Of a DNA stretch of 64,000 nucleotides, positions 1-64,000 are shown one piece after another (position 1 is the stretch's first letter; every line of letters begins with the position of its first letter). The notes beneath the pieces are model-generated. The model was not told where the DNA came from. It saw only the letters and a list, made by a program, of their open reading frames with translations, and made no database searches. Source of the DNA: Sphaerisporangium siamense. GTDB lineage: Bacteria; Actinomycetota; Actinomycetes; Streptosporangiales; Streptosporangiaceae. The position numbers and the translations under genes were made by a program. The stretch covers positions 6,200,001-6,264,000 of the forward strand of contig NZ_JACHND010000001.1 in the NCBI RefSeq assembly GCF_014205275.1, in the 5' to 3' direction.

Positions 1-1
1 C

Positions 2-643
2 CGCAGGCACGGCCTCGCCATGAGCGACCCCGTCGACGGCAGGTTCCGCGTCCTGTCCACCGACGACGGCGGGCGGAGCTGGCGCGTGCTGTCCGCGGGC
101 ATGCCGGAGGCGCTTCCCGGCGAGGCCGGGTTCGCCGCGAGTGGCCAGTGCCTGGTGACGGCCGGCGACCGGGACGTGTGGCTGGCCTCGGGCGGCGGGG
201 CGCGCTCGCGCGTCTTCCACTCGCGCGACCGGGGCCGCACCTGGAAGGTGTCCGACACCCCGATCCCCGCGGGCGACCCGGCGCGCGGCGTGTTCGCGCT
301 GGCGTTCCGCGACCCGAGGCACGGCATCGCGGTGGGCGGGGACTACCGCGCCGGCCAGGCGTCGCCGAGCGCCGCCGCGGTGACCGAGGACGGCGGCGCC
401 ACCTGGAGGCCGGCCGCCGAGCCTCCCGCGGCCTACCGCTCGGGGGTGACCTGGCTCCCCTGGGCCCCGTTCGCCGCCGTCGCGGTCGGGCCGGCCGGCA
501 GCGACGTGACGCTCTCCGCCGGGGCGCGGTGGCGCGCCTTCGACGGCGGGTCCTTCGACACCGTCGCGTGCACCCCGGACCTGAGCTGCTGGGCGTCCGG
601 CGAGCAGGGCCGCGTCGCCCGCCTGGCGTTCGGCGGGCGGTGA
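2..643 (+). CDS. BNR/YCF48-like beta-propeller protein, 5' end outside window
   Basis: The frame is open to the left edge, and the residues before the first in-frame ATG at 20 (RRHGLA) continue the family pattern RHG-A-xDPxDG. The real start is therefore off the window and only the C-terminal part is seen. Asp-box-like repeats are visible (STDDGGRSW, HSRDRGRTW, TEDGGATW), each a short turn typical of sialidase-type and YCF48/HCF136-like propellers. In actinomycetes such proteins are often annotated as oxidoreductases, but no catalytic residue can be named here. The next gene converges on it across a hairpin. Confidence 0.75.
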   Translation, partial: RRHGLAMSDPVDGRFRVLSTDDGGRSWRVLSAGMPEALPGEAGFAASGQCLVTAGDRDVWLASGGGARSRVFHSRDRGRTWKVSDTPIPAGDPARGVFALAFRDPRHGIAVGGDYRAGQASPSAAAVTEDGGATWRPAAEPPAAYRSGVTWLPWAPFAAVAVGPAGSDVTLSAGARWRAFDGGSFDTVACTPDLSCWASGEQGRVARLAFGGR

Positions 644-649
644 CCCGGC

Positions 650-676
650 GACCGGCGGGCCACGCGCCCGCCGGTC
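650..676. terminator. Hairpin between convergent genes
   Basis: Perfect 11-bp inverted repeat (650-660 with 666-676) and a 5-nt loop, lying between the stops of the propeller gene and the convergent methyltransferase. There is no T-tract. It is likely a bidirectional terminator of the GC-only type common in actinomycetes. Confidence 0.55.
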
Positions 677-679
677 CCG

Positions 680-1486
680 CTATCCGACCCGGCCGACCCC
701 GCACAGGAAGTAGGCGCCGATCCTGTCCAGCTCGGGGGCGACCACGGGGCTGTCGGAGCGCCACTGGTGCAGGTTCACGATGCCCGGCTCGACCAGTTCC
801 AGCCCGTCGAAGAACGGCTCGATCTCGCGCGACATCCGCGCCACGAACGGGGCGGAGGCGCCGCTGTAGACGCGCTCGACGCCCGGGGCGGCCTGGGGGC
901 GCTCGTCCACGGCCACGTGCGAGATGGCCATGTAGCTGCCGGGCGGGAGCGCGCCGCGGATCTTGGCGATGACGCCGGCCGGGTCCTCGGAGTCCCTGAT
1001 GAAGTGGACGATCGCCAGCAGGAGCACGGCGACGGGTTCGCCGAGGTCCAGGTGGCGGCGCAGCGCCGGGTCGGCGAGGATCTCGTCCGGGCGCCGCAGG
1101 TCGCCCTCGACGACCAGCACCTGCGGGCTGTCCTGCAGCAGCGCGCGGGCGTGCACGAGCACCTGCGGGTCGTTGTCGACGTAGACGGTGCGGGAGCCGG
1201 GGGCGTGCTCGGCGGCCACCTGGTGGACGTTGCGCTGGGTGGGGAGCCCGGCGCCGATGTCGAGGAACTGCCGGATGCCCTGCTCGGCGAGGAACCGTAC
1301 CGCGCGGATGAGAAAGGCGCGATTTTCGCGGATACCTATGGGGATTTCCGGTACGAACTTGAGCACCTTGTCCGCCGCGTCGCGGTCGGCGGGCAAATTG
1401 TCCTTACCACCCAGAAAGTAGTCGTACATGCGCGCCGCGTTCGGAGTGTTGGGGTCGAAACCCGGGCCGAACGAGGACGGGTTCAT
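680..1486 (-). CDS. S-adenosyl methyltransferase family protein (PF04672), paralogue 1
   Basis: 268 aa, the usual length for the family. It opens with the diagnostic block RMYDYFLGGKDN, followed by the cofactor loop FLDIGAGLPTQ and the acidic strand YVDNDP, as expected for the Rossmann methyltransferase annotated as DUF574/Methyltransf_19. Substrates are unknown for the family, which is greatly expanded in Streptosporangiales and Streptomyces. The ATG at 1486 follows a GGGGGAC Shine-Dalgarno-like sequence. It is divergent from the MFS gene at 1589. Two more paralogues lie at 9.3 and 10.2 kb. Confidence 0.9.
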   Translation of the reverse strand: MNPSSFGPGFDPNTPNAARMYDYFLGGKDNLPADRDAADKVLKFVPEIPIGIRENRAFLIRAVRFLAEQGIRQFLDIGAGLPTQRNVHQVAAEHAPGSRTVYVDNDPQVLVHARALLQDSPQVLVVEGDLRRPDEILADPALRRHLDLGEPVAVLLLAIVHFIRDSEDPAGVIAKIRGALPPGSYMAISHVAVDERPQAAPGVERVYSGASAPFVARMSREIEPFFDGLELVEPGIVNLHQWRSDSPVVAPELDRIGAYFLCGVGRVG

Positions 1487-1588
1487 CGAAGTCCCCCACT
1501 GATCCGCTTCACACCGGCGATCTTAACAAGTACCGACGAATATGAGCATATGTAGAAAAAACCCCAGTCCCGGTGCCATGATCCTCTC

Positions 1589-2920
1589 ATGGCCGCAGCC
1601 TCCCCACGCCGTGTGCTGGGCGCGCAGTTAGCCGACGGCATCACCAAGGGCAACATGTGGGCGCTGCTGTCCCTGGCCACGGCCGGCACCGCCGTGATCT
1701 CCTTCCTGCCCGCGGCGCAGCCGCACGTGCTGACGACGATCCTCGGCGTGCCGGAGTCCTCGCAGGGCACCACGGTCGGCCTGCTCGGGTTCGCCGCCGA
1801 GCTGGCGATGGTGCTCAGCCTGGCCTGGTACGGCGCGCTCGCCGACCGGTTCGGGCGCAGGCTGGTCGTGGTCGCCGGGCTGCTGCTGTGCGCGGCCGGC
1901 GCGGCGCTGTTCCCCTTCGCCGCGAACACGGCCGTCCTGGTCGCGCTGCGCGTGGTCTTCGGCCTCGGCGTCGCGGCGCTGAACACCATGCTCTCCACCA
2001 TCGCCATCGACTACGTGCGCACCCGCTCGCGCGGCAAGTCCTACGGGCTGATCGGCGTGTTCGGCGGCCTCGGCGCGGTGCTCGCCGTGCTGGCGCTGGT
2101 CCGGCTGCCGCGCGCGCTGGAGGCGGCCGGGCTCACGCCGGTCGCCGCCACCCGGCTGGCGTTCCTGCTCATCGCCGCGGGCGTGCTGGCCACCGCCGGG
2201 CTGCTGTGGCTCACACTGTCCCCCGTCAGGGTGAGCGACACCGCCGCGCGCGTCCCGCTGCCGCGCCTGGTGCGCGAGGGGGTGGCGCTGGCCCGCGACC
2301 CCGGCGTGGCGCTGTCGTACGCCGCGTCGTTCGTCGCGCGGGCGGACCTGGCCATCGTCGTCGGCTTCATGACGCTGTGGATCGCCGACCACGCCACCTC
2401 CGCGCGCGGGATGTCCAGCGCGGAGGCGCTGGCCAGGGCCGGGGCCGTGGTGGGCGTCTCACAGACGGTCGCGCTGCTGTGCGCGCCGCTGTTCGGCTGG
2501 CTCGGCGACCGGATGCGCCGTCAGGACCTGGTCGTCCTCGCCCAGGCGTTCGCCGCCGCGGCGTACCTGTCGACGCTGCTGGTGGAGGACCCGCTCGGCG
2601 GCGGCATGATGGCCGTCGCGGTGCTCGTCGGCGTGGGAGAGATCGCCGTGATCACCACCGCGGGCCCGCTGCTGGCCCAGCAGGCGCCCGCCGCGGTGCG
2701 CGGGTCGGCGTTCGGCGTCCACACGCTCTGCGGCGCCGCGGGCATCATGGTCATCTCGGCGCTGGGCGGGTGGCTGTACGACACGTGGCGGCCGGCCGGG
2801 CCGTTCGTGGTCTCCGGCGTCGCGGGGCTGCTGGTGACGGCCTTCGGCCTGGCGGTGCGGCGCGCGGTCAGGCCGCGCGGCGAGGCGGACCAGGCGCGCG
2901 AGGCGATGCCCACCGGGTAG
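1589..2920 (+). CDS. MFS transporter
   Basis: 443 aa and hydrophobic throughout, with about 12 membrane segments. The MFS A-motif between TM2 and TM3 is clear (GALADRFGRRLVVV) and a related loop, GWLGDRMRRQDLV, opens the second half. The substrate cannot be told from sequence; a drug or sugar-type efflux carrier is possible. It stands alone, divergent from the methyltransferase. The ribosome site before the ATG is weak. Two hairpins follow the stop. Confidence 0.88.
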   Translation: MAAASPRRVLGAQLADGITKGNMWALLSLATAGTAVISFLPAAQPHVLTTILGVPESSQGTTVGLLGFAAELAMVLSLAWYGALADRFGRRLVVVAGLLLCAAGAALFPFAANTAVLVALRVVFGLGVAALNTMLSTIAIDYVRTRSRGKSYGLIGVFGGLGAVLAVLALVRLPRALEAAGLTPVAATRLAFLLIAAGVLATAGLLWLTLSPVRVSDTAARVPLPRLVREGVALARDPGVALSYAASFVARADLAIVVGFMTLWIADHATSARGMSSAEALARAGAVVGVSQTVALLCAPLFGWLGDRMRRQDLVVLAQAFAAAAYLSTLLVEDPLGGGMMAVAVLVGVGEIAVITTAGPLLAQQAPAAVRGSAFGVHTLCGAAGIMVISALGGWLYDTWRPAGPFVVSGVAGLLVTAFGLAVRRAVRPRGEADQAREAMPTG

Positions 2921-2999
2921 CCCGACGGTGCCGACGGCCGGCACGGACGGGCGGCGCTGACGGCCCGGGGGGACGGCCAGAACGCGGCTTGTAAGACGG

Positions 3000-3079
3000 C
3001 CGGAGTCCGGCGGGCGGGACTCCGGCGGCACGGCCGGCGTGCCGGTGCTCCGCCGCACCAACGGGCACCGGCACGCCGG
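3000..3079 (+). terminator. Two consecutive hairpins after the MFS gene
   Basis: First hairpin: 8-bp arms 3000-3007 and 3018-3025. Second: perfect 15-bp arms 3034-3048 and 3065-3079 with a 16-nt loop. No T-tract. Placed 80-160 bp after the MFS stop; probable transcription terminator. Confidence 0.5.
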
Positions 3080-3162
3080 GATCACCCGGCTCCCGTCACG
3101 CGGACGCCGAGTCGTGGCACGGGCCTGCGGGGCTCACACCGGGGCGGCCCCGGCCCGTGGCG

Positions 3163-3390
3163 TCAGGGCCACCAGGCGAGCCCGAGGAGGAACGACCTCC
3201 CGGACCCGCGCCCTTCCTGGCCGGCGTCGGGCGCGTCCGGGTCCGGCGCGCCCAGGGCGTCGCCGGGCGGCGTGGTGGCGGCGCCGCTCGCGTGCGTCTC
3301 CATGTCCGTCACGTCGTCCTTCCCGTCGTCGGTGGCTTCCCTGTCGGTGCGCCGGTCATCGGCGGTGTGTCCGGCGTCTGTCTCTCGCAT
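3163..3390 (-). CDS. Small hypothetical protein, 75 aa
   Basis: Hydrophilic, very Asp/Thr-rich N-terminal two thirds (MRETDAGHTADD...), then a short hydrophobic end FLLGLAWWP. No family recognised. An AAGG sequence lies about 10 nt before the ATG. It sits between the MFS terminator and another minus-strand gene at 3844. Composition could also come from chance in GC-rich DNA, so this is only a candidate. Confidence 0.3.
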   Translation of the reverse strand: MRETDAGHTADDRRTDREATDDGKDDVTDMETHASGAATTPPGDALGAPDPDAPDAGQEGRGSGRSFLLGLAWWP

Positions 3391-3454
3391 TCCTCGGTGA
3401 CCTTCTATGGCGATGGCCGCGCCTCCGCCCGCCGTACGGCGACTGCGGCGTCCG

Positions 3455-3844
3455 TCATCGGGAGTCGTCCGGCTCGAACAGGGCGACGAGCCAGCCGAGC
3501 CACACGCGCTCGTTGTCCGCCGGGTCGACGCTGTCGGAGAAGATGTGGTGGCCGATCACGACCGTGGACTTGGAGCCTTCGATGAACCGGTAGAGCCCGT
3601 CGCCGGTGCGCACGCCGAGGAAGTGGGGGGCCACGTAGTCGGCGACGCCTTCGATCGGGTCGAGGCCCTCGGGCGCCAGGCGCACCCGGTCGCCCCTGAC
3701 CACCGGTCCGTTGAGCCCGAGGCCGCGCTCCAGCACGCTCCAGAGGGGCTCATCCCGGATGCGCCGCGCGGGTGGCGTGTAGACCACGAGCGCGAACCGC
3801 CCGGGGAAGCGGGTGAGGTACTGGTCGAGGGTGTGCAGATACAT
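3455..3844 (-). CDS. Conserved-looking hypothetical protein, 129 aa
   Basis: The frame is open much further upstream, but only the last 129 residues look like a folded protein (MYLHTLDQYLTRF at the start, RVWLGWLVALFEPDDSR at the end). The upstream part is Pro/Arg/Ala noise. The ATG at 3844 has AGAGG seven bases before it; an in-frame GTG lies six codons earlier. Balanced hydrophobic/charged content, aromatic residues and a central segment VAPHFLGVRTGDGLYRF argue for a real gene. No domain or function recognised. Cytoplasmic, since no signal or membrane segment is seen. Confidence 0.6.
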   Translation of the reverse strand: MYLHTLDQYLTRFPGRFALVVYTPPARRIRDEPLWSVLERGLGLNGPVVRGDRVRLAPEGLDPIEGVADYVAPHFLGVRTGDGLYRFIEGSKSTVVIGHHIFSDSVDPADNERVWLGWLVALFEPDDSR

Positions 3845-4772
3845 GTCCCAGCCTCTGCTCACCACCGTTACCCCGTCCGCTCGGCACCGCGGGTTCTGGT
3901 GGTGGGTCGGCCGGGGAACGTCCCGCCGTGGGCTGGTCGGCCGGGCGGCCCCGGCCTGCCGGTGCGTCCGGTGAAGATCCCCTCTCGCGCGGGATCGGCC
4001 CGCTGCTCGGACCCCTCGCCTGACGCGAACGGGTGGGTCATCTCGCACCTCCTTGGTCGCGATCTCGGATGCCGCGGTTGTCGCGCGACGGCCGGAAAGC
4101 CGGAGTCCGCCGAGGCCGGGACACACGACCGGGCGAAGCCCGGCAGTCGGAAGCACCCGCGGCCCTGGCCCGTCCTCGACGTGCGCGCGCCTTCCCGAAG
4201 CGGTGCCACTCGGCACTCCCGTGTAACACTCTGCGGGAAGCGCCGCCCCGGGACCATGCGGATCGGTGGCAGCAAGTTGCAGGAGCCTGGCAACTTCCTG
4301 CCATCCGGGGGCCGGGCGCCCGCGTCCCGTGGGGACGGCTCGCGCGGTCCCCGTCGCAGGCCGGGGTCGAGACACCTCACGCCCTCCGGTTCCGTCCGAG
4401 ATACGCCCTACCCCGTCCGCCCCGTCCAAACGGGCGACCGGAGGCGCCGGATCGCTCCCGCCACCTTCCCGCACGGCGACATCCGTGCTCAAGCGAGCAC
4501 GGGACGACGGTCCATTTAACGTAAAGTCGCGGAACCCGAACGGCGCCGCGGGCCCCGGCGCGGCCGTCCCCCGGCCGGCGAGGCGAAAGACGCGGCGCGC
4601 TTTCTCCGGGGCGGAAACGCGTGTCCGGCGCGCGGGCCGGACGCCCGGTGACCGCGGCCATAGCGTCCCGGAAGCGCGCGGATAGGGGTCGGATAGCGGC
4701 CGCGAATACTTTGGCGATGCGAGCAGGGAAGCGGCAGGACGCGAAGCCGCGCAGACGAGGGGGACCGCTGCA
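3845..4772. other. Gene-poor stretch of about 930 bp
   Basis: No frame here has convincing protein character: open frames on both strands are Arg/Pro/Gly-rich and mutually overlapping. The one structured element is the inverted repeat at 4268-4302. The right end is the upstream region of the small secreted peptide gene at 4773. Confidence 0.5.
4268..4302. promoter_or_regulatory. Extended inverted repeat, possible operator
   Basis: Arms of 13 nt (4268-4280 and 4290-4302) pair with a single mismatch around a 9-nt spacer; the core is AAGTTGC-N9-GCAACTT. It is unusually AT-rich for this window, symmetrical like a MarR/TetR-type operator, and has no T-run. No regulator gene adjoins it. Function not known. 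Confidence 0.4.
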
Positions 4773-4958
4773 ATGAGGGATCACGTGAGAAGACTCACCA
4801 CCCGGCTCATCGTCATCGCCGTCGTCGCCACCGGGGGGTTCGTGACGGCCGGCGCCATGACCTCGGCCCACGCCGCGTCGCACGTCGTGCGGATCGCCGA
4901 CCACGCTCACGCGAGTTCGCCGCACACGGTGTGGCGGGGCAACACGCCCTGGGGCTGA
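4773..4958 (+). CDS. Small secreted peptide, 61 aa
   Basis: A typical Sec signal: basic MRDHVRRLTTR, hydrophobic LIVIAVVATGGFVTAGAM, then cleavage probably after AHA near residue 34. This leaves a mature peptide of about 27 residues with four His and the C-terminus GNTPWG. The ATG is preceded by GAGGGGG at good spacing, and a textbook Rho-independent terminator follows 30 bp after the stop, so it is a monocistronic unit. No cysteine, so not a disulfide-type peptide. Role unknown; a signalling or cell-envelope peptide is conceivable. Confidence 0.7.
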   Translation: MRDHVRRLTTRLIVIAVVATGGFVTAGAMTSAHAASHVVRIADHAHASSPHTVWRGNTPWG

Positions 4959-4988
4959 GCCCCTTCGCGGCGGGGCCGGCGCGGACAC

Positions 4989-5034
4989 GGACGCGGCGGT
5001 GGTCACGGGACCGCCGCCGCGTCCGCCTTTTTTT
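4989..5034 (+). terminator. Rho-independent terminator after the secreted peptide
   Basis: GC-rich stem (GGACGCGGCGG region pairing with CCGCCGCCGCGTCC) followed by a run of seven T, rare in this GC-rich window. It closes the small secreted peptide gene. Confidence 0.8.
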
Positions 5035-5267
5035 CGCGCCGATTCCCATTCCCGCGCGCTTTCCGGCGCGCCGGGACATGATGTGGGAATGATGCGGCAC
5101 CCCGCCGTCCGGCCCACGTCGTTTCCCGCGTCCTTCCCCCGGAATCGAACCGGCGAACGGCCCGCCCGGCGCCCGGTGACGAGCCGGTCACGGTCCCCCG
5201 TTTCCGTGATCATCGGCCGCGCGCCGGGTGAGATCATCGGATGAGGCGGCGACCGAAAGGCGATCCG

Positions 5268-6212
5268 ATGGCGCACGACCTCGCGGATCCCGCGAGCTCT
5301 TCCGAGGCGGCGGACCCGCCCGGTTACGCGGTGGTCGACCTGGAGACGACCGGCCTGCGGTCCTCGTGGCACGACCGCGTGATAGAGATCGGCGTCGTCC
5401 ACCTGAGCCCGGCCGGCGAGGTCACCGGCGAGTGGAGCACGCTGGTGAACCCCGGCCGCGACCTCGGGCCCCAGCACGTCCACGGCGTCCGCGCCGCCGA
5501 CGTCCGCCTCGCCCCCGCCTTCGGGCAGGTCGCCCGCCGGCTCGCCGGGCTGCTGCGCGGGCGTGTCCTGGCCGCGCACAACCTGCCCTTCGAGGTCGGC
5601 TTCCTGGCCCGCGAGTTCGAGCGGCTCGGCGTCCGCGCGCCGCTGCGCACCGAGCTCGGCGTCTGCACGATGGCCGAGGCCGCGCGGTTCCTCCCGTACG
5701 GCGGGCGGGGGCTGGCCCGGTGCTGCGCGCTGGCGGGCGTGCCGCTGCAGGACCACCACGACGCGCTCGCCGACGCCCGCGCCGCCGCGGGGCTGCTGCG
5801 CCACTACATCCGATTATCCGGCGGGTGGCGGGAGCGGCTGGAGGCCGCCGCCGCCACCGTCTGGCCCGCGCCGTCCGGCCCCGACCTGCCGTGGGTGCGG
5901 CGTGGCGCGGCCGGTCCCCGCACCCGGCCCGCGGGACCGGAGCTGCGGCTGAGGCCGGGAGACCTGGTGGCGTTCACCGGGGACCTGCCCGGCGGCCGGG
6001 AGGGCTGGGAGGCGCGCGCCGAGCGGGCCGGGTACACCGTGCACCCGCGCGTGACCCGGCGGGTGCGCGTGCTGGTGGCCGCCGACCCCGACACTCTCTC
6101 GCGCAAGGCCGGCACGGCGCGCGCGTACGGCGTCCCCATCCTCACCCCGCCGGAGTTCGCCGGCCTGATTCCCCCCGACGTCCCGGTCCTCACGCCTCGA
6201 CGCGGCCGGTGA
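5268..6212 (+). CDS. DEDDh 3'-5' exonuclease with C-terminal BRCT domain
   Basis: 314 aa from the ATG at 5268, chosen because GAAAGG lies 7 nt upstream; an ATG at 5241 has no such site. Residues 20-185 are a DnaQ/RNase T-type exonuclease: Exo I VVDLETTGL (D24, E26), Exo II AHNLPFEVGFL, and Exo III HDALAD (H164, D169). The Exo II acid, normally Asp, is Glu109 here. Residues about 225-300 resemble a BRCT domain (VAFTGDLPGGREGW), as in other actinobacterial exonuclease-BRCT proteins thought to act in DNA repair or proofreading. It converges on, and overlaps by 23 bp, the response-regulator gene. Confidence 0.85.
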   Translation: MAHDLADPASSSEAADPPGYAVVDLETTGLRSSWHDRVIEIGVVHLSPAGEVTGEWSTLVNPGRDLGPQHVHGVRAADVRLAPAFGQVARRLAGLLRGRVLAAHNLPFEVGFLAREFERLGVRAPLRTELGVCTMAEAARFLPYGGRGLARCCALAGVPLQDHHDALADARAAAGLLRHYIRLSGGWRERLEAAAATVWPAPSGPDLPWVRRGAAGPRTRPAGPELRLRPGDLVAFTGDLPGGREGWEARAERAGYTVHPRVTRRVRVLVAADPDTLSRKAGTARAYGVPILTPPEFAGLIPPDVPVLTPRRGR

Positions 6213-6846
6213 GGTAGGCCAGGACGGCGTTGACGCGCCGGTTGCTCGCCGGGGCGTCGGCGATGCCGAGCTTGCGGAACACGTTGTGCGTGTGGGTGCC
6301 GACGGTCGTGACCGACAGGGTGAGCCGGTCGGCGATGCCCCGGTCGGACAGGCCCTGCGCCATGAGCGCCAGCACGTCGCGCTCGCGCCCGGTGAGGCGG
6401 GCCAGGGCGTCGTGCTCCCGGCGCGGCGCGAGCAGGTGGGCCACGACGTCGGGGTCCACGGCGGTGCCGCCGGCGTGCAGGCGGCGCAGCACCTCGTCCA
6501 GCATGGCGGCGTCGAGCAGGCGCTCCTTGAGCAGGTATCCCAGCCGGGCGGCGCCGTTCTCCAGCAGCGCGGCGGCGTAGGAGTTCTCCAGGTAGTGGGA
6601 CAGGATGAGCACCGCCACCCGCGGGTGCCTGCGGCGGATCGCGGCGGCCAGGCGCAGCCCCTCGTCGGTGAAGGTCGGGGGGAGGCGGATGTCCAGCACG
6701 ACCGCGTCGGGGCCGTGCCGGGCCACCAGGCCGAGCACCTGCTCGGCGCGGGTCGCCGTGGCGACGACCTGGTGGCCGAGCCCGCCCAGCAGGCGGTTCA
6801 GCCCCTCCCTGACCAGCAGCGAGTCCTCGGCGATGATCAGGCGCAT
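6190..6846 (-). CDS. NarL/LuxR-family response regulator
   Basis: 218 aa. Residues 1-125 form a receiver: acidic pocket at E7-D8, phospho-acceptor D52 in VVLDIRLPP, and the conserved lysine K107 in LLKERLL. Residues about 148-212 are the LuxR-type helix-turn-helix (LTGRERDVLALMAQGLSDRG). It is the last gene of a three-gene operon and starts 10 bp inside the end of the histidine kinase gene, so it is almost surely its partner. Target promoters are unknown. The 3' end overlaps the convergent exonuclease gene. Confidence 0.93.
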   Translation of the reverse strand: MRLIIAEDSLLVREGLNRLLGGLGHQVVATATRAEQVLGLVARHGPDAVVLDIRLPPTFTDEGLRLAAAIRRRHPRVAVLILSHYLENSYAAALLENGAARLGYLLKERLLDAAMLDEVLRRLHAGGTAVDPDVVAHLLAPRREHDALARLTGRERDVLALMAQGLSDRGIADRLTLSVTTVGTHTHNVFRKLGIADAPASNRRVNAVLAYLTGRVEA

Positions 6847-8663
6847 GACGGGTCCACGGTGAGCTCCACGGTGAGCACGGTGCCTTCCCCTGGCGGGCTG
6901 TGAAGGGTGAACACGCCGTCCACGGCGGCGACCCGGTCGGCGAGCCCGGCGAGGCCGGAGCCGGGGCGGGGGGCCGCGCCGCCCGCCCCGTCGTCGGACA
7001 CCGAGACGACCAGCCTGCCGTCCGCGGCCGAGGCGGCGACCTCCACGCGGCGGGCCGCCGCGTGCCGCAGCGCGTTGGTCAGCGCCTCGGCGGCGACGAA
7101 GTAGGCCGTGGCCTCCACCGCCTCGGGCAGGCGGGGCAGCTCCCCCGCCCGCAGGCTCACCGAGGGCCCGGCGCGGAGGACGAGCTGGCGCAGCGCGGCG
7201 CGCAGCCCCTGGATGGTGAGCACGGCGGGGTGGATGCCGCGTGCCAGCTCGCGCAGCTCGCGCGTCGCCGCGTGCAGTTCCTCCTCGGCCTCGCGCAGCA
7301 GCTCCAGCGTCTCGGCGGTCGCCTCGCCCAGGCTCTGGCGCAGCAGGTTGAGGGCGAGGCCGACGGCGAGCATGCGCTGCTGGGCGCCGTCGTGCAGGTC
7401 GCGTTCGAGCCGGCGCCGCGCCTCGTCGCCCGCGGCCACGATGCGGGCGCGCGAGGCGCGGACCTCGGCGAGCCGCGCCCGCACCGCGGCCTGCAGCCGG
7501 GCGTTCTCCAGGGCGAGGCGCGCGGTGGCGCTGACGGCCTCCAGCAGCGCGGGCTCGGTGCGCAGGCTCGGGTCGTGGACGAGCACGGCGACCGGGGCGC
7601 GGGGGTCGCCGACGACGGTGAACCGGCGCGGGTCCAGCTGCACGGGCACCTCCAGCGGCGCCCCGGAGGCGTCGACGTACCCGCCGGGCACCGGGAAGGC
7701 GACCCGCAGGTGGGGGTCGCCGAGCGCCTCCGCCAGCGCGGGCCCGAGCCGCTCCGCGGGCATGGCGGCGATCTCCCGGACCAGGTCGGAGACCCGCGCC
7801 TCGTCCAGCCGCTCGCGCAGCAGGCCGAGGAAGAACGAGGCGGGCACCGCGACGAGCGCGGCGAACTGGGCGAGCGCCAGGGTGGAGTCGCCCTCGGAGG
7901 ACCAGTCGCCCGGCGCCCGGGCGGCCAGCAGGCCGACCGCCGCCCACAGCAGCGCGGTGGCGACCATCGCCGTTGCGGGAAAGGCCAGCAGGCGCCGCTC
8001 CCTGGTCCCGGCGCGGACCGCGCGCCGTACGATGACGCCACCGCCGACCAGCACGAACACCGCGGTCCCGAGCGAGACGCCCCGGGCCGCGGCCTCGGCG
8101 AGGCCGGGCGCGTCGAGCAGCGGCATGGGCGCGCACACGTCGCGGCAGCCCCGCACCGGCACGGCGGGCCCGGCCAGGAGCAGCGTCAGGGCGGTGAGCC
8201 CGCCGAAGGCGTAGCCGGCGCGCATGACGACCCGTCCCATGCGGTCGCGGATGACGCCGGAGGGGTAGGCGAGGAAGACGTGCGCGCCGAGCGGGAGCTG
8301 GAGCGCCGTGAGCAGCAGCGCGACGGTGACGAGGACGCGCATCCCGGCGCCGCCGGCCTCCAGCGCGAACGCGGCGGGCGCGTCGGCCGCGAGCAGCACG
8401 CCGAGCAGGGCCATCAGCACGCCCATGGGCGTGCCGGGGCGCACCCGCTCGACCAGGAAGCCCGCGGCCAGCCACACCAGGATCTGGGTGACCTCTTTGA
8501 CGTAGAAGAGCGGTTCGGCCGCGCCCCAGCGGGTGGCGAACCAGACGTCCAGGGCGGTGAGGGCGAGCCCGGCCAGGACCAGGGCGCCGTGCCGGCGCCG
8601 GGTGCCCTCCGTTCCCGCGGGCGGCGGGGCGACGGCGGCCGGGGAAGGGAGGGGCGTGGTCAC
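6837..8663 (-). CDS. Membrane sensor histidine kinase (HisKA_3 type)
   Basis: 608 aa. The first 270 residues hold several hydrophobic membrane segments. A GAF-like or coiled region follows, then HisKA_3 with the phospho-acceptor His424 in RRRLERDLHDGAQQRM, then a HATPase_c domain (EALTNALRHAAA as N box; SDDGAGG and GSGLAGLADRV as G boxes). The GTG start at 8663 overlaps the stop of the upstream receiver gene by 4 nt, and the NarL-type gene overlaps the 3' end, so all three are translationally coupled. The signal sensed cannot be read from the sequence. Confidence 0.92.
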   Translation of the reverse strand: MTTPLPSPAAVAPPPAGTEGTRRRHGALVLAGLALTALDVWFATRWGAAEPLFYVKEVTQILVWLAAGFLVERVRPGTPMGVLMALLGVLLAADAPAAFALEAGGAGMRVLVTVALLLTALQLPLGAHVFLAYPSGVIRDRMGRVVMRAGYAFGGLTALTLLLAGPAVPVRGCRDVCAPMPLLDAPGLAEAAARGVSLGTAVFVLVGGGVIVRRAVRAGTRERRLLAFPATAMVATALLWAAVGLLAARAPGDWSSEGDSTLALAQFAALVAVPASFFLGLLRERLDEARVSDLVREIAAMPAERLGPALAEALGDPHLRVAFPVPGGYVDASGAPLEVPVQLDPRRFTVVGDPRAPVAVLVHDPSLRTEPALLEAVSATARLALENARLQAAVRARLAEVRASRARIVAAGDEARRRLERDLHDGAQQRMLAVGLALNLLRQSLGEATAETLELLREAEEELHAATRELRELARGIHPAVLTIQGLRAALRQLVLRAGPSVSLRAGELPRLPEAVEATAYFVAAEALTNALRHAAARRVEVAASAADGRLVVSVSDDGAGGAAPRPGSGLAGLADRVAAVDGVFTLHSPPGEGTVLTVELTVDPSCA

Positions 8664-9022
8664 GGGCGTAACCCGGCCAGCTCGGCGAGGCGCTGGGCGG
8701 TCAGCTCGTCCTTGGGCAGGAAGCCGCGCACGTTCGGGGCGCCCGCCTCGGCCCCGAGCTCCAGGGGCGAGTGGCTGGAGATCAGCACGACCGCCGGGGG
8801 GTCGGGCAGCTCGGCGAGCATCGCGGCCACGGCGAACCCGTCGATGTCGGGCAGCAGGACGTCGAGGACCACGACCTCGGGGCGCAGTTCGGCGGCCAGG
8901 GCCACGGCCTGCCGCCCGTCGGCGGCCTCCCCTATCACGCGGAGCCCGCCGGCCTCCAGGAGCCGCCGCGCCATGCGGCGGAATCCCGGGTGGTCGTCCA
9001 CCAGGAGAATGCCCTCGTCCAT
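8660..9022 (-). CDS. Single-domain response regulator (receiver only)
   Basis: 120 aa from the ATG at 9022; an in-frame GTG at 9043 would add seven residues, and neither start has an ideal ribosome site. It is a complete receiver: D9-D10 acidic pair in LLVDDHPG, phospho-acceptor D54 in VVVLDVLLPD, switch residue near S83 and K104 in FLPKDEL. There is no output domain. It is the first gene of the operon and its TGA overlaps the kinase GTG. It may serve as a phosphate sink or a second phosphorylation target of the kinase, or as a protein-protein switch. Confidence 0.88.
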   Translation of the reverse strand: MDEGILLVDDHPGFRRMARRLLEAGGLRVIGEAADGRQAVALAAELRPEVVVLDVLLPDIDGFAVAAMLAELPDPPAVVLISSHSPLELGAEAGAPNVRGFLPKDELTAQRLAELAGLRP

Positions 9023-9218
9023 CGCCTCATGATGACATTCCACGAGGACGCGGAGATCTTCGCCGGGCGTTCCCCCACGGTTCTCAAGGTTTTCCAGGAA
9101 GACTTGTGAACCCAGTCCTCGGGCACGCCGGTGGCCTGACCGAGGAGTGGGCGAGCGCGAGGAACGAGTGCTCGTCCACGACGAGGGAAGGCCGCCGGCT
9201 CAAAGGCGCCCGAGCACC

Positions 9219-9237
9219 GCGCGAACGGAGTTCGCGC
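9219..9237 (-). terminator. Hairpin downstream of paralogue 2
   Basis: Perfect 8-bp stem (9219-9226 with 9230-9237) and a 3-nt loop, 25 bp beyond the stop of the minus-strand methyltransferase gene at 9262. No T-tract. Likely separates it from the two-component operon. Confidence 0.45.
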
Positions 9238-9261
9238 CATGGACACGAGGCGGCGCTCCGC

Positions 9262-10077
9262 TCAGGAGATCGTGCCGACGGCGCCCACGATGCCGATGCC
9301 GCCCCGGTGCGGGAGGATCACCGTCTCGGGGTCGGGACGCCACTCCTCCACCGGCACCACGCCGGGCGCGAGCAGTTCGAAGCCCTCGAAGTAGGAGCGG
9401 ATCCGCGCGTGGGTGCGCGGGATGATCCCGCCGGTGGCGGTCGCGGTGTAGACGTCGCGGCCCCGCCGGATGTCCTCCTCGCTGAGGTCGCCGGGGGTGA
9501 TGTGCGAGATGGCCACCATGCTCCCCGGGGCCAGGGCGCGGCGCACGGTGCGGACGATCTCGACGGACTCGGCGTCGTCGACGACGAAGTGCAGGATGGC
9601 CAGGAGCAGCAGCCCCACCGGCCGGTCGAAGTCCAGGTGGGCCCGCACCTCGGGGTGGTCCACGATGCCCTGCGGGTCGCGCATGTCGGCGGAGACGACG
9701 ACGGTCCTGGCGTTGTCGGCGAGCAGGGCGCGGGCGTGGGCGAGCACGATCGGGTCGTTGTCGACGTAGGCGGTGCGCGCGTCCGGGTTCACCCGCTGCG
9801 CCACCTGGTGGACGTTCTCCTGGGTGGGCAGGCCGGTGCCGATGTCCAGGAACTGGTCGACGCCGGACTCGACCATGACGCGCACGCTCCTGCGCAGGAA
9901 TGCGCGGTTGGACCGCGCGATCTCCCTGGCGTTCGGCACCAGCTTGATGATCTTCTCGGCGGCTTCGCGGTCGGCGGCGAAATTGTCCTTACCGCCCAGG
10001 TAGTAGTCGTACATGCGGGCGACGCTGGGAGTGGTGGGGTCGACGACCCAGGGTTGAGCCCTGTCCCGTTCGGTCAC
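9262..10077 (-). CDS. S-adenosyl methyltransferase family protein (PF04672), paralogue 2
   Basis: 271 aa. It has the family blocks RMYDYYLGGKDNFAADREA, FLDIGTGLPTQENVHQVAQ and AYVDNDPIVLAHARALL, plus the LLLLAILHFV strand. The start is GTG at 10077 with GGGGGAGG 7 nt before it. It resembles paralogue 1 more than paralogue 3 in the N-terminal motif (MYDYxLGGKDN). Same orientation as the next paralogue upstream, 94 bp away, so the two may be co-transcribed. Substrate unknown. Confidence 0.9.
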   Translation of the reverse strand: MTERDRAQPWVVDPTTPSVARMYDYYLGGKDNFAADREAAEKIIKLVPNAREIARSNRAFLRRSVRVMVESGVDQFLDIGTGLPTQENVHQVAQRVNPDARTAYVDNDPIVLAHARALLADNARTVVVSADMRDPQGIVDHPEVRAHLDFDRPVGLLLLAILHFVVDDAESVEIVRTVRRALAPGSMVAISHITPGDLSEEDIRRGRDVYTATATGGIIPRTHARIRSYFEGFELLAPGVVPVEEWRPDPETVILPHRGGIGIVGAVGTIS

Positions 10078-10171
10078 GTCGCCGCCTCCCCCACGCCGTA
10101 CGATCTTCCGTCCTGACCAATCTATCGATCATGTGGGCACGATTTCCGGATTCTTCATGGCGCGTCGCGGA

Positions 10172-10981
10172 TCATGGCTTTATGCCGACACCTCCCCATG
10201 CGTCCACATCGACGATGGTGGAGGGGTCCGTCTCAGGACGCCACCGGGCGATCGGCACCACGCCCGGCTCGACCGGTTCCAGCCCGTCGAAGAAGCCGGC
10301 GAGCTCGGCGGGGCCGCGCAGGTGGTACGGCGCCGCGCCGGACTCGTTGTAGCGCCGGGTGGCCTCCAGGTTGGCCGCGTTGGTGTCGGCGCTGTCGTTG
10401 AACGCCAGGTAGCTGCCGGACGGGAGCCCGGCCATCAGGCGGCGTACGAGAGCGTGCGCCTCCCCGGTGTCGTGGACGTGCCCGGTGATCTGCATGAGCA
10501 CCAGCGCGACCGGTCGCGTCAGGTCCAGGGTGCGGCCGGCGGCGGCGAGGATCGCCTCGGGGTCGCGCAGGTCCGCGTCGATGAAGCTGGTCGCGCCCTG
10601 CGGGGTGCTCGTGAGCAGGGCGTGGGCGTGCACGAGCACCAGCGGATCGTTGTCGACGTACACCACGCGCGACTCCGGGGCCACCCGCTGGGCCACCTCG
10701 TGGGTGTTGTCCACGGTGGGCAGGCCGGTGCCGACGTCCAGGAACTGCCGGATTCCGGCCTCGCCCGCGAGGTGGCGCACCGCGCGGCTCAGGAAGTGCC
10801 GGGACGCCCTGGCGAGCTGCTCGATCCCCGGGAAGACCCGCGCGAAGCGGTCCCCGGCCTCCCGGTCGACGGGGTAGTTGTCCCGGCCGCCGAGCCAGTG
10901 GTTCCAGATGCGGGCCGAATGCGGCACCGAGGTGTCGATCTTCACCGACTCCGGGACGGGAAAGGCCGCGTCGTCCGGCAC
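10172..10981 (-). CDS. S-adenosyl methyltransferase family protein (PF04672), paralogue 3
   Basis: 269 aa. The opening family block is diverged (RIWNHWLGGRDNYPVDREA instead of MYDYxLGGKDN), but the cofactor site FLDVGTGLPTVDNTHEVAQ and the YVDNDPLVLVHA strand are intact. GTG start at 10981 with GGGAG upstream. Probably heads a two-gene unit with paralogue 2. Divergence suggests it is not a recent duplication of the others. Confidence 0.9.
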   Translation of the reverse strand: MPDDAAFPVPESVKIDTSVPHSARIWNHWLGGRDNYPVDREAGDRFARVFPGIEQLARASRHFLSRAVRHLAGEAGIRQFLDVGTGLPTVDNTHEVAQRVAPESRVVYVDNDPLVLVHAHALLTSTPQGATSFIDADLRDPEAILAAAGRTLDLTRPVALVLMQITGHVHDTGEAHALVRRLMAGLPSGSYLAFNDSADTNAANLEATRRYNESGAAPYHLRGPAELAGFFDGLEPVEPGVVPIARWRPETDPSTIVDVDAWGGVGIKP

Positions 10982-11163
10982 TGGACACCAACTCCCGAGG
11001 AGAACGTAATCCGATTTTCACCGAATAACGTAGATCCTGATTCGGTCGCGTGCCAGAGCGCGCCGACGTGACGGTTTCCTTTACCGCCGGGGCGAGCGGG
11101 CCGAAAATCCGGACGCCGATGCCCTGCCGCCGCGCGCCGATGAGACGGGATCACCGGGGCCTT

Positions 11164-11643
11164 TCACAGATCGCGCCCGAAACCGAGCAGCCGGAGGTTC
11201 GGCACGGGAGCCCAGTCGAGCTCGGGCCTGCGCGTGAACCCTTCGGCGAGATAGATGCGCTGGGCGCCGGCCATCGCGGGCTGGCTGGACAGCAGCAGCG
11301 CCCGGACCCCTCTCAGCGCGGCGCGCTCGACGACCGCCCGCACCAGCGCGGTGCCGACGCCGCGCCCGCGCGCCTCCGGGGCGACGGCCAGCCCTCGGAT
11401 CTCGGCCTCGTCCGGCCTTTTGGCCACCTCGCTCCCGGCGTGCCAGGTCTCCAGCATGACGGTCCCGAGCAGCCGGTCGCCGTCCACCGCGACCAGGACC
11501 TCGCCGGCGCCGTCCGTCCCGAGGGCGCGCAGCGCGCCGGCGTAGGAGGGGTTGGCGTCCAGCAGCCGGTCGGCCTGGTAGGCCGCCACGCGCAGCGCGC
11601 CGGCGGCGTCCATCTCGTCGGGAAGAGCGTCACGCACCACCAT
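11164..11643 (-). CDS. GNAT-family N-acetyltransferase
   Basis: 159 aa from ATG 11643; the longer open frame upstream is Pro/Gly/Arg noise. Motif A for acetyl-CoA is clear: IRGLAVAPEARGRGVGTALV (V/I-x-x-x-V-x-P-x-x-R-G-x-G-x-G). The C-terminal part AQRIYLAEGFTRRPELDW fits motif B and the closing strand. The acceptor is unknown. It is divergent from the small membrane-lipoprotein-NRAMP cassette. Confidence 0.87.
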   Translation of the reverse strand: MVVRDALPDEMDAAGALRVAAYQADRLLDANPSYAGALRALGTDGAGEVLVAVDGDRLLGTVMLETWHAGSEVAKRPDEAEIRGLAVAPEARGRGVGTALVRAVVERAALRGVRALLLSSQPAMAGAQRIYLAEGFTRRPELDWAPVPNLRLLGFGRDL

Positions 11644-11735
11644 GGCGGCATTCAACCAGCATCCCCGCGCGGAACCCGCGCCGGGTTCCCGCCCGGCCCC
11701 GGCATGAGGCCACGGCGGGCGGGCAGTGGGGCCGG

Positions 11736-11831
11736 GTGGTGGACGAAGGGCTGGTGCTCCTGCTGGCGTGGGGCCAGATGCTGGTCCTGCTCGGCTTACT
11801 GGGATATTTCCTGCTGAGAGGCCGGTCATGA
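11736..11831 (+). CDS. Candidate tiny membrane protein, 31 aa
   Basis: A short frame starting GTG GTG (11736 or 11739) encodes an acidic N-terminus VVDEG, a single strongly hydrophobic helix rich in Leu, and a basic end LLRGRS. Its TGA (11829-11831) overlaps the ATG of the lipoprotein gene in an ATGA junction. The next two junctions of the cassette are the same 4-nt type, which is the main reason to believe it is translated. The ribosome site is poor, so the start is uncertain. Probably inserted in the cytoplasmic membrane with its C-terminus inside. Confidence 0.45.
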   Translation: MVDEGLVLLLAWGQMLVLLGLLGYFLLRGRS

Positions 11832-12268
11832 GACGCGCGGCCGCCGTCCCGCCCGTCCTGCTCGCGGCGCTCCTCCTGTCCGGGTGCGTCAGCCCGGCCT
11901 GGGACGACCACGACTACGGGCTCAAGGCCGCCGCGACCGCCGAGGCCGCCGCCTCCGGGGTGGAGCTGGCGCGGCAGGCCGTGCGCGGGGCCGGCCGGCT
12001 GACCACGCCGTACCTGAAGACGCTGCTCACCCAGGCGGCCGACGACGTGGGCGGCGTCGGCGACCAGTTCGGCCGCGTCCAGCCGCCCTCCGACGACTCC
12101 GACCGGCTGCGCGCCGAGGTCACCGGCCTGACCTCCGCGGCCGAGGACGAACTGCGCGGCCTCCTCATCGAGGTCAGGCGGGACGGGCTGCACGACCCGG
12201 CGAAGGCGGACCGGGAACTCGGCGACCTGGCGCGGCGGCTGCGCGCCATTGAGGAGACGTACGGGTGA
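11828..12268 (+). CDS. Lipoprotein of the NRAMP-like cassette
   Basis: 146 aa. A lipoprotein signal, MRRAAAVPPVLLAALLLSGC, has lipobox LSG-Cys20. The mature part is charged and mostly helical by eye (repeated Ala/Glu/Arg/Leu patterns), with no recognised domain. It starts within the stop of the tiny membrane ORF (ATGA), and its own stop overlaps the transporter's GTG (GTGA). An extracytoplasmic partner or assembly factor of the transporter is the natural inference. Confidence 0.8.
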   Translation: MRRAAAVPPVLLAALLLSGCVSPAWDDHDYGLKAAATAEAAASGVELARQAVRGAGRLTTPYLKTLLTQAADDVGGVGDQFGRVQPPSDDSDRLRAEVTGLTSAAEDELRGLLIEVRRDGLHDPAKADRELGDLARRLRAIEETYG

Positions 12269-13488
12269 AGCGGCTGTTCGCGGTGACGCTCGGCATCCTC
12301 ACCGCCTTCGGCGGGTTCGTCGACATCGGCGACCTGGTGGCCAACGCGCTGGTCGGGGCCAGGTTCGGCATGTCGCTCGCCTGGGTCGTCGTGGTCGGGG
12401 TGGTCGGCATCTGCCTGTTCGCCGAGATGTCCGGCCGCATCGCCGTGGCCTCGCGGCGGCCGGTGTTCGACCTGGTGCGCGAGCGGCTCGGCCCCCGCGC
12501 GGGCCTGGCGAACCTCGGGGCGTCCTTCTTCATCAACGTGCTCACGCTGGCCGCCGAGATCGGCGGCGCCTCCCTGGCGCTGGAGCTGGTCACCGGCGTG
12601 AACTACCTGCTGTGGGTGCCCGCTGTGGCGCTGGTGGCCTGGCTGGTGATGTGGCGGGTCAAGTTCGAGACCATGGAGAAGGTCTTCGGGCTGGCCGGGC
12701 TGGCGCTGGTGGTGTTCGCCGTCGCGGCGTGGCGGCTCGGCCCCGACTGGGGCGAGCTGGCCCGCCAGGTGACCCATCCCCCGCCCGACGAGGGCGCGCC
12801 GACGTACTGGTACTACGCGGTCGCGCTGCTCGGCGGCGCGATGACGCCGTACGAGGTGTTCTTCTTCTCCTCCGGCGGCGTCGAGGAGCGCTGGACGGCC
12901 AAGGACCTGCTGACCTCGCGGGCCAACGTGTTCGTCGGCTTCCCCCTCGGCGGCTTCCTGTCGCTGGCCATCGCCGCGTGCGCGGCCACCGTCTTCCTGC
13001 CCCTCCACATCCAGGTCGGCACGCTGGACCAGATGCTGCTGCCCGTCGGGCTCGCCCTCGGGAAGGCCGGGCTGGTGGTGGTGATCTTCGGCGTGTTCGC
13101 GGCGACGTTCGGCGCGACGCTGGAGACCGCGCTGTCGTCGGGGTACACGCTCAGCCAGTACTTCGGCTGGCAGTGGGGCAAGTACGTGCGGCCCAAGGAC
13201 GCGGCGCGCTTCCACGCCGTCGTCCTGGTCGCCACGATCGTGGCCGCCGCGCTGGTGCTCACCACGGTCGACCCGATCAAGGTGACCGAGTACTCCCTGG
13301 TCTTCTCCGCCGCCGCGCTGCCGCTGACCTACCTGCCGGTGCTGATGATCGCCAACGACCCCGACTACATGGGCGAACGCGTGAACGGGAAGTTCTCCAA
13401 CGCGCTCGGGACCGCGTACATGGTGCTGCTGCTGGTGGTCGCCGTGGCGGCGATCCCGCTGATGCTCGCGACGAAGGCGGGGCAATGA
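12265..13488 (+). CDS. NRAMP-related membrane transporter with altered metal-site motifs
   Basis: 407 aa and hydrophobic throughout, with about 11 membrane segments. TM1 reads ILTAFGGFVDIGDLVANALVG, which aligns with the NRAMP/MntH segment carrying DPGN but shows DIGD. The TM6 region reads GGAMTPYEVFF where classical NRAMPs have M-P-H. The Met is kept but the Pro/His context is changed, so the substrate may not be Mn2+/Fe2+ (a Mg2+-like, other-metal or non-metal role is possible). It lies third in the four-gene overlapped cassette; GTG start at 12265. No operator resembling an iron box or Mur site was seen upstream. Confidence 0.82.
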   Translation: MKRLFAVTLGILTAFGGFVDIGDLVANALVGARFGMSLAWVVVVGVVGICLFAEMSGRIAVASRRPVFDLVRERLGPRAGLANLGASFFINVLTLAAEIGGASLALELVTGVNYLLWVPAVALVAWLVMWRVKFETMEKVFGLAGLALVVFAVAAWRLGPDWGELARQVTHPPPDEGAPTYWYYAVALLGGAMTPYEVFFFSSGGVEERWTAKDLLTSRANVFVGFPLGGFLSLAIAACAATVFLPLHIQVGTLDQMLLPVGLALGKAGLVVVIFGVFAATFGATLETALSSGYTLSQYFGWQWGKYVRPKDAARFHAVVLVATIVAAALVLTTVDPIKVTEYSLVFSAAALPLTYLPVLMIANDPDYMGERVNGKFSNALGTAYMVLLLVVAVAAIPLMLATKAGQ

Positions 13489-14285
13489 CCGGAGCGCGGA
13501 TCCTGCACGCCCAGCTCCACCTGCTGGACCGCCAGGTGGTGCGCGCCCGCGACGGCCGGCAGGTCTGCAAGGCCGACGACCTGGAGCTGAAGCACGACGC
13601 CGAGGGCCGCCCGTACGTGTCGGCGATCCTCGCCGGGCCGCTCGCGCTCGGGCCGAGGATCGGCGGCGTGCCCGGCAGGCTGATCGTCGCCGTCACCGAG
13701 CTGTTCCGGCCCGAGGAGGACCCTGCGCCGCGGCGCGTCGACATGGCGCAGGTCTCCGGCATCGACGCCGCCCTGTCGGTGGACGGCGACCCGGAGGAGC
13801 CGGCCCTCGAACGCTGGACGCGGCGCAACCTCATCGCCCCCATCCCCGGCAGCGGCGCCGGGGAGGACACCGCCGCGCCGCCGGGACCGGCCGGAGTGCG
13901 GGCGGAGGAGGGCGCGACGCGGATCAGCGAGATCATCGGCCGTCCCGTGAGCGACGCGACCGGCACGCCGATGGGCCAGGTGGCCGACGTCCAGCTCACC
14001 CAGGACGGCCCGCTGCTGCGCGGCGTCCAGCACGCCTTCCGCGTGTCCGGCCTCATCGTGGCGCCCCGGCACACCGGCCAGCTCTTCGGCTACGAACGCG
14101 GCCCCGGCGGGCAGGCCCCCCTGCTCGTGCGGATGATCGTCCGGCGCCTGCACCGGGGCAGCAGGTACGTCACCTGGGACCAGGTGGCCTCTCTCGGCAC
14201 CCCGCCCGCCCCGATCCGCCTGTCCGTCCCCGCCGCGGAGACCGCCCCGTTGACGGAGCTCTACGAACGCGACCCGGCCACGTAG
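13485..14285 (+). CDS. PRC-barrel domain protein
   Basis: 266 aa. The start ATG (13485) overlaps the transporter stop in an ATGA junction. The C-terminal half, from about residue 145 (ISEIIGRPVSDATGTPMGQV), is a PRC-barrel. The first 100 residues (ILHAQLHLLDRQVVRARDG onward) look like a second, related barrel-type half. No membrane segment or catalytic motif, so it is probably a cytoplasmic adaptor. PRC barrels of this sort are known in RimM, photosynthetic reaction centre H and many uncharacterised actinobacterial proteins. The overlap suggests it acts with the NRAMP-like transporter, perhaps as a cytosolic regulatory module. Confidence 0.83.
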   Translation: MTGARILHAQLHLLDRQVVRARDGRQVCKADDLELKHDAEGRPYVSAILAGPLALGPRIGGVPGRLIVAVTELFRPEEDPAPRRVDMAQVSGIDAALSVDGDPEEPALERWTRRNLIAPIPGSGAGEDTAAPPGPAGVRAEEGATRISEIIGRPVSDATGTPMGQVADVQLTQDGPLLRGVQHAFRVSGLIVAPRHTGQLFGYERGPGGQAPLLVRMIVRRLHRGSRYVTWDQVASLGTPPAPIRLSVPAAETAPLTELYERDPAT

Positions 14286-14372
14286 GGGCCGCCCCTGCCG
14301 GGCCACCTGGACCGGCGAGGTCTCGCGAACGCTCTCCCATCGGCACGGACGGCGCCGGTCCGGGCGGCGGGA

Positions 14373-14807
14373 TCAGTGGCCGCGCTTGCGTTCGCGGCGC
14401 TTGGCGCGGGCGGCCTCGTAGCGGCGCTCGGCGTCGGCCGCCTTCCTGGCCCGCAGCCCGGCGGACGCCTCGGCCTTGCGTTCCTCGTACTCCAGGCGGA
14501 CGGCCTCCTGCGACGCCGTGCTCCGCCGGCCCCGCGCCACGCGGGCGGCCTCCCGGGCGGCCAGCTTCGCGGCCCGCTTGGGGTTGGGCCGCCGCAGGGG
14601 CCGCGCGTCGCTCGGGACGGGCGGGTTCGCGGCGGCCCTGGCGAGCAGGGCGGAGCCGTCGCGCAGCAGGAAGTCGTGCAGCTCGGCGTCCGTCGGCTCA
14701 CCGCCGAACACCACCCGGGTGGCGCGCACGGCACCGCCCTCGTCGATCTCCAGGTAACCGACCCAGAACGGGTCGGCGAAGCACACGGTCAGCGTCACGG
14801 CGCTCAT
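14373..14807 (-). CDS. YjdF-like protein (DUF2992 family)
   Basis: 144 aa from ATG 14807, which has GGAGGGG a few bases upstream; a longer frame exists but its extra residues look non-coding. The N-terminus TLTVCFADPFWVGYLEI matches the YjdF opening (F-x-x-PFWVG). The C-terminal half is a long, highly charged Ala/Arg/Glu/Lys helix ending in RAKRRERKRGH. In Firmicutes yjdF follows an azaaromatic-binding RNA motif; I saw no such structure here. Molecular function unknown. Confidence 0.85.
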   Translation of the reverse strand: MSAVTLTVCFADPFWVGYLEIDEGGAVRATRVVFGGEPTDAELHDFLLRDGSALLARAAANPPVPSDARPLRRPNPKRAAKLAAREAARVARGRRSTASQEAVRLEYEERKAEASAGLRARKAADAERRYEAARAKRRERKRGH

Positions 14808-14983
14808 GTCCCCTCCAGCGGGCATACCGATCACCGGCCTGACGAGGCCGGATTCCGGCATGCCGGACATCCCTGGAGAGGGCGGATACAAACCGTCGGA
14901 CGACGGCGCCTGGGCTACCGACCAGGCCGCGTTTTCGCATGCGCCGACGAGTATATCGGCCCTGGTCCGCCCGGCCCTGGTCC

Positions 14984-15013
14984 ACTCGACCCCGGGCCAC
15001 TCGACCCCGGGCC
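14984..15013. repeat. 15-bp direct tandem repeat, two copies
   Basis: ACTCGACCCCGGGCC occurs twice head to tail just downstream of the racemase stop; the neighbouring sequence also repeats GGCCCTGGTCC. Probably a replication-slippage product in non-coding DNA. Confidence 0.6.
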
Positions 15014-15021
15014 GCCCGGCC

Positions 15022-15762
15022 TCAGCTCGGCGACGGGCCGGGGCCGCCGCGCCAGGCCGGCACGGGGCGCAGGCCGGTGGCCACCTCGAAGGCGGCGCGG
15101 GCGAGCAGGCGGGTCGAGTCGAGCGTCGGAAGCGGGGACACCTCGGGCGTCACCAGAAGCGGGATCTCGGTGCAGACCAGCGCCACCGCGTCGCAGCCCC
15201 GCGCGGCGAGCCGCCCGATCACCTCGGCGTACCTGCGGCGCGACTCTTCGCTGAAGACGCCTTCCAGCAGCTCGGTGAAGATGATCTCGTCCACGGCCGC
15301 GCGGTCGGCGGCCGCGGGCACCTCGGCGGCGATCCCCCGGGCGGCGAGCGCGCGCGGGTAGAGCGGGCCGTCCATGGTGTACCGGGTGCCGAGCACGCCG
15401 ACGCGGGTGCGGCCGTCCCGGGCGGCACGGTCGGCGACGACCTCGGCGATGTGCAACCCCGGGAGGGCGAGGTCCTCGCCCGGCAGGTCCAGGGCCATGT
15501 GCGCGGTGTTGTCGGGGCAGGCGAAGAAGTCGGCGCCCGCGCCGGCGAGCCGCCGCACGCTTTCGGCGAGCGTGTCCCGGATGGGCGCGTGGTCGCCCGC
15601 GTCCCAGTACGGCATGCTGCGCGCCAGCGGAATCAGGTCCAGGGTCACGTCGGGATGCCGGTGCGGCCCGAGCGCGCGGAACCCCTCCCCGCAGAAGGCC
15701 CGGAAGCACAACGCGGCCCCCTCGGCGCTGTGCCCCAGGATCCCGAAGTGCAACGTCTCCAC
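15022..15762 (-). CDS. Aspartate/glutamate racemase family protein
   Basis: 246 aa. The two catalytic-cysteine contexts of the PLP-independent Asp/Glu racemase fold are present: FFACPDNTAH about residue 84 and ALVCTEIPLL about residue 198. The N-terminus HFGILGHSAEGAALCFRAF is typical of the amino-acid racemase subgroup. It likely interconverts an acidic amino acid or a derivative; the true substrate is open. Start GTG 15762 has only a weak ribosome site. Single-gene unit; the protein is cytoplasmic. Confidence 0.85.
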   Translation of the reverse strand: METLHFGILGHSAEGAALCFRAFCGEGFRALGPHRHPDVTLDLIPLARSMPYWDAGDHAPIRDTLAESVRRLAGAGADFFACPDNTAHMALDLPGEDLALPGLHIAEVVADRAARDGRTRVGVLGTRYTMDGPLYPRALAARGIAAEVPAAADRAAVDEIIFTELLEGVFSEESRRRYAEVIGRLAARGCDAVALVCTEIPLLVTPEVSPLPTLDSTRLLARAAFEVATGLRPVPAWRGGPGPSPS

Positions 15763-16251
15763 CCCATCACCCCACTGAACGCCGAACCGGACATCCCACC
15801 TTCACCCTACTGATGGCGTCCACGGTGCCGCGGGCCCGCCGCGACGGCGGGCGCGACGGGGGCTCAGGACCGACCGGCACACGCGGGACGGGCCGCTCGG
15901 CACGGTCGCGCGACGGAACCCGCCCGATCCGGGGACCGGCACGACGCTGTCCGAACGGTCGTACGGCAGGACTCGCCGGAATCCGGGGGGCACGACGCCG
16001 GTCGGCACGACGACCTCACCTTCCGTTAACGCGTCCGTGGTCGTGTACCGCCATCGCGGCGGCGTGACGGCGCCGGATGCGCCGCCCGCGGGGCTGCGCG
16101 ATATGTCGGCTTCGTACCTCACGCCGCGCGACCGGGCACTCCCGGCATTAACCCTCTGGACTCCCTTCGCTCTCTCGCCGCTCATCGGGCCGAGCGGAAG
16201 CCGATCTAGCGTCCGTGTAGCCCCCCCGACCCCCGCACGAGGAGCAAGCAC
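15763..16251. other. Intergenic region between divergent racemase and phosphoesterase genes
   Basis: About 490 bp that must hold both promoters. No frame looks like protein. The only landmark is the ribosome site GAGGAG just before the phosphoesterase ATG; no clear -10/-35 pair or operator was recognised. Confidence 0.5.
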
Positions 16252-17667
16252 ATGTTCCGACGCAAGACCCTGACGGCGGTGTTCGTGGCCGCCGTCTCGG
16301 GCGCGGTCGCGATCGCGGCCGTGACGCTGCCGGGAGGCGTGGCCAACGCGGCCACGTCGACCTTCGCCCCGGTCGCGGACACCTACGTGGACAACGGCGC
16401 GACCGGCACGAACTACGGCACCTCCGGGCAGCTCGGCATCGACAACTCGCCGGTCAAGCGGTTGTTCCTGCGGTTCACGGTGTCCGGCGTCTCCGGCACG
16501 GTCACCAGCGCCAAGCTCCGCCTGCACACCGACGACGTCAGCGGCGCGGAGAGCCCGAACGGCGGCACGTTCCGCGCGGTGAGCAGCACGACGTGGTCGG
16601 AGACCGCCACCACCTGGAACGACCAGCCGGCCATCGACGGCGCGACGCTCGGCACGATCGGCTCGGTGGCCAGGAACGCCTGGTACGAGGTCGACGTGAC
16701 CTCGTACGTGACCGGCGACGGCTCCTACAGCATCGGCGTGACCTCGCCGAGCTCCGACGGCGCCGACTACGACGCGCGCGAGAGCGGCGCGGCGACGGCG
16801 CCCCAGCTCGTGGTGACCACCGGCACGACCTCCAGCCCGACGCCCACGGTGACCACGTCGTCGGCCGCGGACCCGGTGCTGGTCGGCGCGGGCGACATCT
16901 CCAACTCCGGCTCGGGCGACACCGCGACAGCGGCGCTGCTCGACGGCATCGCGGGCACGGTGTTCACCCTCGGCGACAACGTGTACGACAACGGGACCGC
17001 CTCCGAGTTCAACACCTACTACAACCCGACCTGGGGCCGGCACAAGGCGCGCACCCGGCCGGTGCCGGGCAACCACGACTACAACACCTCGGGCGCGTCG
17101 GGGTACTACGGCTACTTCGGCGCGAGCGCCGGCGACCCGAGCAAGGGGTACTACTCCTACAACATCGGCTCGAACTGGCATGTCGTCGTGCTGAACTCCA
17201 ACTGCTCGGCCATCGGCGGCTGCGGCGCTACGTCCGCGCAGGTGCAGTGGCTCCGCTCGGACCTGCAGGCCAACCCCAGGCCGTGCACGGTCGCGATGTG
17301 GCACCACCCGCGCTTCACCTCCGGAGCCAACCACTCGCCCGACACCTCGGTCGCGCCGCTCGTGCAGGCGCTGTACGACAACAACGCCGACCTGATCCTG
17401 ACCGGCCACAACCACCAGTACGAGCGGTTCGCGCCGATCAACCCTTCCAACCAGCTCGACAACGCGCGCGGCATCCGTCACTTCGTCGTCGGGTCCGGCG
17501 GCGCCGGCCACTACGGGTTCGGCACGATCCTGGCGAACAGCCAGGTGCGCAACAGCGACACCTACGGCGTGCTGAAGCTGACCCTCCACGCCAACAGCTA
17601 CGACTGGCAGTTCGTCCCGCAGTCGGGCAAGACGTTCACCGACAGCGGCACCACCGCCTGCCACTGA
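16252..17667 (+). CDS. Secreted metallophosphoesterase with N-terminal DNRLRE/CBM96-like domain
   Basis: 471 aa with a Sec signal, probably cleaved after VANA near residue 34. Residues 35-190 form a DNRLRE-type beta-sandwich (PVADTYVDNG, RLFLRFTVSG, TTWNDQPA). A Ser/Thr-Pro linker follows, then from about 205 a calcineurin-like phosphoesterase: GDIS, LGDNVYDNG, GNHDYN, WHHPRF and GHNHQYERF supply the Asp/Asn/His metal ligands of the two-metal site. Closest idea: extracellular acid phosphatase/alkaline phosphatase D-like enzyme releasing phosphate. GAGGAG precedes the ATG. The gene stands alone; a hairpin follows. Confidence 0.9.
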   Translation: MFRRKTLTAVFVAAVSGAVAIAAVTLPGGVANAATSTFAPVADTYVDNGATGTNYGTSGQLGIDNSPVKRLFLRFTVSGVSGTVTSAKLRLHTDDVSGAESPNGGTFRAVSSTTWSETATTWNDQPAIDGATLGTIGSVARNAWYEVDVTSYVTGDGSYSIGVTSPSSDGADYDARESGAATAPQLVVTTGTTSSPTPTVTTSSAADPVLVGAGDISNSGSGDTATAALLDGIAGTVFTLGDNVYDNGTASEFNTYYNPTWGRHKARTRPVPGNHDYNTSGASGYYGYFGASAGDPSKGYYSYNIGSNWHVVVLNSNCSAIGGCGATSAQVQWLRSDLQANPRPCTVAMWHHPRFTSGANHSPDTSVAPLVQALYDNNADLILTGHNHQYERFAPINPSNQLDNARGIRHFVVGSGGAGHYGFGTILANSQVRNSDTYGVLKLTLHANSYDWQFVPQSGKTFTDSGTTACH

Positions 17668-17696
17668 ACGTGCGCCTGAGCGGCCTCGACGGAAGC

Positions 17697-17735
17697 GGCG
17701 CCGCCGGTGGGCCCATCGGGTCCCGCGGCGGCGCC
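17697..17735 (+). terminator. Hairpin after the phosphoesterase
   Basis: Perfect 10-bp arms (17697-17706 with 17726-17735) and a 19-nt loop, 30 bp beyond the stop. No T-tract; probable terminator. Confidence 0.4.
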
Positions 17736-17793
17736 GTGCCCGCCCGGGGCGCCGGCCTCCGCCGTCCCGTCCTCCTCCCACCGCGAGGTCCCG

Positions 17794-18789
17794 ATGACCC
17801 TCAGCACGCGCACCCGCGTCCTCGTCACCGTCCTGGCGGCCCTGCTGCTCGCCGGGGCCGCCGTCGCCTACGCGGCCTCCGCCCGGTCGGCGCGGTCGGC
17901 CGCCGAGGACAGGCGGGCCGCCGCCGTCCCGTCCGGTCCCGTGGGCGGCGGGCCGCGCCTGCAGGTGCTGACCAACGGCCTGCTGTCGACCGTCTCCCGC
18001 GCCGACCCCGGCGGACCGCGCGAGGTGTCCCGCCGGACGTGCGACCGCGCCTACGCCGCCGCCGGGACGGTCGCCTGTCTCACGCCGGTGGACCCGCTCG
18101 GCGCGACCTCGCTGCTGGTGCTGGACGCGTCCCTGCGGGAGCGGAGGTCCGTGCCGCTCCGCGGCTTCCCGAACCGGCTGCGCGTGTCGGCGTCGGGGCG
18201 CATGGTGGCCTGGACGCTGTTCATCGACGGCCACTCCTACGCCACGACCGGCTTCTCCACCCAGGCCGGCGTCCTGGACACCCGTACGGGACGGCTGGTG
18301 AAGTCCCTGGAGGGCTTCACGATCACCCTGGACGGGCGGCCGTACCGGAACCCGGACGTCAACTTCTGGGGCGTCACCTTCACGCGCGACGACAACCGGT
18401 TCTACGCGACCCTGTCCACGGGCGGGCGCCGCTACCTGGTGGAGGGCGACTTCGCCGCGGGGACGGTGCGGACGCTGCGCGACAACGTGGAGTGCCCGTC
18501 GCTGTCCCCCGACGGCGCGCGGATCGCCTACAAGTCGGCGGTGGGCGGCGACCCGAAGAAGGGCTGGCGTCTGTCGGTGCTGGACCTGGCCTCGGGACGG
18601 ATCACGCCGCTGGCCGAGACACGCAGCGTGGACGACCAGGCGGTGTGGCTGGACGAGCGGACGGTCGCCTACGCCCTGCAGACGAGCGACGGCACCAACA
18701 ACACCTGGGCGACCCCCGCCGACGGCACCGGCACGCCCCGCCTCCTCGTCCCCGGCGCCAACTCCCTCTCACCCACCGACGGATCCTGA
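17794..18789 (+). CDS. Secreted TolB/beta-propeller-like protein
   Basis: 331 aa from ATG 17794, chosen for the GAGG site 6 nt upstream; the longer frame has no such site. An N-terminal hydrophobic segment (VLVTVLAALLLAGAAVAYAA) acts as signal or anchor. The rest shows WD40/TolB-type blades: CPSLSPDGARIAYKS, WRLSVLDLASGRI and DDQAVWLDERTVAY. No catalytic residues. The family typically binds partners or ligands outside the cell. It lies between the phosphoesterase and the iron-regulated ABC operon, with its own terminator. Confidence 0.78.
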   Translation: MTLSTRTRVLVTVLAALLLAGAAVAYAASARSARSAAEDRRAAAVPSGPVGGGPRLQVLTNGLLSTVSRADPGGPREVSRRTCDRAYAAAGTVACLTPVDPLGATSLLVLDASLRERRSVPLRGFPNRLRVSASGRMVAWTLFIDGHSYATTGFSTQAGVLDTRTGRLVKSLEGFTITLDGRPYRNPDVNFWGVTFTRDDNRFYATLSTGGRRYLVEGDFAAGTVRTLRDNVECPSLSPDGARIAYKSAVGGDPKKGWRLSVLDLASGRITPLAETRSVDDQAVWLDERTVAYALQTSDGTNNTWATPADGTGTPRLLVPGANSLSPTDGS

Positions 18790-18840
18790 TCCGCGGACTT
18801 CCCCATGCCCGCCGGCGGATCCTGATGCCGCCGGTCTTCC

Positions 18841-18870
18841 GGCCTCCGGCTGCCCCGGAGGCCGTTTCCT
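18841..18870 (+). terminator. Rho-independent-like terminator
   Basis: Perfect 9-bp stem (18841-18849 with 18855-18863), 5-nt loop, then GTTTCCTT. It separates the propeller gene from the iron-box operon. Confidence 0.65.
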
Positions 18871-18918
18871 TCCCGTCCTGTCCCGACGGGACCAGGGGTC
18901 TCCTGCTGCCAGATGTAC

Positions 18919-18937
18919 TTAGTGTAGCCTTACCTAA
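18919..18937. promoter_or_regulatory. Iron box (DtxR/IdeR-type operator)
   Basis: TTAGTGTAGCCTTACCTAA matches the DtxR/IdeR consensus TTAGGTTAGGCTAACCTAA at most positions and lies 32 bp before the ABC gene. It predicts repression of the ABC-ABC-binding protein operon when iron is plentiful. Confidence 0.8.
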
Positions 18938-18969
18938 GTTCTGTGGCGGGCGGTTCCGGAGGGAGACGT

Positions 18970-20784
18970 GTGGGCACGTCAGGGCGGCAGGTACTGGCCC
19001 GTTCGATCAAGGGGCAATGGCGCGGCGTGGCCACCGGCTCGGCGCTCGGCTGCGCCCACCAGGCCGGCGAGGCGCTGGTCCCCGTTCTGATCGGCGTCGT
19101 GGTCGACCAGGCCGTGGCCAAGGGCGACGCCGGGGCGCTGCTGTGGTGGCTGGCCGTCCTCGCCGTCGTCTACGTCGCCCTGTCGTTCGGCTTCCGCTTC
19201 GGCGCCCGCGCCGGGGAACGCGCCGCCGAGCAGGCCGCCCACCTGCTGCGGGTCGCGCTCGTCCAGCGCGTGCTGCACCCGGGCGGCGGCGCGGAGACCG
19301 GCAGGCCGCCCGGCGCCCTCACCTCGATCGCCACCGAGGACGCCCGGCGCGTCGGCGCGGTCAACATGGCGGTGATACTCGGCGTGGCGGCGCTGGCCGG
19401 CGTGCTCGTCGGCGCGGTGGCGCTGCTGCGCACCTCGGTGCCGCTCGGCCTGACCGTGCTGGCCGGCACGCCGGTGCTCCTCTGGCTCGGCCACCTGCTG
19501 AGCAAGCCGCTCGAACGCCGCAGCGAGGCCGAGCAGGAACGCGCCGCGCACGCCTCCGGCGTCGCCGCCGACCTGGTCGCCGGGCTGCGCGTGCTCAAGG
19601 GGCTCGGCGCGGAGGCCGCCGCGGTCGCCCGCTACCGGCGCACCAGCCGCGCCTCGCTCGCCGCCACGCTGCGCGCGACGCGCGCCGAGGCCGTCCAGAA
19701 CGGCGTCGTCGTCGCCCTGACCGGGGTCTTCATCGCCGTCGTCGCCCTCGTCGGCGGTCGGCTCGCCGCGCAGGGGGACATCAGCCTCGGGCAGCTCGTG
19801 TCGGCGGTCGGGCTCGCGCTGTTCCTGATCGGCCCGCTGGAGACGTTCTCCTGGGTCAACGCCGAGCTGGCCCAGGGCCGCGCCTCGGCCGCCCGCGTCG
19901 CCGCGGTCCTGTCCGCGCCCCCCGCGGTGTCCGGCGGCGCCTGGCCGCCGGCCTCCGGCCCCGTACGCGGGACGGTGCGCATGCGGGGGGTCGTGTACGG
20001 CGGGCTGCGGGGGTTGGACCTGGACGTGGCGGCCGGAGAAATCCTCGGCGTGGCCGCGACCGGCCCGTCGGACGCCACGGCGCTCCTGCGCCTGCTCGAC
20101 CGCAGGGCGGATCCCGACGAAGGCGTCGTCGAACTGGACGGCGTCCCGCTGTGCGACCTCGACCCGGCCGGCCTGCGCACGGCGCTCCTGGTCGCCGAAC
20201 ACGACGCCGAACTGTTCGCGGGCACCCTGCACGAGAACGTGACCGCCCCCGGCGCCTCCGAGGCCCGGCAGACCATGCGCGCCGCAGAGGCCGACGTGGC
20301 ACGGGTGATGCGCCCCGTCGCGGCCGAAGCCGAGGTTTTGCAGGAAGGACACACCGTCGAGGCGGAGGTCCCGCAGGGGATGCGCGCCCCCGAGGTCGAG
20401 TGGGCGATGCGGGCCGCCGCGGCCGACGAGGTGGCTCAGGCCTTGCCGGACGGCGCGGCGTCGATGATCGGTGAGCGCGGGCGCTCCCTGTCGGGGGGGC
20501 AGCGGCAGCGGGTCGCGCTGGCGCGGGCGCTGGCGGCCCGCCGTCCCGTGCTCGTCCTGCACGACCCGACGACCGCGGTCGACGCCGTCACCGAGGCCCG
20601 CGTCGCGGCCGGGATCCGCGAGACGCGCGCGGGCCGCACGACGATCCTCGTCACGACCAGCCCCGCGCTGCTCGCCGCCGCCGACCGCGTCGTGCTTGTC
20701 CACGAGGGCCGCGTCACCGCCTCGGCCCCGCACGCCGAGCTTCTCCGTCACCACGCCCCCTACCGGACGGCGGTCCTGGCATGA
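18970..20784 (+). CDS. ABC half-transporter (exporter fold), ATPase with degenerate Walker motifs
   Basis: About 604 aa from GTG 18970, chosen because GGAGG lies 7 nt upstream; a GTG at 18943 sits almost on the iron box without a ribosome site. An N-terminal six-helix membrane domain (to about 330) is followed by an NBD. The Walker A position reads ATGPSDAT (usual GxSGxGKST; Lys lost), Walker B reads VLVLHDPTTAVD (catalytic Glu lost), and the Q-loop is also changed. The signature LSGGQRQRVALARAL is intact. An extra segment of some 40 residues sits between Q-loop and signature. It pairs with the next gene, whose defects are the complementary ones. Iron box and neighbouring binding lipoprotein imply siderophore transport. 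Confidence 0.88.
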   Translation: MGTSGRQVLARSIKGQWRGVATGSALGCAHQAGEALVPVLIGVVVDQAVAKGDAGALLWWLAVLAVVYVALSFGFRFGARAGERAAEQAAHLLRVALVQRVLHPGGGAETGRPPGALTSIATEDARRVGAVNMAVILGVAALAGVLVGAVALLRTSVPLGLTVLAGTPVLLWLGHLLSKPLERRSEAEQERAAHASGVAADLVAGLRVLKGLGAEAAAVARYRRTSRASLAATLRATRAEAVQNGVVVALTGVFIAVVALVGGRLAAQGDISLGQLVSAVGLALFLIGPLETFSWVNAELAQGRASAARVAAVLSAPPAVSGGAWPPASGPVRGTVRMRGVVYGGLRGLDLDVAAGEILGVAATGPSDATALLRLLDRRADPDEGVVELDGVPLCDLDPAGLRTALLVAEHDAELFAGTLHENVTAPGASEARQTMRAAEADVARVMRPVAAEAEVLQEGHTVEAEVPQGMRAPEVEWAMRAAAADEVAQALPDGAASMIGERGRSLSGGQRQRVALARALAARRPVLVLHDPTTAVDAVTEARVAAGIRETRAGRTTILVTTSPALLAAADRVVLVHEGRVTASAPHAELLRHHAPYRTAVLA

Positions 20785-22667
20785 GCGATCTCCGCGCAGA
20801 ACCCTCGCCCCGGGCCCCGCTGCGGCTGCCCGTGGCCACCCCCGCGCGGACGCGGGCCGCGGTGCGGGAGCTGGTGCGCCCGCACCGGCGGCTGGCCACG
20901 GCCGGGTTCGCGGCGCTGGTGGCGGCCACCGCCATCGGCCTGCTCGTCCAGCCGCTGCTCGGCCGGGTCGTGGACCTGGTCGCCGGGCGGCATCCGGCCG
21001 CCGCGCTCACCCTGCCCGTGGTACTGCTGGCCGCCGTCGCGGTCGCGCAGGGCCTCGCGACCATGCTCGGGCTGTCGCTGGTGTCCCGCCTCGGCGAGAC
21101 CGTGCTGGCCCGGCTGCGGGAGCGGTTCGTCGACCGGACGCTGCGGCTGCCGCTGGAGCGCCTGGAGCGCGCGGGCTCGGGTGACCTGACGGCCCGCGTC
21201 ACCTCCGACGTCTCGCGGGTGGCCGAGGCCGTGCGCACGGCGCTGCCCGAGCTGGCCCGCTCGCTTCTGGCCATCGTCCTCACCCTCGCCGCGATGGCCG
21301 TGCTGGACTGGCGGTTCCTGCTCGCGGCGCTGGTGGCGGTGCCCGTCCAGGCGCACACCGCCCGCTGGTACGTGCGCCGCGCCGTCCCGCTGTACGCCGA
21401 GCAGCGCGTCGCCGCCGGGGACATGCAGCAGCAGCTCCTGGACACGATCGGCGGCGCCGCCACCGTGCGGGCGTTCCGGCTGGAGGAGGAGCACGCCGAG
21501 AAGGCGGCCGAGCGGTCGCGGTGGGCGCTGCTGCTGACGATGCGCGGGGTCCGGCTGGTGCTGCGCTTCTACAGCCGCCTGCACGTCGCCGAGTACGCGG
21601 GGCTGGCCGCGGTGCTGGTGACGGGGTTCCTGCTGGTGCGCGGCGGTTCGGCCTCCATCGGCACGGCGACGGCCGCCGCCCTGTACTTCCACAGCCTGTT
21701 CGGCCCGGTCAACTCCGCCCTGGTGCTGATGGACGACGCGCAGGTGGCCGTCGCGGGCCTGGCCCGCCTGGTCGGCGTCACCGACCTCGCGGATCCCTCG
21801 AAGCTCACAGAAGCCTCTGATGGCACCGCCCCCTCCGGACCGGAGGACCGCCCGGCGCCCACGGCGAACGCGGCGCCCCGTCCAGAGGTGGCCCCGGCCA
21901 CCGCGGCGGACGGCGGCGCGGCGGTGGCGGTGGCCGGGCTTGAGCACTCCTACGAGCCCGGCAGGCCCGTGCTGCGCGGGGTGGACCTCGCCCTGGCGCC
22001 CGGCGAGCGGGTGGCGCTGATCGGGGCGAGCGGGGCGGGCAAGACCACGCTGGCCAAGCTCGTCGCCGGCGTACACTCCCCCACCGCGGGCACCGTGCGG
22101 GTGGCCGTCCCTGGAACCGAGGACCCGGCGAAGGTGGTGCTGGTCACCCAGGAGACGCACGTCTTCTCCGGGCCGCTGGCCGAGGACCTGCGCCTGGCCG
22201 GGCCGGACGCCGGCGACGACGAGCTGCGCGCGGCGCTGGCCCGCGTCGGCGCGCTCGGCTGGGCCGAGGCGCTGCCCGAGGGCCTGGCCACCGAGGTCGG
22301 CGAGGGCGGGCACCGCCTCACCGCCACGCAGGTGCAGCAGCTCGCCCTCGCCCGCCTGGTGCTGGCCGCCCCGCCGGTGGCCGTCCTGGACGAGGCGACG
22401 GCCGAGGCGGGCAGCGCCGGCGCCCGCGTGCTGGAGGAGTCCGCCGAGCGGGCGGTCGAGGGCCGTACCGCCCTGGTGGTCGCCCACCGGCTCACCCAGG
22501 CCGCCTCCGCGGACCGCGTCGTCGTCATGGACGGCGGCCAGGTCGTGGAGAGCGGCGGCCACGACGACCTTCGCGCCGCGGGCGGCCCGTACGCCGCGCT
22601 GTGGGAGGCGTGGTCGGACGCGAGGTCCGGCCTCCCCTCCGCCCACGACCCTTCCACCCATGTCTGA
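20781..22667 (+). CDS. ABC half-transporter (exporter fold), ATPase with degenerate signature
   Basis: 628 aa. ATG overlaps the previous stop (ATGA). Six membrane helices to about residue 330, an Ala/Pro-rich linker, then an NBD with intact Walker A (GASGAGKTT, near 415) and intact Walker B with Glu (VAVLDEATAEA, near 534). The signature reads LTATQVQQ instead of LSGGQ. With the partner's intact LSGGQ this gives one competent and one dead ATP site, as known for heterodimeric exporters such as TM287/288 and TAP. Exporter-fold ABC pairs can also import siderophores (IrtAB, YbtPQ), so direction is open. Confidence 0.9.
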   Translation: MSDLRAEPSPRAPLRLPVATPARTRAAVRELVRPHRRLATAGFAALVAATAIGLLVQPLLGRVVDLVAGRHPAAALTLPVVLLAAVAVAQGLATMLGLSLVSRLGETVLARLRERFVDRTLRLPLERLERAGSGDLTARVTSDVSRVAEAVRTALPELARSLLAIVLTLAAMAVLDWRFLLAALVAVPVQAHTARWYVRRAVPLYAEQRVAAGDMQQQLLDTIGGAATVRAFRLEEEHAEKAAERSRWALLLTMRGVRLVLRFYSRLHVAEYAGLAAVLVTGFLLVRGGSASIGTATAAALYFHSLFGPVNSALVLMDDAQVAVAGLARLVGVTDLADPSKLTEASDGTAPSGPEDRPAPTANAAPRPEVAPATAADGGAAVAVAGLEHSYEPGRPVLRGVDLALAPGERVALIGASGAGKTTLAKLVAGVHSPTAGTVRVAVPGTEDPAKVVLVTQETHVFSGPLAEDLRLAGPDAGDDELRAALARVGALGWAEALPEGLATEVGEGGHRLTATQVQQLALARLVLAAPPVAVLDEATAEAGSAGARVLEESAERAVEGRTALVVAHRLTQAASADRVVVMDGGQVVESGGHDDLRAAGGPYAALWEAWSDARSGLPSAHDPSTHV

Positions 22668-22685
22668 AACACAAAGGATCCACTG

Positions 22686-23762
22686 ATGTTCCGCATTCTG
22701 AGAGGGGCCAGGACCGCCGCGGCCCTCGCGTCCGTCCTGTTCCTCGGCACCGTCGCCGCCTGCGGCTCCGGCTCCGGCGACGGCTCCGCCGAGCCCTCCG
22801 GCTCCGCGGCCCCGGCCACGTCCGGCCAGGCGGGCGCGGCCTACCCGGTGACCATCGAGCACAAGTACGGCAGCACGACCATTCCCGCGCAGCCGAAGCG
22901 CGTCGTCACGGTGGGGCTGACCGACCAGGACGCCGCGCTGGCGGTCGGCACGGTCCCGGTCGGCACCACCGAGTGGCTCGGCGGCTACCCGGGCGCGGTC
23001 GGCCCGTGGGCCAAGGACAAGCTGGGCACGGCCACCGCCCCGACCGTCCTCAAGGACACCGGGACCGGCCCGCAGGTGGAGAAGATCGCGGCGCTGGCCC
23101 CGGACCTGATCCTCGCCCTCTACTCGGGGGTGACCAAGGAGCAGTACGAGACGCTGTCGAAGATCGCTCCGGTGGTGGCCCAGCCCAAGGACTTCCCTGA
23201 CTACGGGGTCCCCTGGGAGCGGCAGACGGAGATCATCGGGAAGGCGCTGGGCAAGGAGGCGGAGGCCAAGGCGCTGGTGCGGGACGTCGAGGGCCGTTTC
23301 GCCCAGGCGCAGTCGCAGCACCCGGACTTCGCGGGCGCGACCGGCGTCGTCGCCACGCCGTACGAGGGGATCTTCGTGTACGGCCCGCAGGACAACCGCG
23401 CGCGCATCCTGTCCTCGCTGGGCTTCACGTCACCCGAGGGCCTGGACAAGGCCGTCGGGGCGGAGTTCGGCGCCAACATCAGCAAGGAGCGCACCGACCT
23501 GCTGGACGCCAAGGCCGTCGTGTGGATCGTCGCCGACCCGGCCGCCGACGCCGCCAAGCTGCACCAGGACAAGCTGTACGCCGACCTGGACGTGGTCGCG
23601 CAGGGCCGCGAGGTGTTCGTCAAGGAGACCGGCGACTACGGCAACGCCTTCTCGTTCGTGTCAGTGCTGAGCCTGCCGTACACCCTGGACCGGCTGGTGC
23701 CGCAGCTCGCCGCCGCCGTCGACGGCGACCCCGCCACCGAGGTCGCGCAGCCGCAGTCGTAA
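22686..23762 (+). CDS. Siderophore-binding lipoprotein (FecB/FepB/FhuD-like)
   Basis: 358 aa. Lipoprotein signal with lipobox TVAAC, Cys26, then a Gly/Ser linker. The periplasmic-binding-protein class III fold is shown by QPKRVVTVGLTDQDAALAV in the first lobe and a second lobe after PWERQTEIIGKALGKE. It lies 18 bp after the ABC pair with AAAGG before its ATG, hence in the same iron-regulated operon. It probably hands a ferric siderophore to a permease: either the adjacent ABC pair or the FecCD permeases 29 kb away, which have no binding protein of their own in this window. Confidence 0.92.
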   Translation: MFRILRGARTAAALASVLFLGTVAACGSGSGDGSAEPSGSAAPATSGQAGAAYPVTIEHKYGSTTIPAQPKRVVTVGLTDQDAALAVGTVPVGTTEWLGGYPGAVGPWAKDKLGTATAPTVLKDTGTGPQVEKIAALAPDLILALYSGVTKEQYETLSKIAPVVAQPKDFPDYGVPWERQTEIIGKALGKEAEAKALVRDVEGRFAQAQSQHPDFAGATGVVATPYEGIFVYGPQDNRARILSSLGFTSPEGLDKAVGAEFGANISKERTDLLDAKAVVWIVADPAADAAKLHQDKLYADLDVVAQGREVFVKETGDYGNAFSFVSVLSLPYTLDRLVPQLAAAVDGDPATEVAQPQS

Positions 23763-24149
<387 letters not shown>

Positions 24150-24153
24150 ACAC

Positions 24154-24186
24154 GCGGCCGCGGAGGCTCCGCGGCCGCCTCTTTTT
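24154..24186 (+). terminator. Rho-independent terminator after the repressor
   Basis: Perfect 11-bp GC stem (24154-24164 with 24168-24178), 3-nt loop, then CTCTTTTT. It lies directly upstream of operator 2, separating the repressor from the MBL gene. Confidence 0.85.
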
Positions 24187-24195
24187 GACACCGTG

Positions 24196-24211
24196 ATACC
24201 CCCGGGGGTAT
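24196..24211. promoter_or_regulatory. Sulfur-regulon operator 2, perfect palindrome
   Basis: ATACCCCCGGGGGTAT, a perfect 16-bp palindrome, directly followed by the ribosome site GGAAAGGAG and the ATG at 24227. A bound CsoR/CstR-type repressor would cover the promoter or block initiation of the MBL-rhodanese gene. Confidence 0.82.
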
Positions 24212-24226
24212 GGAAAGGAGCAGGCG

Positions 24227-25606
<1,380 letters not shown>

Positions 25607-25671
25607 CCGGCGCGACGGCCGGTCCGCCCCATCGCTCGTCCGTGAGCTCGACAGAACCTGGAGAAGTCCCC

Positions 25672-26250
25672 GTGTCCCGTATCGACGCCGCCACCGCCCG
25701 CTCGTGGATGGCATCCGATCCCGGCGTCCGCGTCCTGGACGTCCGCACCCCGGGCGAGTTCGCGTCCGCGCACATCGCCGGGGCCGTCAACCTGCCCCTC
25801 GACCAGGCCGCCGCCCACCTGCGGCGCGCCGTCGCCGGCGTGGACGGCCGCGTGCTGCTCGTCTGCCAGTCCGGCGCGCGCGCCGAGCGGGCCAGGACGG
25901 CGCTCGGCGACACCGGGCCGGCCGGGGTCGCGGTCCTGGACGGCGGCATGAACGCCTGGACCGCGTCCGGAGGGCCCGTCGCGCGGGGACGCGCGCGCTG
26001 GTCGCTGGAGCGGCAGGTCCGCCTCGTCGCCGGGAGCGTCGTGCTCGCCTCGGTCGTGGCGAGCCTGTGGATCCCCGCCGCGGCGGCGGTCGCCGCCCTG
26101 ATCGGGGCGGGGCTGACGGTGGCGGCGCTCACCGACACCTGCGCCATGGGCATGCTGCTCGCCAAGCTGCCCTACAACCGGGCGGGAGGCGTGAACGTCG
26201 AGGCCGCCATCGCCCGGCTGCGTCAGGGCCCGTCCGAAGCGGGCGCCTGA
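25672..26250 (+). CDS. Membrane-anchored rhodanese (YgaP-like)
   Basis: 192 aa from GTG 25672 with GGAGAAG 6 nt upstream. Residues 1-105: rhodanese domain with LDVRTPGEFASAHIAGA and the active loop CQSGAR. Residues 115-175: two hydrophobic helices and the LLAKLPYNR end of the DUF2892/YgaP membrane part. In E. coli YgaP the cytosolic domain carries persulfide sulfur near a membrane pore. The gene lies 65 bp after the MBL-rhodanese gene without a terminator, so it is likely co-transcribed. It would accept or donate persulfide sulfur in the same detoxification route. Confidence 0.88.
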   Translation: MSRIDAATARSWMASDPGVRVLDVRTPGEFASAHIAGAVNLPLDQAAAHLRRAVAGVDGRVLLVCQSGARAERARTALGDTGPAGVAVLDGGMNAWTASGGPVARGRARWSLERQVRLVAGSVVLASVVASLWIPAAAAVAALIGAGLTVAALTDTCAMGMLLAKLPYNRAGGVNVEAAIARLRQGPSEAGA

Positions 26251-26290
26251 TCGTGGCACGCGGCGCACCGGGCCGGCCCATGTCTCCCGA

Positions 26291-26306
26291 ATACCCCCCG
26301 GGGTAT
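26291..26306. promoter_or_regulatory. Sulfur-regulon operator 3
   Basis: ATACCCCCCGGGGTAT, the 16-bp box again with a one-base shift in the centre. It ends two bases before the ATG of the TauE/SafE gene and provides the only G-rich sequence there, so it overlaps the ribosome-binding region. Confidence 0.75.
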
Positions 26307-26308
26307 CG

Positions 26309-27061
26309 ATGTTCGCCCTGACCCTCGCCGCCGCCGTCCTGGTCGGCGTGACGCTCGGCCTGTTCGGCGGCGGCGGGTCGATTCTCACCGTGCCGGTGCT
26401 GGTCTACCTCGCCGGGGCGCCGGCCAAGGCGGCCATCGCGATCTCGCTGTTCGTCGTGGCCGTGACCAGCGCGGTCAGCGTCATCGGGCACGCCAGGGCG
26501 GGGCGGGTCCGCTGGCGTACCGGGCTCCTGTTCGGCGTGGCGGGCATGGCGGGCGCGTACGGCGGCGGGCTGATCGGCCCCTACCTGCCCGAGTCGCTGC
26601 TCATGGCGGCCTTCGCCGCCATGATGCTCGCCACCGCCCTCGCCATGATCCGCGGCCGCCGCACCCCCGCCCCCGCCGCACGGCACCGCGAGCCGCCCGT
26701 CGCGCACGTGGCCGCGGAAGGCGTCGCCGTGGGGCTGGTGACCGGGCTCGTCGGGGCGGGCGGAGGGTTCCTGGTGGTGCCCGCCCTCGCGCTGCTCGGC
26801 GGCCTGCCCATGGACGTGGCGGTGGGCACCTCGCTGCTGGTCATCACCATGAAGTCCCTGGCCGGCCTCGCCGGATACCTCCACAGCACACCCGTCGACT
26901 GGAGCCTGGCGCTCCCGTTCAGCGTGGCCGCCGCCCTGGGCGGCCTGGTCGGCGGCGCCCTGACCGCACGCCTCGACGCCACCCGCCTCCGCACGGCATT
27001 CGGCTGGTTCGTCCTGGCGATGGGCGCTTTCGTCCTCCTCCAGCAACTGCCGGCCACCTGA
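26309..27061 (+). CDS. TauE/SafE-family sulfite/organosulfonate exporter
   Basis: 250 aa, about eight membrane helices. The two family repeats each begin with a Gly-rich block: LGLFGGGGSILTVPVLVYL near residue 20 and GLVGAGGGFLVVPALALLG near residue 150. TauE/SafE proteins move sulfite, sulfoacetate or thiosulfate-type anions; here, with the persulfide genes and shared operator, export of sulfite or thiosulfate made from persulfide is the likely job. It has its own operator 3 and no separate Shine-Dalgarno. Confidence 0.88.
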   Translation: MFALTLAAAVLVGVTLGLFGGGGSILTVPVLVYLAGAPAKAAIAISLFVVAVTSAVSVIGHARAGRVRWRTGLLFGVAGMAGAYGGGLIGPYLPESLLMAAFAAMMLATALAMIRGRRTPAPAARHREPPVAHVAAEGVAVGLVTGLVGAGGGFLVVPALALLGGLPMDVAVGTSLLVITMKSLAGLAGYLHSTPVDWSLALPFSVAAALGGLVGGALTARLDATRLRTAFGWFVLAMGAFVLLQQLPAT

Positions 27062-27190
27062 CCCACGCCCCCGCGGCCCCGGCGCGCACGGCCCGTCGAT
27101 TACGCGGAGCCACGACCGGGTAGCAGGCTGCTATGGGGCGTCGTGGGCGCCGCCGGCCGACGCGCGGTCCGACCAGGACGGGGAGGGTGG

Positions 27191-28666
27191 ATGCGCACCC
27201 TGTTGGTACACCCCAGCGGCCTGATGTACTCCGAGATCTTCCTCCGGCTGGAGCCGCTCGGCCTGGAACGGGTGGCCGCCGCGCTGCGCCGGGCGGGACA
27301 TGAGGTGCGCCTGCTGGACCTGCAGATCTTCACGCACCGTGACCTGCGCCGCGAACTGCTCGCCTTCGAGCCTCAGGCCGTCGGATTCGGCCTCAACTAT
27401 CTCCCCAACGTGCCGGAGGTCCTCGATCTGGCCAAACGGGTGAAAAGTCTGCTGCCACGCTGTTTCGTCTTCGCGGGCGGGCACAGCGTCTCGTTCATCG
27501 CCGCGCACGTCCTCGCGCAGTCCGAGGGCGCCCTGGACGCGATCCTGCGCGGCGAGGGCGAGGCGGCGGCCCCGCTGCTGCTGGCCGCCGCGCGGGACGG
27601 CGGTCTCAGCGAGGTTCCCGGCGCCGTGACCGCCGAGGGGTCGTGCGCGAAGCCGCCGCTGCTGCTGGACAGCCTGGACGAGCCTCGCCCCGCGCGGGAC
27701 CTGACCCGGCGCCGCGACAAGTACTTCATCGGCGTGATGGACCCCGCGGCCTCGGTCGAGTTCACCCGCGGCTGCCCGTGGGACTGCTCGTTCTGCAGCG
27801 CGTGGACCTTCTACGGCCGCAGCTACCGCAAGATGTCGCCGGAGGCCGCGGCCGAGGAGGTGGCCTCGATCCGGGAGCCGGGCGTGTTCATCGTGGACGA
27901 CGTCGCCTTCATCCGGCCCGAGCACGGCGACGCCATCGCCGCGGAGCTGGAGAAACGGAAGGTGAGGAAGGAGTACTACCTGGAGACGCGCGCCGACGTG
28001 CTGCTGCGCCATCCCGAGGTGTTCGAGCGATGGCGGCGGCTCGGGCTGAACTACATGTTCCTCGGCATGGAGGCGCTCGACGAGCAGGGCCTGGACCTGT
28101 ATCGCAAGCGGACCAGCCCCGACCAGAACGTCAAGGCGCTCGAAGTCGCCCGCGACATGGGACTCACCGTCGCGATCAACCTCATCGTCGACCCGGCCTG
28201 GGACACCGCGCGGTTCCGGCTCGTACGCCGGTGGGCGCTGTCGGTGCCCGAGATCGTCAACCTCACCGTCATGACGCCCTATCCCGGCACCGAGATCTGG
28301 CACACCGAGTCGCGCAAGCTCACCTCGCGCGACTACCGGCTGTTCGACATCCAGCACGCCGTGGTCCCGACCACGCTCCCTTTGCACGAGTTCTACCGCG
28401 AGCTGGTGCGGACCCAGGCGGTGATGAACCGCAAACACCTCGGCGTGGCGGGCGCGGCCAAGACCCTGCGGATCATCGGCCGCAACCTGCTGCGCGGGCA
28501 GACCAACTTCGCCACGGCGGTGTGGAAGTTCCGGTCGGTGTACGACGCCGACCGGCAACATGGCGATCATTTCCGTGAGGTCCGCTACGAACTGCCGGTT
28601 CCCGACCGGCGTGCCGTCGGGCCGGCCGACCGGCGCGAGCTGTACGTCCACCGGCGTCCCCGCTGA
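27191..28666 (+). CDS. hpnR: Class B radical SAM protein, hopanoid C-3 methylase-like
   Basis: 491 aa from ATG 27191, with GGGAGGG just upstream. Residues 1-150: B12-binding-like Rossmann region (LLVHPSGLMYSEIFLRLEPL, VGFGLNYLPNVPEVLDLAK, FAGGHSVSF). Residues about 185-400: radical SAM core with C195-x3-C199-x2-C202 in RGCPWDCSFCSAWTFYGRS. These blocks closely resemble HpnR, which adds a methyl group at hopanoid C-3 using cobalamin and SAM. No other hopanoid gene is in this window, so substrate is inferred from similarity only. Converges on an MFS gene across a hairpin. Confidence 0.82.
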   Translation: MRTLLVHPSGLMYSEIFLRLEPLGLERVAAALRRAGHEVRLLDLQIFTHRDLRRELLAFEPQAVGFGLNYLPNVPEVLDLAKRVKSLLPRCFVFAGGHSVSFIAAHVLAQSEGALDAILRGEGEAAAPLLLAAARDGGLSEVPGAVTAEGSCAKPPLLLDSLDEPRPARDLTRRRDKYFIGVMDPAASVEFTRGCPWDCSFCSAWTFYGRSYRKMSPEAAAEEVASIREPGVFIVDDVAFIRPEHGDAIAAELEKRKVRKEYYLETRADVLLRHPEVFERWRRLGLNYMFLGMEALDEQGLDLYRKRTSPDQNVKALEVARDMGLTVAINLIVDPAWDTARFRLVRRWALSVPEIVNLTVMTPYPGTEIWHTESRKLTSRDYRLFDIQHAVVPTTLPLHEFYRELVRTQAVMNRKHLGVAGAAKTLRIIGRNLLRGQTNFATAVWKFRSVYDADRQHGDHFREVRYELPVPDRRAVGPADRRELYVHRRPR

Positions 28667-28689
28667 GCCCTGCCGGACCCACCCCGCTA

Positions 28690-28713
28690 CCGAGCCGTGC
28701 CGGGCACGCTCGG
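28690..28713. terminator. Hairpin between convergent hpnR-like and MFS genes
   Basis: Stem of two 5-bp blocks (28690-28694 with 28709-28713; 28696-28700 with 28704-28708), one bulged C and a CGG loop. Likely bidirectional terminator. Confidence 0.5.
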
Positions 28714-30210
28714 CTACGGGTGTCCCCGCGCGCCACCGGAGGCCGGGCCGCGCAGCCGCGTGTTCTCCTCGGAGACGACGGCCGCCGCGACGTCCTCCGG
28801 GTAGGAACGCCGGGCCCACAGCAGGATGGCCCCGTTGGCCGCCAAGGGGATCAACATGAGCAGGAAGGTGTACTCCAGGCCGTCCGCCCTGCCTCCGTGG
28901 CTGAGCGCGTCCGCCAGCATGCCGAACACCACCGGCGCGCCGGCCTCCGCCGACATCCGCAACGCCGTGCGCACGCTCTCCGCCCGGCCCCAGAGCCGGT
29001 GGTGGACCACGTCGAGGCGCGCGGCGTCCAGCGGCGGGTTGGCCGCCGCCAGGCAGAACGCCGCCGCGGTGAACAACGGGAGGGCCTTCTCGGTCGACGT
29101 GGTCATCAGCGCGGGCAGGAACAGCACGGCGGAGACGAGGTAGGCGATCGCGGGCACGCCGACCCGGGCTTCCACGTGCCCGCGGCGCACCAGCCGGTCG
29201 GCGAGGCGTCCCCCGGTCAGCACCCCGAGCAGCGCGCCGGCCCCCACGATCGGCAGTATGCCGCTCACCTGGATCTTGGTCAGCCCGAAGTGGGCGGACA
29301 CGAACTCGACCGCGAACGTGCGCAGCCCGGCGAAGAAGAAGTACCCGACGACCGAGGCGATGATCATCAGCCGGTTGGTGGGGATGCGCAGCACGTAGAT
29401 CACCGCCGCGCGCAGCGACATGTCCGTCGGATCCTCGTGCAGGACCAGGGCGGGGTCCGGGGCCACTCCCCGGCGCCGGATCTGCCGGCGCGCCGTCGCC
29501 TCCGGTTGAGGGCGCACGCCGTGCTTCCCGCCCAGGGCCGGCATCCGGTCGCGGCCGCCGCGCGCCGGTTCGCGCAGATGGCGGACCACGACGTAGAGCA
29601 GGGCCAGCGCGATCAGCGCGAGAAGGCCGAAGGACCAGCGCCACGACAGCAGGTACCCGAGGTCGCCCACCATGATCAGCCCGAAGCCGGCGCCGAGCGT
29701 CTCACCCGCCAGGATGAACCCGTAGACGCGCCCCCGTTCGGCGACGGGGAAGTAGTCGCCGATCAGGGACGCCAGTGTCGGCCCCGCGGTGGCCGTCACC
29801 GCGCCCAGCGCCACGCGCGACATCAGCAGCGTCGAGAACGACCCGGCCAGCGCGCCCGCGACCATGGCCGCGCTCCACAGGACGATGCTGGCGGCGAGCA
29901 GCCGGACGCGGTTCACCCGGTCGGTCAGCATGCCGACGGGCACGGCCGCCAGCGCCCCGACACCGGAGGAGATCGCGACCAGGGCGCCGATCTCGGTGTT
30001 GCCGACGTGGAGGTCGCGCTCCAGTTCGGGGGCCAGCGCGCCGACCGTCCCCTTGTCGGCGGCGTCGAGGGCCATCACGCAGGCGAGGATGACGATCACC
30101 TCGGTGCGCGCCGGACCGCCCAGCGCGGCGTTGAGCCGCGCCAGCCCCCATTGCGCGGCCCTCCGGAGAGGGCCGCTCTTTTTCCTGGCAAAGCGGTATG
30201 GCATGGGCAT
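28714..30210 (-). CDS. MFS transporter (Spinster-like arrangement)
   Basis: 498 aa. Two six-helix halves: ACVMALDAADKGTVGALAPEL is the first helix, and GMLTDRVNRVRLLAAS carries the A-motif loop. A long, basic cytosolic linker (about residues 225-275, rich in Arg and His) joins the halves. The ALDAADKGTVGALAPEL opening recalls Spns-type lipid transporters, but the substrate is unproven. Its convergent neighbour is the hopanoid-methylase-like gene, so a lipid substrate is tempting but not shown. Start ATG 30210 has a weak site; a second Met lies two codons on. Confidence 0.82.
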   Translation of the reverse strand: MPMPYRFARKKSGPLRRAAQWGLARLNAALGGPARTEVIVILACVMALDAADKGTVGALAPELERDLHVGNTEIGALVAISSGVGALAAVPVGMLTDRVNRVRLLAASIVLWSAAMVAGALAGSFSTLLMSRVALGAVTATAGPTLASLIGDYFPVAERGRVYGFILAGETLGAGFGLIMVGDLGYLLSWRWSFGLLALIALALLYVVVRHLREPARGGRDRMPALGGKHGVRPQPEATARRQIRRRGVAPDPALVLHEDPTDMSLRAAVIYVLRIPTNRLMIIASVVGYFFFAGLRTFAVEFVSAHFGLTKIQVSGILPIVGAGALLGVLTGGRLADRLVRRGHVEARVGVPAIAYLVSAVLFLPALMTTSTEKALPLFTAAAFCLAAANPPLDAARLDVVHHRLWGRAESVRTALRMSAEAGAPVVFGMLADALSHGGRADGLEYTFLLMLIPLAANGAILLWARRSYPEDVAAAVVSEENTRLRGPASGGARGHP

Positions 30211-30576
30211 AACCGACTTCGCTCAACGCTCTCCGGCAGGTCCGGGCCACCGGCCCCGCCACCAGGCCTGACGCCTCCATTGTCCCGGTCCGCCCTCGGC
30301 CCCCCACCGCGGCCCCGCCCCCGAACGGCGCGCCCTCGCACGCCGGCCACCGACGGCGCGACGGCCGCCTGCCCGCAGGTTTTCCCAGGTCGATGCGCTA
30401 CGCGTGAACCAGCACGACCTGGCACGGGCAGAGCCCGGCTTGACCGCCCACCGAGCGGAAAACCTCGGCAAGCGTTACGGCCACGCGTCCAACACCGGGC
30501 AAAAGGCCGCCGCCCCCGGAAACCGCCGGGGACGGCCGATCACGCCACGCCGCCGAGCGCTCCGCCTGTCACCCGG
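30211..30576. other. Intergenic region upstream of the MFS gene
   Basis: 366 bp between the MFS start and the MbtH stop, both on the minus strand. It must carry the MFS promoter and the end of the NRPS-MbtH transcript. No protein-like frame, iron box or strong hairpin with T-run was found. Confidence 0.45.
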
Positions 30577-30786
30577 TCAGGTCGTCATGTGGTCGATGAG
30601 GCTCTGCGGGCGCATGTCGGTCCAGACGGACTCGATGTGCTCCAGGCACTCCTGGCGGGTGCCGGGGCCGTGGGCGACCGTCCAGCCCGCGGGGACCTCG
30701 GCGAACTCCGGCCACAGGCTGTACTGCCCCTCGTCGTTGACGAGCACGGAGTAGACACCGTCGGGGTTCTCGAAGGGGTTGGTCAC
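30577..30786 (-). CDS. MbtH-like NRPS accessory protein
   Basis: 69 aa, standard length. Start GTG 30786 with AGAGGAG just upstream. Carries the MbtH signature: [32 protein letters not shown] and the closing [10 protein letters not shown]. MbtH proteins bind adenylation domains and are often needed for their folding and activity. It lies 56 bp after the NRPS stop on the same strand, so it is almost certainly in the same transcript and serves that enzyme. Confidence 0.97.
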
Positions 30787-30842
30787 TTTCTCTCCTCTGA
30801 ATCGATGTGCGGTTGACGTGCGGATGGTGGTGACGTGCCGGG

Positions 30843-33800
30843 TCAACGCCCGTCGCCGGTGGCGCGGGCGACCAGGGCCCGCAGCACCTGGAACCAGGTG
30901 CCGGCCAGGTCCTCGATCTGGGCCTCGGTCAGCAGCTCCCCGGCGAAGGACCACTGGGCGACGAGCACCGGCCCGCCGGGGCGGTCCTCGGTGAGGGCGT
31001 TGACCGTCAGCGGGTGCGACAGCGGCATGCCCGGGTCGGCGTCCAGGTCGGTGACGTCGCCCTCCGGCGCGTACGCCCAGTCGTCCTCGTCGAGGCCGCC
31101 GAAGCGTCCCAGGTAGTTGAACTCGATCCCCGGCGAGCCCAGCCGGGCCAACTCGGGACCGGCCTGCGGGTCCAGGTGGCGCAGCAGGCCGTACCCGATG
31201 CCCGCCGTGGGCAGCGCGGCCAGCCGCTCCCTGACCCTGGCCACCGCCGCGTCCAGCGCGGGGCCGCCCGCGAGCGCGTCGTCCAGGCCGGGGCCCGGGT
31301 CCAGCAGGACGGGGACGACGCTCGTGAACCAGCCGACCGTCCGCGACAGGTCCGCCTCGCCCGCCAGCGCCTCCTCGCGACCGTGGCCCTCTAGGTCCAC
31401 GAGGACGCCGTGCCCGGCGTCGCCCGCGTGCCGTCGCCGCCACCCGGCGACGGCGACGGCGAGCGCGGTGAGCAGCACGTCGTTGACGGTCGCGCCATAT
31501 GCGGCCGGGACGCGGCCGAGCAGCGGCTCGGTGACGTCCTCGGGCAGCGTGCGGGACAGGTAGCGGGCGGTCGCGACCACGTCGCGGGACGGGTCCAGCG
31601 GGCGGGGCGCCGGGAGCGGGGAACCGCCCTCCAGCGTCCGCCGCCACAGCGGCAGCTCGCCGCGCAGGACCGGATCGGCGGCGCGCTCGCCGAGCAGCTC
31701 CGCCCAGCGGCGGAACGACGTCTCCACCGGCGGCAGGTCCGGAGTCCTGTCCTCGGTGACGTCCCGCCAGGCCGAGGCGAGGTCGGGCAGCAGGACGCGC
31801 CACGAGACGCCGTCGACCGCCAGGTGGTGGATCGTGAGCAGCAGACGTCCCTGCCCCTCCGGCCCCGCGTCGAACCAGACGGCCCGCACCATGACGCCCG
31901 CGTCCGGGTCGAGACCGGACCGCGCGGCGAGCGCGTGCCCGGCGATGACCGCCCGCAGGTCATCGCCTTCGACGCCACGAACATCGACCCTGGTCACCAG
32001 CCCCGCCGCGTCCACGGCTCCCGCGGCCGGCACCCGCAGCACCCACCGCTGAGCCTCGTTCGCCGCAGACCCCTCCGCGGGCCGGTCCAGGCGGGCGCGG
32101 AGCATGTCGTGGTGGTCGAGCAGGGCCTGCAGGACGCGGCGCAGCCGGTCCTCGTCCAGGTCGCGCGGGGTGCGCAGGAGAGCCGCCTGGTGGAAGCCCC
32201 CGATCGGACCGCCCAGCTCGCGCACGGCGTGCATGATCGGCGTCAGCGGGACGGTGCCGGTGCCGTCGTCGTGGGTCGCGGGGGCCCCGCCGGGGCCGGT
32301 CACGACGGCGACGGTGGCCAGGGCCGCGACCGTGCGGTGCAGGAAGAGCTGGCGGGGGCTGAACCGCACCCCCGCCTCCCGGGCCCGCGCGGCCAGGCGT
32401 ATCGCGACGATGCTGTCGCCGCCGCAGGCGAAGAAGTCGTCGTCGGCGCCGATGCGCGGCAGGCCCAGTACTTCGGTGAACACGGCGGCCAGGGCGCGCT
32501 CGACCTCGCCGGACGGTTCCCTGCCGCTCGCGGCGAGGGTGAAGTCCGGCGCGGGGAGCGCCTTGCGGTCGAGCTTGCCGTTGGGCAGCAGCGGCAGCGC
32601 GTCCAGAACGACCACGGCCGCGGGCACCATGTAATCCGGCAACGCCGCCGCCACGAAGGCCCGCAACTCCGCCGAATCAGGCCCACTCGTCTTCCTGGCG
32701 AACGCACCGCTCCCAGCGGCCTCGTCCGGGACCTCCGCAGGACGCGATCCATCCGAAGACGGACCGTCCAGGGAAGGAGCATCCGGAGAAGCGCCGTCGA
32801 CCGGAGAGTCGTCGCCGGTGAGGACCACGTAGGCGACCAGGCGGGTGACGCCTGGGGTGTCCGTGCGGGGGGTGACGACGGCCTGGGCGACGGACGGGTG
32901 GCGGTCGAGGACGGCTTCGATCTCGGCGGGCTCGACGCGGAACCCGCGAATCTTGACCTGGTCGTCGGCGCGCCCGCCGTACTCCAGCCGCCCGTCGCGG
33001 GTCCAGCGGGCCAGGTCGCCGGTGCGGTACATGCGCGTGCCGGGCACGCCGTACGGGTCGGCGACGAACCGTTCCGCCGACTGGCCGGGACGGCCCAGGT
33101 ACCCGCGAGCCAGACCCTCGCCCGCCAGGTACAGCTCCCCGGTCACGCCGGGCGGCACCGGCCGCAGCCGGTCGTCCAGCACGTAGGCGCGGGCCCCGGA
33201 GACCGGGCGGCCGACCAGGGGCCGCTCGCTGTCACGGATCCGGGCGGCCAGGGCGTCCACGGTGGCCTCGGTGGGGCCGTACAGGTTGAACGCCTCGGTG
33301 GCCGGCAGCGCGGCCAGCCGCCGCCACAGCGAGTCGGGCACCGCCTCGCCGCCCACGCCGACCACGGCCAGCGGGCAGACGCCGTCCTCGATCAGCCCCG
33401 CCTCGGCCATCTGCGCGAAGAAGGACGGCGTGACCTCGATGAAGTCCAGCCTCTCCCGCCGGGCGAACGCGGCGGCCAGCTCGGCGTCGCGGCGCTCCTC
33501 ATCGTTCAGGATGTGCAGGGCGTGCCCGTCGAGCAACCACAGCTGCGGCTGCCAGGAGGCGTCGAAGGAGAACGACCAGGCGTGCCCGACGCGCAGGGCG
33601 GTCCTGCCGGTGGCCCGCTTGGCCGGGTCGTACAGCGTCGCGCGGTGGCTGTGGAACAGGTTGACGACCCCGCGGTGGCTCACCACGACGCCCTTCGGGC
33701 GGCCGGTGGAGCCGGAGGTGTAGATGACGTAGGCGGGGTTGAGCGGGTGCGGCCCGGCGTCCAGGTCCTCGCCGGGCAGCCCGGCCAGCGCCGCGACCGT

Positions 33801-36800
33801 CCCTGGGTCGTCCAGACGCAGAACGGGCACGCCCGCGTCGGTCGGTGACGACCTACCAGGCCCGGCCTTCTGCGGCGATTCCGCCTCCGGCGACGGTCCG
33901 GCGTCGTCGCCCGTGGTCAGGACGAGTACGGGGCGGGCGTCGCCGAGCATGTCCCGCACCCGGTCGGCCGGGAGTCCGGGATCGACGGGCAGGTAGGCGG
34001 CGCCGGACTTCATCACGGCCAGGATCGCCGTGACGAAGTCCGCCGAGCGCGGCAGCGCCAGGGCGACGACGCGTTCGGGGCCGGCGCCGCGCGCGGCGAG
34101 CAGGCGGGCGAGCCGGTTGGCGCGCTCGTTCAGCTCGGCGAACGTCCACCGGACCGCGCCGCAGACGACGGCGACGGCATCCGGCGTGGCCACGACCTGC
34201 GCCTCGAACAGCGCGGGAACCGTGGCCGGACCACCCGCGACCAAAGCGGCCGTCTCCGCAACCGCGGTGACACCGTCCGCCGCCGAGGCGTGCCCGTGCG
34301 CGGCCGTGGCGGACCCCTCTGGAGCCGCGGTGACGCCGGTCGTCGCGGGAGTGCGCGAAGGCGTGGGGAGGGGGGTGGTGCTCCAGGTGGTGAGGATGGT
34401 GTGGCGTTCTTCGGCGGCCAGGAGGTCGATCTGGCCGACCGGACGTTCGGGGGCCTCGGCGATCTGGGTGAGGACGCGGACCAGGCGGGTGGCGAGGAGG
34501 CCGGCGGTGTCGGCGTCGAACAGGTCGGCGCTGTACTCGATCCAGCCCGAGATGCCCCGGCCCTCGCCGTGGTCGACGAAGTCGAAGCTCAGGTCGAACT
34601 TGGCGGACTCCTGGCCGAGCGGCTCGGGGCTCGCGGTCAGCCCGGCCAGCGCGGGGGTGGCGCCGCCGCCGGTGAGGTAGGCGACCATCACCTGGAACAG
34701 CGGGTGCCTGGCCAGCGAGCGGGCGGGGTTGAGCGCCTCCACCAGCCGCTCGAACGGCACCTCCTGGTGCTCGTAGGCGGCGAGGTCGGCCGCGCGGACC
34801 CGGGCGAGCAGTTCGGCGAAGGTGGGGTCGCCGGACACGTCCGTGCGCAGCACGAGGGTGTTGATGAAGAACCCGACCAGGTCCTCCAGGCGCTCGTCGG
34901 CGCGGCCGGAGATGGGCGCGCCGATCGGGATGTCGTCGCCCGCGCCGAGCCGGTGCAGCAGCGTGGCCACGGCGGCCTGGACGACCATGAACATGCTGAC
35001 GCCGTGCTCGCGTGCCAGGCGGCGCAGGCCCGGCTCCAGGCCGGACGGCAGCGTGAACCCGGCCGCGCCACCGCGGTGGCCGCTCTCGGACGGCCGGGGG
35101 CGGTCGGCGGGCAGCGGCAGTTCCTCGGGCAGCCCGGCGAGGGCCCGCGTCCAGTAGGCGATCTCGCGGGAGTGACGGCTTCCGGGGTCGGCGGGGTCGC
35201 CGAGCCGTTCGCGCTGCCAGAGGGTGTAGTCGGCGTACTGGAGGGGCAGCGGCGCCCAGTCCGGGGCGTCCCCGGACAGCCGGGCCCGGTAGGCGGTGGC
35301 GAGGTCGCGCCACAGCGGCGCGTCGGACCATTCGTCGCCGGCGATGTGGTGGACGACGAGCGCGAGCACGTGCTCCTGTGGTCCCACCCGGAACACCCGG
35401 GCGCGCAGCGGCGGCTCGTGGTCCAGCGCGAAGCGGTGCCCGGCGGCCTCGGCCAGCCTGCCGGGCAGCTCCTCCTCGGTGACCGGCTCCGGCTCCCGGA
35501 CGTCCAGCGCGCCGGCGAGCCGGCCGGGGGGAAGGACGAGCTGGCAGGGGTGGCCGTCGCGTTCGGGGAAGACCGTGCGCAGGCTCTCGTGCCGCTCGGC
35601 CAGGTCGCGCAGCGCGGCCTCCAGCGCGGACGGGTCGAGCGGGCCGGTCAGGCGCCAGGCCATGGGGATGTTGTAGGTGTCGGTCGGGCCTTCCAGCCGG
35701 TACAGCACCCACAGGCGCCGCTGGGCGAACGACAGCGGCATCGGCTCGTGCCGTGCCACGGCGGCCAGGTCCGTGCCGCCGCCGTCGCGTGCCTGTTCCA
35801 GCCTGCGGGCCAGGCGGGCGACGGTGGGCGCCTCGAACACCTCGCGCAGGGTGACCTCGGCGCCGAGCGCGGTGCGGATCCGGCTGACCAGCCGCATGGC
35901 CAGCAGCGAGTGGCCGCCGAGCGCGAAGAAGTCGTCGTGGACGCCGACGCGCCCGGTGCCGAGGACGGCGGCGAACAGCTCGGCGAGGATCTCCTCACGA
36001 GCGTCCCTCGGCCGCCGCCCCGGCGCCTCGCCGGCCGAGTCCGGCGGTGCGGGCAGAGCGCGCCGGTCCAGCTTCCCTCCGGCCGACCTCGGCAGCGAGG
36101 CCACGGTCACGTAGACGGCCGGCACCATGTGCTCCGGCAGCGTACGCGCGAGGTGCGCCCGCAGCCCGGCGGAGTCCGGCGCGGCCGGGGCCAGGGCGGG
36201 GATCGCGGCGGGGACCACGTAGGCGACGAGGCGGCGGACGCCGGGGGTGTCCTCGCGGACGGTGACGGCCGCCTGGGCGACGGAGGGGTGGGCGCGCAGG
36301 GCGGCCTCGATCTCGCCGAGTTCGACGCGGAAGCCGCGCAGCTTGACCTGGTCGTCGGCGCGGCCGAGGAAGACCAGGGTGCCGTCGGCGCGGCGCCGGG
36401 CGAGGTCGCCGGTGCGGTACATGCGGGTGCCGGGCGGGCCGTAGGGGTCGGCGACGAACCGTTCCGCGGTGAGCGCGGGACGGTTCAGGTACCCCTGGGC
36501 GAGTCCGGCCCCGGCCAGGTACAGCTCGCCGGGCACGCCGGGGGGCACGGGCCGCAGCGCGGCGTCGAGCACGTGGGCGCGGATGTTGGCCACCGGCGCC
36601 GCCCAGACGCCCTGGCCGCCCGCGTGCCAGCCGTAGGCGTCCACGGCGCACTCGGTCGGCCCGTACATGTCGTGGACCGCCGTGCCGGGCGGCGCGGTCA
36701 GCCGTTCCCACAGCTCGGCGGGGGTGGCCTCGCCGCCGACGGTGATGACGCCCGGCTGGTGCGCTCCGGGCGCGAGGAACCCGTGGTGCAGCAGTTCCTG

Positions 36801-39800
36801 GACGTAGGTGGGGGTGAGGTCGACGTAGTCGAGGCGCTCGGTCTCCAGGTAGGCGAGCAGGGCGGCGGGGTCGGTCATCGTGGCCTCGTCCAGGACGTGC
36901 AGCTCGTGCCCGGCGAGCAGCCACAGCATCGGCTCCCATGAGCCGTCGAAGCCGAACGAGGCCGCGTGCATGGCGCGCAGGGTCTCGCGCCCGGCGGCAC
37001 GGCGCGCGGGTTCGATGACGTCCTCGTACTGGCCGCCGAACAGGTTGCTCAGCCCGCCGTGCGTCCCGACGACGCCCTTCGGCGTGCCGGTGGACCCGGA
37101 GGTGTAGATGACGTACGCGGCGGCCTGCGGCGGCGTCCCGACGCGCGCCGGGACGGTGCGGTCCCGCCTCGGCGGCGCGTCGCCCCGTTCCGGCGCGGGC
37201 GTCCCGGTCGCGTCATCGGCGGACGGCGGCACGGACAGGCCGGGGGCCGGATCATCGACGCGATCGTCCGGTACGGAGGAACCGTCCGGATCGCCGAGGA
37301 CCAGGGACGGCAAGCCGCCCGGGAGCGGCGGGGCGGCGTCGGTGGTCAGGACCAGCGTGGGGGCGGCGTCGGAGAGCACGTATGCCAGCCGCTCGGCCGG
37401 GAGGCCGGAGTCGAGGGGCAGGTAGGCGGCGCCGGCCGTCAGGACGCCCAGGATCGCGGGGACCATCTCGGAACGGGGCAGCGCGAGCCCGACCAGGTCG
37501 CCCCGGCCGACGCCGCGCCAGCGCAGCAGGCCGGCGATGCCGTTCACCTTGGCCGCCAGATCGGCGAACGTCAGCCTGCGCCCGCCCGCGACCAGCGCGA
37601 CCCGCTCGCCGTGGGCGCGGGCCGCCGCGGCGAAGATCTCGGGCACGGTGCGCCGTTCGACGGGCCTGGCGGCGCCGTTCCACGCGCCGAGGCTCGCCGC
37701 GTGCTCTTCGGCGGTGAGCACCGGCGCCTGCCCGATCGGCTGCCGGGGGTGGGTGGCCAGGTGGCCGAGCAGCGCGACGGTGCGCGCGACCAGGGCGTGG
37801 GCGGTCTCCTCGTCGGCGAGGTCGGCGGCGTACTCCAGCAGGACGACGACGCGGTCCTCGCCGGTGTGGTCGGCGAAGGTGAAGTCCAGGTCGAACTTGG
37901 CGGTGGTGATGCGGGCGGGCAGCCACTCGGTGGGCATGCCGAGCACGTCGGGATCGCCGCCGGGGCGGTGGTGGTAGCCCATCATCACCTGGAACAGCGG
38001 GTTGCGGCCGGGCACGCGCGGCGGGTTGAGCGCCTCGACGAGCCGCTCGAACGGGAGGTCCTGGTGCTCGAAGGCGGCCAGGTCCGCCTCGCGCACCCGG
38101 GCGAGCAGCTCGGTGAAGGCGGGGTCGCCGGACAGGTCGGCGCGCAGGACGAGGGTGTTGACGAAGAAGCCCACCATGTCGTCCAGCGCGCTGTCGGTGC
38201 GCCCGGCGATGGGCGAGCCGACGACGATGTCGGTGCCCGCGCCCATGCGGTGCAGCAGGACGGCGAGCGCGGCGTGGAACAGCATGAACATGCTGGTGCC
38301 GGTCTCGGCGGACAGGGCGCGTAGTGCCCTGACGGTCTCGGCGGGCAGTTCGGCGCGCACGGTGCCGCCCCGGCCGGTGGGGTCGGCGGGCCGGGGCCGG
38401 TCGAGGGGCAGCGGCGTCTCCTCGGGCAGGCCGGCCAGCGCGGCCGTCCAGTGGGCGAGCTGCCGGGCGGCCTCGCCGCCGGGGTCGGCGGGGTCGCCGA
38501 GCAGGCGGCGCTGCCACAGGGTGTAGTCGGCGTACTGGACGGGCAGCGGCGCCCAGTCCGGGGCGCGCCCGTCGCGGCGCGCCCGGTAGGCGGTGGCGAG
38601 GTCGGCGAGGAAGGGCCGGTCGGACCATTCGTCGGTGGTGATGTGGTGCAGGACGACGGCCACCACGTGGTCGTCGGGCCCGAGCCGCAGCACCTCGGCG
38701 CGCACGGGCAGCCCGGCGGCGAGGTCGAACGGGCGTGCCACGGCGGCGGCGACCCGGGCCTCGACGTCCCCGGCGACGCAGTCGGCGACGGCGAACTCGG
38801 GCCGCGCCTCGGCGGCGGGGACGACGTGCTGGTACGGCTCGCCCTCGTGCTCGGGGAACCGGGTGCGCAGGGCCTCGTGCCGGGCGACGACGTCGCCGAG
38901 CGCCTCCCGCAGCGCGGCCGTGTCGAGGGCGCCGCGCAGCCGGAAGACCAGCGGGAAGTGGTAGGCGTCGCCGCCGCTGAGGCGTTCCGCCAGCCACAGG
39001 CGGCGCTGCGCCGGGGAGGCGGGGACGCGCTCGGGCCGTTCGGCCGCGCGCGCGACGGCCGGGCGGGCGGGCCGTCCGGTCTCGGCGCGGGCGGCGAGCG
39101 CCTCGGGGGTGGGGGCCTCGAACAGGTCGCGGATGGCCAGCTCGGCGCCGAGCTCGGTGCGGGCGCGGCTGACCAGGCGGGTGGCGAGCAGCGAGTGGCC
39201 GCCGAGGTCGAAGAAGTCGTCCTCGGCGCTCACCTTCGGCAGGCCGAGCAGCTCGGCGTACAGGCGGCAGAGCACCTGCTCCTCGCGGGTGCGCGGCTCG
39301 CGCCCGCCCGTGGCGGTCACCGGCTCGGGGTCGGGCAGCGCGCGCACGTCCAGCTTGCCGTTGTCGTTCATGGGCAGCCCGTCCACGACGACCAGCGCGG
39401 TGGGCACCATGTAGTCGGGCAGGGCGGCGCGCAGGTCGTCGCGCACGCGCCGCACCAGCCCGCTCGCGCCGCGCGCCACGCCCGGGGCGTTGGCGTACGG
39501 GGGCGTGCCGCCGCCGGGGCGGTACAGGCCGCCGGTCAGGCGGGCCGCGCCGCGCACGAGGACGGCGTCGTAGTGGCCGGGCTCGGCGGACGGGGTGGTG
39601 AGCAGCCGGTGGCCGTGCTCGGCGGCCAGGGCGTGCAGGGCTTCGGGCTCCACTCCCCCGGCGATCGCCGAGCCGGGTTCGGAGGCGGCGCGGGCGTCGG
39701 GGACGCCGGTCACCCGCAGCGGGCCGGCGCCGTGGTCGCGCAGGAGGCGGCCGAGCGCGTCCGCGCGTCCGGCGGGCCAGGCGATCTCGGGCCCGGCGCC

Positions 39801-42800
39801 GAGCGCGACGTCCGGGTTCCCCTGGTACAGGACGACGTCGTAGCGGTGGCGGGTGAGCTCGTCGTGGTGGTGGCCGCGCTTGGTGCGCAGGTCGGCGCCG
39901 TAGCCGAGGGTGGTGAAGAAGTCGGGGTGGACCAGCAGTTCCTTCTCCAGCGCGAGGCCGCGGTCCACGGCGCGGCGCACGGCCTCGTGGTCGGCTCCCT
40001 CTCCGGCGCGGGTGAGCTGGATGGCGGTGTGGAAGGCGCGGGCGGTGCGCAGGTCGCGCACGTCGCCGACGAACAGGGCGCCGCCCGGGGCCAGCAGCCG
40101 CATCGCGCCGTGGATCACCTCGGCCAGGTGGCCGGCGCTCGGGAAGTACTGGACCACCGAGTTGATCACGACGGTGTCGAAGAAGTCCCGCGGCAGGCCG
40201 TCGGTGACGTGGGCGGCCTGGCAGCGCAGCTCCACCTTGGCGGCCAGCGCGGGGTCGCGCCGCAGGTCCGCGCCGAGCTTGCGGATCACGGGGGCGGCGA
40301 AGTCGGTGGCCCAGTACGCCTCGGCGTCCGGGGCCAGCCGCGACAGCAGCAGGCCCGAGCCGACGCCGATCTCCAGGATCCGGCGCGGGCGCAGCTCGCG
40401 GATCCGCTCGACCGTGCGCTCGCGCCACTCGCGCATGTGCTCCAGCGGGATCGGCCGCCCGTCGTAGCTGCTGTCCCACCCGGCGAAGTCCTCGGCGAAC
40501 AGCGCGGTGCCGATGCGCTCGTACTCGTCGGAGTAGATGTCGCGCCACTCGCCGATCTGCTCGCGCTCGGCGGACTCGCGCTCCTCTCCGTCCTGCTCGG
40601 CGGGCACGAGGTAGCCGACGAGGCGGCGGGTGCCGGGGGCGGCCGGGTCGTCGCGGGCGACGACGGCCGCGTGCGCGACCTCCGGGTGGCGGGCCAGCGC
40701 GGTCTCGACCTCGCCGGGCTCGACGCGGTGCCCGCGGATCTTCACCTGGTCGTCGGTGCGGCCGAGGAAGTCCAGGTTGCCGTCCGTGCGGCGCCGCACC
40801 AGGTCGCCGGTGCGGTACATGCGCTCGCCCGGCGCGCCGAACGGGTCGGCGACGAACCGCTCGGCGGTCAGGCCGGGCCGGTCCAGGTAGCCGCGGGCCA
40901 GGCCGACGCCCGCGATGTACAGCTCGCCGGGGACGCCGGCGGGGACGGGCCGCAGCCAGGGGTCCAGGATCCGGGCGCGGGTGGCGCGGATGGGACGGCC
41001 GACGGTGGGCGTGGCGCTGTCGCCGGTGCCGCCGCCGAGGGTGTTGATGGTGTACTCGGTCGGCCCGTACAGGTTGTAGCCGTAGGTGCCGTCGGTGTCG
41101 CGCAGCCGGTTCCACACCGTCTCGGACACGGCCTCGCCGCCGAGCAGCACCAGCGGCGGCCGGTGCCCCTCCAGCAGGCCCTCCTCGATCAGCAGGTGGG
41201 CGTAGGTGGGGGTGACGTTGACGACGTCGATCCTGTGCGCCTGGCAGTAGGCGACCAGGGCCCGCGCGTCGCGCCGCAGCTCCTCGTCGCAGACGTGCAC
41301 CTCGTGTCCCTCGACGAGCCAGAGCAGCTCCTCCCAGGACATGTCGAACGCGAACGACACCGTGTGGGCGACGCGCAGCCCGCGTCCCCCGGCGGAGGCG
41401 ACGGCCGGGGCGAAGATCTCCTTCTGGTGGTTGAGCTGCATGTTCGTCAGGCCGCGGTATGGCGTGACGACGCCCTTGGGGCGGCCGGTGGACCCGGAGG
41501 TGTAGATGACGTACGCCGGGTGGTCCAGGCTGAAGGCGGGACGGTCGGCCTCGGTGACCGGACCGGCGTCCAGCCCGGCGAGCGCTTCGGCGACGGCGGG
41601 GTCGTCGAGGACGATCCGCCGCCCGTCCGGGACGCCGCCCGCCAGGCGGGCCGAGACGGCCGAGGTGCACAGCATGAGCGCCGGGTCGGCGTCGTCGAGC
41701 GTGGCGACGAGCCGGTCGGCCGGGTGGTCCAGTTCCAGGGGCAGGTAGGCGGCGCCGGTCCGCAGCACGGCGAACAGCGCGGCCACCATGTCGATCGAGC
41801 GGGGCAGGCCGAGCGCGACGACCTTCTCCGGGGCGGCGCCGCGCGCGAGCAGCAGCCTGGCCAGGCGGTTGACCCGGGCGTCCAGCTCGGCGTAGGTGAC
41901 CGACAGGTCGCCGAACACCAGGGCGGTGGCCTCAGGAGTGCGGGCGGCCTGGGCGGCGAGCAGGTCGGCGATGGTCTGCTCGGGGACGGGGACGCGGCTG
42001 GCGGCGTCCTCGCCTTCGAGGGCGGCGCGCTCGCCGGGCAGGAGCGGGTCGAGGCGGCCGGTGGGCGCGCCGAGGTCGCGGACCAGCCGTGCCAGGGTGG
42101 CGGTGAAGCGGTCGAGCAGGGCGCGCGCCCGGTCGGCGCCGACGACGTCCGGCCGGTGGGCCAGGGTGACGCGGACGCGGCGGCCCGGGGTGACGATGAC
42201 GGTCACCGGGTAGTGGGTGGCGTCCACGTTGGCGACGGCGGTCGCGCCGTGCCGTGCCGCCAGCTCGGCCAGCCGGTCCTCGGTGTCGGCGTTGCGCAGC
42301 ACGAACAGGGTGTCGAACAGCCGCCGGTGCCCGGTCTCGGCCTGCAGCACGCCCAGGCTGAAGTACTCGTACGGCATCAGGGCGAGGCGCTCGCGCTGGA
42401 CGCGGCGCAGCAGGTCCAGCACCGGCTCCTCGGGGGCGAAGGCGACGCGGGCGGGGACGGTGTTGAGGAACATGCCGATGACGTTCTCGACGTCCGGCAC
42501 CTCGCTCGGCCGCCCGGCGACGGTCGTGCCGAAGACCACGTCGCCGCGCCCGGTGACGGCGGCCAGCGTGAGGCCCCAGGCGGCGGTCAGGACGGTGTTG
42601 AGCGTGAGGCCGTTGCCCCGGGTGACCTCGCGCAGCCGTTCGCCGAGGGCGGCGGGCAGGTCGGCGTCGAGGCTCTCGGGGATGACCGGGTCCAGGTCCT
42701 GGCCGGCGGTCCCGGCGATCAGCGTCGGCTCCTCCAGGCCGGCCAGCGCGCCGCGCCAGGCGCGGGCGGCCTCGCCGGCGTCCTGGGACTCCAGCCAGGT

Positions 42801-45800
42801 GAGGTAGTCGCGGTAGGACCCGGGGCGGGCAAGGCCGGCCGCGTCGCCCCCGGACTCGTACAGGGCGAACAGCTCCTCCAGGAACACCCAGGCCGACCAG
42901 CCGTCCCACAGCAGCAGGTGGCGTCCGATGACCAGGCGGTCGCCCAGCCCCGCGCCGCGGTGGATCAGCAGCATGCGGAACAGCGGCGGCGCGGCCAGGT
43001 CGAAGCCGCGGGTCCGCTCCTCCTCGACGAGCGCGCGCATCCGCGCGTCCCGTTCGGCCTCGGGAAGGCCGGACAGGTCCGCCTCCTCCAGCGGGATCTC
43101 GGGGTCGCGGACGATGAACTGCAGCGGGCTGCGCAGGCCGTCGGCGGTGAACCCGGCGCGCAGGCCGGGGGTGCGGGCCAGCAGCGCGCGGGCGGCGGCG
43201 CGCAGCCGGTCCGGGTCCAGCGGCGCGGCGAAGTCGAACGTCTCGTGGACGGTGTAGACGTCCAGGACGCCCTGGTCGTAGGTGGAGTGGAAGAACAGGC
43301 CCTCCTGCAGCGGCGCCAGCGGCCAGACGTCCTCGACGTCCCCCGCCGTCCGCCGCACCCGGGCGACCTCCTCCTCGTCCAGGCCGAACCCCGTCCCGGC
43401 CTCCTCGTCGAGGCCGAACCTCGTCCCGGCCCGTGGCTGCGGGGCGGTCGCCCCGGCCTTCGCCGCCGCGGCGACCGCGAGCGCGGCCGGGGTGCGGTGC
43501 TCGAAGACGTCGCGCGGATCCAGCTCCAGGCCGGCCCGGCGGGCGCGGCCCGCGACGCCGATGGAGGAGATGCTGTCGCCGCCGAGCATGAAGAAGTCGT
43601 CGTCGGGCCCGGCCTCGTCCAGGCGCAGCACGGCGGCGAAGATCTCGGTGAGGACGCGCTCGCGCTCGTCACGCGGCGCGCGGCTCTCGGCGCGCACCGC
43701 CTCGGGGGCGGGCAGCGCGTCACGGTCCAGCTTGCCGCTCGGGGTCAGCGGCAGCGCGTCCAGCACCACGTACGCGCCGGGCACCATGGCCGCGGGCAAC
43801 ACCCCGGCCACCTCGGCCGCGAGGGCCCGCACATCGATCCCGCCCGCGACCCCGCCGTCCTGGCCGCCGCCGGTCCCGCCACCGCTCCCGTCCCCGGCCA
43901 CGACATCGGTCACGGAGCCGGTCCCGGCCACGGCCACGGCGCCGGTCCCGTCCTCCGTCACGGATGCGATCGCAGAGGCGGTCGCGGGGGCGGTTTCGGG
44001 GGCGGTTTCGGGGGCGGTTTCGGGGGCGGTCGCGCCGGGCTGTGGGGAGGCGGGGACGACGTAGGCCACGAGCGTGGTGCCGCGGACGGCCACCGCCGCC
44101 TGGGCCACCGACGGCCGGGCGGTCAGCGCCGCCTCGATTTCGCCCGGCTCGATGCGGTTGCCGCGCAGCTTGACCTGCCGGTCGGTGCGGCCCAGGTACT
44201 CGACCGCGCCGTCGCCGCCGACGCGCACGAGGTCGCCGGTGCGGTACATGCGGGTGCCGGGCGGGCCGTAGGGGTCGGCCACGAACCGCTCGGCGGTCAG
44301 GCCGGGACGGGCGTGGTAGCCGCGGGCGAGCTGGACGCCGGTCAGGTACAGCTCGCCGGGCACGCCGCGCGGCACCGGCCGCAGCGCGGCGTCCAGCACG
44401 CGCAGCCCGGTGTTCCACACCGGCCGCCCGATCGGGACGGCGGACTCCCCGGACCTGGCCCCCGAGGACCCGGCCTTCTCGATCGGCGACGAGGCGGCGA
44501 CGCTGGGCCCGTCGCAGGGGTGGTAGGTCACGTCCACGGCCGCCTCCGTGGGGCCGTAGAGGTTGTGCAGGGAGACGCCGGTCAGCTCCCGCCAGCGGGC
44601 GGCGGCAGGGCCTGGCAGCGCCTCGCCGCTGCTGAACACCCGGCGCAGCGACACCGCCCAGGACGGGTCGGCGGTGATCTCGCCCGCCGCGAGGAACGCC
44701 TCCAGCATCGACGGCACGAAGTGCATCGTGGTGATCCGCCGCTCGCGAATCAGCTCGGCCAGGTAGGCGGGGTCGCGGTGCCCGTCGGGCCGGGCGAGCA
44801 CGACGGCGGCGCCCTCGCACAGCGCCCAGAAGAACTCCCAGACGCTGACGTCGAAGCTCGACGGCGTCTTCTGCAACACCCGGTCGTCGGCGCGCAGCCC
44901 GTACTCGCCCTGCATCCAGGCCAGCCGGTTGACGATCGCGCGATGCGTCACCACGACGCCCTTGGGGCGTCCGGTGGATCCCGAGGTGTAGATGAGGTAG
45001 GCGGCGTCGTCCGGCCCCGCCTCCACCGCGTTCCCCGACGCGTCGGCCTCGTCCGCTTCCGCGGTCAGCGCGTGTTCCTGCGCGTCGGCGGGAGGCTCGT
45101 TCCCGGGCTCGGGGGCGTCGAGGAGCAGCGGGGTGAGGGTGGCGAGGCGGGGCAGGCGCGGCGCGGCGGAGGTCGTCGTGACCACGGTGTCCGCGCCCGA
45201 GTCGGCGAGCATGTAGGCGATGCGGTCGGCCGGGTAGTCCAGGTCGACGGGGAGGTAGGCCGCGCCCGACTTCAGCACGCCCAGCAGGGCGACCATCAGC
45301 TCCGCCGAGCGCGGCACGGCGACGGCGACCACGCGCCCCGGTCCCGCGCCGAGCCCGCGCAGGCGGCCCGCCAGGGCGGTGGCGTGGGCGTCCAGCTCAC
45401 GGTAGGAGAGGGTCTCGTCCTCGTAGACGACCGCCGTGGCGTCCGGGGTCCTGGCGACCTGGGCCGCGAAGGCGGCGGCCAGCGTGGTCGCGGGGACCTC
45501 CACGACCTCCCCCTCGGGGGTGGCGGCGGCCAGGTCCTCGGGAGCGGCCGGGTCCACGCGGGCGACCAGGCCCCGGGGCGTCTCGGCGACGGCCCGCAGG
45601 ACGCGGCCCAGACGGTCGGCGAGGGCGCGGACGGCGTCCCCGGCCAGGCGCTCGGCGTGGTGCTTGAGGCGCAGGTCCAGCCGCCGGCCGGGCTTGACGA
45701 TCAGGGCGAGCGGGTAGTGGACGGCGTCGTGGAACTCGTGGCCGGTGACGGCGACCGTACCGGTGGGGTCGGTCAGGCCGGTGGCGGAAGGGTAGTTCTC

Positions 45801-48800
45801 GACCACGACCAGCGTGTCGAACAGCTCACCGCCGCCCGCGAACCCGGCGACGCGCTGGATCTCGGCCAGGCCGAGGTGCTGGTGGTCCAGCAGGCGGGCC
45901 TGCTCGTCCTGGAACCGCTCCAGCAGGCCGGAGAGCGTGTCGGCGGGGCTCCAGCGCAGGCGGGTCGGCAGGGTGTTGATGAACAGGCCGACCATGGACT
46001 CGATCCCGTCCACCTCGGCGTCGCGGCCGGAGACGGTGGTGCCGAAGACGACGTCCTGGCGCCCGGTCAGCCGCCCGAGCACCAGACCCCACGCGACCTG
46101 CACGATCGTCCCCAGGGTGACGCCCCGTTCCCGCGCCACGGCGGCCAGCCCGGCGGTGATCCGCTCAGACACCTCGACCCGCACCTGCGCGGGCCGAAGC
46201 GGCGCGCCACCCGCCGGCACACCGGCCAGCCGTGCGGGCTCCTCGACGCCCGCCAGAGCCTCCCGCCACGCGGCGCGCGCCCCCTCCCGATCGGCCCGCG
46301 CCAGACGCCGCAGGTGCTCACGGTACGGGGCGGGCGCGGGGAGAGACGCGACATCCACGCGACGATCCCGCGTGCCCGTCTCCGCGTCGGTCGCCTTTGC
46401 CGCCTCGGGTACCCCGGTGGCCTGGGGCGCCTGCGCCACTTCGGCCACGGGCACGTGGCTGGCCTGGGCCGCCTCGCCCACCCGGCCCGACTCCACCACG
46501 TCGTGTCGCGTGCCGTCCGGCAGTTCCCAGGGATGGGCGTACAGGGCCATCAGTTCGCGGTGCAGGATCGGGAGGGACCAGCCGTCCGCGATGATGTGGT
46601 GGAAGGTGAGGAGCAGGCGGCTGCGGTCGTCGGCGAACCTGACCAGCGCGCAGCGCACCAGCGGCGGCCGGGCCAGGTCGAAGCGCCGGGTGCGCTCCTC
46701 CCTCGCCACCGACCGCGCCCGCTCCTCCGCCGCCGCCGGGCCGTCCGCCCGCAGGTCCACCTCGCGCCAGGGCAGGTCGAGGTGCTCGGCGATGAGCTGC
46801 ACGGGGCCGCCGTCGGCGCGCCTGCGGAAGAAGGCGCGCAGGGGGGCGTGCCGGTCCAGGAGGCCCTGGGCGGCGCGGCGCAGGGCCGCGCCGTCGACGG
46901 GTCCGCGCAGGTCGAGCGCCTGCTGGACGACGTACGCGTCCCCTGCCGGGCCGTCGATCACGGAGTGGAAGAAGAACCCCTGCTGCAACGGGCCGAGCGG
47001 CAGGACCTCCTCGACGGGGATCGGGTCCTCGCCCTGCAGTTCCGCGATCTCGTCCGGGGCGAGGGTCAGCAGCGGGCCGCCGGCCTCCTCGCCGGGCGGG
47101 GTCCCGGCGTCCTCGGTCCGTCCGACCACCTGGGCGAGCGCGGCGACGGTGCGGTGGCGGAAGACGTCGCGCGAGGTCAGGCGCAGGCCGCACTCGCGGG
47201 CGCGGACGAGCAGCCGGATCGCCACGATGCTGTCGCCGCCGAAGGCGAAGAAGTCGTCGTCGACGGTGACCGACTCGACACCCAGCACCTCGGCGTACAG
47301 CGCGCAGAGCAGTTTCTCGCGCGGGTCGCGGGGCGCGCGGCCGGAGCTGAGCGCGGCCGGGTCGGGCAGGGGCAGCGCGGCGCCGTCCAGCTTCCCGCTC
47401 GGGGTGACCGGCAGCCGGTGCAACGGCACGAACGCGGACGGCACCATGTACTCGGGCAGCCACTCGGCGGCATACGCACGCAACGTCTTCATGAGAACCG
47501 CGACATCCCGGAACGGCACCGGCCGATTGGCCTGCGGGAACGCCCCCGCACTCCGATAGACGCCCTGGAGCGCGCCGCCACCGGCCACGTCCTCCGCGTG
47601 ACCGGGCACGTCGTACGTCCGGCCGGCGTCGTGCGGGTAGGCGGCCGTGTCGTGCGAGTGAGCAGGCACGTCGTGCAGGTCGGCGGGCACGTCGTACGCC
47701 TGGCCGGGCGCGTTGTGCGAATGGTCGGGTGCGTCATACGTCCAGCCAGGCGCGTCGTCCGGGTGGGTGGGCGTGTCGTGCGAGTGGGTGGGGAACTGGG
47801 CTTGGGCGTCTTGGTGGGTGGCGGGGGTGAAGAGGGCGTCGAGGGCGCCGTCGGCGGCGTGGGCGTTCCAGGTGACCGCCACGTGGCGGTGGTGGCGGGC
47901 GGCGAGGGCGTGCAGTGCCTCGGGGTCGGCGCCCGAGAGTGGCAGGGCCGGGCCGCCCTCTTCCTCGACGGCGTACAGCGCGGCCAGGTCGTCGGTGAGA
48001 CGGGCGTTGGGCACGCCGACGACGCGCAGCGGACCGGGGTGCCCGGCGAGGCGCGCCTCCAGCGCCTCCAGGGCATCCAGCGCGTCCCGGACATCCAGCG
48101 CGTCCCGGACATCCAGCGTGTCCCCAACATCCAGCGAATCTCGGGCATCCAGCGAATCTCGGGCATCCAGCGAGTCAAGCGCGTTCAGCCTGCCAAGATC
48201 GGCCCACCGGACTTCCTCGGCATCGGCCCGTGACCCGCCGTCGGCGTCCCGGGAGGCTCGGTCCGGCTCTGTGTCGCCGACCTCCCCTGAGGTGGCGTTC
48301 TCGAGGCGGGCGTCGGTGGGATGGAGGACGACGTCGTATCGATAACGGGTCAGCTCGTTGTGGAAGACGCCGCGCTTGACGCGGATGTCGGCGTCGAAGC
48401 CGGGCAGCGCGGCGAAGTAGTCGGGGTCGAGGAGCAGCTCGCCCTCCCAGGCGACCGACCGCTCGACCGCCGTCCGCAGCGCGTGCTTGTCCTGCCCGTC
48501 ACGCCCGTCCCCGGCACGCCCGTCTTCGGCACGCCCGTCTTCGGCACGGACGGCGCTGTTACGCCCGTCCCCTTCGCGTCCGTCCCCGGCACGGACGGCG
48601 CCGGGCGACTGGCGGCGGGTTTCGACGGCTGCGCGCAGGCAGCGGAGGAGGCGCAGGTTGCGCACGTCGCCGACGAAGACGCGGCCGCCCGGTACGAGCA
48701 GCTCGCTCGCCTGGCGCAGGACGCCGGTCAGGTATTCGGCGTCGGGGAAGTACTGGGCGACGGAGTTGATCACGATGGTGTCGAAGAAGCCCTCGGGCAC

Positions 48801-51413
48801 CCCGGCGAGGTCGTGCGCGGGGCGGGTGAGCAGTTCGACACGCCCGACGAGCTCGGGCATGGCGGCGACCTGGGCGCGCAGGGCGTCCACGGCCTCGTGC
48901 GACAGGTCGGTGCCCCAGTACGCCTCGCAGCCGGGCGCGACGCGGGACAGGATGAGCCCGCTGCCGACGCCGATCTCCAGCACCCTGCGGGGCCGCAGTT
49001 CACGGATGGCGGCGACGGTGGCCTCCCGCCACTCGCGCATCTCCTCGACCGGGATCGGCAGCCCGTCGTACATGCTGTTCCAGCCCGCGAAGTTCTCCCG
49101 GATCCCGCCCGCGCCCGCGAAGCCGGCGGCCTGGGAGGCGTCCGCGCCGAAGCCCTCCTGGACGCCACCCGCGAAGCCGGCGGCCTGCGAGACGTCCGCG
49201 TCGAAGCCCTCCTGGACGCCGGCGCTCGCGTAGGCGCCGTCGGATCCTGCGGCCGAGTACAGCAGGTCGTGGAGGTCCTTCCATTCCTCGACCCGGCCGG
49301 GGCCGTCGGAGCCGGTCTCCGGGGCGAGGGCGGGGACGACGTAGGCGGCCAGCCGCCGGTCGCCGGGACGGTCCTCGCGGACGACCACCGCGACCTGGTC
49401 GACGGCGGGGTGGGCGCGCAGCACGGACTCGATCTCGCCGGGCTCGACGCGGAAGCCGCGGATCTTCACCTGGGTGTCGGCGCGGCCGAGGAAGTCCAGC
49501 CGTCCGTCGGCCCGCCACCGGACGAGGTCGCCGGTGCGGTACAGCCGCTCGCCGGGCTCGCCGAAGGGGTCGGCGACGAACCGCTCGGCGGTCAGGCCGG
49601 GCCGTCCGAGGTAGCCGCGCGCGAGCCCGGCGCCGCCGAGGTACAGCTCGCCGGTGACCCCGGCGGGGACCGGGCGCAGGCGGGCGTCGAGGACGTAGGC
49701 GCGGGTGCCGGGGTCGGGGACGCCGATGGGGACGATGGACCCGGCGGGGGTGCCGGGGTCGCACAGGCCGAGGGTGGAGTTGGTGGTGGCCTCGGTGGGG
49801 CCGTAGGCGTTGAACATGTGGCGGCCGCGCGCGTAGCGGGCGACCAGCTCGGGTGAGACGCGCTCGGTGCCGGCGAGCAGGGTCGCGGGCGGCAGTTCGA
49901 CGTCGCCGGGCATCGCGGCCAGCAGGGCCGGGGGCAGGATCATGAACGTGATGCCGTTGGCGTGCGCGTAGTCGGCGAGCGCGGCTCCCGGCACGCGCAG
50001 CTCGGCGGGGACGACGACGAGCCGGCCGCCGGACAGCAGGCCGAGGCACAGGTCCCAGAAGGCGACGTCGAAGCTCGGGGAGGCGAACTGCAGGACGCGG
50101 CTGTCGGGGCCGACGCCGAACCGCTCGCTCTGGGTGGCGACGAGCTTGGCCACGCCGGCGTGGGACAGCACCACGCCCTTGGGGCGGCCGGTCGAGCCGG
50201 AGGTGTAGATGACGTAGGCGGCGTTGGCGACCGACAGCGGCCCCCGGTCGTCCTCGCCCGGGTCGTGGGCGGGGCCGGCGGCCAGTTCGCGGACGGTGCC
50301 GGCGGCGTCGAGGACGAGCGTGCCCGTGCCGGGGGGCGGTTCGGGCAGGTCGCCGGCGACCTCGTCCGTGGTGACGAGGCAGGCGGGGGCGGCGTCGGCG
50401 AGCATGTAGGCGACGCGGTCGGCCGGGTAGTCGGTGTCCACGGGCAGGTAGGCGGCGCCGGACTTGAGCACGGCGACCTCGGCGACGATGAGCTCGGCCG
50501 AGCGGGGCACGGCGAGGGCGACGACGCGCTCGGGGCCGGCGCCGCGCGCGATGAGGGCGTGGGCGAGGCGGTTGGCGCGTTCGTCCAGTTCGGCGTAGGT
50601 GAGGCGGGTGTCCTCGAAGACCAGCGCGACGGCGTCCGGCCGCTGCCGCACCTGCGCGGCGAACATCTCGGGCCAGGTCAGGAGCGGGACGTCGTGCGCG
50701 GTGTCGTTCCACTCGTGCAGGACGCGGCGCAGTTCGTCCGCGCCGAGCATGTGCAGGTCCCCGACCGGAGCCTCCGGCCGCGCGAGCGCGTCGGCGAGCA
50801 ACGTCGTGTAGTGCCCGAGAATCCGCTCAACGGTCTCCTCCAGGAACAGATCCCCCCGGCATTCGACCCGGACCTCGTCCCCGACGACTCCAAGCACCAG
50901 ATCCAGCCCCTGGCTCCCGGCGTGACCGCCCTCGCCGTCAGCGACGGCCCGTCCGGCCACGCCCGAGTCCTGCGTATGAAGCGCGCCGTAGGAGGAGGCG
51001 GGGTCTGTGGTGAAGGCGGTGTTGAAGAGGAGGCCGCCGCCTCGCATCGGGGCCGGGCGCAGGGCGTCGAGCAGGGCCGGCAGAGGGACGCGGTGGGCGC
51101 GGGCCTCCGTGCGGGCGGTCTCGACGCGCCGGGTCAGGTCGGCGAAGGTGGTGTCCCCGGTGACGGCGACGCGCAGCGGCAGCCCCTCGTACCCGACCGT
51201 GACGTCCCCCGCGCCTCCGTACCGGTGGAGCAGCGCGACGAACGCGGCGAGCAGCACCGGCTCGGGCGCGGCGACGTCGAGGGCGCGGACGCGGGTGTCC
51301 CAGTGCCCGGTGGGCGACAGCGGGTACGGGAGGTCGGCCGGCAGCGCGGCTTCCTGCGGAAGCGGGGAGAGACGCCGGTTCCAGTACTCCGTTGCTTCTT
51401 CGATGCCGGACAC
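30843..51413 (-). CDS. Five-module siderophore NRPS with two N-methyltransferases and a terminal epimerase
   Basis: About 6856 aa from GTG 51413 (GGAGG 11 nt upstream; a TTG at 51437 lacks a site). Order: truncated C (1-235, no HHxxxDG), A1 (245-700) with nMT (770-1025), T1 S1395; C, A2, T2 S2614; C, A3 with nMT (3640-3860), T3 S4074; C, A4, T4 S5169; C, A5, T5 S6334; epimerase (6390-end: [25 protein letters not shown]). No thioesterase. Pocket codes read by eye: A1 DVWILAATNK, A2 DVWHFSLVDK (serine, as EntF), A3 DMENLGLINK (hydroxyornithine), A4 DGEDTGMVDK, A5 DAQEGGLVDK. nMTs have LEIGVGSGL. The module-3 C domain reads RHLLLWDG; modules 4 and 5 have HHxxxDE. Several linkers hold tandem repeats. 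Makes a hydroxamate pentapeptide, likely iron-repressed. Confidence 0.96.
43381..43440 (-). repeat. 30-bp duplication in the T2-C3 linker
   Basis: Two adjacent 30-bp units (43381-43410 and 43411-43440) give a doubled 10-residue motif of the form GTxFGLDEEx before the third condensation domain. Confidence 0.75.
43991..44026 (-). repeat. 12-bp tandem repeat in the A2 C-terminal linker
   Basis: CGGTTTCGGGGG at 43991, 44003 and 44015, coding a Thr-Ala-Pro-Glu repeat between the A8 and A10 regions of module 2, followed by a Gly/Val/Thr-rich low-complexity tract. Confidence 0.85.
47587..47794 (-). repeat. 21-bp minisatellite, His/Asp-rich heptad repeat in module 1
   Basis: The core CGTCGT (or a near variant) recurs every 21 bp at about 47648, 47669, 47690, 47711, 47732, 47753 and 47774, with degenerate copies to the left. 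It codes a 7-residue repeat of form xxxHDxP (for example [21 protein letters not shown]) between nMT1 and the A10 motif. Confidence 0.85.
48074..48181 (-). repeat. 18-bp minisatellite, six copies, in module 1
   Basis: CATCCAGCG at 48074, 48092, 48110, 48128, 48146 and 48164, exact 18-bp spacing. Codes a 6-residue repeat of form [12 protein letters not shown], a charged probably helical tract in the tail of the first N-methyltransferase insertion. Confidence 0.92.
48495..48605 (-). repeat. 15-bp repeat array inside nMT1
   Basis: Degenerate 15-bp units around CGGCACGCCCGTCTT code a 5-residue Asp-Gly-Arg-Ala-Glu/Gly repeat ([15 protein letters not shown]) within the methyltransferase fold after GDVRNLRLL. 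The second nMT of this enzyme has no such insertion. Confidence 0.75.
49114..49221 (-). repeat. 54-bp tandem duplication before nMT1
   Basis: Two copies (49114-49167, 49168-49221) code an 18-residue unit [18 protein letters not shown] twice, just upstream of the methyltransferase core in module 1. Confidence 0.85.
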
Positions 51414-51476
51414 AGGTGACAAAGCCTCCCAACTCAACGAATCAGGGCCGAGATCCAGCCGTGACCGGCCACATAC

Positions 51477-51495
51477 TAAGGTAAGGTTTACCTAA
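51477..51495. promoter_or_regulatory. Iron box in the NRPS/FecCD divergent promoter
   Basis: TAAGGTAAGGTTTACCTAA, 15 of 19 matches to TTAGGTTAGGCTAACCTAA. Lies 64 bp upstream of the NRPS GTG and 81 bp upstream of the FecCD GTG, so one DtxR/IdeR site could repress both transcripts. Confidence 0.85.
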
Positions 51496-51532
51496 GTCAC
51501 ATCCCTGGGGCGCATGGTTTTCCGACCGAAAA

Positions 51533-51551
51533 TCAGGTATGCCTCACTTAA
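51533..51551. promoter_or_regulatory. Possible second, weaker iron box
   Basis: TCAGGTATGCCTCACTTAA, 13 of 19 matches to the iron-box consensus, 25 bp before the FecCD start. May add control specific to the transport operon. Confidence 0.45.
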
Positions 51552-51575
51552 GGAAGTCACAGTGGAGACATCGCG

Positions 51576-52601
51576 GTGACCCGCGCCCAAGGGCTACGGC
51601 CCGCGTTCCTCCTGGTGCTGCTCGGTGCCGTCCTGCTCGTCCTGTGCCTGCTCTCCATCGCGCTCGGCGCACGAGGGATCCCCCTGGACCAGGTGCTGCG
51701 CGCGCTCGCCGGCCATCCCGACAGCCGTCTCGTCGACAACGTCGTCTGGACGGTCCGCGTGCCGCGCACGGCGCTCGGGGTGACCGCCGGCGCGGCGCTC
51801 GGCCTGGCGGGCGCGCTCATGCAGGCCCTCACCCGCAACCCGCTCGCCGACCCCGGCGTGCTCGGCGTCAGCGCCGGCGCCGCGTTCGCCATTGTGTTCT
51901 CCGTCGCCGTGCTCGGCCTCGGATCGCTGCTCGGGTACATCTGGTTCGCCTTCGCCGGCGCCTTCGCCGCGGGCGTCCTGGTGTTCCTGCTCGGCAGAAT
52001 GGGACGCTCGGGGCTGACACCGGTCAAGCTCGCGCTCGCGGGCATCGCGATGACGTCGCTGCTCACCTCGCTGACCAGCGCCATCGTCCTGACCGCCCCC
52101 GACGCGCTGAACCGCTACCGCTTCTGGTCGGCGGGGTCGCTCGCCGACCAGGGAAGCGAGACCGTGCTGCGGGTGCTGCCGTTCGTGGTCGCGGGGGCGC
52201 TGCTGGCCATGGCGTGCGCGCCCGCCCTGAACAGCCTCGCGCTCGGGGACGACGTGGCCGCCTCGCTGGGCCGGCGCCTCGGGCTCGTCCGCCTGCAGGG
52301 CGTGGCCGCGGTCACGCTGCTGACCGGCGCCACGGTGTCGGTCATCGGCCCGGTGGTCTTCCTCGGCCTGGTCATCCCGCACGCCGCCCGCGCGCTCGCG
52401 CAACGTGCCGGGATAGGGCCGGACCACCGCTGGCTGCTTCCGCTGTCGGCGGTGCTCGCGCCCTGCCTGCTGCTGGCCGCGGACATCGCCGGGCGCATGG
52501 TCGCGCGGCCGGTCGAGATCCAGGCCGGGGTGCTCATCGCGTTCCTCGGCGGGCCGTTCTTCATCGCCATGGTCCGCCGTCGCAAGCTCGCGGAGGTGTG
52601 A
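51576..52601 (+). CDS. FecCD-family iron-siderophore ABC permease 1
   Basis: 341 aa, about nine or ten membrane helices. Family marks: VPRTALGVTAGAALGLAGAL near residue 65, then TRNPLADPGVLGVSAGAAF, and VGLVIPH-like FLGLVIPHAARAL near residue 265. GTG start 51576 preceded by GTGGAG. First gene of a three-gene uptake operon divergent from the NRPS and next to iron boxes. It forms a heterodimeric channel with the next gene for ferric siderophore import. No binding protein is present in this operon. Confidence 0.93.
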   Translation: MTRAQGLRPAFLLVLLGAVLLVLCLLSIALGARGIPLDQVLRALAGHPDSRLVDNVVWTVRVPRTALGVTAGAALGLAGALMQALTRNPLADPGVLGVSAGAAFAIVFSVAVLGLGSLLGYIWFAFAGAFAAGVLVFLLGRMGRSGLTPVKLALAGIAMTSLLTSLTSAIVLTAPDALNRYRFWSAGSLADQGSETVLRVLPFVVAGALLAMACAPALNSLALGDDVAASLGRRLGLVRLQGVAAVTLLTGATVSVIGPVVFLGLVIPHAARALAQRAGIGPDHRWLLPLSAVLAPCLLLAADIAGRMVARPVEIQAGVLIAFLGGPFFIAMVRRRKLAEV

Positions 52602-52604
52602 GCC

Positions 52605-53693
52605 GTGGTCCGCACCTCCGGCGAGACCCGGGCCGGCGACACCGCCGCCGTCCCCGCGCGCCGGCACTTCCGCCTCGCCGTCCCGCCCGTCTCCGGCGTC
52701 CTGCGGCCCCGCCTGGTCGCGGTGTGCGCGGCGCTGCTGGCCGCGACGTTCCTGGTGTTCTGCTGGGGCGTCTCGATGGGCGACGTCCCCATCGGGCTCA
52801 CCGCCGTGATGAAGGCCCTGGCAGGCCAGGGCGACCCGGGGACGCTGCTGGTCGTCAGGGAGCTGCGGCTGCCGCGCGCCCTGGTCGGGCTGCTCGCGGG
52901 CGTCGCCTTCGCCGTGTCCGGCGCCCTGTTCCAGACGATGACCCGCAACCCGCTGGCCTCCCCCGACATGATCGGCCTCACCGAGGGCGCGGGGACGGCC
53001 GTGGTCGCGGGGATCGTGCTCGGCTGGGACGCCGGCATCGGCGTGCAGGCGCTCGGCCTGACCGGCGCGCTCGCCACCGCGCTGCTGGTCTACCTGCTGG
53101 CCTGGCGGCGCGGCACGACCGGCTACCGCATCATCCTCGTCGGCATCGGCCTGTCGTGGATCTGCACCAGCGCCACCGACTTCCTGGTGGCGCGGGGCGG
53201 ACGGTTCCAGGCGCAGGCGGCGCTCGGCTGGCTGGTGGGCAACCTCAACGGCCGCTCGTTCGAGGACGCGATCCCGCTCGCCGTCGCCGTCGCCGTGCTG
53301 GTGCCCGCGACACTGGTCCTCGGCCGCCTGCTGCGCACCCTGCAGCTCGGCGACGACGTGGCCGCCGCGCTCGGCACCCGCGTCCAGGCCGTGCGGCTCG
53401 GCCTGATGCTGACCGGCGTGGGGCTGGTGGCGTTCGCGACCGCGGCGGCGGGGCCGATCGCGTTCGTGGCGCTGGCCGCGCCGCAGATCGCCCAGCGGCT
53501 GGCCGGGGCCGCCCACCCTCCCCCGGTCGCCTCCGCGCTGACCGGGGCCCTGGTGGTGCTCGGCGGCGACCTCGCCGCCCGCACGATCATCCCCGGCACC
53601 GAGCTCCCCGTCGGCGTCGTCACCGGCGTCCTCGGGGCGCCCGTCCTGCTCTGGCTGCTCATCCGCGTCAACCGCGCGGGGTCAGGAGGCTGA
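52605..53693 (+). CDS. FecCD-family iron-siderophore ABC permease 2
   Basis: 362 aa with a roughly 40-residue cytosolic N-terminal extension before the first helix. Carries LPRALVGLLAGVAFAVSGALF, TRNPLASPDMIGLTEGAG and PIAFVALAAPQIAQRLAG, matching FecD/FepG-type permeases. GTG 52605 lies 3 nt after the first permease stop and uses GGAGG within the end of that gene. Partner of permease 1. Confidence 0.93.
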   Translation: MVRTSGETRAGDTAAVPARRHFRLAVPPVSGVLRPRLVAVCAALLAATFLVFCWGVSMGDVPIGLTAVMKALAGQGDPGTLLVVRELRLPRALVGLLAGVAFAVSGALFQTMTRNPLASPDMIGLTEGAGTAVVAGIVLGWDAGIGVQALGLTGALATALLVYLLAWRRGTTGYRIILVGIGLSWICTSATDFLVARGGRFQAQAALGWLVGNLNGRSFEDAIPLAVAVAVLVPATLVLGRLLRTLQLGDDVAAALGTRVQAVRLGLMLTGVGLVAFATAAAGPIAFVALAAPQIAQRLAGAAHPPPVASALTGALVVLGGDLAARTIIPGTELPVGVVTGVLGAPVLLWLLIRVNRAGSGG

Positions 53694-53696
53694 ATC

Positions 53697-54491
53697 ATGG
53701 ATCCGGACCTGCGGGCGAGCGGCCTGCGCCTGGCGTACGGCGACCGTACGGTGGTCGACGGCCTGGACGTGGTGGTCCCGCCGGGGCGCATCACGGCCAT
53801 CGTGGGCGCCAACGCGTGCGGCAAGTCGACGCTGTTGCGGGCGCTGGCCCGGCTGCTGGCGCCTTTGGAGGGCGCGGTGCGGCTGGACGGCCGGGCGTTG
53901 CGCTCGATCCCGACCCGCGAGCTGGCCCAGCGTCTCGGCATCCTGCCGCAGACGCCGGTCGCGCCCGAGGGGCTGACCGTCATCGACCTGGTCGGCCGGG
54001 GCCGGTCGCCGTACCAGACGTGGTGGCGGCAGTGGTCGGCGGCCGACGAGCAGGCCGTGCACGGCGCGCTCGCCGCCACCGGGCTGACCGCCCTGGCCCA
54101 CCGCCCGGTGGACGAGCTGTCCGGGGGGCAGCGGCAGCGCGCCTGGATCGCCATGGCGGTCGCGCAGGGCACGCAGGTGCTGCTGCTCGACGAGCCGACG
54201 ACGTACCTGGACCTGGCGCACCAGATCGACGTGCTGGACCTCATCACCGACCTGAACCGTCGCGAGGGCCGGACCATCGTCATGGTGCTGCACGACCTCA
54301 ACCAGGCCTGCCGGTACGCCGACCACATGATCGCCATGAAGTCCGGCAAGATCGTCACCGAGGGCGCCCCCGCCGACGTCGTCACCGCCGCCACGGTCGA
54401 GGACATCTTCGGCCTCCGCTGCCAGGTCACCATGGACCCGATCAGCGCCACCCCCCTGGTGATCCCGAAGGGCCGCCACCACGACGCCTAG
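53697..54491 (+). CDS. FepC-type ferric-siderophore ABC ATPase
   Basis: 264 aa. Walker A GANACGKST, signature LSGGQRQRAWIAMA, Walker B VLLLDEPTTYLD and the switch His in VMVLHDLNQACRYADH are all intact. The LDLAHQIDVLDL stretch is typical of the FepC/FhuC subfamily. Start ATG 53697 with AGGAGG 9 nt upstream, 3 nt after permease 2. Powers the FecCD pair. Confidence 0.95.
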   Translation: MDPDLRASGLRLAYGDRTVVDGLDVVVPPGRITAIVGANACGKSTLLRALARLLAPLEGAVRLDGRALRSIPTRELAQRLGILPQTPVAPEGLTVIDLVGRGRSPYQTWWRQWSAADEQAVHGALAATGLTALAHRPVDELSGGQRQRAWIAMAVAQGTQVLLLDEPTTYLDLAHQIDVLDLITDLNRREGRTIVMVLHDLNQACRYADHMIAMKSGKIVTEGAPADVVTAATVEDIFGLRCQVTMDPISATPLVIPKGRHHDA

Positions 54492-54604
54492 CCCGACCGG
54501 CGCGGCGCCGGGTCTCGCTCTTCCCCGTTCTCCCAGGTGACGGCTGTCCCGGTCGGGAACGGGAGCGGCGGTAGGCTGCCTGTGGGCGTACGCGGAGAGC
54601 GGTC

Positions 54605-55786
54605 ATGAGAATTCTCGGCATGATTTCCGGCACCTCCCACGACGGCATCGACGTGGGCGTGGTCGGCTTCGACCCGGCCTACGCCGGGGGCACGCTGGCC
54701 GGGGCGGTCGAGTACACGGCGGTCACCCCCTACCCGTCCGGGTTGCGCGCGCGCCTGGTCAGGGCGCTTCCGCCCGCGGCGGTGACGTTCGCCGAGGTGT
54801 GCGAGCTGGACACGCTCATCGGCCAGAGCTTCGCCGAGGCCGCCGGGACGGCGATCGAGCGGGCCGGGCCGGTGGACCTGATCGTCTCGCACGGTCAGAC
54901 CGTCTTCCACTGGGTCGACGGTCCGCGTGCCCGGGGGACGCTGCAGATCGGCGCCCCCGCCTGGATCGCCGAGCGCACGGGGACGCCTGTGCTGTCGGAT
55001 GTGCGCGTGCGCGACATCACGGCCGGCGGGCACGGCGCCCCGCTGGTGTGCCTGCTCGACGTCCTGCTGCTCGCCGGGCACCCGGGGACCGCCGCCGTGC
55101 TCAACGTGGGAGGGATCGCGAACATGACGGTGGTGCGCGGCCCGGACGAGCCGCTCGCCTACGACATCGGACCGGGCAACGCGCTCATCGACGCCGTCGT
55201 GGCGGACCGAGGGCTGAACGCTGACGGGTTCGACCGGGACGGGCGCATCGCCGCCTCCGGGACGGTCGACGAACGCCTTCTCGCGGTGCTGCTCGACGAC
55301 CCGTTCTACCGGTTGCCCGCCCCCAGGAGCACCGGCAAAGAACTCTTCCACGGGGCCTACGTCGAGGACGCGATGGCGAGGGCGGGCGTGCGGCCGGACG
55401 ACGCCGGCCTCGTCGCCACCCTCACCGAGCTCACCGTGCGCACCGTCGCCCGCGAGGTGACGGAGTCCGGCGCCGACCTGCTCGTCGTCTCCGGCGGCGG
55501 ATGCCACAACCCCGTGCTGATGGACGGCCTGCGCCGCGCGTGCCCGGGGGTGACCGTCACCTTCTCCGACGACTACGGCGCGCCGGCCGACGCCAAGGAG
55601 GCCATCGCCTTCGCCCTCATCGGCTGGCACACCGCCCACGGCCTGCCGGCAACCGTGCCCGCCGGCACCGGAGCACGCGGCCCGCGCATCCTCGGCGCCC
55701 TCACCCCGGGCTCGGGACCGCTCGTCCTCCCGGCCCCGCTCCCCGAGCCTCCCCGGGCTCTGAAGCTGACCCGGCGACGACCCTGA
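54605..55786 (+). CDS. anmK: Anhydro-N-acetylmuramic acid kinase
   Basis: 393 aa. Kinase of the ASKHA fold: phosphate-binding GMISGTSHDGIDVG at the N-terminus, catalytic-base region LIVSHGQTVFH, then LNVGGIANMT and the adenosine block VVSGGGCHNPVLMDGL. In E. coli AnmK hydrolyses the 1,6-anhydro bond and phosphorylates anhydroMurNAc during cell-wall recycling. It sits between the two halves of the siderophore locus with no obvious link to iron; a hairpin ends it. Confidence 0.92.
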   Translation: MRILGMISGTSHDGIDVGVVGFDPAYAGGTLAGAVEYTAVTPYPSGLRARLVRALPPAAVTFAEVCELDTLIGQSFAEAAGTAIERAGPVDLIVSHGQTVFHWVDGPRARGTLQIGAPAWIAERTGTPVLSDVRVRDITAGGHGAPLVCLLDVLLLAGHPGTAAVLNVGGIANMTVVRGPDEPLAYDIGPGNALIDAVVADRGLNADGFDRDGRIAASGTVDERLLAVLLDDPFYRLPAPRSTGKELFHGAYVEDAMARAGVRPDDAGLVATLTELTVRTVAREVTESGADLLVVSGGGCHNPVLMDGLRRACPGVTVTFSDDYGAPADAKEAIAFALIGWHTAHGLPATVPAGTGARGPRILGALTPGSGPLVLPAPLPEPPRALKLTRRRP

Positions 55787-55790
55787 CCCG

Positions 55791-55826
55791 GCGCGGCGGC
55801 GGCCCTGAAGACGACCGCCGCCGCGC
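55791..55826. terminator. Hairpin between convergent anmK and formyltransferase
   Basis: Perfect 12-bp arms (55791-55802 with 55815-55826) around a 12-nt loop, 5 bp after the anmK stop. Likely bidirectional. Confidence 0.65.
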
Positions 55827-55834
55827 GGGCCGTG

Positions 55835-56782
55835 TCAGGGGTGGGCGGTGAGGTAGCCGCCCATGGTGGTGAAGTAGTCGGTCGCGGAGTGCTCGGCGCC
55901 GTCGTCGGTGCGCACGCGCCGGACGAGCAGGCCGGGGAGGCGGCCGGTGTGGGCGTCGGCGCCGGCGACGATCACCACGCCGTCGCCCTCGCGGATGAAC
56001 ACCCGGCCGGGGGTTCCGCCGTACCTGGCCTCCGAGACGGCGGCGGAGACGATGCGGATCCTGCGGCCGTCGTGGTAGGTGTACGCGTTGGGGTAGGGGT
56101 CGGACTGGGCGCGGACGAGGCGTTCCAGCCGTTCGGCGGGCCAGGTCCAGTCGATGCGGCCGTCCTCGATGGAACGCTTGTGGAAGAAGCTCGCCCGGGC
56201 GCGGTCCTGCGGCGTCCAGCGGGCCCGGCCGGAGGCGATGAGGTCGAGCGACTCGCGCACGACCGGGCCGATGAGGTCGACGGTGCGGTGGAACAGGTCG
56301 GTCGCGGTGTCGTCCGGCCGGACGGTCACGGCGCGCTGGAGGACGATGTCGCCGGCGTCCAGGCCGGCGTCCATGCGGTGCGCGGTGACGCCGACCTCCT
56401 GCTCTCCGTTGATGAGGGCCCAGATGATGGGGGAGAAGCCCGCGTACGCCGGCAGCAGCGAGTCGTGGACGTTGAGCGTGCCGTGCGGCGGCAGGTCGAA
56501 GATCTCCGGCGGGAGCCAGGTGCGCCAGTTGTTGGCGACGATGATGTCGGGGGCGGCGTCCTTCACGGCCTGGAGCAGCTCGGCGTCGCCGGGGCGGCGG
56601 CGCAGCAGGACGGGCACGTCGTGCTTGGCGGCCAGCTCGGCGACGGAGTCGTCCCAGATCTTCTCGTAGGCGTGGTCGCTCTTGGGGTGGGTGACGACGA
56701 GGGTCACCTCGTGACCGGACTCGATCAGGGCCTGCAGCGTGCGATGGCCCCAGGTCTGGTACCCGAACATGACGACCCGCAT
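55835..56782 (-). CDS. Methionyl-tRNA formyltransferase-like hydroxyornithine formyltransferase
   Basis: 315 aa from ATG 56782, which has GAGAGGGG upstream; eight more codons are open before it but lack a site. N-terminal formyltransferase fold with the catalytic Asn-x-His in TLNVHDSLLPAYAGFSP and the Asp in MDAGLDAGDIV; then the C-terminal Fmt-like domain. Homologues in coelichelin-type clusters (CchA) formylate N5-hydroxyornithine with N10-formyl-tetrahydrofolate. The divergent neighbour is the ornithine hydroxylase and two iron boxes lie between them, so it is better read as a siderophore enzyme than as the housekeeping Fmt. Confidence 0.9.
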   Translation of the reverse strand: MRVVMFGYQTWGHRTLQALIESGHEVTLVVTHPKSDHAYEKIWDDSVAELAAKHDVPVLLRRRPGDAELLQAVKDAAPDIIVANNWRTWLPPEIFDLPPHGTLNVHDSLLPAYAGFSPIIWALINGEQEVGVTAHRMDAGLDAGDIVLQRAVTVRPDDTATDLFHRTVDLIGPVVRESLDLIASGRARWTPQDRARASFFHKRSIEDGRIDWTWPAERLERLVRAQSDPYPNAYTYHDGRRIRIVSAAVSEARYGGTPGRVFIREGDGVVIVAGADAHTGRLPGLLVRRVRTDDGAEHSATDYFTTMGGYLTAHP

Positions 56783-56815
56783 AAATGGTTCCCCTCTCGA
56801 AACCACGAAGACAAA

Positions 56816-56834
56816 GAAGGTTAGCCTAACCTCA
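56816..56834. promoter_or_regulatory. Iron box, formyltransferase side
   Basis: Contains the perfect palindrome AGGTTAGCCTAACCT (56818-56832), the core of the DtxR/IdeR site, 34 bp upstream of the formyltransferase start. Confidence 0.85.
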
Positions 56835-56840
56835 TGATTG

Positions 56841-56859
56841 CAAGGTAAGGCTAACCTTA
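56841..56859. promoter_or_regulatory. Iron box, hydroxylase side
   Basis: CAAGGTAAGGCTAACCTTA, 15 of 19 matches to the consensus, 39 bp upstream of the hydroxylase GTG. Centre-to-centre distance to the other box is 25 bp, so two repressor dimers could sit side by side. Confidence 0.85.
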
Positions 56860-56897
56860 TCTAGCATGTCCATGGCGAAAAAGGAGGAGATGCCGCG

Positions 56898-58232
56898 GTG
56901 AACGCACTGCCCAGCGGGCCGGACGTCGTCTACGACATCCTCGGAGTGGGATTCGGGCCGTCCAATCTGGCACTGGCCATAGCACTCGACGAGCACAACG
57001 CGAAGGCCGGCGCGGCGGACCGCCTGCGGGCGGGGTTCCTGGAGAGGCAGCCGAGCTTCGGATGGCACCGCGGCATGCTGATCGACGACGCGACGATGCA
57101 GGTCTCGTTCCTGAAGGACCTGGTCACCCTGCGCGACCCGTGCAGTGACTACAGCTTCCTGTGCTACCTGCGCGAACGCGGCAGGCTCGTCGACTTCCTC
57201 AACCAGAAGACCCTGTTCCCGCTGCGGGCCGAGTTCCACGACTACCTGGAATGGGCCGCCGCCCGGGTGGACCACCTGGTGGACTACTCCTCGGAGGTGC
57301 TCGCCGTCGAGCCGGTCACCTCCCCCGGCGGCGAGATCGCCTGGTTCGACGTGGTCGGCCGCGGCGCCGACGGCCGCACGGTCGTGCGCCGCGCCCGCAA
57401 CGTCTGCCTGGCCGTCGGCATGGAGCCGCACCTGCCGCCGGACACCGTGCTGTCCGACCGCGTCTTCCACAACAGCGAGCTCGTCCCCCGCGTGGCCGCC
57501 CTGGTCGCGGGCGGCTCCCCGGTGCGGCGCGCGCTGGTGCTCGGCGCCGGGCAGAGCGCGGCCGAGGCCGTCGAATACCTGCATCGCTCGTTCGGCGACG
57601 CCGAGGTGTGCGCGGTGTTCGCCAAGTACGGCTTCACCCCGGCCGACGACAGCCCGTTCGCCAACCGTATCTTCGACCCCGAGGCGGTGGACGTCTACTT
57701 CAACTCCCCGCCCCACGTGAAGCGGTCGCTGTTCGACTACCACCGCGGCACCAACTACTCGGTGGTCGACATGGAGCTGATCGAGGCGCTGTACGCCACC
57801 AGCTACCGGGAGAAGGTGCAGGGCCGCGAACGGCTGCGCATGCTCAACGTCTCGCGCATCCGCGACGTGCGGGAGACCGGCGAGGGCCTGGAGGTCACCG
57901 TGGAGTACCTGCCCACCGGCGAGCGCGAGGTGCTGGCCGCCGACATACTCGTCCACGCCACCGGCTACCGCTCCCGCGACATCTCCGCGCTGCTCGGCGA
58001 GGCCGCCAAGCTGTGCCTGCGCGACGAGGAGGACGGCGTGCGGGTCGGGCGCGACCACCGCGTGGCGGTCGCTCCCCCGGTCACCGCGGGCGTCTACCTG
58101 CAGGGCGGCACCGAGCACACGCACGGCATCTCCTCCACGCTGCTGTCGACGACGGCGATCCGCGCGGGCGAGATCCGTGACTCGCTGCTGACGCACCGCG
58201 CCACGGCCGCCGTCCTGTCCCCGCCCCGCTGA
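56898..58232 (+). CDS. L-ornithine N5-monooxygenase (SidA/PvdA/CchB family)
   Basis: 444 aa. FAD site GVGFGPSNLALAIA near the N-terminus, the substrate-proximal stretch MQVSFLKDLVTLRDP, the NADPH site VLGAGQSAAEAVEYL near residue 215, and the family ATGY motif in HATGYRSRD near residue 355. It makes N5-hydroxyornithine, the hydroxamate precursor that the A3 pocket of the NRPS is predicted to accept. GTG 56898 preceded by AAGGAGGAG. Iron boxes lie just upstream. Confidence 0.96.
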   Translation: MNALPSGPDVVYDILGVGFGPSNLALAIALDEHNAKAGAADRLRAGFLERQPSFGWHRGMLIDDATMQVSFLKDLVTLRDPCSDYSFLCYLRERGRLVDFLNQKTLFPLRAEFHDYLEWAAARVDHLVDYSSEVLAVEPVTSPGGEIAWFDVVGRGADGRTVVRRARNVCLAVGMEPHLPPDTVLSDRVFHNSELVPRVAALVAGGSPVRRALVLGAGQSAAEAVEYLHRSFGDAEVCAVFAKYGFTPADDSPFANRIFDPEAVDVYFNSPPHVKRSLFDYHRGTNYSVVDMELIEALYATSYREKVQGRERLRMLNVSRIRDVRETGEGLEVTVEYLPTGEREVLAADILVHATGYRSRDISALLGEAAKLCLRDEEDGVRVGRDHRVAVAPPVTAGVYLQGGTEHTHGISSTLLSTTAIRAGEIRDSLLTHRATAAVLSPPR

Positions 58233-58285
58233 CGCCCCCTCCCCGGGCGGCGCCGCGCCGCACGTCATCCCCGAAAGGCCCGCTC

Positions 58286-59863
58286 GTGACCGACCTGCTC
58301 AGCGCCCCGGCGCCCGGCCTGCCCGACGCCTACGCCGAGGCCGAGATCGACACCGCCTTGGAGGCCCTCGCGCAGGCGGGCGCCCAGCGCTACAGCGGCG
58401 GAACGTTCGCCGACGTCGGCTGCGGCCCTGGCGAGGTGGCGGCGGCGATGGCCGAGGACGAGTTCACCGTCACCGCGCGCGACGCCTCCCCGGCGTGGGT
58501 CGCGGCGACCCGGGCGCGGTGCGCGGGCCTCGCCGTCACGGCCGAGGTCCGCGAACCGGGCGCGCCGCTGGACGAGGGCGCCTACGACGTCGTCCACTCC
58601 TCCTGGGCGCTGCACACCGTGGCCGACGCGGGCGCCGCCGTGCGGTCGATGGCGCGGGCGGTGCGGCCGGGCGGGCTGCTGGTCCTGCAGTGGAGCTTCG
58701 CCCAGCCGCGCGCGGAGGGGTTCGTGCTGCGCGACGTCGTGCGGTCGCTCGCCGCCGGGCCCGTGTGGCGCGACCGGCTCGCCGCGGTCCCGTTCGCGCC
58801 GCACGCCCACCCGCTGGACGAGGTGCGCGCCGTCCTCGCGGCCGAGGGGCTGGAGGTCCTGCTCGCCGAGGGCGTGCGGGTCACCGACGGGCCCGGCCAC
58901 GAGGAGGCGTGCCGGGCGGCGGTCGCCGCGCAGGTGCGCGCGCTCGGCGCGGACGGCGCCCGGTTCGCCGGCGCCGTGGTCGAGGCGCTCGCCGCCGCCG
59001 GGGCGCTGGACGCGCGCACCGTGCGGCTGACGGCGCGCCGCCCCCGCGCGGAGGAGGCCGCGACCGGCGCCGCGTCGCGGCCGAGGTCGCCGGTGCGCGC
59101 GTTCCCGCTGGCCACCGGCATGCTGGAGGTCGTCTCCGCCACGCGGCTGTCCCCGCTGATGCGGCGGATGGTGCTGCGCGTGGACGGCGACCCGCTGCCC
59201 GTCGAGGAGCCCGGCGAGATCATCACGCTGGTGTGGCCGGCCCCGGGCGCCGACGTCGTCCTGCCCGAGCGCGGGCGCTGGCGCTTCCCGCCGGGCACCG
59301 GGCCGCAGCACGCGGTCAACTACACCGTGCGCCGCCACGACCCGCGGGCCGGGCTCGTGACGATCGACTTCTTCGACCACGGGGAGGAGGCACTCGCCTC
59401 GCGGTGGGCGCGGCACGCGGCGCCGGGCGACCGCGTCGGCTACGCCGGCACCCGCGTGCACTGGGCCGCCGACCCCTTCGCCTCCTGGACGCTGCTGGCC
59501 GGGGACGAGACCGCGCTGCCCTCGATCGCCGCCGTCACCGAGACGCTTCCGCCGGGAGGGCGCCACATCGCGGTGGTCGAGGTGCGCGACGCCGCCGAGC
59601 GCGCGGCGCTGGACGTGGCCCATCCGGAGGTGCACTGGGTGTACCGGGGCGAGCGCGCGCCGGGCGTGGGGCGGGCGATCGAGGACGTCGTGCGCGGCCT
59701 GGACCTGCCGCCGGGGCGGGGCCAGGTCTGGGCGGGCGGCGAGTCGCTGATGATCCAGAGCCTGCGCCGGCATCTGACCCGCGAGCGGGGCGTGCCGCGC
59801 GACCAGGTGTGCGCGCTCGGGTACTGGAGCATCCCGCGCGACCGGCGCGGGGCGGGGTCCTGA
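58286..59863 (+). CDS. Methyltransferase-siderophore-interacting protein fusion
   Basis: 525 aa. Residues about 1-250 are a class I SAM methyltransferase (FADVGCGPGEVAAAM, then VVHSSWALHTV and RAVRPGGLLVLQW). Residues about 265-520 are a siderophore-interacting protein: FAD part with VNYTVRRHDP and IDFFDHGEEALASRWA, NAD(P)H part with LLAGDETALPSIAAV, and the family end CALGYWS. The SIP part should reduce ferric siderophore to release iron. The methyltransferase target is unknown; it might act on the siderophore. GAAAGG precedes GTG 58286; it lies 53 bp after the hydroxylase, likely in the same iron-regulated transcript. Confidence 0.9.
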   Translation: MTDLLSAPAPGLPDAYAEAEIDTALEALAQAGAQRYSGGTFADVGCGPGEVAAAMAEDEFTVTARDASPAWVAATRARCAGLAVTAEVREPGAPLDEGAYDVVHSSWALHTVADAGAAVRSMARAVRPGGLLVLQWSFAQPRAEGFVLRDVVRSLAAGPVWRDRLAAVPFAPHAHPLDEVRAVLAAEGLEVLLAEGVRVTDGPGHEEACRAAVAAQVRALGADGARFAGAVVEALAAAGALDARTVRLTARRPRAEEAATGAASRPRSPVRAFPLATGMLEVVSATRLSPLMRRMVLRVDGDPLPVEEPGEIITLVWPAPGADVVLPERGRWRFPPGTGPQHAVNYTVRRHDPRAGLVTIDFFDHGEEALASRWARHAAPGDRVGYAGTRVHWAADPFASWTLLAGDETALPSIAAVTETLPPGGRHIAVVEVRDAAERAALDVAHPEVHWVYRGERAPGVGRAIEDVVRGLDLPPGRGQVWAGGESLMIQSLRRHLTRERGVPRDQVCALGYWSIPRDRRGAGS

Positions 59864-59879
59864 CGGACCCCGAGGGACG

Positions 59880-59916
59880 GGGCGGCCGCGGTGGAGGGTG
59901 CCCGCCGCGGCCGCCC
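59880..59916. terminator. Hairpin ending the siderophore locus
   Basis: Perfect 12-bp arms (59880-59891 with 59905-59916) and a 13-nt loop between convergent genes. Likely bidirectional terminator. Confidence 0.65.
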
Positions 59917-59945
59917 GCGTGCTGCTCAGGGGCGCCGGTGTCCGG

Positions 59946-60845
59946 TCAGGGCGTCGGAGTCGGCGCGGGGGTGGTCGGCACGTCCGTCGGCGACCCGGTC
60001 GGCGAACCCGTCGGCGTGGGCAGGTCCGTCGGGAGGTCGGTCGGCGAGCCGGTCGGCGTCGCCGTGGGGGTCCCGGGCGGGACGCTCGGCGACGAGGTGG
60101 GGGTGGGGACGGGCGGGGTGGGGCACGGCTTGGGCGTGCGCCACTTCGAGGGCCTGCCGTGCCTCCACTGCCACTGGGGCGGGTACCACCGGTCGTTGTC
60201 CCGCCAGAGGTTCCTGACGGGCCGGGACAGGTCGTAGACGTAGGCCGCGGTCGGCGTCTCGACACCGGTCGCGGAGGTCACCGACAGCCAGTCGCCCTGC
60301 CTGACCTCGCGGTCACGGCCACCGGCGAAGACCTTGGTGGTGTCGTCCACGATGTAGACCTTCTCGAAGCCGTCGCGGCTGCGGACGGTGATCGAGTCCT
60401 CCGCCACGGCGGTGGCCTCGCCGGTCTGGGTGAGCACGGTCACGAAGACGCAGGGGTCCTTCGTGCCGAGGACGATCTCCCCGTGCGGCGCCCCGCTGAG
60501 CGCCCACGCGCCGGGGCGTGGCACGCTCGGCGCCGGGGAGGGCGCCGTGGGGGTCGGGGTGGGGAGGTCCGTGGGACCGGCCGTGGGCGTGCCCGTCGGC
60601 AGGTCGGTCGGGATCCCCGTGGGAGACTCCGTCGGGAGCGTCGGCGTCCCGGTCGGGGTCTCGCTGACGGTCGGCGTCGGCGACGCGGGCGGCTCGGGAG
60701 CCGAGGCCGCCGCCGCGGCCACGCCCACGCCCCCGGACGCCAGGAGCACGGTGGCGGTGGCGACGATCATCGGTCGGTTGATACGGCGGTGCGGCCCACC
60801 CTGTTCGTCTCGTCCTTTGTCCGGCTTTCCAGGGTTGGTCGGCAT
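59946..60845 (-). CDS. Exported protein with Pro/Thr repeats around a DUF5666-like domain
   Basis: 299 aa from ATG 60845, chosen for GGAGG 8 nt upstream. A charged N-terminus is followed by a membrane or signal helix (MIVATATVLLASGGVGVAAAAA, residues about 25-46). Then come repeats such as TPTGTPT and PTDLPTG, a folded core near 115-215 (GEATAVAEDSITVRSRDGF, KVYIVDDTTKVFAGG) resembling DUF5666, an aromatic WYPPQWQW patch, and a second PT/PS-rich tail to the stop. The repeats look like a cell-wall-spanning or glycosylated spacer. Function not known. Confidence 0.78.
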   Translation of the reverse strand: MPTNPGKPDKGRDEQGGPHRRINRPMIVATATVLLASGGVGVAAAAASAPEPPASPTPTVSETPTGTPTLPTESPTGIPTDLPTGTPTAGPTDLPTPTPTAPSPAPSVPRPGAWALSGAPHGEIVLGTKDPCVFVTVLTQTGEATAVAEDSITVRSRDGFEKVYIVDDTTKVFAGGRDREVRQGDWLSVTSATGVETPTAAYVYDLSRPVRNLWRDNDRWYPPQWQWRHGRPSKWRTPKPCPTPPVPTPTSSPSVPPGTPTATPTGSPTDLPTDLPTPTGSPTGSPTDVPTTPAPTPTP

Positions 60846-61159
60846 AAGTACGTCCTCCATGCGGTTCGATCGCATCGACGCCCCGCTCGGCACCAGGGTG
60901 GCGTGAGGGGGGTGTCCTGGTCCGTCCCCTCCGACACGTTCATGAGCCTCCTCCGTTTTCGCCCGCATCGAGGGGACCGCGAATGACTGCCCGCTTCCCC
61001 CGCGCCCATGCCCCTCGCGCCCGCGCCGCCCGCGCGGCGGCGGGCTTCTCTCCTGGTCATCCCGGGGTCCGGGCGGCAAAGAAAAAAGCGGCTTTTGACA
61101 TTAGACGTACGAAGTCGCCACCTGGGTCCGTCAATCGGACCCTCGCTAGGCTGCCGGGC
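60846..61159. other. Divergent intergenic region
   Basis: 314 bp between the Pro/Thr-repeat protein and the HD-domain gene. It holds the AGGAGG-type site of the former and an AT-rich patch with TTGACA at 61095. A TAGGCT hexamer eight bases before the HD ATG could be a -10 of a near-leaderless transcript; I could not place a matching -35. Confidence 0.4.
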
Positions 61160-61756
61160 ATGAGGATTCCGTCCGCCGAAGAGATCCGCTCGCTGCACGA
61201 GCGGCACGCCCCCTCGCCCGCGGCGTTCGAGGCCGTGTTCACGCACGGGCTGATCGTCGCGGAGATCGCCGCACGGGTCGCCGGCGACGCCGGGCTCGAC
61301 GTGGACGCGGAGCTGGTCCGGGCCGGGGCGCTGCTGCACGACATCGGGGTGTACCGGCTGTACGGCCCGGACGGGCGGCCCGATTACGCGCAGTACGTGC
61401 GCCACGGGATCCTCGGGCACGAGCTGCTGCGCGAGGAGGGGCTGCCCGAGGCGGTCCGCCGCTTCTGCTCGCGCCACACCGGGGTGGGCATCACCCGCGA
61501 GGACGTGCGGGCGCAGGGCCTGCCGTTGCCGCCCGGCGACTACGTGGCGGAGACGCCGGAGGAACGGCTCGTCATGTACGCGGACAAGTTCCACAGCAAG
61601 AGCGACCCCCCGACGTTCGTGTCCGCTCTGACCTACGCCGCCCGCGTCCGCCGCTTCGGCGAGGACAAGACCCTCGCCTTCAAGGCGATGTGCGAGGACT
61701 TCGGCGTGCCCGACCTCACGCCCCTCGCCGCCGCGTACGGGCACGCCGTGGTCTGA
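61160..61756 (+). CDS. HD-domain phosphohydrolase-like protein
   Basis: 198 aa from ATG 61160. Typical HD metal-binding marks: the first His in VFTHGLIVAEIAARV, the HD pair in GALLHDIGVYR, and the later His/Asp in RHGILGHELL and MYADKFHSKS. The overall form matches small HD proteins annotated as HDIG/YqeK-like or phosphohydrolases acting on nucleotides. Substrate unknown. It lies alone, convergent with the subtilase. Confidence 0.85.
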   Translation: MRIPSAEEIRSLHERHAPSPAAFEAVFTHGLIVAEIAARVAGDAGLDVDAELVRAGALLHDIGVYRLYGPDGRPDYAQYVRHGILGHELLREEGLPEAVRRFCSRHTGVGITREDVRAQGLPLPPGDYVAETPEERLVMYADKFHSKSDPPTFVSALTYAARVRRFGEDKTLAFKAMCEDFGVPDLTPLAAAYGHAVV

Positions 61757-61786
61757 TCCCGCCCCCACGGCGCGACGTCATGCCGG

Positions 61787-64000
61787 TCAGCGGACGCGGG
61801 TCAGGGTCTCGCCGTTGGAGGCCACCAGGGCGAAGTCCTGGCGGGCGTCGGTGGTGAGCGCCGCGCGGCGGGCGTTGCGCGTCACCGAGGCGCCGAACAC
61901 CTGGATGACGTACGGGCCCTCGGCCGGGGCGCCGACCACGATCCGCTGGACGTTGTTGACCGGGTGGGGGAACGGGCTCACGTCCCCGGCGGCCACGCCG
62001 CCGCCCGGCAGCGCCACGCGCAGGTACAGCTCGTTGACCAGGCCCCCGTTGCCGTTCAGCGACGGCGCGTCGGTCCACACCAGCGTGACGGCGAGCGGCA
62101 GCCCCGGGTCGACGCCCTCCAGCCGGTAGAGCCTGCCCTCCCCCGTGCGCACCGCCTCGGCGGGGTCGTCGGCGAACAGCGTCCAGTTCTCGGGCCGCGG
62201 CGTGACCGACCGGGCGACGTCCACCCGGCCGAACCCCGACACCATGTTGGGGCCGGAGGGCACCTCGCCGGGGAACTGGCCCGCCATCGGCACCGCCCCG
62301 TTGACCAGGAACGCCTTGAGCAGGGCCGCCGACGGTTCGTGCCGGCGCTCGTGCACGAGGTGCTGGCGCACCAGGGCCGCCGCGCCCGCCACGAGCGGCG
62401 TCGCCATGCTGGTGCCGCCGCTCCAGCAGTAGAACGGCCGCAGCGCCTCCCCCTGCGCCACCCGGCCCCACAGCGGTTCGGCGTCGGCGGGGAGCACCGA
62501 GGACAGCAGGGACAGGATATTGGTGCCGGGGGCCACCACGTCGGGCTTGATCCGCCCGCCCGCGGCCGGGCCCCGCGAGGAGAACGCGGCCATCCCGTCG
62601 GCGTTGTCGGAGACGTGCCCGGCCGCGGCGAGTCTCGGCCAGCGCAGCGCGCCGTTCCTGTCGCGTATCCGGTCCCAGGTGACGTCGCGGCCCGGCCGCG
62701 GCCGCGAGCCCGCGGGACGGTCGTTCTCGCCCGCGCCCACCGCCAGGCAGTTCTTCGCCGTCGCCGGGGAGCCGACCGAGGTCTGGTCGATGACCCCGTC
62801 GGCGTCGCGGTCGGCGCCCTCGTTGCCCGCCGCGAAAAGGATGAGCATGTCGGGGTTGTTCCAGATGAAGTCGTCGAGGACGCGCGCCTTGTCCGGGTAG
62901 GCCCCGGCCGTGGCGGCGCCCCAGGAGTTGGTGTGGATGCGCGCCCCCGCCTCGTACGCCTGCCGGAACAGCACGCTCAGGTCGTCGGGCAGCCCGTACA
63001 GGCCGGTCGCGGGCGGCGGCCACTCCTCGTCCGGCGGGTCGCCGAGCTCGGCCGCGCTCTTCCACGCCAGCCGCTGGCCGATCGCCTGGAAGAACACCCG
63101 CGCCTCCGGCGCCACCCCGGCCGGGACGGTCGGGTCGCCGAGCGAGGCGGCGGCGCGGCCGTCGCCGAGCACGGAGCCGGTGACGTGGGTGCCGTGGCCG
63201 GAGTCCCGGTCGGCGGGCCCGTCGTCGTGGCCGGGCGCGTCGTGCGTGAACGGCGCGAGGACCGCGCGGGCCGGCCAGCTCACGATACCGGCCACCCGCC
63301 CCCGCACGTCGGGGTGCACGGTGGCCGGGTCACCGGTGTCGAGCCCGGAGTCGGCGACCGCGACGATCTGGTCGGCGCCGGTGAGCCGGTGCCCGGAGAA
63401 GACGTTGTCGGGCGGCACCCGCATCACCGTACGCGCGCGGTCGTTCAGCTCGCGCGGGAACACGTGCGGCAGGACCGCCTGCACGCCGCGCACGCCCGCG
63501 AGCGCGGCCAGGTCGCCGGCCCGCACGCTGGCCACCAGCGTGCGGTCGGTGGACCACAGGACGCTGCCGCCCGCCTCGCGGACCGCGCCGGACACCTCGC
63601 GCAGGCTCTCCCCCGGGAACACCGACACCTCCACCATGCGGCGCCGGTCGCCGTCCCCGTCCTCCCCGTCCATCGCGGCCAGCGCCGCGACGCCGAGCGT
63701 GCCGCCGTCGCGGCGCCGCACCTCGGGCGACACCTTCATCGCCGGACGGTAGGGGGTGACCCCGTCCACCCACGGCTTGTCCCGCAGCTCGGCCACGCGC
63801 GCGACGGGCATGCCGGCCAGCAGCGTGAACCCGGCCAGGCTGTCGTGGACGGCCGCGCCCAGGGCCCTCAGCTCGGCCAGCCACTCGGGGGCGGGCGGCC
63901 CGGCGAGCCGCACCAGGTAGTAGGCGGTGCGGTCCGGCGGCGGCTCCACCGGGGCCGACGCGTCGGCCAGCACCGCGTCGGTGAACGAGAACGAGTTGCC
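61787..64000 (-). CDS. S8 family serine peptidase (subtilase), 5' end outside window
   Basis: The frame stays open to the right edge (GNSFSFTDAV precedes the GTG at 63973), so the N-terminus is missing. Catalytic triad: Asp in VADSGLDTG, His in SGHGTHVTGSV and Ser in SGGTSMATPLVAGAAALV, about residues 207, 262 and 523 counted from that GTG; the oxyanion Asn lies in ILFAAGNEG. About 260 residues separate His and Ser, longer than usual, and the first 190 residues resemble a repeated propeptide/inhibitor-like region. A C-terminal beta-domain (WTLFADDPAEAV onward) follows. Likely secreted, though the signal is not visible. Confidence 0.93.
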   Translation of the reverse strand, partial: GNSFSFTDAVLADASAPVEPPPDRTAYYLVRLAGPPAPEWLAELRALGAAVHDSLAGFTLLAGMPVARVAELRDKPWVDGVTPYRPAMKVSPEVRRRDGGTLGVAALAAMDGEDGDGDRRRMVEVSVFPGESLREVSGAVREAGGSVLWSTDRTLVASVRAGDLAALAGVRGVQAVLPHVFPRELNDRARTVMRVPPDNVFSGHRLTGADQIVAVADSGLDTGDPATVHPDVRGRVAGIVSWPARAVLAPFTHDAPGHDDGPADRDSGHGTHVTGSVLGDGRAAASLGDPTVPAGVAPEARVFFQAIGQRLAWKSAAELGDPPDEEWPPPATGLYGLPDDLSVLFRQAYEAGARIHTNSWGAATAGAYPDKARVLDDFIWNNPDMLILFAAGNEGADRDADGVIDQTSVGSPATAKNCLAVGAGENDRPAGSRPRPGRDVTWDRIRDRNGALRWPRLAAAGHVSDNADGMAAFSSRGPAAGGRIKPDVVAPGTNILSLLSSVLPADAEPLWGRVAQGEALRPFYCWSGGTSMATPLVAGAAALVRQHLVHERRHEPSAALLKAFLVNGAVPMAGQFPGEVPSGPNMVSGFGRVDVARSVTPRPENWTLFADDPAEAVRTGEGRLYRLEGVDPGLPLAVTLVWTDAPSLNGNGGLVNELYLRVALPGGGVAAGDVSPFPHPVNNVQRIVVGAPAEGPYVIQVFGASVTRNARRAALTTDARQDFALVASNGETLTRVR

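Follow-up and report, generated by a model that had tools for sequence, protein, structure and literature searches.

A 64,000-nucleotide stretch of the Sphaerisporangium siamense genome (the window) contains what is very probably a cluster for a tris-hydroxamate siderophore of the scabichelin type, and the genome groups with Sphaerisporangium. The locus is largely ordinary, a member of the family to which the characterised pathway of Streptomyces scabiei 87.22 belongs, now found in a Sphaerisporangium-like genome. Its product is likely scabichelin or a close congener composed of N-methyl-fhOrn, Ser, N-methyl-hOrn, probably Orn, and cyclic hOrn, in which we infer residue 4; the scabichelin structure used for this assignment is the one we take the compound to have. 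The first-pass annotation had held the module order to be unlike that of scabichelin. That view does not stand, since the order in S. scabiei 87.22 is identical, the A domains pair by position, and core gene order and orientation are equal. A false lead is thereby removed: the module order belongs to a characterised siderophore pathway.

Gene content and extent of the cluster

The hydroxamate core occupies positions 30577-59863, and Pfam matches to the NRPS, hydroxylase, formyltransferase, MbtH, and transport genes confirmed the initial description of a hydroxamate peptide siderophore locus. On the minus strand are an MbtH-like protein (30577-30786; PF03621, 67% identity to S. scabiei), the pentamodular NRPS (30843-51437), and a formyltransferase (55835-56806; PF00551/PF02911, 80%) whose substrate is probably N5-hydroxyornithine. 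On the plus strand are two FecCD permeases (51576-52601, 77%, and 52605-53693, 70%; both PF01032), a FepC-type ATPase (53697-54491; PF00005, 82%), an L-ornithine N5-monooxygenase (56898-58232; PF13434, 72%), which is the sole full-length match among three genome matches to its family, and a fusion of a methyltransferase with a siderophore-interacting reductase (58286-59863; PF08241 etc. with PF08021/PF04954).

Three further genes, all on the plus strand and preceded by an iron-box-like site, lie at 18943-23762: ABC exporter half A (ABC_membrane and ABC_tran; 18943-20784, 60% to S. scabiei 9541290-9543014), half B (20781-22667, 69% to 9543074-9544813), and a ferric-siderophore binding protein (Peripla_BP_2; 22686-23762, 65% to 9544885-9545952), each identified with Pfam. 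Because these belong to the cluster, it is larger than 30577-59863, and the comparison sets wider limits; the interval drawn at first holds the core but leaves out these three genes and takes in an AnmK gene (54605-55786), which sits between the FepC and formyltransferase genes. A role for AnmK as a siderophore gene was considered and rejected: it is the genome's only AnmK match, its protein scores above the NCBIfam cut-off for anhydro-N-acetylmuramic acid kinase, and it has no match within the compared regions of S. scabiei, the same-genus genome TRM90804, or the plasmid of Streptomyces sp. NBC_01558 (L009), so that it appears to be a bystander.

Iron-box-like sites were scored against the palindromic 19-position consensus that we take to be the iron box. 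They precede the exporter operon (18919-18937, 16/19) and occupy the NRPS/FecCD divergent promoter (51477-51495, 15/19, and 51533-51551, 14/19) and the formyltransferase/hydroxylase divergent promoter (56816-56834, 16/19, and 56841-56859, 15/19). No such site arose in 20 resamples of the window, and the same three promoters carry them in the window, S. scabiei, TRM90804, a second same-genus genome (G017), and L009, which has one more. A consensus scan of 51400-60000 for sigma-70 promoters and terminators returned none.

Assembly line and its S. scabiei counterpart

The NRPS is one open frame of 6,864 aa counted from a TTG; translation more likely begins at a GTG at 51413, in line with the start annotated for its homologue in L009. 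Pfam and local HMMs gave the order half-C, A-nMT-T, C-A-T, C-A-nMT-T, C-A-T, C-A-T-E, with no TE, in agreement with the earlier account of one NRPS with A1-nMT, Ser, hydroxyornithine-nMT, A4, and A5-E. All domains are encoded on the minus strand. An N-terminal condensation domain remnant (50700-51437), which L009 shares and which a tblastn search with module 1 showed in S. scabiei too, is followed by A1 (49440-50699; code DVWILAATN, probably for formyl-hydroxyornithine), an N-methyltransferase domain carrying in-frame repeat inserts (47601-49307), and T1 (GGDS; 47136-47357). Module 2 consists of C2 (45483-47135), A2 (44145-45482), and T2 (GGDS; 43479-43700), and module 3 of C3 (41997-43478), A3 (40716-41996), a second N-methyltransferase domain (39564-40583), and T3 (GGHS; 39099-39320). 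C4 (37599-39098), A4 (36318-37598; probably for ornithine), and T4 (GGHS; 35814-36035) make up module 4. The last module has C5 (34215-35813), A5 (32928-34214; presumed to load the C-terminal hydroxyornithine), T5 (GGDS; 32319-32540), and a terminal epimerisation domain (30846-32318) without a TE downstream. None of the genome's nine matches to PF00975 (Thioesterase family), the one family searched for a release enzyme, lies within the window.

We also considered C2 and C3 as dual epimerisation/condensation domains, GGDS T domains lying upstream of both and Rhodococcus rhodnii carrying explicit E domains at the two positions; this was not adopted, and we assign no configuration to residues 1 and 2.

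S. scabiei 87.22 is reported to produce scabichelin from a cluster tagged SCAB_85431-85521, with SCAB_85471 as the NRPS and a length given as 30,019 (PMC8914351). By our gene calls the S. scabiei stretch from exporter to hydroxylase measures 30,020 bases, and the NRPS that we compared (L023) is matched to SCAB_85471 by organism, size, and order. Like the window NRPS, it is a single polypeptide with the order A-nMT, A, A-nMT, A, A-E. The core genes share order and orientation at 57-82% identity, lowest (57%) in module 5; a known cluster of the same order at about 80% identity throughout had been envisaged as the refuting case, and it applies here only in part, the order agreeing and the identity being 57-82%. 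Common to both loci are the terminal E without TE, MbtH, FecCD-FecCD-FepC, the formyltransferase with a divergent hydroxylase, the exporter pair, and the binding protein; the hydroxylase, formyltransferase, MbtH, and FecCD/FepC genes are ordered as in S. scabiei apart from the inserted AnmK. The window differs in that 6.8 kb of unrelated genes separate the binding protein from MbtH, in AnmK between FepC and the formyltransferase, and in the reductase fusion after the hydroxylase; neither AnmK nor the fusion has a match within the S. scabiei region compared. The terminal E agrees with a published comment that albisporachelin is all-L whereas scabichelin is not (PMC6024995).

Each of the window's A1 to A5 is closest to the same-numbered S. 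scabiei domain (86, 75, 84, 66, and 68% identity), the next best being 51-56%. Pocket codes were taken at nine positions by motif geometry, and the serine code of A2 (DVWHFSLVD; DVWHLSLVD in S. scabiei) and the N5-hydroxyornithine-type code of A3 (DMENLGLIN) bear out the substrates first assigned to these two domains. The codes at A1, A3, and A5 (DAQEGGLVD) are identical in the two organisms. A4 is of the DGED type, not Ser, and is nearest to S. scabiei A4 (66%, next 54%); it is the least S. scabiei-like of the A domains, with two differing pocket positions (DGEDTGMVD versus DGEDAGLVD). A literature search on the pocket codes gave no match.

Predicted product and alternatives

In low iron, an IdeR/DmdR-type repressor would presumably dissociate from the three promoters with iron-box-like sites, and the hydroxylase and formyltransferase would then supply N5-hydroxy- and N5-formyl-N5-hydroxyornithine. 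With MbtH, the NRPS would join N-methyl-fhOrn to Ser, N-methyl-hOrn, probably Orn at the fourth position, and a final hOrn, which would be epimerised; the peptide would be released as the cyclic hOrn lactam, no thioesterase being built into the line. Secretion would fall to the ABC exporter pair, and the binding protein, FecCD/FepC, and SIP reductase would serve iron re-entry and release. Exact masses for the candidate products are now available to look for, with calculated m/z values for [M+H]+ and the ferric species of 648.3675 and 701.2790 (Orn at position 4), 621.3202 and 674.2317 (Ser), and 664.3624 and 717.2739 (hOrn). The turgichelin formula, C24H44N8O11, corresponds exactly by calculation to N-Me-fhOrn, Ser, N-Me-hOrn, Ser, and cyclic hOrn.

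It is unlikely that the cluster makes a new pentapeptide congener, with the same scaffold and a different residue 4 through an altered A4 pocket. The two A4 code differences from S. scabiei speak for it, as does the family, in which 13 of 21 complete five-module lines have a Ser-type A4 and 8 a DGED/DGDD type, making position 4 the variable residue (A5 has the code DAQEGGLVD in all 21). However, all four acidic residues in the S. scabiei code are kept (D235, E239, D278, and D331, in the pocket numbering that we take to apply), and position 299 already varies (A, V, S, or T) among relatives with the same A4 type.

Even less probable is a product resembling turgichelin, in which position 4 would be Ser. 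S. scabiei, whose A4 is of the DGED type, is reported to make turgichelin as well as scabichelin (PMC8914351), which means that this A4 type may be relaxed and that the product cannot be told from it. The turgichelin-type cluster of Streptomyces turgidiscabies Car8 has the five-module order of the window and a Ser-type A4, by which its line differs from that of S. scabiei; the window's A4, however, finds its best S. turgidiscabies match in A5, at 53%, not in that A4.

A decayed, non-functional cluster is very improbable. The tandem repeats in the NRPS gene, inserted in frame, and the degenerate C3 motif (RHLLLWDG replacing HHxxxDG) might suggest one, but the frame is open, all five T serines, all five A10 lysines, motif I of both nMT domains, and the E motifs are intact, the C3 Arg variant is common in relatives, and G017 retains the cluster genes at 79-98% identity. 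A previously unseen module order is refuted, as 21 of 84 NRPS sequences examined (the window counted) have exactly this order, S. scabiei 87.22 among them.

No scabichelin mass is given in the sections of PMC8914351 consulted, and the candidate scabichelin formulas were not found in the part of the scabichelin/turgichelin literature covered. The titles and abstract openings of Sphaerisporangium siderophore papers describe no such locus, and in the part of PMC3943440 consulted, from the scabichelin/Streptosporangi- literature, scabichelin appears solely in the reference list.

Five- and six-module relatives and the reductase fusion

L009 and Sphaerisporangium melleum have six modules, of which the first four and the last are as in the window. 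Relative to the window, each carries a single additional A-T-C unit (A5-T5-C6) whose A5 is Ser-type; this unit is absent from the window, whose domains map to A4, T4, C5, A6, T6, and E6 of L009. The Ser-type A4 of S. turgidiscabies is nearest to this A5 of L009. The flanking genes of L009 are the same as those of the window, but its exporter pair and binding protein follow the hydroxylase and argB adjoins the formyltransferase gene. Coelichelin, as we understand it, is similar in its NRPS-made formyl-hydroxyornithine and hydroxyornithine hydroxamates but comes from a tripeptide line. Plasmids L010 and L012 were rejected as relatives, the architecture of the longest frame revealing no scabichelin-type cluster, as was plasmid L011 on its annotation.

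On a quick tree, five- and six-module lines interleave, differing by one A-T-C block, which suggests that the five-module state of the window may have arisen apart from that of S. scabiei. A whole-module swap between scabichelin and turgichelin lines is not supported: comparison of three five-module lines with a Ser-type A4 (L016, L038, and L049) showed only A4 to be A5-like, and T4 and C5 stay alike. It is possible, and we propose it only tentatively, that the Sphaerisporangium line reached five modules separately, by loss or non-gain of A5-T5-C6, with the fusion adding an iron-release step. If so, natural exchange of one A-T-C block would have given rise to this siderophore backbone repeatedly, and such five- and six-module lines would illustrate in nature the block exchange that NRPS engineers seek to imitate.

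The five-module state and the methyltransferase-reductase fusion are the less ordinary features of the locus. The ferric reductase first noted is present as a SIP-type reductase, but it carries a fused N-terminal methyltransferase domain. The two halves match separate solved families, the SIP reductases and the methyltransferases, and the same fusion is found elsewhere in the two same-genus genomes, TRM90804 and G017.

Match to the scabichelin cluster

The window (bases 6200001-6264000 of contig 1, within an 8.5-Mb two-contig genome) encodes on its minus strand a single-frame NRPS of 6,864 amino acids (30843-51437). Pfam, together with HMMs made from the protein's own domains, gave the architecture half-C, A-nMT-T, C-A-T, C-A-nMT-T, C-A-T, C-A-T-E, which recovers the order A1-nMT, Ser, hydroxyornithine-nMT, A4, A5-E noted in the first-pass annotation. 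The same annotation held that this order does not match scabichelin, a view that must be given up: the NRPS of Streptomyces scabiei 87.22, reported in PMC8914351 to produce scabichelin, has the identical module order. By our gene calls, the S. scabiei stretch from exporter to hydroxylase measures 30,020 bases; a table in PMC8914351 gives the scabichelin cluster as 30,019 bases.

Over the best aligned segments, identity to S. scabiei is 68, 65, 73, 61, and 57% for modules 1 to 5 (spanning ~1040 of 1435 residues in module 1 and ~1020 of 1219 in module 2), 77 and 70% for the FecCD proteins, 82% for FepC, 80% for the formyltransferase, 72% for the hydroxylase, and 67% for MbtH. A1 to A5 each find their nearest match in the A domain that holds the same place in the S. 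scabiei NRPS. We therefore count the window locus among the scabichelin-type clusters, as a new member whose module order is already known.

GTDB species genomes scanned with the A3-nMT3 region yielded at least 596 matching stretches, at least 548 of them encoding relatives, and the best 80 of these loci were taken further. Among 84 NRPS sequences, the five-module order is complete in 21 (the window's own counted), at least a sixth module is present in 24, and 39 are partial, of other order, or unresolved. Homologous frames have 6487 residues in Sphaerisporangium sp. TRM90804, 4587 in S. corydalis, and 4304 in S. album, where a second, overlapping frame (L126 beside L125) adds 3170, reflecting either a sequencing error or a real break.

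The NRPS motifs are intact: each of the five carrier domains keeps its serine, five A10 lysines are in place, and so are both nMT motifs and the E motifs. In C3 (41997-43478), RHLLLWDG replaces the expected HHxxxDG, a variant that is common among the relatives: the first residue of xHLLLWDG is Arg in 39 of 41 matches and His in 2. Tandem repeats, often with a period that is a multiple of three, occur at 47601-49307 and elsewhere in the gene, e.g., an 18-base unit at 48058-48176 and a 54-base unit at 49114-49220.

Cluster extent and iron-box-like sites

Adjoining the NRPS, Pfam identified MbtH, two FecCD proteins, FepC, AnmK, a formyltransferase, an ornithine hydroxylase, and a methyltransferase-SIP fusion, so that the hydroxylase, formyltransferase, MbtH, FecCD/FepC, and ferric reductase noted earlier are all present. 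The limits first drawn, 30577..59863, enclose this core but are too narrow, since the stretch 18943-23762 encodes two ABC exporter halves and a Peripla_BP_2 protein that have counterparts in the S. scabiei cluster (60, 69, and 65%). The S. scabiei counterparts lie directly beside MbtH, which is adjoined by a binding protein in TRM90804, too, whereas in the window a 6.8-kb block intervenes. It comprises a CsoR-family repressor, a beta-lactamase-fold/rhodanese protein, and a TauE permease (23871-27061), which together resemble a sulfide/persulfide response operon, followed by the hopanoid C-3 methylase HpnR (27143-28666; NCBIfam TIGR04367, 827 bits versus a cut-off of 650) and an MFS protein; a scan of the window found no iron-box-like sites in the block. 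A putative export role for the ABC pair fits the precedent of CchGI, the ABC complex presumed to export coelichelin (PMC12161575). AnmK (anhydro-N-acetylmuramic acid kinase; 54605-55786), between FepC and the formyltransferase, is the sole AnmK match in the genome.

Five sites in the 64 kb match a palindromic iron-box consensus at ≥14 of 19 positions (18919, 51477, 51533, 56816, and 56841), and 20 first-order Markov resamples gave none; a threshold of 13/19 adds one overlapping site, 56846, with a resample mean of 0.1. At ≥14/19, the S. scabiei 52-kb region has three sites, one per promoter, and the promoters are those occupied in the window (exporter operon, divergent NRPS/FecCD, and divergent formyltransferase/hydroxylase). 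The six-module relative L009, from Streptomyces sp. NBC_01558, is carried by a linear plasmid of 678 kb and has argB within the cluster; these promoters have sites in L009 as well, and a further site lies away from them at 8905.

Predicted product and release

Under standard pocket numbering, motif geometry gave the nine-position codes DVWILAATN, DVWHFSLVD, DMENLGLIN, DGEDTGMVD, and DAQEGGLVD for A1 to A5 in turn. The A4 code is Ser-type in S. turgidiscabies and DGED-type in S. scabiei and the window. The DGED-type A4 would probably load Orn, judging from its acidic pocket and from the composition of scabichelin. Orn at position 4 gives a computed C26H49N9O10, [M+H]+ 648.3675. The turgichelin ion formula tabulated as a putative annotation in PMC10458595 corresponds to C24H44N8O11, by our computation an exact match to N-methyl-fhOrn plus Ser, N-methyl-hOrn, a second Ser, and cyclic hOrn. 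Since S. scabiei is reported to make both scabichelin and turgichelin (PMC8914351), A4 may have relaxed specificity, which counts against a simple A4-to-product reading.

The NRPS ends in an E domain, in keeping with the statement in PMC6024995 that scabichelin is not all-L. No PF00975 thioesterase was found within the window, and we infer that the C-terminal hydroxyornithine is released by lactam formation. Kineochelin ends in cyclic hydroxyornithine, a step for which PMC13238742 proposes a standalone ArCP-TE protein; no such protein was found here.

Module number and the methyltransferase-reductase fusion

Domain by domain, the NRPSs of the window, seven five-module lines, S. album (two frames), and the same-genus genome G017 match L009 minus A5-T5-C6; in the Ser-type five-module lines, A4 is additionally A5-like. 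In a quick phylogeny of A2, C3, and A3 (50 rows: 23 five-module, 25 six-module, and 2 others), the five/six label must switch no fewer than six times, and well-supported branches impose five of these switches, compared to a mean of 16 for shuffled labels; support is SH-aLRT alone, some intervening forks are weak, and recombination within the NRPS could mislead. The window clusters with G017 and S. album in a single five-module group that is apart from that of S. scabiei and lies inside a Streptosporangiaceae set that also includes six-module members. Among the lines compared, those of Amycolatopsis and Rhodococcus resemble the six-module type and that of Actinocrispum the five-module type, so the block may have been either lost or gained.

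A class I methyltransferase domain and a siderophore-interacting reductase share one frame at 58286-59863, 53 bases past the hydroxylase; the two methylations on the NRPS are each served by an nMT domain of the assembly line itself. The same fusion follows the hydroxylase in TRM90804 (61%) and G017 (94%) and was not found in the nine other genomes compared, S. scabiei among them. At 1e-30, 55 of 120 Streptosporangiaceae genomes have a match, the window's own counted; TRM90804 and G017 are absent from the hits of this sample, in which the same-genus G011, G016 (S. album), and G019 gave none. Among the matches listed, only that of G100, besides the window's, enters the methyltransferase core (from residue 62), but it has a stop codon, and the remainder start at residue 193 or later. 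In S. album, a 50-residue reductase-like fragment lies immediately after the hydroxylase.
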